Shown here: positions 1-28,671 of the stretch, piece after piece
Numbering within the stretch: the stretch's first letter is position 1
How the letters are laid out: each line of letters starts with the position of its first letter
Assembly (NCBI GenBank): GCA_001642005.1
Contig: LWCA01000409.1
Span: forward strand, 1 to 28,671
DNA: 28,671 bases
Direction of reading: 5' to 3'
Source of the DNA: Intoshia linei
Taxonomy: Eukaryota > Orthonectida > Rhopaluridae
Made by a program: the position numbers and the translations under genes
The notes under the pieces: generated by a model
Told to the model about the DNA's origin: nothing
Seen by the model: the letters and a program-made list of their open reading frames with translations, nothing else
Database searches by the model: none

Positions 1-1
1 T

Positions 2-193
2 AGTTAGTAATTTTTTTTATTATATTATTTTCTATTGAGTATTTTTATCAACTCTAAAATGCATATTTATCAATACACAATATATAAATTTATCGCTTTA
101 TAATATTATATATATAGAATGTAATCATATATAACTTTTACGTTAAGACTCGAATACAGTCAATTATTTAAACTGTTAAATTGTAGTAGGTAA
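2..193 (+). promoter_or_regulatory. Cluster of three YAG-NNN-GTAAW splice-like sites
   Basis: Sites begin (A of AG) at 2, 116 and 185, with three-base spacers TTA, AAT and TAG. Each has a YAG end, three bases, then GTAAT or GTAAA. The intervals between a GTAA and the next AG are 111 and 66 bases, which suits short introns. The spacer TAG at 187-189 would be a stop if it were kept in a reading frame, so these are unlikely to be ordinary coding exons. A role in recursive splicing is inference. Confidence 0.5.
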
Positions 194-226
194 ATTTATA
201 AAAACAACTCAATAAATGTACATTTG

Positions 227-243
227 GGTGTCCAGTGGACACC
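227..243. repeat. Short GC-containing hairpin
   Basis: GGTGTCC and GGACACC form a perfect 7-bp stem around a three-base AGT loop. It stands out because the surroundings are almost pure A and T. It could be a remnant of an element end or a structured RNA or DNA site. No function is recognised. Confidence 0.5.
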
Positions 244-680
244 GTATTGTTTTTTTAAATAAAAATCTAGCTCATTCATTTTGAGTATATAATAAATATT
301 ATCTATAGTTTTTGGGACTAATTATGAGGAATTAAAGCATCTTTAAAAGCTAAAATAAATGAGCTAGAAATAAATTTAAAACAAAATGGTTCGCAAAGCA
401 TGATAAACACACCAAAAGAATTACCAAAATAGTATCCATAGAAACGCAATAAAAACTGAATATACATAAAATAAATTATATTTTAAAGTTATCGTAACAT
501 TTTTGTATAAATTTCAATAATTAAATTTGAGGGGGTAAATATCAACTGATTTTATTTTTTTTGGATGATAAATTCTTAAAATCAAAAAAGATATCCACAT
601 GCAAAATAGTTTTTCTAATAAAAAAAGTTGACACCCTAATCTACATTGTACAATAACCTATAATCCAACAAAATTCTTTT

Positions 681-803
681 AGTTTGTAAAATTTAAATAC
701 ATTATTCACATTATTTAATATAATCTTAACTTATAATATAATACTTATATTATGACAGTATAGTATTATAATGGTTTATTTATCATATTTTATAGTTAGT
801 AAT
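681..803 (+). promoter_or_regulatory. Two YAG-NNN-GTAAW splice-like sites
   Basis: Sites start at 681 (TTAG-TTT-GTAAAA) and 794 (ATAG-TTA-GTAATT), with a possible 110-base intron between them (686-795). Both have T-rich sequence before the AG, as a 3' splice site would. Confidence 0.5.
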
Positions 804-1056
804 TATTTTTTTTTATAAATTGGTTACATTTTAATGTATTTATCGATACTAATTATCACCTTTAATAATTACATACAAAGCTGGTATGATACATATTTAA
901 ATAAGATAATATGTAACGTGTATGATTTATAATTATTATAATTCATTACGTTATATTTAATCTAATCACAAGACTCCGCGTAGGACTCTGTGCGTGTTTC
1001 ATATTCAAACGAATACAAATTAATTATAAATACATTATTAATGCAATTTATTTATT

Positions 1057-1382
1057 AGCTTGTAATTTTAATAATATGGATAGAAGTAGTTTTATTTTTT
1101 TGTTAAAATTATTGTACTTTATTCAATTTGAAAAGTTCATTGGTTATATCAACTTTTCTAGTAGGTAAATTATTTAAATGAAATAATTAAATATAATTTT
1201 TTTGACAATCATGCAAATTTTCCAGTTGGTAATATTTTGTCATTTTCTTAAAGTATTAGATTATACTAAATTATCAATTTCGTCAATATAGTCAGTAAAA
1301 TTTTTATTTTGACATACTTTAATAATTTAAACATGTTTAAATTAAATCATACTATAATTCTTTATAATCATTAGATTGTAAT
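1057..1382 (+). promoter_or_regulatory. Densest array: five YAG-NNN-GTAAW sites at 64-103 base steps
   Basis: Sites begin at 1057, 1160, 1224, 1290 and 1373 with spacers CTT, TAG, TTG, TCA and ATT. Reading each GTAA as a donor and the next YAG as an acceptor gives successive introns of 100, 61, 63 and 80 bases separated by 3-nt exons. Pyrimidine-rich tracts precede several of the AGs (for example the run ending CTTTTCTAG at 1161). The four intervening segments are not similar to each other, so this is not a tandem repeat. That supports convergent splice-site constraint over duplication. Confidence 0.55.
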
Positions 1383-1604
1383 TTTTAATATCTATTGTAT
1401 TTAATTATTATTAATATATTATGATATATATTATTATATACTCTATAATTATCATGTATATATAATATTATTTTTAATATATTATTTATAGTTCGATGTA
1501 ATTTTTTATATATCGACGGTTAGATAGCCTTAATTTATACCAACCGTGTTGTTATCTATGTGGATAAGCCTAGATATCATGGAAAAACGAAAATATATAT
1601 ATAC

Positions 1605-1630
1605 TATACATTATACATGTATAATGTATA
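1605..1630. repeat. 26-bp perfect palindrome
   Basis: Every base from 1605 to 1630 pairs with its mirror position around the centre ACATGT (1615-1620). The arms are A/T with one C/G pair each, so this could be a chance product of A+T-rich DNA or a cruciform. No function is recognised. Confidence 0.6.
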
Positions 1631-2366
1631 TATTTCTATATTAAATGATAATATCTAAAAAAGTTGGGAAAACTGCAGAACTCTGCAGTCTACCGATGTA
1701 AGTTATGTTGTTTTCATACCTTAATTTATATATTAAATGTGACAATTTATTATAGTAGGTATGTTTAAATCATTATTTTTTATATATCAAAATATATTCT
1801 AAATTTTATTTTTATCAATAGTTGTGTGTAATTTGCATTTATAAATTATGTTTAAAATTAAAATTAAAATCAAAACTGACGTTTTATATTTTTATAACTT
1901 AGACTAAGTCTTAGTACACTTTGAAAATTTTACACAGTTTAATTATCCGTCATTGTAAGTGCCTTACAAAAAATAATTAACTCATTTAATATAGTTATTT
2001 ACATAAAATGTAATAATACTGAATTACCACATTGTGGCATAATGTAATGATTAAGAAAACAAAACTTTTAATTTTGCTAGAAGTGATGGAAAAATTTTTG
2101 GCAAAAAGTGGGTGCTGATATGAAAACGTTTAGGAATCGATATACATGTATCTGTTATTTCCATCTTTTTATGCGTAAAGTGTCAATGAGTTGGCTACAA
2201 AGTTTGTAAACTATAAAAGTACATGTAATGATTTACATGTTAAATATTAACTTTATTATTATTTTATTAATTCAAATATTAACATATAATTAATTAATTT
2301 ATTATTAGTTATTTATTATTATACATTTGTTTTATTTTTACATGTCTTTATTCATTCAATCATAAT

Positions 2367-2375
2367 AGGGGGTAA
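2367..2375 (+). promoter_or_regulatory. YAG-GGG-GTAAA splice-like site
   Basis: ATAG followed by GGG then GTAAAA. A run of five G is rare in this window, and it sits exactly where the spacer and donor fall. A similar but weaker site (GAG-GGG-GTAAAT) lies at 530-538. Confidence 0.45.
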
Positions 2376-2956
2376 AATTTAAATATATTTGTATTTTCAA
2401 AAATATAAATAAAAGTATCATTCAAATACTAAGTAATTAATATAAACTAAATTAAATATTACCCTATTCACGAAAATCGAAACTATTACATTATTAACAT
2501 TTTGACAAATTTTAACGGGGTTCATATTAACAATTATTCGTCTAATTGAAAGTTTCTATAAATAGAAATGTCTAATATTTAGTATTTATTCACAGATCTG
2601 AATCTACCTATCGCAAGGTCACCGAAAATGAAAAATATTTCACAAATGATGCATAGATTACATGTGTTACATAGCCCTAGCCACCTATCAAAGGCTATCG
2701 AATTGACAATTTAAATTTTATACACAAAATAGTTATGATATTCAAGAATACAATTTTTAATGCTAAATTTGGAAAAATGATGTCTTGATTTTAATGTTTT
2801 TCAAATTAAAAAATTTCGTCAAGGCCTCCTGATGAGGTGCATCGGTAGAGTAGTTTCATTGCATATTCAGATCTATCAAAAATGGAAAGTTAGTTGAGAT
2901 AACACTTTTTACTATGTTGATTAAAAAAATAATATAATCTTTATTTTTCATGTTTT

Positions 2957-2965
2957 AGCTGGTAA
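2957..2965 (+). promoter_or_regulatory. YAG-CTG-GTAAT splice-like site
   Basis: A T-rich tract ending TGTTTTAG is followed by CTG and GTAATC. This is one of the better matches to a 3' splice site joined to a 5' splice site, with G as the last spacer base, as at the end of normal exons. Confidence 0.45.
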
Positions 2966-3087
2966 TCACTATATCAAAATCTAATATTTTCACATTATTT
3001 ATCAAAAAAGTTAATACATGTATGTAAAAATTAATGAATTTATTGTTTTTTTGTGTTAATCAACTCTATTGTCTTTGATTCTCTAAT

Positions 3088-3248
3088 ATAACGTGTCCAG
3101 AAAAAATACGTACTATCACTTTTAGTTTATTTAGAATAAATTTTAAACCGAAAATTTTTTTTCGTCATTATAGATAAGTAGTTTTGGCTTGACATTTATC
3201 AAAAAATAAACTAAAATTGATAGTACGTATTTTTTCTGGACACTTTAT
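3088..3248. mobile_element. Foldback MITE of about 160 bp
   Basis: The ends are long inverted repeats. About 40 bp beginning GTGTCCAG at 3093 is mirrored by the sequence ending CTGGACAC at 3243; the outer 26 bp match perfectly and the next 14 have one mismatch. Five more bases outward (ATAAC / TTTAT) also pair with one mismatch, which sets the boundaries given. The middle is short and non-coding. The size and structure fit a miniature inverted-repeat element. I could not assign a superfamily and see no clear target duplication. Confidence 0.75.
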
Positions 3249-4792
3249 CTAATAGGCCTTGTATTATTAATTAACGATAATATTATTCACCATTAAATAA
3301 ATAGCATATTACAAGAAAATAAATAATATTACAGGAAAATATAGCATATTACTATTATAAAATTATAAACTGAAACTGGATTAATTGTCTATAGAGCAAA
3401 GTTTATTAACTAACGCTTAGTTTAACAAAATCACTTAAAGCTTAAGTTAAACGCATTCATTATTTTCTTAATTAATTATTTAATTTTATCCAATTCAATT
3501 ATAAATTCTAAATCATTTTTTAATCTCTTATTTTACTCTAATTAATTAGGTTAAATAACCATTGATAATAGCAATGAATAATAATTGATAATTGCAAATT
3601 GCCTGAAATACAACTTTATTAAGTTGCACTATTAAGTTTATGTAGCTTTATTTTAATTCCTAGTAAACTATTAAATTAATGCAAAAATTCATTAGTTATT
3701 ATCAAAAGCATTATTCTTGTGCATTATATTATAAATTTTCCTGTAATACTCTAATTTTAATGTTTAATCCTATTTATTTGATGCTCCATAATTATGAAGC
3801 CTTATTAATTTACTGTGGATTTGAATAACAATTATATTTAAAGTTCAAACCAGGACAACCATTCCATCAATTTGACAGTAAAGTTATTGATACTCATTGA
3901 TACTACAGGCTGTAGTAAAAAAAACTCCTCTTCGAGTTCATGCATTAGAACAAAACTCGTATCATAATGTGAAACTTTATACACTAGACACGTATATGAC
4001 TAATAGAGGTAAAGAGATAAAGACCTATACTTAATTTATACCGTTAAAACAATAATTTCGTTGCTATAAATTTTATCAGTTTATTATATATTTAATATAT
4101 AAAGCAAGTAATTTATTCTATCATGTGTAAATATCTAAAGTGTACATTAATACTGTATATTGTATTATATAACTACAATATTCTCTCTATAATTTGATAA
4201 TATTTCTCAAGTCGCAACAGTGTCAAATTTTAGATAATATTGTATTATTATAATAATACAAGTATATATTATTGTATAATTTCAATATCCTAATAAAATA
4301 TACAGTCAGGTCTCTCAATATTGACATAATTGTAATGGTAAATTATATAAATAAATTAAATTCATAAAAAAAGGTAAATCGTTTACAGTATTTATTTTGT
4401 GAGTAGGTTTTAATTCGCTGAGGACCAGAGTATAAAAAAATATTAAACAAGATTCTAGTAGATTCTAAGTAGATAAAACATACTTTATGGTTTTAACCAT
4501 AAAGATGCAACTTTTAAAGTGCAATTTATGATAATGCGAATGCTGATGATTTTAAAACTGTCTCATAATTTACGTTTCTTAAAATTCTAACACTCTGCCC
4601 ATTTTTTATAAATAGGAAAATTTTAATTTTTAGCCGATAAGGTGCGAGTTTTTTAATATAAAATTTATATTATTTACTGCGCTTTATAATATGGACTTAG
4701 AATTTTTGATTTGAAATTTCTGGAACAGTCATTTATCTAACTTAAAGTTACGCACACAGAAGGACACATTTTTAACATTTTCTATTTTATAT

Positions 4793-4799
4793 AGGTAAT
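4793..4799 (+). promoter_or_regulatory. Zero-length ratchet-like site (AG|GTAATG)
   Basis: A pyrimidine-rich run ends in TATAG and the next bases are GTAATG, so an acceptor and a donor abut with no spacer. Recursive splice sites described in long insect introns have this form (pyrimidine tract, AG, GTAAG). With one or two examples in the window it could be chance. Confidence 0.3.
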
Positions 4800-4961
4800 G
4801 ATATTAATGGTATAATATTAAAAATTGTACGGTGTTGATTAAATTTACTCACTATTTAAAAAATAATCAATGTAAATCCATGTATTTACATATTTTTTAA
4901 AATTGTGGCGATATAGATAGGCCTAACTGTATAATAAAATAGCATAATAAAATGATTTAAT

Positions 4962-5434
4962 AGCAAGTAAATTAATTATTATTTAATGCTATTGTCTATT
5001 AACTGTTCATTTAACATTATTCAAAATAAAGTATAGAAATATTCAGAAAGTCACAAAGTTAATTTAGTTTTAATAGTTAATTAACTTGAAGTTTTTCCCT
5101 TTTAACTTAAACATCCGGGCATATACTATATTTTTTACCTTTAAGAGAAAAATGAATAAAAATTTTTTTCAATGGGTTAAAATCACATAGAAATTTAAAC
5201 TGTACTCAAGCCAAACTTTTTAACCCTGGTTTCCTCAATTATATGATTCTTTAGTGAATTAACATGTAAATTCAATTTTTCATCTGAATTTAACCTGTTT
5301 TGTTTTTTTAAATATGTAAAAAATTTTTAGTATTCTTAAAACAATAACACACATTTCGTCATCACTCTTGTGTTACATACAATGTATTAATTTTATAAAT
5401 AAATAATTTTATTATGTATTTATTAGAAAGTAAA
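4962..5434 (+). promoter_or_regulatory. Two isolated YAG-NNN-GTAAW sites
   Basis: Sites start at 4962 (ATAG-CAA-GTAAAT) and 5425 (TTAG-AAA-GTAAAA), 463 bases apart. They flank no open frame. Confidence 0.4.
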
Positions 5435-5462
5435 ATTATTATAAAATTCCCTGAAATGTATA

Positions 5463-5828
5463 TAGAGGTCGGCAACCAGAGACTAGTGGACCAAAAATGG
5501 TCCACAGAATAATTTTTGGTGGTCCATTGAGTAACTATGTGTATTATTTGTATTTACATTTTTATTAATCAATATATAACCGTAAACTAATACTGAGATT
5601 CAAATTTTAATTGGAATGTATTGTTATGTATAATATATTGTATTAATTAAATTTAAATGATAAATTTATCAAAATTAATCCTGCTTTGATATGATTAACT
5701 TAAAAAATGTATTTGTTTGTATAGTTAATCTGAGTATCATGTATCATGTGTAAATATTCAAAAACGGTTCTGTAGAATTTATTGATATAAAAAAGTGGCC
5801 CACGTTATGCAAAAAGTTGTGACCCCTA
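5463..5828. mobile_element. hAT-like non-autonomous element, 366 bp
   Basis: The left end TAGAGGTCGGCAACC and the right end (reverse complement TAGGGGTCACAACT) are imperfect inverted repeats of the type seen in short hAT elements. The subterminal GGTCCA and TGGTCC motifs near 5485-5525 are also inverted. The interior has no frame for a transposase, so the copy depends on an autonomous relative. No 8-bp target duplication is obvious, so the exact ends are uncertain and the copy is probably old. Confidence 0.65.
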
Positions 5829-5871
5829 ATATAGCTATGCAGTATTTGAATAAATTGAATTTTTTACTTAT

Positions 5872-5881
5872 AGCAGGTAAA
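5872..5881 (+). promoter_or_regulatory. YAG-CAG-GTAAA splice-like site
   Basis: A T-rich tract (TTTTTTACTTATAG) is followed by CAG and GTAAAT. This is one of the strongest sites, because CAG|GTAAAT is itself a good donor. It lies 44 bases beyond the right end of the neighbouring hAT-like element, not inside it. Confidence 0.5.
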
Positions 5882-6322
5882 TGAATCATAAAAAAACTAA
5901 TTAGTCTTGTGGATCATTTAATTAAATCTTTTTTAAGTTAAGTGAACTCTAGTAGGTGATAGTTTAGTGTTAAACTAGGGATACGATAAAATGGTTGTAA
6001 TTTAATTATATTTTTATTGGTCACCTAATAAAATTTAATTTAAGTGATATTAAAAATTAAATTAAAATAAATCCATTTTAATTTTTTATTATGACAACTT
6101 TTATTGATTGATGAGGAGTCCTCATTGAGGAGTGCCTGTTTAATATTTTACTAAATTTTCTAAATTTTTTAAATTTGGGCAATTTTACATTGAAATGTGA
6201 CTCACTGTATATTTGATAAAATTCGCAGAAAAGTTATAAACATTTGATGTATATCATTTTGAAACAGAAAACCAGTGAATGCACCATCAATGAATACTTT
6301 CCTTACAATAAATAAATAACTT

Positions 6323-6410
6323 AGTTTGTAAATTTATTACTTTCTTAAATTATGTAAATAATTTCATAAAATTTTTTAATATTTTAATATATTTAATTGT
6401 AGTAAGTAAT
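6323..6410 (+). promoter_or_regulatory. Pair of YAG-NNN-GTAAW sites
   Basis: Sites start at 6323 (spacer TTT) and 6401 (spacer TAA), which leaves a possible 75-base intron at 6328-6402. The TAA spacer would be a stop codon if read in frame. Confidence 0.45.
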
Positions 6411-7480
6411 TTTCATTTAACTATAAATCGCATTATTGTAATATATAATTTATAACTATATACCGGGGTCCTCATCTTCGTGCAGCGATGAAATTTAAGT
6501 TTTATGATACAATATTTATTATAAATTTCATAATTGCAATCAAATTAATTGCAATAAAACTATAAATTCCTCCAGACTAAAAATTATTTAAAATTTGTTG
6601 CTGAATTTATTTTTTTTAATAAATATATAATCTTTTCATATAAAAAAAGTTTCATTTATGTTTTTGACTCTGAAAACGTTACCCTTGAAATTCTGTATTA
6701 GAAATTTGTTTTTTTATTTCAAAGAAATTTAAAAAATTTTAATTAAACGGTAGTATACATAAATATATTCAATGTTATTTAAGTACTTGATAAACTTGGT
6801 GCTGCCAAACTATTAAAATTATAAATGGGCCCATCCGTTAGAAAGGGTTAAGACTTCTGGTATACACTGTAGAAGCCAATTGTAGCTATTTCATTTGGAC
6901 ACAATGGTTTAGATCACTATAAATGGTTTATAAAAATTTATTTAAAGTTATCGATTCGAACATAGTTACATAGAACCTTAATTACAAATGTTTAAAGTAA
7001 AATTTACAAAAAATGAGTGTAACTATATATTGACAAAACTGAGAGTTTTAATCATAATTAATATCATTAATTTGATTGATGATTTATCCATTAATTTTTT
7101 AAAAATTAAAAATATGTATCACTTCTAATGCAGTTATTTCCGGTTAACATATACATGTATCATATAAATCTCACAAAATTACGCCTTCATGGCCAAAAAT
7201 GCAATTTATGGGTAAATCTTATTCTAATATACTGGTATAATATACAATGTATATTATATATGTTATACATCATGAATTCTTATTAATATAATTAATATTA
7301 ATATATCTTCTAAATTGATCACCATGAGCGAATTAATCATTTATATTTTTTGATTAACATGTACAGAATTATTAATTTTACATTTCAATCATTATAAGCG
7401 GCTTTTACTCTTTAAGCTACCATTATTACCCTATAAATTGTGAAATTTTTACCCAATTAAAAACATTTCTCTTTAAAATT

Positions 7481-7651
7481 AGGAAGTAATTAATTTCTGT
7501 ATTAGTCATTTTTCAAATATATATTGATAATATATTAGTATATTCCACATTAATGTACATTTATTACGTTATATGTTATAATAAATTGTATAATACATTG
7601 ATCATCGAGTTATGACATAAATATAATTTATCTTAATTTTTAGTATGTAAT
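7481..7651 (+). promoter_or_regulatory. Two YAG-NNN-GTAAW sites
   Basis: Sites start at 7481 (TTAG-GAA-GTAATT) and 7642 (TTAG-TAT-GTAATT), 161 bases apart. The second follows a T-rich run ending ATTTTTAG. Confidence 0.45.
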
Positions 7652-8131
7652 TATTAATATTTAATATAAATTTTAATTTTTGATTTCTTTTTATATCATA
7701 ATACATGTACTACATGTAAGTCATTACTCTTAGTGTCATGTAAAGAGTTATTTTTTCCCATCAACCTCAATATAAAATTTGTCAAATTTAAAATATTATA
7801 AATATTAATATCAAATGGAGACTGATATTTATAATTCTAAAAATAGCACTTAATGGCGCTCGAAATGAATTAATTCCATTTTAATAAAAGTGTAAAAGTT
7901 TTTATGTTTTCAAATCAATCAAACTTATTTTTATTTTAAAAAAAATTTCCCCTAATTTTCAATTATTTCAAAATTTCACAATTAATGTTCATGACTACAT
8001 GTATAAAAAGGTATAAGATAAATATATTTAAAATTCTGAAAAAAATATTTTTAATTGTAATATCAATTCCACTTTTCACGACACTGCATTGTCTATTTTT
8101 TTAAACAAGGTAATTGAAAATTTATTCTAAC

Positions 8132-8386
8132 AGTCAGTAAAATATTTATACATTAAAACTTAAATAATTTATATTAAAACAAAACCAATTTTACATATTT
8201 TTTTATACATTTTATCCTAGTCGGTAAATGAAATACATGTATAAACATTATATTTTTTTCAATGTTTTTATTATTTATTTTTAAATTCAATTTGGTTCAG
8301 ATGGTAATTATTCACACGAATACTAATAATAATTATGATAATGTATCAGAATAATGATTAACATTTTTTAAACAATAGGTGGTAAA
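8132..8386 (+). promoter_or_regulatory. Regular array of four YAG-NNN-GTAAW sites
   Basis: Sites start at 8132, 8219, 8299 and 8377 with spacers TCA, TCG, ATG and GTG. Steps are 87, 80 and 78 bases, giving possible introns of 84, 77 and 75 bases. The intervening sequences do not resemble one another. Pyrimidine-rich tracts precede the sites at 8219 and 8299. A fifth, GC-donor version (TTAG-ACG-GCAAAT) lies near 8553-8561, and a further good match starts at 8771. Confidence 0.55.
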
Positions 8387-8770
8387 TTTTATTGATCATG
8401 TTTTAATTGTTTGATAATTATTTACGATAAAATTTGTATTACATTGTATATATTTACATCTCCAATTTAAATTTTACCATATATTTTAGAAATCAGTATG
8501 TTTTCTTGATATCATTTTTTTTATTATTTAAATCGATTCTGATACACATTTTAGACGGCAAATTTCACAGTAAGTTCTTTATTTGTGGTATGAGAATGAG
8601 TACACTGGAGAATTAGATATTAGATTATTCTCTCTATTATATATTCAAAAGTTCATCAGTAATTGCTAAAATTTTTTTTTGTGTCAAAATAATATAAACG
8701 TAATATAATTAATATAAATCATAATGAAATTCAGCTCAATGAAAAAATAATAATTATTTTGATTCTAATC

Positions 8771-8780
8771 AGATTGTAAT
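8771..8780 (+). promoter_or_regulatory. YAG-ATT-GTAAT splice-like site
   Basis: ATCAG followed by ATT and GTAATA. It is the last match before a 2.8-kb gap filled largely by repeats and hAT-like elements. Confidence 0.4.
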
Positions 8781-9004
8781 ATTTTATGTCTACAATATTC
8801 TATGTGTAAAATTAAAGGAACCCTCAATAAATGTGTAAATAAAGGTTGACAGAAATATAGGTTAGCGTCATGTAGATATCTTTGAGAAACAACATTTTTG
8901 ACAAAACTGTAATTCGTATATATAATCTTACAGAAATTATACAACATGGGTATAAGGTTGATGAAATTTTAAGGAATTAAAATTCGTAACTGTTGGACCC
9001 ATAC

Positions 9005-9478
9005 AAGTTGTATGGTTGTAAGTTGAATTATAATGATATAATTAAAAAAAGTTTGTTGCATCATATGTATATTTTTTCACTGTTAGGTGTTCTACCATAG
9101 AATTCACTCCTAAAGAGCAACCTTTTTACTTCTATTAAAAAAATTCATTTACACTATTTCTCATATTCTTTACGGTTGAAGTAACGACAGTACCATAAAT
9201 ACTTTCAAATGCATATAAAAATTAGATCGGTTACATGTATTGACGGTGAATTAGATAATGACACCGTTAATCGACTTGAAATTAATAATAATCAAAAGAT
9301 AATATAATAATAATAAATTTTAGTTTAAAATATTATGCGTATTTTTAAATTGCTAAGCGGGCCGATGTTTTTGTCATAATATTAAAAACAAACACCGCAG
9401 ATGTTATTTTTATTGCATTTCTCATACCGTACGGCCCTGTATTTTTTTATTTTCTAAAATTCGATCAAAAAGTTAACA
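9005..9478 (-). repeat. Dispersed repeat D, copy 1 (inverted relative to copy 2)
   Basis: The reverse complement of this segment aligns over most of its length with 13129-13605. Shared landmarks are AGGGCCGTACGGTATGAG (right end here), the block TTATTATTAT, and TTCTATGGTAGAACAC near the other end. The two copies have diverged and carry indels. No reading frame, terminal inverted repeat or target duplication was found, so the class is unknown. Confidence 0.65.
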
Positions 9479-9545
9479 CCCTATTATACATACAGTCGAT
9501 TATACATACAGCAAAATTGTAAATTTAACTTTAGTACATATAGAT

Positions 9546-10584
9546 CAGGGGTGCACAACCTTTCCACCAATTCAGCCACAATGCTACTTTTCTCATTGGT
9601 GCCTCGGCCGCACAAAATTTATTTCGACATTGAGAAAGTTTACTCTGGAATCCAGAGTCTGAACCTAAATTTTAGGTCTAATAAAATAGTTTTCTTTAAG
9701 TTTTAATACATTATTGTATCAGCAAGTTTTAATTAATAATTTTCAATTAAAATTAATTCTTAATTCACTCATATATATTAACACCACATTTGTCATTTAT
9801 CTGAATCTGAATAAATAGCAATACAGTAATAGTAGTAGTATTAATGTAGTAGGATTAATGTAGTACTTCTCATGATTGCTTCTCGTGAATACGAAAATTT
9901 AGATGATTGTAGGCTAATCTACAATTTTTAACATATTTTATTAAATCATCCAATTTAATATAGTCTTATAAGAAAAAAGCAAAATTTTACCAACCCTTAA
10001 GGAAGAAATCCCTTTTTACCAATATTTTTTTTAAAAATCTATTTTTACCAAAGTTTTAAAATAAAAACTACCTTCTCTGATTCCAAAAGAAAAAATCAAA
10101 TTTTACGAACCCTTAAGAAAAAAAATCGCTTTTACCAATATTTTTATGAAAAATTCCATTTTAATAAATTTTTAGATCAATAATTCTTCTGACTGATTCC
10201 ATAAGACCAAACCTGATTTTAAAAAAATTAACTAATAAACTAATAACTAATAACTAATAACTAAAAAAAAAGATAACTACTAATATTTTTTTGAAAAAAC
10301 CTTAATCATTAATTTTTCGGTAAATAATTAATAATAATAATTGGACAACAGAAAAAAATTCCATTAAAACCGATTTGTTCATACATTCGATTTGTTGCCT
10401 TAATATTGTGTTCTATTAGCTAACATTTGAGAAACTGTGGCAAAGTCAAGAATGTAACTTTTTCATTAAAATATTTGAAATAGACCTTGAATAAAATCTC
10501 ATTTCAACTTTTCAATTTAAAGTAAAATGATGTAATGTAAAATAATCAGATGTATTGCCCACGGCCGCACGTTGTGCACCCTTG
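9546..10584. mobile_element. hAT-like non-autonomous element, about 1.04 kb
   Basis: The left end CAGGGGTGCACAACC pairs with the right end, whose reverse complement begins CAAGGGTGCACAAC. The flanks ATATAGAT and ATATAGGT form an 8-bp target duplication with one mismatch. Subterminal CGGCCGCAC occurs at both ends, inverted. The interior has no transposase frame. It does contain two roughly 110-bp direct repeats built on a TTTTACCAACCCTTAAG motif (about 9980-10200), also found in the element at 24662, and a 7-bp ACTAATA tandem at about 10231-10264. Confidence 0.85.
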
Positions 10585-10783
10585 ATATAGGTAATCAAAA
10601 CTTCATATTACATTTTAAGTATAGATAATTCTGTTGAAATAAGAATTATTATTTTTAATAAATTATTTTATACTAAATATTAATGAAATTTTATTTCAAA
10701 ACTTAATTGATTCTAAATATTAATATTCCCTGATCCGAGTGTGTTGTGCTCCGTACAAACAACATCTATTTGTATGTATACAA

Positions 10784-11014
10784 CAGGGTTCTCAACCTTT
10801 TTTGAGAAGGGCCAGATTTATCAATATAAAATAATTTAGGACCATCGAGGACAACAATTTTTATTTTATTGATAGAAAATTTATAAAAGAGTAGTTGACA
10901 ATTAATGAGAATTGATTTTTGGGGGTTAATAATTGAAATATCGGTAAATTCAAATTATTAAAAATAATCGGCGGACCACGAAAAATATAAAAAGGCTATA
11001 TTTGAGAATCACTG
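10784..11014. mobile_element. hAT-like MITE, 231 bp
   Basis: The left end CAGGGTTCTCAACC and the right end (reverse complement CAGTGATTCTCAAA) are imperfect inverted repeats. The flanking 8-mers GTATACAA and ATATACAG match at six positions, consistent with an old target duplication. The interior is non-coding. It lies about 200 bp right of the larger hAT-like element. Confidence 0.75.
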
Positions 11015-11616
11015 ATATACAGTAATCGATAATGGAATAATAATTTATACAATAAGAATAAAAAAGATAAAATTTACTCATATTTACATTTAAACTACAT
11101 TTTTTGTATATAATTCCTGATTCCACTTTATTTATTTTTTTGATTTTATCAAACAAATTTATACTTTCTCTTAATTTTCATTATCCTTAGTTTTCAAACG
11201 TGACGCCAAATTACCTTTATTTATTAGTTGTAATTTAAATTTGTCTTAGTTATAACAAAAATAGCACAAAATTATTGTGCAATTTGCTGTATTTATAATC
11301 AAGATTTCACTGTATTTTTATTTTACGCCATCAAATGTTACATTTGAATTATTTTTAAATTTATTTATTCATTTTTATAATTGACTAATTGTTGAATATA
11401 TCATACGTAAAACACCTTTTTATTATGCAAATTTTTATTAATATCGACTAATTATTTTGATAATATTCATCATAATTTTTGAATAATTAGCGGTAAACAT
11501 AGCTTATTGATAGACTAACGGTGTCAGCTCTCCGCAGTCCAGTGTACTTACATTTATATACATTTTTAGCTCACATAAAATATTTTTACTTATTTGTATA
11601 TTTGATAATTTTTAAC

Positions 11617-11786
11617 AGTGCGTAAATTAAGACTTTCAATTTAATATAAAATTAATTGTAATCATAATTATGTAATATAATATTACACCATAATTTATTA
11701 TAATACTATGTACTACTTTTAACTTCAATTATTAAAACAGTCTTGAAGTATTTAATTTTTGATTATTTTATATTTTAGTTAGTAAA
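11617..11786 (+). promoter_or_regulatory. Two YAG-NNN-GTAAW sites
   Basis: Sites start at 11617 (AACAG-TGC-GTAAAT after a T-rich run) and 11777 (TTTTAG-TTA-GTAAAA), 160 bases apart. Confidence 0.45.
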
Positions 11787-12667
11787 ATGTTATTATGTAG
11801 ATTAATAGTTTTGTAATTTCCACAATTTTTCATAATATCATTTTTTATAAAAATTGTTTTGAAGTGTTAATTTTGTGAACCGCTTAATTGATTTCGGCCA
11901 CATCCTAATCCTAGCGGTATTATAACACCGGACAATAAAATGTATATTCTAAAAGATAGAAGGAAATATAATTCCTAATTACTGTAATAATATCATATTA
12001 ATATTGTTTTATACAAAGAATTATTGCATACTTTATATCTTAAACGATCTAATTTGGGTAACTAATATTTGGTAAATACATAATAAATATGGTGAATCTT
12101 TTTAAATATGGTTATACATTTTTTCAATTTAACCTTTACGAAAAAATGCTCAAAATAATTTACATTTGATAAAGTAAGATTTTTTTGATTTTATTAGAAT
12201 TAATATACAAATTAGACAATAATTATTTAATTTTATACAATAAATATAAAAAGTGAAAATAAAAACGTTCATTATATAAATATATTATTTACTCATTTAT
12301 TTTACGCATTAAAGTATAATATTAAATGTACATATAATAAGTAATAATATATAATATTATGTATATATACAATAATCTTAATATTTTTAAGAGAGTAAAT
12401 TTCAATAATAATCAATAATCAATGAAAAATGTATTATAAAACAGTTAAAATTGAAATACAACTGGAATTTTTGGATATTTGGATTGAGGTACAAAAACGA
12501 TTGCTTTGCACCTATATATAATGTTTCAACTTTTATTATTAACAATGGGATCACAATTTTTATATTAATTCAAAATCCGTTTAATAGAAAAATATTGAGA
12601 AGCAATATACAAATTTTATACGCTAAGACATATAACACATATCATTAATATTAATATTTATTATAAT

Positions 12668-12677
12668 AGAATGTAAA
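12668..12677 (+). promoter_or_regulatory. YAG-AAT-GTAAA splice-like site
   Basis: ATAG followed by AAT and GTAAAC. The AAT spacer recurs at four sites in the window (116, 12668, 22526, 27499). Confidence 0.4.
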
Positions 12678-12828
12678 CCTTCATTAATTGTTTTAATATA
12701 TTTCCATTTCCGATCGGACAGTTTTAAACATTTATGTTCTAATACATTTTAAATTTTTAATTAATATATCGGCTAAATGAAAATAAATTTTTTAGTTTGA
12801 AATTTAGTAACACTATTTGACAATTTCA

Positions 12829-13138
12829 ATGTTTTATTAATACGACACAATCTTGTGAGAGACTTTAAAAAACTGAAATATCGAGTTGCGCTATTTTTGA
12901 AACCAAGTGTAAAGATATATTTCAAGTGAAAAATTTGATAATAATTATTTTTTTTAGTTTGTATATATAGTAAGGTTTAACTNATGTTTTATTAATACCA
13001 CACAATCTTGTGAGAGACTTTAAAAAACTGAAATATCGAGTCGCGCTATTTTTGAAACAGACTGTAAAGATATATTTCAGATAAAAAATTTGATAATAAT
13101 TATTTTTTTTAGTTTGTATATATAGTAAGGTTTAACTT
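12829..13138 (+). repeat. 155-bp tandem duplication with an N at the junction
   Basis: Two adjacent copies (12829-12983 and 12984-13138) differ at only a handful of positions. Shared landmarks include CACAATCTTGTGAGAGAC and TTTGTATATATAGTAAGG. The ambiguous base at 12983 falls exactly at the junction. That position suggests an assembly join, for example of two haplotypes, rather than a true duplication. The second copy runs directly into repeat D copy 2. Confidence 0.85.
13059..13068 (+). promoter_or_regulatory. Weak YAG-ACT-GTAAA match inside the tandem copy
   Basis: ACAG-ACT-GTAAAG is present only in the second tandem copy; the first copy has AAGTGTAAAG and lacks the pattern. It is probably a chance match. 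Confidence 0.2.
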
Positions 13139-13605
13139 TTTTATCGAATTTTAGAAATTTAAAGAATACAGGGCCGTACGGTATGAGGAATGCAATAAAA
13201 ATATTACCTGTAGTGTTTTTTTTAATATTATTACAAAAACTTCGGCCTGTTGTGCAATTTAAAAATACCCATAATATTTTGAACGGAAATTTATTATTAT
13301 TTTTTTATGATTATTATTAATTAGTATTTTTACGATGTCATTATCTAATTCACTTTCAATGTATTAACCTATCTAAATTTTGTAGGTCTTTGACAGTATT
13401 TATGGTTCTATCGTTACATTATCACATAAAGAAACTACTGGGAAACTGTATAAATTCATTTTTTTAATAGAAGTGGAAAGGTTGACTCTTAAAAATTGAA
13501 TTCTATGGTAGAACACTTAACAGTGAAAAAATATCATAATCATGAAAAATACTTTTTTTTGATGATTGTATCATTATTATACAACTTACAATCATACTTA
13601 TTGAC
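13129..13605 (+). repeat. Dispersed repeat D, copy 2
   Basis: This is the inverted partner of 9005-9478. It carries the same CAGGGCCGTACGGTATGAG landmark near its left end and TTCTATGGTAGAACAC near 13500. The 72-codon frame at 13496-13714 begins inside this copy. Because the equivalent frame is not kept in copy 1, I do not call it a gene. The pair encloses about 3.65 kb containing two hAT-like elements and the tandem duplication. Confidence 0.65.
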
Positions 13606-14085
13606 CGTTATCTACTTTGTAAAAACAGCAGTTAGCTCAACCAAGGCTGGACTTTTTAAATTCTACCAAAATATTAAATGCAATAAAAAAATTTTACATA
13701 TAAAATGCTACTAATCACTACAGTATTGTTTCCACAACTCGCCAACTTTATAACTCGCCATTAATTTAAAATATAAACTAAAACCTTTAAAATCATTTTT
13801 CAATATAACTGAAGTTATTTTGTATTAAATTTTACAATTTGTATTAAAATGTACATTTTATTGCAATTTAACCTTTAATTTAATGGTTTTATCTATTGTT
13901 TCTATAGCTTTAAATTCAATATCTCCCCAACTTTTTCTAAGTCCCAAGAATGGTAAGTTATAGAGAGAATACTGTATTACCTATTCCTCGACAGAACTAA
14001 GTATTGTTTGTACAAAGTAAATAACAGTCAAACTGGTTTCTTAATATATACTTTTCAAATATGTTTTAATATTTTTGAATCTTTT

Positions 14086-14095
14086 AGCAAGTAAT
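14086..14095 (+). promoter_or_regulatory. YAG-CAA-GTAAT splice-like site
   Basis: A T-rich tract ending CTTTTAG is followed by CAA and GTAATT. It is the last strong site upstream of the VPS10 gene; the next strong one is at 19780. Confidence 0.45.
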
Positions 14096-14777
14096 TTATT
14101 GGCATAATTTATTAATTAAAAATATTTGAAAAGTAATTAAACCAGTATAGTACCTTTCCAATAAATAAAAAAATTTATCGTTGGATTTTAAAACATTTCA
14201 TTAATTCATCATATAATTTATTTTTTACGTTCTATCACACTATTAGATCTCAACTTTGATTAATTCACTTGAATACGATTTTAAATTTATCGAAATTGGA
14301 AAATAATTTAAAGTCTAAATTATAATTTTTTTTTTTAAATTGAAAAAATTTGTGCTTTTTGTTAAAGTGAGAAAATGGCATGGAAATCATTTTTATGAAA
14401 TAAAAATGTCATCTTAACATACTGACTACATTTCCATTGATTAAAAATCGTCCCTTAATGGTCGGAGGTGCGGTTCTATATTATAGAAATAAAAAAAAAA
14501 ATTAATTTTTAAAGAATCTATAACAAAAATTATTACAATGGAAAGTTGACACTTTAATATTTGAAAAAATAAATTAAATTCACTAGCCAAAATAGAATCA
14601 TTTTTGGTAAATTTAAGCCGAATTAACAAATATGTCATAAATTTATTTTTAATTATAGTCAATGTATGTAAGGGTTAATAATCATTAATCATTCATCAAT
14701 ATAAATTATTTCATGTGTATCAAAAAATTTCAAAATAATAGATAAATGGGCGTGTGTATAGTACAATGTATAATTGT

Positions 14778-14836
14778 CAGGGATGGCCGATTTGCTATTA
14801 ATAACAGCTCTGAGCTGATAATGGCAAACATCACTG
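14778..14836. mobile_element. Possible 59-bp hAT-like remnant
   Basis: CAGGGATG at the left and CATCACTG at the right form inverted ends, with inner TTTGCTATTA and AATGGCAAA also roughly mirrored around AGCTCTGAGCT. The size is tiny, there is no target duplication, and the ends match imperfectly. It may be an internally deleted element or simply a hairpin. Confidence 0.35.
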
Positions 14837-15107
14837 CTGTTCAAATAAAAATCATATATTATAAATATAATATTATAATAATAGCGTTTTTCAAAAAAAT
14901 TATATTCACGTTTTAACCCATATGGTCACAAAAAAATGAAATATTGAAAGGTGAATAACGTTAATATTACGCAAAGTATACTTCTTTTTTTGTGAACATA
15001 CTTAATGCTCGTTTATATTTATATAAAATTTTTGATACACATTCGTTTAAAATTAGTTAAGTGTATTATTTTAATAATATATATTGAGGATATATAACAT
15101 TTTTTGT

Positions 15108-15530
15108 TTTAAAAAAATATTTCGGAAAAAAATATATATGAATGCTAAAATACTTTTTTGACTGTGAAAGCGTCACTTATTCAAATTGAAATTTTTTTTT
15201 GTGTGTTAACAGAATACAACTGTACCACCTGTAAATTTTTTTAAATTCTAGGGCTATTTTCATTAAAAAAAAAAATAATTTGGGGTTTTGGCCTTGAAAA
15301 TATATGTTTTTTTAAATTCTCCAACTTTTTTGATTTTCAAAAAAAGGACAATTAGGCTTTTTAATTCGTAAGATGTGAGTTTGAGAGGTTGAAATTTATT
15401 TTGACAACACACCGGAAAAAACTGTAATTGAAATATGGACTTTATGAAATTCTAAGACTGGTAGTTATTGAAATAAACGGTAACACACACACAGACAAAC
15501 AAAGCATTTTATATATGTAAGGATAGTAAA
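15108..15530 (+). repeat. Dispersed repeat family E, copy A
   Basis: This copy shares a colinear set of landmarks with 19933-20420 and, inverted, with 23022-23607: AAATATTTCGG at the start, TACCACCTGTAAATTTTTTT, TTTGGGGTTTTGGCC, AAAAAAAGGACAATT, TTGAAATAAACGGTAACAC, an ACACACAGACAAACAAA tract, and a TAAGGATA end. It is non-coding and lacks the extra TGATGCGGATTTT unit found in the other copies. It sits about 0.8 kb upstream of the VPS10 start. The class is unknown and it is probably a non-autonomous element. Confidence 0.75.
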
Positions 15531-16317
15531 TTTTAAATAATGCACCTAAACACAACTCATTAAAATATACAAAAATTTTTAAATTTTCTCTACAAACAAA
15601 GCGGGAATTTAAGTTATTGTAAAACAAAATTAAGAAAAATACGAAAATAAACTTAAATTTAGTTATTTTTTGGAAATGATTTAAAAGACAAGCGCTATTT
15701 CGTTAACAATATTTTTGAAAAACAGTTTTTGACAACGTGATTTATATTCAAAATTACACATAATCTACCTAGTACGTTTAAAAATTGCAAAATTTAAAAT
15801 AAATGTGGCCACCCTATTGCACATGACGTATATCAATTTTGATAAAATTGTTTAAAATATTGTTTGATAGATAGTATAAGATTTGAGTGATATCGTAAAA
15901 AGTATAAAATATTGCTGTTTATTTATAATTATTATTATGCATATGTATAAGGGTTAATAAAGTGGTTTTTAAAAATGTCAGTAAAATATCAATTTTTGTT
16001 GAATCTCAAGGTGTCATCTTTTATTTTTCACAAAAGTGCTGAAAATAATTAATTTGTGTAACGGAAGAGCTAAATTAAAAAAAGGTTAAGAAACCTCATA
16101 TAAAACAACAGACTCAAATATGAATTATACCACGTGACAATATTTTGATTAAATATAGCAGTTGAGTAAATAAAACTTTTGCAAATATTAGCATTTATAT
16201 TTAAATAAATTAAAAATTAAAGATATCAAGAATATCAAAACAAGAATCCGAGATATAAATTAAATAAAAAAAGCTTGTAAGACGCATAGTAGGAGAAATT
16301 TACATTTAAAAATAATC
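15531..16317. other. VPS10 upstream region
   Basis: This A+T-rich sequence precedes the receptor gene. No TATA box can be told apart from background in this composition. A weak AAG-CTT-GTAAG match lies at 16272-16280, inside the likely 5' untranslated region. An in-frame stop at 16261 with no ATG between it and 16318 supports the chosen start. Confidence 0.45.
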
Positions 16318-18492
16318 ATGCGTATACTAGTGATAGCTATCGTATATTTAGTGTACGGTGAATTGAAAGGATTAAATGATTCACATATAACATTAGAATT
16401 AATAGAAAAGCAGGATTTTATGCATTATAGGTGGTCCCACGCTAAAACTTGGCATATATATTTGGAAAAAAGACGATATCGTAAAACCTTAAATGTATAT
16501 ACCTTTGATGTGAATCTTTTGAATTACATTCATATAATTAAACTTGAAAATGTTGAAAAAATATACACACATGTTTACTCTAAAGATGGTATAATTTATA
16601 TTTCGTATAGTTTTTTGGGTACAAAAAATGGACTAGAAAAATACTACAATTTAATACCAACTAATACATTCAAGTATACACTTGTTTCAACAATTGAAAG
16701 CAAAGAAAAAATAGAAATATTAAAAAGATCGACATGTCATAGTTATGAAATAGAGATAAAAGTTTGTTATAATCCATCAATGCTATACCTTTTATACAAG
16801 ATTGATTTTAAAGAAAATTTCAAATTAATTAAATTGACCAAATACATTCAGAATCAATTCATCATAAAAATTATATACTCAAAAATTTATCAACATTCCA
16901 CAAATCCAGATTTTAACAAACACACAATATACATTACTACAAGTACAGATATTCTGTATCGATTTAACATGAAAAATGGACAAATGAAACAATTATTCAG
17001 TGGAGTCAAAACATTCTTTCAGGTAAATAAATTTTTGTTTATCGTTGTGAATAATGGTTTAAAATTGTTCTCCAATAACGGCGGCGATAATTTTAATCAA
17101 ATCTATTTCATGGATAGCCATTTTGACAATGTTTACTATAATCAAAAAAGTTTAAAAATTTCAAAATTTCTCACAATAGGTGAAAGGGTATTATTTTTTC
17201 TTAAAAACCAAGAAAATACTGAATTAAAGGCTGATATATTTATCAGTGATATCTATGCAAATAAATATCGTCCTATAACCAATATTACTACAACTGATGT
17301 TCAATATGTTCATTCATACACTGTCTCCAGTATGGTCTACATAGTACACTTTCTAATGACATCAAGCAATACATTTCTTTCATTTGACAACGGAGACAGT
17401 TGGAATTTAATCAGTATTTCAAGTGATATACATGATTATAGGTGTTTCATTGATGATTATTATGCACAGATAGGAACAATTATTATGACATGTAAAAAAG
17501 TTCACAAATTAAAGTTGTTTCTTAGTTTCGATGGTGGACACATGTGGAATACATTCTACAAAATTTACAATATTCATTGTAACGAAATAAATACAAATCA
17601 TAACCTAAAACTATACTTTTTTATTGGATACGGGATTAACAATATTTATCTATCTCTGACAGGTGGTCAATCCTGGAAAATTATAAAATTTCAATATTTA
17701 ACCAAATTTTCATTTCTACACTATTACCAATCTAAACAAGAAGAAATTTATTTTATAGCCATCAATACCCGCCCAAAATATGCATTAAAACTAAAATTTA
17801 GAGAGGCATTAATAGAATGCGATAAAAGTAATGTTACAAATTATGTACGAAGCAATGACGAGAGAATGATTTACAAACGCACCAATAGTGACCATTGTTA
17901 TTCCAAAAATCTTGCACCATTAAGAAACATTACCATCCAATGTCACCATTTGGACGTATTTTGTGATTTTAATTATGATAGAATTGACACACAATGTGTT
18001 CCTTCCAGATATGAATTAATTTCCAAGGCCATTTTCTCTTGTATCAACAATTTAATTTACCAATTTACTTCATACGGTTACAAAAATCCTTATAATGATA
18101 AATTTTATGAAAAATATTGCAAGTCAGACAAATTTAAATTAAAAAAAAATACTAAAATTACCAAAAATAAGAAATGCGATTATGATTCTGATTCATCTCA
18201 TTCAATTTATCAAAGTATTATTAATTATGGGAAAAATAACAATTATCATAGAATTCGGAATACTATCATTTTGTCCGTATTCTTTTTCATGCTTGCTATC
18301 ATTGCACTATTTTTTCTATCACTAACTATTAAGAAATTCTGTTTTCAAGGATTTATTAAAAATATTGTATTTTCAAATACTCAAAACAGATTCATCAAAA
18401 GATCTTTAATCCAAAATGAAATCCAAAATCAAGATAATGGTAATGTACAATATCATCCACTTAAAAGCCAATCTGATAATGTTGATGAATAG
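16318..18492 (+). CDS. VPS10-domain sorting receptor (sortilin-like), intronless
   Basis: This 724-residue protein is predicted to be a type I membrane receptor that sorts cargo between Golgi, endosome and cell surface. Residues 1-14 form a signal peptide. Asp-box repeats typical of VPS10 beta-propellers are visible as SNNGGDNF (252-259), SFDNGDSW (355-362), SFDGGHMW (403-410) and SLTGGQSW (446-453). A Cys-rich module follows, with cysteines at 501, 527, 542, 549, 560, 575, 601 and 620; the RTNSDHCYS and FCDFNYDR stretches resemble the 10CC region of sortilins. Residues 649-671 are one membrane segment. The 50-residue tail carries YHPL (712-715), a YxxPhi adaptor-binding motif, and ends in an acidic NVDE. 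N-glycosylation sequons are at 322, 505 and 537. It is shorter than the roughly 830 residues of human sortilin. The start is the first ATG after an in-frame stop, with A at -3. There is no intron. The family call is firm; cargo is unknown. Confidence 0.88.
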   Translation: MRILVIAIVYLVYGELKGLNDSHITLELIEKQDFMHYRWSHAKTWHIYLEKRRYRKTLNVYTFDVNLLNYIHIIKLENVEKIYTHVYSKDGIIYISYSFLGTKNGLEKYYNLIPTNTFKYTLVSTIESKEKIEILKRSTCHSYEIEIKVCYNPSMLYLLYKIDFKENFKLIKLTKYIQNQFIIKIIYSKIYQHSTNPDFNKHTIYITTSTDILYRFNMKNGQMKQLFSGVKTFFQVNKFLFIVVNNGLKLFSNNGGDNFNQIYFMDSHFDNVYYNQKSLKISKFLTIGERVLFFLKNQENTELKADIFISDIYANKYRPITNITTTDVQYVHSYTVSSMVYIVHFLMTSSNTFLSFDNGDSWNLISISSDIHDYRCFIDDYYAQIGTIIMTCKKVHKLKLFLSFDGGHMWNTFYKIYNIHCNEINTNHNLKLYFFIGYGINNIYLSLTGGQSWKIIKFQYLTKFSFLHYYQSKQEEIYFIAINTRPKYALKLKFREALIECDKSNVTNYVRSNDERMIYKRTNSDHCYSKNLAPLRNITIQCHHLDVFCDFNYDRIDTQCVPSRYELISKAIFSCINNLIYQFTSYGYKNPYNDKFYEKYCKSDKFKLKKNTKITKNKKCDYDSDSSHSIYQSIINYGKNNNYHRIRNTIILSVFFFMLAIIALFFLSLTIKKFCFQGFIKNIVFSNTQNRFIKRSLIQNEIQNQDNGNVQYHPLKSQSDNVDE

Positions 18493-18501
18493 TTTTGTTT
18501 A

Positions 18502-18771
18502 ATGTCTCTTAATAAAATTTTAGATTTATTATTTTATTTTTTACTATTTTTGATATTTTCAAAACAAACTAAAATTAATAAGCATGACGAATCTAATGTA
18601 TCCGAGATTCCTTTTCCAAAGAGTCTCAGCGCAGTTTTTGGAATTTTTTTTATAACTTCGTTATTGTCAATTAAACATTTAAAAAATTATTTTATTGAAT
18701 ATTATAACCAAAGATTGGAAATAATTGATTGCAATCAATTATTTTGTATAAACCAATTAATTGTTTGCTAA
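18502..18771 (+). CDS. Small 89-codon hydrophobic ORF in frame behind VPS10
   Basis: This frame starts nine bases after the VPS10 TAG stop and is in the same reading frame, so reading through that one stop would add 93 residues. The peptide has a hydrophobic N-terminal stretch (residues 7-19), a short charged segment, a second hydrophobic stretch (about 39-57) and a tail ending QLIVC. I recognise no family. It is the longest frame here after VPS10, but at this composition about one frame of this length is expected by chance. An AATAAA signal lies inside it at 18511, and its 3' part contains a 26-bp palindrome. A chance frame, a separate small gene and a former C-terminal extension are all possible. 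Confidence 0.25.
   Translation: MSLNKILDLLFYFLLFLIFSKQTKINKHDESNVSEIPFPKSLSAVFGIFFITSLLSIKHLKNYFIEYYNQRLEIIDCNQLFCINQLIVC
18511..18516 (+). terminator. Candidate polyadenylation signal for VPS10
   Basis: AATAAA lies 18 bases after the VPS10 stop codon. The hexamer is frequent in A+T-rich DNA, so position is the only support. If used, the VPS10 message would end before most of the downstream small ORF. Confidence 0.35.
18719..18744. repeat. 26-bp perfect palindrome
   Basis: The sequence is its own reverse complement over 26 bases, centred on TTGCAA (about 18729-18734). It lies inside the small ORF downstream of VPS10. It could form a cruciform or serve as a dimer binding site. Function is unknown. 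Confidence 0.7.
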
Positions 18772-18797
18772 ATATTAATTTTTTTATTAATTGGTTT
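18750..18797 (+). repeat. 12-bp stem hairpin followed by a T run
   Basis: AAACCAATTAAT (18750-18761) pairs perfectly with 18786-18797, leaving a 24-base loop, and a run of T continues to 18801. It spans the stop codon of the small ORF and could mark a transcript 3' end. This is inference from structure only. Confidence 0.45.
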
Positions 18798-19932
18798 TTT
18801 TCATATAACTGAAAAAATATAAATTGACTCCTTTTATTGACGAATGGTTAAATGAAAAAATTGACTAAATTTTTTTTATGTAGTTTAAAAATTAAATTAA
18901 TAATTATACACTATAATTTATAATAATACAATATTAAGGTGTCAAGTTGACACTCTCAACACTCATTGTAGCGTATCACAGTCCCACCATGCTTTATTTA
19001 TTTCCAAATTCGAAGAAAGAAATAAAANTGATAGTAATCTAAGATTTTATTTTTTTTGAATTCAGTGATATGGTCATTAAGGATTTGGATAAAATTTGTG
19101 GTATAACTATAATTCTATTGTTTTACATTTTTATCTTTGCTTTCACATATTGTAACTTTAATTTTCAGAATTACACTCATTGTCAGAATATCTATAAATA
19201 CATAATTTACAGAATATATATAAAATTGATATATTATACTAATATTAATTCGGTGTTTTAATTGACCCAATTTCATTATTAAAACATCCCAGGCCCAGTC
19301 AAAAAAAATAACCTATAGTTCAAATTGATTAGGATTAAATGAGTGAAATCTGATAAGATAATGTGTTCTATCGAAAAAAATATTATTATTAATTTGGTGA
19401 CCATTTTTTACTAAAAATTATCATTATCTAATAAATTACAAATCGAAAGCTTTTATTGGCGAAACTTGCGCTAGTTTTTATATTTATTTTAAATAATTAA
19501 TGAGATAATTGATTATGATGATTCTTGTATATTTTTTAATATTAGCCTAATATTATTAGGAATGACACATGAGAATTTTTCATATCAAATTGAATCTCTT
19601 GAATGTGAATTTTTTATCATAATTATCATATACACTTTTAAAATGAAAAAATTGCATCGAGGTGTAAAATAATTTTTTCTAATTAACAAAAAAAGATGAA
19701 AGCCTAATACATGTATAATATAATTTATATATAAACAAATACATGTTTAGAAATTTTATATTCTAATTACATTTAATTTAGCGTGTAATTATAATTATTA
19801 ATTTATTTATCAATAAAATAATAATAATAAACATAATTATAAAAGACGATGACATGTTTAACCGTGACAAGGGTGATTTTAGCATTAAAATTAATAATAG
19901 ATAAATAAAAATAAATGTTTTACATATTGTTA
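18798..19932. other. A+T-rich stretch downstream of VPS10
   Basis: No gene is recognised; a 63-codon hydrophobic frame at 19070-19261 (+) is of background length. A small perfect inverted repeat GTGTCAA-G-TTGACAC lies at 18939-18953, an ambiguous base at 19028, and a YAG-NNN-GTAAW site at 19780. Confidence 0.5.
19780..19789 (+). promoter_or_regulatory. YAG-CGT-GTAAT splice-like site
   Basis: AATTTAG is followed by CGT and GTAATT. It is the first strong site downstream of the VPS10 gene and lies on the same strand as all the upstream sites. Confidence 0.45.
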
Positions 19933-20420
19933 ATAAAATATTTCGGATAAAAAATATATGAATAATAAAATGTTTTTTTGACCGTGAAGAGTTCACTTAA
20001 TCAAATTGAAATTTTTTATGTGTGTTAAGAGGATACACCTATACCACCTGTAAATTTTTTTAAATTCTAGGGCTGTTTTCATTTAAAAAAAAAGAGTAAT
20101 TTGGGGTTTTGGCCCTGAAAATATTATTTTTATATAATTTAAATTTATGACAATATTTATTATTTTAAAGTCCGCATCAGAGTATACATATTTTTAAATT
20201 CTCAAACTCGTTTGATTTTCAAAAAAAAGGACAATTGGGCTTTGTGACCCGTAAAATGTAAGTTTTGGAAATTTAAATTTATTTTGCTAACACCCGGAAA
20301 AAAAATTATAATTGAAATGTGGACTTTATAAAATTCTAAGACTGATAGTTATTGAAATAAACGGTAACACACACATAAAAACAAATATTGCATAGCATAT
20401 TAAATAAGTAAGGATATATA
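19933..20420 (+). repeat. Dispersed repeat family E, copy B
   Basis: This copy is colinear with copy A (15108-15530) and in the same orientation, so the VPS10 gene is flanked by direct copies about 4.8 kb apart. It differs by one extra internal unit near 20140-20190 containing AAAGTCCGCATCAG, which is the reverse complement of the unit tandemly repeated in copy C. It ends in TAAGGATATA. Confidence 0.75.
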
Positions 20421-20988
20421 TTAAGGGTGGGAACAAATTTTTAAATCAAGAGATCACCATTCCACCATATAAACATTTCGAAAATATTTAATTTGCACTT
20501 AATCTTACCTTTCAATTGTTAAAAAAACCCTTGGGCATCGCCTCTAAAGAACAATATATCGCTTACAGTAACTAATATATGACAATTTTTTATACAAATA
20601 GTTATAAAGATGCACAAAATTATTGTCTAGCGAATCATAAACGCCGAATTGATAAAAAAACCGAGTCAGATGAGAAAACTGAATAAATATAAAAAAATAT
20701 AAATTTAAAATTAATTGTTATAAAAACAATTATTATTATGAAATTTACTATACAAAATAAATTAAATTTTGCTCATTATTTATATTTTATAGTGATTTGC
20801 CCCAGGGGTTTTTTTTAATACTTTTTATATAATTTTTTGATAATTTTAATCATTCAACCCCATCTTCCATGTATGGGGTACTTTTGTATTTTTGCAAAAA
20901 AGTGAAAAAATTCACACCGTTAATATATATTTTATAATGTATATAATTGCGTCATACACTTTGAGAATAAATCTAATTTTTTTAAAAT

Positions 20989-20998
20989 AGATAGTAAA
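20989..20998 (+). promoter_or_regulatory. YAG-ATA-GTAAA splice-like site
   Basis: A run of T followed by AAAATAG precedes ATA and GTAAAT. Confidence 0.4.
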
Positions 20999-21577
20999 TA
21001 ATTATAAAAATACAATTTGTAAAGATTTATTTACATGTTAATTATAAATTAATTATCTAAAATTAAATAAATATAATTTTAAGTGGTAGCATAAGGCAGT
21101 GCTGTTTAAATATCACCTTAACCATTTGAGCCCTATTCAACATATTAATTTTATTTGCAAATGTTCTTTCGTATCGATTTTTTCCAAATTATAACTTTAA
21201 TACTTTTAAAAAATGAGACTGTGTGATAAATAGTTTAGAATATAATATAATAAATGAATACTATTATAGTAGAACTGTTATATTATTAATGTTCACGGTT
21301 TTTTATATTTATATTCCAACATAAAAATTTTACATTGGTATCAAACTTAAAAGTTGAAAAAAAGGAAATCAACTAACTTGGCGATTTTTATAAATTTTAT
21401 TTATCGCAGACTCTGTAACTCAGAATCATGAAGAGGGCTTCTGTTATATTTACCTAGTCTACTATGAAAATGGTCAATTATTATTTATTTTTAATTAAAT
21501 GTATTATAAAATTCATATATATTTATTTACAATCGAGATAATTAATAATACTTGTATATTATATTGTATCATTTTTT

Positions 21578-21857
21578 AGTTGGTAATTTTATGTAAATAA
21601 CAGCATAGAAAATATAATATAATATTATATATTTATAATATATAATAATTATTTAAATCAATTGAGACTAATATTTTTAATACTAAAATACTTTACAAAA
21701 TATATAATTTGTATAAATTATATAATATATACATGATATATAAAATATGTATAATATATACATTGTATATATTTTGATAAGCCATTTTTGTAAAAATAAA
21801 TGTCATTATTGACGCATGTGTGTATACTTTATAAATACATTATCAATAGCTGGTAAA
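21578..21857 (+). promoter_or_regulatory. Two strong YAG-NNN-GTAAW sites
   Basis: Sites start at 21578 (CATTTTTTAG-TTG-GTAATT) and 21848 (TCAATAG-CTG-GTAAAT), 270 bases apart. Both spacers end in G, as exons do before a donor. The first has one of the best pyrimidine tracts in the set. Confidence 0.5.
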
Positions 21858-22357
21858 TATTACTGTTCATGTCGTTGGCATCTATACAAAATTTACTGGA
21901 TCATACATATATAATATATTTATTATATACTTAATTTTGTTTACTCTTATATTCAATGAATACTATTGATAAATCAATGTAATCAAATCAAATCAAATCG
22001 TCACTTTCTTTTTTATATAAACTATCTAAGTAAGTTTCATTTAGAATCAAATTTAAGGTGAGACATGAAAAAATATTATAATTTCGTCTGAGATAAAATT
22101 TTTTAAATATTCTAAAATACGTTCTTAAATTGCTTCACTATGGTGCACATAAAACTGCCCTAAAACTTTATTTTATTATTTACGTCGGTTTAACTTTGAC
22201 AACATTATATAGAGGTGTTTGATTAAATCGATAGATAATCCCATATTTAGTTGCGACCCTTAAAACTTGACAAAAATCGACATCATTAATTTACTTATAA
22301 AATTAAACCTATTAACAATTATAATTCATTTTTTGATATTATATGTCATTTTCAAAT

Positions 22358-22535
22358 AGGACGTAATAATATTTGTTTTATTTTGATATTTTATGACATT
22401 TGAATTCATTTTTATTAAAAGTAACTTAATAATGATTATTTAATATAATTAGAAGGTAAAATATCAAAATATTAATTTAGTATAAGATATATTAATAAAA
22501 TTAATTTTTATATAAATTATAATACAGAATGTAAT
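22358..22535 (+). promoter_or_regulatory. Array of three YAG-NNN-GTAAW sites
   Basis: Sites start at 22358 (GAC), 22451 (AAG) and 22526 (AAT), which leaves possible introns of 90 and 72 bases. The intervening sequences are unrelated to each other. Confidence 0.5.
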
Positions 22536-22878
22536 ATAATTTACAATGTTAATAAAAATATGGAAAATAATAATATTATTAATAATTTCTAAAAGTACTA
22601 ATTAAGATATTAATAGTATATTAATTATCCTACATCAACTATTATATTTAACCGACTAGATAACATTGGTCATCAGCCCTATTTTTCCATAATAAATATT
22701 TTAAATGTTCATTTGTGATATTTTTATTCACCCATCAGTCAGATTTAAAAAATACTTTAATCGTATTAGTGTAATCAATAAATAAATCTTTATATATAAC
22801 AAAATGAATATAATAATAATCACATCCAATTTTTGTAATTTTTGCTACGTTATTTTTTTATTATATTTTGAATCGTTT

Positions 22879-22952
22879 AGTATGTAAATTTGTACTAATC
22901 AATTCAAAAAACAACTATGGAAAATATTTACATTTATATTTTAGTTGGTAAA
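22879..22952 (+). promoter_or_regulatory. Pair of YAG-NNN-GTAAW sites 64 bases apart
   Basis: Sites start at 22879 (GTTTAG-TAT-GTAAAT) and 22943 (ATTTTAG-TTG-GTAAAA), giving a possible 61-base intron at 22884-22944. This equals the shortest spacing seen anywhere in the window. Confidence 0.5.
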
Positions 22953-23021
22953 ATTAATGTTATAATGAATTTGATGTATTCATTTTACTAATATAAAGAT
23001 GGTATTAAAACTATTTATTGA

Positions 23022-23607
23022 TTATATATCCTAACTTATATAAAATGCAACGCGATTTTTGTTTGTCTGTCTGTCTGTGTTACTTTTTGAAATAACCAGC
23101 ACTCTTAAAATTTTTTAAATATTACATTTCAATTACAGTTTTTTTCGGGGCGTATAATAAGATAAATTTCAACCTCCCAATTTTACATCTTAAGGGTGAA
23201 ACATCCCTATTGTCCCTCTTTTTGAAAATTAAACGAGTTGGAAAATTTAAAAAAATATATACGCTGATGCGGATTTTAAAATCATAAACATTATCATAAT
23301 TTTAAATGCTGATGCGGATTTTAAAATCATAAACATTATCATAAATTTAAATTTAAAAAAATACACTGATGCGGATTTTAAAATCATAAACATTATCATA
23401 AATTTAAATTTAAAAAAATTATTTTTTCATGGCCAAAACCACAAATTCCCTTCCTTTTTTTTGAAAGCAGCCCTAGAATTTTAAAAAATTTACAGGTGGT
23501 AGAATTGTATCATGTTAACACACATAAAAAATTTCAATCCGAATAAGTGACGACTTCACGGTAAAAAAAGCATTTAATGCATATATTTTTTTTGCAAAAT
23601 ATTTTAT
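23022..23607 (-). repeat. Dispersed repeat family E, copy C (inverted)
   Basis: Read on the minus strand it follows the same order of landmarks as copies A and B. On the plus strand it begins ATATATCCTAACTTATATAA, then TTTGTCTGTCTGTCTGTGTTAC, and ends near GCAAAATATTTTATTA. Its interior carries three units of the TGATGCGGATTTT repeat, against one in copy B and none in copy A. Confidence 0.75.
23264..23420. repeat. Three tandem units inside repeat copy C
   Basis: Units begin CTGATGCGG at 23264, 23309 and 23366, with steps of 45 and 57 bases. Each continues through TAAAATCATAAACATTATCAT; the second and third also share an A+T tail. The near-identity of the units points to recent expansion by slippage or unequal exchange. 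Confidence 0.85.
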
Positions 23608-23844
23608 TACAACAAAAAATATGAAATAATTAACTGTCTAAAAATTTAAAAAAAGGATTATTCTGATAGAGCTTATTCCAGTTAATATAATTACACAATT
23701 ACAACCCCAGAAATCTACGCATTCCCGATGAAAAATAATTTTTAATATATTATCAACCAATATTTTTCAAATATTTCGAATTAAAATCAAAAATTGAAAA
23801 GCAAATTGATCCTACAACATTGAAAATGACAAATAGGTTTTTAT

Positions 23845-24060
23845 AATTTTATTTTTTCTGGAATTTATACTATTTATGACAATTTTTTAATGAGTGTTTT
23901 TACTTTATTGTTAAGATTATACAACTCATTCTGTCTAATAAATTATTTCTTTAATTTTATTTTTTCTGGAATTTATGCTATTTATGACAATTTTTAGGAT
24001 TGGACGTTTTTACTTTACTTTTAATATTATACATACATTCTGTCTAATAAATTAAAAAAA
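23845..24060 (+). repeat. 108-bp tandem duplication
   Basis: Two copies start at 23845 and 23953, sharing ATTTTTTCTGGAATTTAT, CTATTTATGACAATTTTT and CATTCTGTCTAATAAATTA. They differ by scattered substitutions, so the duplication is not very recent. Confidence 0.8.
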
Positions 24061-24398
24061 TGGGATAATAATTGTTTTTAAATTTCTTTACACAAATGTT
24101 AACAAAAAAAATTAAGATGGGTAATTCACTTTAAAGTAAAAATTAATGTGATATGATGGTTCCACCTGAAACAAATTTAAGAACCACTTCTTTTAAAGGA
24201 TTGCTAATAGTGAATAGTAGGATTTTTAAGTTAGATTTTCAACGTGAATTTATTTTTTTGATATAATAAAAATTGCCTTCAGCAGAGCTAGGTGCTGTTT
24301 GTATGTAGTACAAAACAGCCAAGCTAGTATTATATATTGTACTTATTTACTAATTGACTGCATTTCATAGCATAATAAATAAATTATTCATTTTTTCT

Positions 24399-24507
24399 AG
24401 CATGTAAATTATAATTTAATTAGCTACATTTTATATTGTAAAAATAAGGGTCACATCTACACAGTTGATAAAATAGTAACTATTTTTTGATTTTAATAGT
24501 CTGTAAT
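24399..24507 (+). promoter_or_regulatory. Two strong YAG-NNN-GTAAW sites
   Basis: Sites start at 24399 (CATTTTTTCTAG-CAT-GTAAAT) and 24498 (TTTTAATAG-TCT-GTAATT), giving a possible 96-base intron at 24404-24499. The first has a textbook pyrimidine tract. Confidence 0.55.
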
Positions 24508-24661
24508 TAATAAATATATTAAATTTGTAATATCCTCATAATATTATTTATCAAATGCACCAAAGTCACTAAGATTAAATTAAGATTAGATTATTATGAA
24601 GTATCCTAAATTCGTAATTATAATAACAACGGTTCTGCCTAATCTCAAACAATGTCTAATT

Positions 24662-25061
24662 CAGAGGTGGGGAAGCATTTACTGTTCGAAGAACGTACTA
24701 ACGTCCCCAAAAAAATTAAGTGATTTTCATGGAAGCGACTGGTCATCCCAAAGGGTGAATAATTTTATTAGGGGGTGCATATGCAAATTTTGGATGATTG
24801 GGGTGAAAAAATTTTTATAATATTTTATTAAATTGAGTAAAATCTTAAGAGAAAAAACCAAAATTTTACCAACCTTTAAAGAAAAAATCCCTCTATCTAA
24901 TTCTAAAAGAAAAAACTTAATTTAAAAACCTTTAAAAAACCACTTTTACCAATATTTTTCTGAAAAATCCAATTTACCAAAAATTAATATAATAAAAATA
25001 TAATAATTTTAAATGAAAAATAATTCAAATTGTTCAGAAGCCCGCACTTTCCGCACCTCTG
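24662..25061. mobile_element. hAT-like non-autonomous element, 400 bp, with perfect target duplication
   Basis: The left end CAGAGGTGGGGAAGC and the right end CTTTCCGCACCTCTG are inverted repeats, flanked on both sides by the identical 8-mer GTCTAATT. This is diagnostic of a hAT-type insertion. The interior is non-coding and carries the TTTTACCAACCTTTAAAG repeat motif shared with the 1.04-kb element at 9546, although the terminal repeats differ. The perfect duplication suggests it is among the younger insertions here. Confidence 0.9.
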
Positions 25062-25226
25062 GTCTAATTATTATTAGAAGTTGCTTTTATTACTATTAGA
25101 AGTTAAATCTGACCATGTAGGCCGAAAGCTGTGGTTTTATTAATATCGTTTGTTCAAATTTAGCATTTATTTGAATTGGGTCTCAACATTATATTAGAAT
25201 TTATATTATTATATTAATTATATTTC

Positions 25227-25236
25227 AGTTCGTAAT
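25227..25236 (+). promoter_or_regulatory. YAG-TTC-GTAAT splice-like site
   Basis: ATTATATTTCAG followed by TTC and GTAATT. The acceptor half is a near-ideal 3' splice site. Confidence 0.45.
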
Positions 25237-26066
25237 TTAAAAATTTAAATTATTATAAAAGTATTATACTATTAAAAAGAAAAATTTAATCAATTATGAT
25301 GACACCATATATAATGATTCATCACATATATGGAGATGATGAATTGAGATAATATCTAAAAATCCGTTAAGTGCAACCTAAAATTAAAATTTTATGAAAT
25401 TTTAATATTTTAAATTTTATTTTTAGCCTAAATTTAAGATAATTATTATACTGAGAATTGTAAATATACAAAATTGTGCCTAAAAACTACGTTATAGTTA
25501 ATTTATACTAAAAGAATTTACTAACAGTTCGTGACAGCTATTGTGCTAGGTGAAAAATGTAAGCTTTCCCAATTGAATTCAAACTTTCTACCCCTTTACA
25601 TCTCTTGATATGGTGTATATATCAACAGCACAAGTTGTTCTAGGCTATCAAATTGCTTACTTCGTGGTAGGGTAAAATCTTTTATTATATTGAATGGAAC
25701 ATAAATTTAGTGTTATTAAATGCAGAAATAATATCATCAATTCTTTTTATTTATTAATTTAACCTTTTTAAACTAATCAATTGAATTTTGAATTAAAATT
25801 AAATTAAAAATAGTTAATCATACAAAAAATGCGTATTAAGATAAAATCAAATAGTACGATAGAGATATTCAAGTGCGTACTTATATTTTCATAATATTTT
25901 ACAATAATCGAGTTTATATTAAATAATCGTTTTTTTTTTACATGAAATTTATATTGAGTATTAAATATTTTATTTTTTCTAGCATACTGGCTGTCGCTGA
26001 CTTTAAATACAATACAAATTATTTAAAAACAACCATTGTGGTATAGTCAATAATATTTTACTAATT

Positions 26067-26076
26067 AGCATGTAAT
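26067..26076 (+). promoter_or_regulatory. YAG-CAT-GTAAT splice-like site
   Basis: ACTAATTAG followed by CAT and GTAATA. ACTAAT resembles a branch-point sequence but lies too close to the AG to serve this acceptor. Confidence 0.4.
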
Positions 26077-26670
26077 ATTAAGCTATTATATTTAATTTCT
26101 TACTTTTTAAATTAATATTATATTTTATAATAGCTAAAGGTTAATTTTTAAAAACATTCAAATTTTCATTTTAAATGTAAATTTGTGAATTTAAACTCAT
26201 CGTATCATAAGTTTACACATTTCAAATAACTGTTACTTTAATGACGAAAATAATAATCGTATACCAATGACGGAACATCCCCAAAAGCGGTACGATAATT
26301 TAAAGTTCAGTTCAAATAGATTTAATTTATATTATCGACCAAGCATGGTTACAACCTTTCGAGCTGCCATATTCAAATGAAAAATTATTCGTATCACTAC
26401 GAATGCATATGTAGTGCAGTCAGAACTAGATGATGACATTGTAACGAGAGTTCTTTTTAATTAAATTAAAAAAATTAATTGAATTGTGTTTTTTAGTATA
26501 AATTATTTACGTTTACAATCGATTTATTCATTGTTTGTTTATCAGAAAATCTTTTTTTATTTCTTTACAGCTGATTATATTATAAATTGAATAATGATGC
26601 CTATAAACTCAAGTTAAAACTGAAATATTGAGATTAATTTTTTACCTACAAACCATATTACAAAAAAATT

Positions 26671-26706
26671 AAAATATTCTCTGGTGTGAACACCATAGAA
26701 TATTTT
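26671..26706. repeat. Strong hairpin, 16-bp stem with a 4-base loop
   Basis: The arms 26671-26686 and 26691-26706 pair with one mismatch around TGAA. The inner part, CTGGTG / CACCAT, is less A+T-rich than its surroundings. It is too short for an animal microRNA precursor. It could be a foldback remnant. Confidence 0.65.
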
Positions 26707-26900
26707 TTTATCCTATTTAATTATAAATTCTAATTAAAAATACACAATTTATTATTTTTTGTAGTGAATAAATTATGATAATTTATTTATAATAAAATAT
26801 AAAGTTGTATATAAGCAGTCAACAATTACCTATATTATTATATTATTATTAATATTAAGTTATAGTAATTTGATTGAACATATATTTAATTGACATATCA

Positions 26901-26970
26901 ATATTGAATAAAGTCGACTAATATTGAAATGTATTTAGCAATATTGAATTATCATCATCGATATCGAATT
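26901..26970. repeat. Four copies of ATATTGAAT at exact 20-bp spacing
   Basis: The core ATATTGAAT or a one-base variant begins at 26901, 26921, 26941 and 26961, while the intervening 11 bases differ completely. Constant spacing of about two helical turns with divergent spacers is unlike ordinary slippage. Binding sites on one face of the helix would look like this, but it may also be an eroded tandem repeat. Confidence 0.6.
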
Positions 26971-27001
26971 AAATTTTAATCAAAATTAGATATAGAATAG
27001 A

Positions 27002-27048
27002 CAGGGGTGGCACCAGCAATAATGTGCTGGCTGTAGACAGCACATCGC
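27002..27048. mobile_element. Possible hAT-like left end with internal hairpin
   Basis: CAGGGGTGGCACC resembles a hAT terminus. It is followed by ATGTGCTG and CAGCACAT, an 8-bp perfect stem. No matching right end or 8-bp target duplication was found, so this is at best a truncated copy. It stands out as a less A+T-rich patch. Confidence 0.35.
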
Positions 27049-27498
27049 AAATATTAAAAATACTATTATGAATTGAAAAATTAGTAATTTTATTAACATT
27101 CAGACATTTATTATTTGTAAAATTAATCAGAAAAATAATAGGTTTTAGTGTATATNTAAACAATTATATATATCATTATATTATTAATAATATTAAGTTA
27201 TAGTAATTTGATTAATTACGGAAAATTTTGCTATATAATACATCATATTTTATATATCATAGTACACATTGTACACTTTATAAATGCAATCTAGTTTATA
27301 TAATTTCAAACCTATACTTATGTTTATGAGTTTAAATTTTGTATAAGTAATATTATATCCAAGGGTGCTTTCTCAATTTAGATTATTTACTTGTTTTTGG
27401 ACCCCACTAATATTAGTACGGTAGAAATAAGTGTACATGATAGAACCCAGCTAGCACAAATTAAACATTTTAAATTAAAACTTAATGAATAATATCAT

Positions 27499-27508
27499 AG
27501 AATGTAAT
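27499..27508 (+). promoter_or_regulatory. YAG-AAT-GTAAT splice-like site
   Basis: ATCATAG followed by AAT and GTAATA. It is the last site in the window and, like the others, on the + strand. Confidence 0.4.
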
Positions 27509-27778
27509 ATATTTATAACTTAACTATATATATTATACATATACATTTATATGTATATTTGTATGTATATTACGGTTAGTTATTAATTTTTTAACCTTTT
27601 AAACGAATTTTATAAATTAAAAAAAGACAGGACATGTATCGTAGTTTTAAAATATTACTTAAATGTAAAAAATGTTTTAAATGCATTATTTTTTTTACTA
27701 TATTTAGAGTATGCTTAATAATTATTTTAATTTTTAAAAAATGTGCCCAAATGAGACACCCTAATATTTATAATTATG

Positions 27779-27807
27779 ATGTACAATGTACAGTCTACAT
27801 TGTACAT
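27779..27807. repeat. 12-bp perfect inverted repeat, 5-base loop
   Basis: ATGTACAATGTA (27779-27790) pairs with TACATTGTACAT (27796-27807) around CAGTC. Flanking AATTAT and ATAATT extend the symmetry with small bulges. Function is unknown. Confidence 0.65.
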
Positions 27808-28586
27808 ATTATAATTTAAATTCAATCAATAAATTGTATATTTGGATTTATAGATGATAATTATACATAATTTTCAATATAAAACGCTTATATTCGATTT
27901 TAATTTATCATTATTGTATAAACGGAATTCGTGTCCACAAAGAAACGTCGTTTACAAAGAAAAAGTATTAAGATATGTCAAAATGACAAATATGTAAAAA
28001 ATATTTTGAATGATACGTTTTTAGTTTTTAGTCAGATTTTGAATTTTTAACTTAAGTAATTTTAACGCACGTAGTCGTATTATTATCAGAGTTACATTGC
28101 ATTTGCTAAGTGTAAACAATGTTATAATATTATATGACAAGTCTGTTATGTTGTTAGGTGTCATTGTAAAGTGTGCTTTCAAGATAAATTTAATATATAA
28201 TAAAAATCATGTTTTATATTTTTGTATTACTATTTATTAACATACTTTGTATAATATACAATGTACATTAATATTGGCATTAGTGCCGGTAATCGATGAA
28301 ACTTTTGATAAGTTTATAGATTAAATTTTTTAAACAAACATTTTCTATCCATTAATTTAAGAAAAATTATTTTAAAACAAAGCATAAATGAATTATAATG
28401 CACGTTAATGTAAGTACAGATATTTTCATTTTTTACTATGAAAATATTTCGATAAATTATCAGCACAAACTAGAATACATTTATTATTATTATACAATGT
28501 ATAATATACATGTATAATATTGTTGATGATTATAATAATATATTTTAAATGTATAGATGGTGATAATATTTATTATATAAAATATT

Positions 28587-28671
28587 TTAATATGTATACA
28601 CATAAGCATTATCATTGCCGAAATGGTAACATCTCTCATCCAGAGTTAAAGGTACATCGAGGTCTTCGATG
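28587..28671 (-). other. Less A+T-rich segment cut by the window edge; possible coding end
   Basis: The last 60 or so bases are clearly richer in G and C than the rest. On the minus strand they read open for 27 codons from 28670 to a TAA at 28587-28589, giving a peptide with the stretch EDLDVPLTLDERCYHFGN. This composition is unlike the K/N/I/F-rich chance frames nearby. It could be the end of a minus-strand coding exon or the edge of an unseen mobile element. It also has a 6-bp hairpin, CATCGA-TCGATG, at the extreme edge. I do not recognise it. Confidence 0.3.

Follow-up and report, generated by a model that had tools for sequence, protein, structure and literature searches.

Arrays of putative one-codon exons in the genome of Intoshia linei

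Intoshia linei is a tiny parasitic animal (Orthonectida) noted for its simplified body and genome. On one strand of one of its contigs (LWCA01000409.1, positions 1–28,671; the whole stretch of 28,671 nucleotides is the window), a sequence like a 3′ splice site recurs exactly three bases before one like a 5′ splice site. We asked whether these triplets are exons and, if so, whether they code.

A strand-specific motif in the window

A sequence-only reading had counted YAG-NNN-GTAAW 43 times on the + strand and twice on the − strand. Both counts were reproduced, and all 43 + coordinates proved exact. When spacers (k) of 0–399 bases were compared in the window, k=3 on + gave 43 sites against a mean of 2.7 per strand, the best other length giving 8 on + and the best on − 9. 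The reported rarity of spacers of 0, 1, 2 and 4 bases was borne out (6, 2, 3 and 2 sites on +), as was G as the final spacer base in 13 sites (of 42 profiled); the 43rd strict site, with TAG at 1–3, has the spacer TTA. The A+T content had been put at about 82%, whereas base counts give 77.6%. An excess at k=3 was also found for TAG with GTATA or GTATT donors and for AAG with GTAAA, and the real motif is slightly broader than that first defined. The strict site with its A at 13059 lies inside a 155-bp tandem repeat, is absent from the sites with a splice-context score of at least 7 and is probably a chance match.

The exon list below consists of 49 sites scoring at least 9, plus the site at 4–6; it leaves aside the strict site with its exon at 13061 and six weaker relaxed sites (exons 3909, 16274, 16586, 22999, 23496 and 28557; scores 7.1–8.8). 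Each line gives coordinates, strand, putative 3-nt exon, class and score.

1–27508, +, array of putative one-codon (3-nt) exons, about 48 residues if introns follow codon position 1
4–6, +, TTA, strict; contig start cuts acceptor context
118–120, +, AAT, strict, 12.6
187–189, +, TAG, strict, 15.8
532–534, +, GGG, weak acceptor GAG, relaxed, 9.1
683–685, +, TTT, strict, 14.3
796–798, +, TTA, strict, 16.1
1059–1061, +, CTT, strict, 13.6
1162–1164, +, TAG, strict, 14.0
1226–1228, +, TTG, strict, 12.1
1292–1294, +, TCA, strict, 14.6
1375–1377, +, ATT, strict, 13.9
1756–1758, +, TAG, donor GTATG, relaxed, 11.3
2369–2371, +, GGG, strict, 14.2
2959–2961, +, CTG, strict, 12.4
3224–3226, +, TAC, donor GTATT, relaxed, 10.4
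4105–4107, +, CAA, acceptor AAG, relaxed, 14.1
4964–4966, +, CAA, strict, 12.9
5427–5429, +, AAA, strict, 14.5
5874–5876, +, CAG, strict, 14.3
6325–6327, +, TTT, strict, 14.5
6403–6405, +, TAA, strict, 16.1
7483–7485, +, GAA, strict, 15.0
7644–7646, +, TAT, strict, 16.9
8134–8136, +, TCA, strict, 13.6
8221–8223, +, TCG, strict, 14.5
8301–8303, +, ATG, strict, 12.5
8379–8381, +, GTG, strict, 14.0
8773–8775, +, ATT, strict, 15.0
11619–11621, +, TGC, strict, 12.5
11779–11781, +, TTA, strict, 14.0
12392–12394, +, AGA, acceptor AAG, relaxed, 13.2
12670–12672, +, AAT, strict, 13.0
12958–12960, +, TTT, donor GTATA, in the 155-bp tandem repeat, relaxed, 12.4
13113–13115, +, TTT, donor GTATA, tandem-repeat copy 2, relaxed, 12.4
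14088–14090, +, CAA, strict, 15.5
15871–15873, +, ATA, possible exon, weak, donor GTATA, relaxed, 9.7
19782–19784, +, CGT, strict, 16.2
20991–20993, +, ATA, strict, 15.3
21580–21582, +, TTG, strict, 15.4
21850–21852, +, CTG, strict, 13.3
22360–22362, +, GAC, strict, 14.3
22453–22455, +, AAG, strict, 13.4
22528–22530, +, AAT, strict, 15.5
22881–22883, +, TAT, strict, 13.5
22945–22947, +, TTG, strict, 16.8
24401–24403, +, CAT, strict, 16.6
24500–24502, +, TCT, strict, 13.5
25229–25231, +, TTC, strict, 16.6
26069–26071, +, CAT, strict, 13.9
27501–27503, +, AAT, final array site, strict, 13.1

The start of the contig probably truncates the 5′ end of the array. At the other end, the site at 27501–27503 forms the stop codon TAA with the preceding exon, suggesting that it may be the start of the last exon. 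For the ORF at 16318–18492, structure prediction was uninformative (mean pLDDT 36.8).

The view that the motif halves are a 3′ and a 5′ splice site held up, as they behave like a true acceptor and a true donor. Their types match the short introns of an I. linei HSP70 gene, read by eye; HSP70 from this genome shows 100% identity to that of the species. The implied introns (n=372) have a minimum of 34 nt and measure 55–150 nt in 204 cases, lengths compatible with the median intron of 57 bp given for the species (PMC6543705). Furthermore, a branch-point-like TTAAT was found 10–25 nt upstream of YAG 101 times, against 39.4 expected. A DNA- or RNA-binding motif carrying no splice signal could have the fixed spacing and the strand bias, but it is scarcely credible given donor and acceptor types equal to those of an ordinary gene, gaps whose minimum resembles a minimum intron, and the open reading frame described below. 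We also looked for introner-like spread and found no common short element among the intron–intron matches listed (25 of 71; 371 introns); these were dispersed repeats plus two local duplications, and the dispersed-repeat matches sit in introns of a few hundred nucleotides or more.

Distribution of arrays and exon sizes

Genome-wide enrichment at k=3, which the sequence-only reading had put forward as a check, was absent in bulk (3103+2765 motifs vs 4218+4134 for the reversed control pattern) because arrays occupy only a small fraction of the genome; the excess is restricted to them. Among the matches listed (100 of 128), 32 contig-strands had at least two pair hits, where chance predicts 1.1, and 21 had at least three. 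None of these 32 was of mixed orientation, each contig having one direction. The listed hits sum to 195, with 136 on contigs with at least three; on C478 two hits overlap, so that one motif is counted twice, and likewise on C501. About twenty I. linei contigs thus appear, from their sequence, to hold arrays like that of the window, the largest with about 80 putative one-codon exons.

Nineteen array segments were then compared, the smaller ones picked because a single strand carried at least five k=3 sites at score 9. Loci with too few sites were excluded (L001–L010, L014, L028 and L029, from C1, C2, C3, C31, C54, C93, C277 and C279; C54 had four on one strand). The segments held 355 sense and 9 antisense k=3 sites, an excess partly due to selection since the smaller ones were chosen by site number; in addition, C897, C615, C559 and C527 served as training data for the score, and their 208 sites are therefore not independent.

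Three nucleotides was the dominant spacer, both among lengths of 0–30 in the 19 segments and of 0–399 in the window. In these segments multiples of three showed a mild sense excess (k=6, 29; k=9, 17; k=12, 19; k=15, 31), and other lengths from 1 to 14 gave 6–13 sense sites each. No arrays of 6-nt exons were detected, k=6 control pairs numbering 23 vs 50 for their reversed control. Zero-spacer AG|GT sites were not enriched (21 sense, 21 antisense). The scan for spacers longer than 39 covered only the window (to 399) and C615, C559 and C527 (to 99), so longer exons within other arrays may be overlooked.

An open frame across joined triplets

Consecutive 3-nt spacers were joined in order with introns placed after codon position 1, so that the final base of an exon and the two opening bases of its successor make up each codon. 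Across introns of at most 200 nt in the 19 segments, stop codons occurred at 0 of 305 junctions. With the same set, the two other frames yielded 26 and 23 stops and joining in reverse yielded 18, and permutation gave a mean of 11.7 with a minimum of 2 in 20000 permutations. These counts are free of the selection on site number because the splice-context score ignores the triplets. The 305-junction set predates C488, C872, C1112 and C896 and the extensions of C347, C171 and C1212. In 15 held-out segments the predicted frame had 4/264 stops, and the others 25/279 and 21/264. No stops were found in C872 (0/24), C1112 (0/13) and C896 (0/9), fetched later, or in C171 including its newly read middle (0/25).

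With 22 segments, introns of at most 200 nt gave 2/353 stops (one each in C488 and C347) against 24/353 and 28/353 in the other frames, and introns of any length gave 10/554 against 44/554 and 45/576. These ten were distributed as three in C347, three in C488 and one each in C897, C527, C64 and C200; the strict motif alone gave 7/336. Joining each exon to the next (6/469) was the sole stop-poor offset, eleven others from −3 to 8 giving 17–29 stops in 342–488 junctions. A skip-one control was also low (6/197; strict motif 2/85), and as its junctions do form stops, selection appears to keep the full ordered series open and not exon-skipped variants.

That all arrays share phase 1 was dropped after C488 and C347. 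Phase 0, in which every exon is a complete codon, suits the C488 array better, and the G-rich position of this array is exon base 1 (9/18) instead of base 3, a shift indicating that G-richness is more than a donor signal. In C347 the phases were alike (phase 1, 3/33; phase 2, 3/33; phase 0, 4/34).

As stops vanish when adjacent triplets are joined, the arrays are most likely protein-coding genes, and the open frame implies that the triplets would be retained in mRNA. The alternative of recursive ratchet-point splice sites, which would subdivide long introns and lose the three bases with nothing coding, draws on the resemblance of ratchet points to tandem acceptor–donor pairs (PMC8605326). We regard it as very unlikely: zero-spacer sites are not enriched, gaps so often of 55–150 nt are not subdivided long introns, and stops vanish solely on ordered joining, which non-coding ratchets do not predict since a ratchet leaves nothing in mRNA. 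Of the two possibilities raised by the sequence-only reading, 3-nt microexons are supported, by acceptor and donor behaviour, by one-orientation arrays elsewhere and by the frame, and non-coding recursive sites are not.

The predicted products gave few clues. No homologue was found for the C615 product, a Pfam search of three products returned sub-threshold hits only, and no paralogy between products was seen among the matches listed. Cysteine is missing from the eight products of at least 25 residues, and single cysteines are scattered in the shorter or later-read arrays C171, C200, C872 and C1112. Terminal exons, sought at both ends by combining donor or acceptor score with phase, came out as candidates only; those for first exons, where micro-exon genes encode a signal peptide, were weak, for example C351 reverse strand 1236–1290. 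COX1 was sought in the assembly and not found.

The lack of a homologue would suit a non-coding RNA with 3-nt exons and a frame open by chance, as would the finding that, stop avoidance aside, codons are weakly associated across junctions (score per junction 0.106 for offset 1, 0.059 for offset 2 and 0.072 for offset 3). There is a very slim chance of this, given 0/305 stops against the permuted mean and the recurrence of stop scarcity on contigs outside frame discovery. Coding arrays whose spacers are lost from DNA by programmed elimination, or genes built in this way that died recently, are likewise highly improbable: the boundaries are spliceosomal (GT-AG, with the branch-like TTAAT), and the rarity of stops in most arrays speaks against dead genes. 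Collectively, the window is very probably a fragment of an I. linei protein-coding gene in which the detected internal exons are almost all exactly 3 nt.

Proposed splicing and related systems

We propose that GT-AG introns, from about 35 nt to several kilobases long, lie on both sides of each 3-nt exon, with one phase per array (after codon position 1 in most, C488 fitting phase 0 better). The usual exon definition cannot operate on a 3-nt exon, so array genes would lend themselves well to testing ordered, recursive-like splicing. Such an exon is too small for acceptor- and donor-binding factors together, and introns would probably be removed singly from the 5′ end. With each ligation a donor (exon...NNN|GTAAW) would be re-formed and used in the following step, in the manner of a recursive-like ratchet retaining three bases per click. 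It is likely, judging from the DNA, that some twenty I. linei genes have coding regions made almost wholly of one-codon exons and undergo obligatory 5′-to-3′ sequential splicing, one codon per event.

Most likely, the arrays are the extreme of the micro-exon gene (MEG) type. Schistosoma mansoni MEGs are described as having many tiny exons in a row, most of a length divisible by three, with introns of 0.1–5 kb; the exons span 6–81 bp (3–81 in the abstract), 15 bp being commonest, with 10–20 per gene, and the products are secreted and the genes hard to annotate automatically (PMC10526429). MEG products are also variable. In the Intoshia arrays, too, very short putative internal exons with lengths in multiples of three follow one another in long succession, but those detected are nearly all 3 nt, with up to about 80 exons, and lie outside the MEG pattern of 6–81 bp, mostly 15 bp. 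Their products would be fast-evolving peptides, as from other micro-exon genes.

Aphid bicycle genes have longer exons of varied size, and their proteins carry a paired-cysteine (CYC) motif. This motif is absent from the Intoshia products, the eight checked having no cysteine. In bicycle genes, many internal exons are reported to be unusually small and nearly all of these to begin at codon position 2; there are about 17 exons per gene, and a 2000-residue megacycle protein has more than 100 microexons (PMC9168663); the phase-1 introns of most Intoshia arrays, C488 excepted, have the same phase. At Drosophila ratchet points, acceptor and donor are juxtaposed and the intron is removed stepwise in pieces, a zero-nucleotide exon leaving nothing in mRNA (PMC8605326), whereas the Intoshia sites apparently keep three coding nucleotides. 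Spliceosomes can include isolated 3-nt or 1-nt exons, as in homothorax micro-Ex8 (PMC4674806) and likewise Arabidopsis APC11 (PMC7392893); there a lone tiny exon lies within an ordinary gene, whereas Intoshia has arrays.

If the proposal is true, exon size can fall to one codon over whole stretches of a gene, and a protein can become readable only after dozens of successive splicing steps. Standard gene finders are unlikely to detect such genes, and other AT-rich parasite genomes may hide similar ones; the YAG-NNN-GTAAW array pattern picks out candidate genes from DNA alone.

Pairing of splice-site motifs in the window and across the genome

The sequence-only reading had counted 43 forward-strand matches to YAG-NNN-GTAAW in the window and two on the reverse strand; all 43 positions matched exactly, and the reverse count was again two. 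When spacers of 0 to 399 nt were compared in the window, the 3-nt spacing gave 43 matches on the forward strand, where the runner-up length gave 8, with a mean of 2.7 per strand. Singly, the two halves showed no strand bias (YAG 504 forward and 518 reverse, GTAAW 151 and 146), indicating that their pairing at 3 nt is the special feature. No gap between neighbouring strict sites was shorter than 64 nt, with 15 of 42 between 64 and 114, a lower bound that resembles a minimum intron length. The excess at 3 nt extended beyond the strict motif to TAG with GTATA (15 versus 2.2), TAG with GTATT (10 versus 2.3) and AAG with GTAAA (9 versus 2.0).

A splice-context score was trained on the sequence around the acceptors and donors in four arrays, the triplet itself being left unscored. 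At a threshold of 9, these training arrays contained 208 sites at the 3-nt spacing versus 9.9 per decoy spacing, and the same score found 279 sense versus 20 antisense sites in 15 held-out segments. The 372 implied introns had a minimum of 34 and a median of 125 nt, with 204 between 55 and 150 nt, and the branch-point-like TTAAT was enriched 2.6-fold 10–25 nt upstream of YAG. The excerpted text of PMC6543705 gives a median intron of 57 bp for Intoshia linei. By eye, the short introns of a BiP-like HSP70 gene run from GTAAT or GTAAG to TAG. Sense-strand spacers of 6, 9, 12 and 15 nt were also slightly over-represented in 19 array segments (29, 17, 19 and 31, versus 6–13 for lengths of 1 to 14 nt not divisible by three), which suggests that some longer in-frame exons exist as a minor class.

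The genome-wide enrichment anticipated by the sequence-only reading was absent from the bulk count over the assembly (34.65 Mb, 1319 contigs, the window being contig C897). Motif pairs at gaps of 53–83 numbered 128 versus 40 in a reversed control, those at gaps of 84–114 numbered 95 versus 40, and three motifs in a row occurred 15 times versus 0; equivalent pairs with spacers of 6 nt gave 23 versus 50. Pair matches clustered by contig, each in a single orientation: among the matches listed (100 of the 128 at the shorter gaps and all 95 at the longer), 32 contig-strands carried at least two, 2 of them resting on overlapping matches, and 21 carried at least three, versus 1.1 and 0.007 expected from an even scatter of the control match number over contigs. 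Twenty array-bearing contigs were read in part or whole. In the parts read, strict sites on one strand versus the other numbered 54 versus 0 in 20 kb of contig C615, 34 versus 0 in C559 and 24 versus 0 in C527. Over the stretches covered, the arrays of C329 and C615 ended, and that of C351 began, inside the contig, suggesting at least two genes.

On another contig, an intact HSP70 matched that of Intoshia linei, an orthonectid, at 100% identity over 592 residues. Because dispersed repeats are common to that contig and the long array introns, the arrays are part of the same genome. Dispersed repeats shared among the long introns of C897, C615, C527 and C1046 were about 66–86% identical in the alignments shown, and occurred on other contigs as well. 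COX1 had no match in the assembly, from which mitochondrial contigs may therefore be absent.

Reading frame and phase of the predicted one-codon exons

The frame first emerged from reading the window's triplets in order (order permutation, P=0.023 for an absence of stops ahead of the last codon), and was then tested on other contigs. At threshold 9 the window array reads LGVFTLVVNLGAVPTKTVLRIFIDGDLLKKFFSNTYIAGQELFAFFP, its sole stop falling at the last site. In the 15 held-out segments the predicted frame contained 4 stops in 264 codons, versus 25/279 and 21/264 in the other frames, and shuffling exon order within contigs gave 12.5 stops on average (P=0.0006). Across 19 segments only the junction from each exon to the next was stop-poor (6/469); the remaining eleven offsets between -3 and 8 gave 17–29 stops among 342–488. 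All six stops lay at introns longer than 200 nt (6/164), across which an exon may have escaped detection, and the 305 junctions at introns of 200 nt or less had none. For these 305 the permuted mean was 11.7, with 0 of 20000 permutations below 2; the other frames held 26 and 23 stops, and reverse order 18. Restricting the analysis to the strict motif gave 0/176 at short introns, versus 17 and 13 in the other frames and 11 in reverse order (skip-one, 2/85), and 7/336 at any intron length, versus 32 and 28, and 17 (skip-one, 9/317). We know of no process other than in-order translation of the triplets that yields such a pattern. On the sequence evidence, the window array and the arrays like it are probably protein-coding series of one-codon exons.

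In most arrays the intron would follow codon position 1 (phase 1), each codon combining the last base of one exon with the first two of the next. Over 22 segments, stops numbered 10/554 in phase 1, 44/554 in phase 2 and 45/576 in phase 0; at short introns the counts were 2/353, 24/353 and 28/353, the two phase-1 stops being one in C347 and one in C488. Contigs read later had no phase-1 stops (C872 0/24, C1112 0/13, C896 0/9, and C171, including the middle section added at that stage, 0/25). Each array seems to keep to a single phase, which is usually, not always, phase 1. In the array of C488, stops numbered 3/17 in phase 1 and 0/17 in phase 2, and phase 0 ran through 18 codons without a stop, with G at exon base 1 in 9/18 and at base 3 in 3/18; phase 0 is preferred on composition, short of proof, phase 2 being open too. 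Unlike most arrays, its segment L054 (C488:22500-30193) reads best in phase 0, as DEDMDFERNPFGALDIGN. The phase of C347 is unsettled: stops were 3/33 in phase 1, 3/33 in phase 2 and 4/34 in phase 0, and in phase 0 the 21 exons in the middle of the array (11412-15867) contain no stop and are followed by TAA.

Proposed order of splicing and known relatives

Since a 3-nt exon would be too small for acceptor and donor factors at once, we propose that introns would be removed one by one from the 5' end, each ligation leaving NNN and then GTAAW behind the growing exon as the donor for the next intron. The scheme is akin to the recursive splicing that the excerpt of PMC8605326 describes for Drosophila ratchet points, except that each step would keep three bases where the ratchet keeps none. 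Junctions that skip one exon held 6/197 stops (about 7.6 expected from random pairing at the permuted rate), those that skip two 5/132 and three 7/96; on these small numbers, selection seems to keep the full ordered product open and not the skipped forms.

A single 1-nt exon has reportedly been described. In the excerpted sources, a single 3-nt exon is known (PMC4674806), schistosome MEGs have exons of 6–81 bp, mostly 15 (PMC10526429), and bicycle genes of aphids contain numerous small exons that begin at codon position 2 (PMC9168663), which is the phase of most Intoshia arrays here. The titles and abstract openings listed from full-text searches of open-licence papers held no report of one-codon exon arrays in orthonectids. 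If borne out by RNA, the predicted arrays would extend the micro-exon gene type.

Predicted products, a long open reading frame and tandem repeats

Open codons numbered 80 in C615, 68 in C1046 and 45 in C559. The C615 product had no homologue among 5.8 billion proteins or among solved structures, three array products gave only sub-threshold matches in Pfam, and array products did not resemble one another in the comparisons listed. Apart from stop avoidance, codon association across junctions was weak. The first and last exons of the arrays are candidates only.

Within the largest strict-motif gap of the window, on the array strand, lies an intact open reading frame:

16318-18492, forward strand, 724 aa

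It has a hydrophobic N-terminus, Asp-box-like repeats (BNR only at E=0.53) and a C-terminal hydrophobic helix. By eye, its motifs resemble those of a VPS10/sortilin-like receptor; no Pfam family was above cut-off, the homologue search returned the protein itself alone and the AF2 model was useless. It may be either a gene nested within the array or a portion of the array's own transcript.

A 155-bp tandem repeat of 2.1 copies (window 12829-13144) doubles the 3-nt exon candidate TAG-TTT-GTATA (12958 and 13113); given this repeat, the window array may gain codons singly by DNA duplication. At 8115 and 8333 of L041, a segment of C559, a near-identical (99.5%) 206-bp tandem duplication copies the exon CGA with intron sequence. 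Other tandem repeats lie between exon sites of the window at 23263-23419 and 23844-24054, with units of 45–57 bp and 108 bp.
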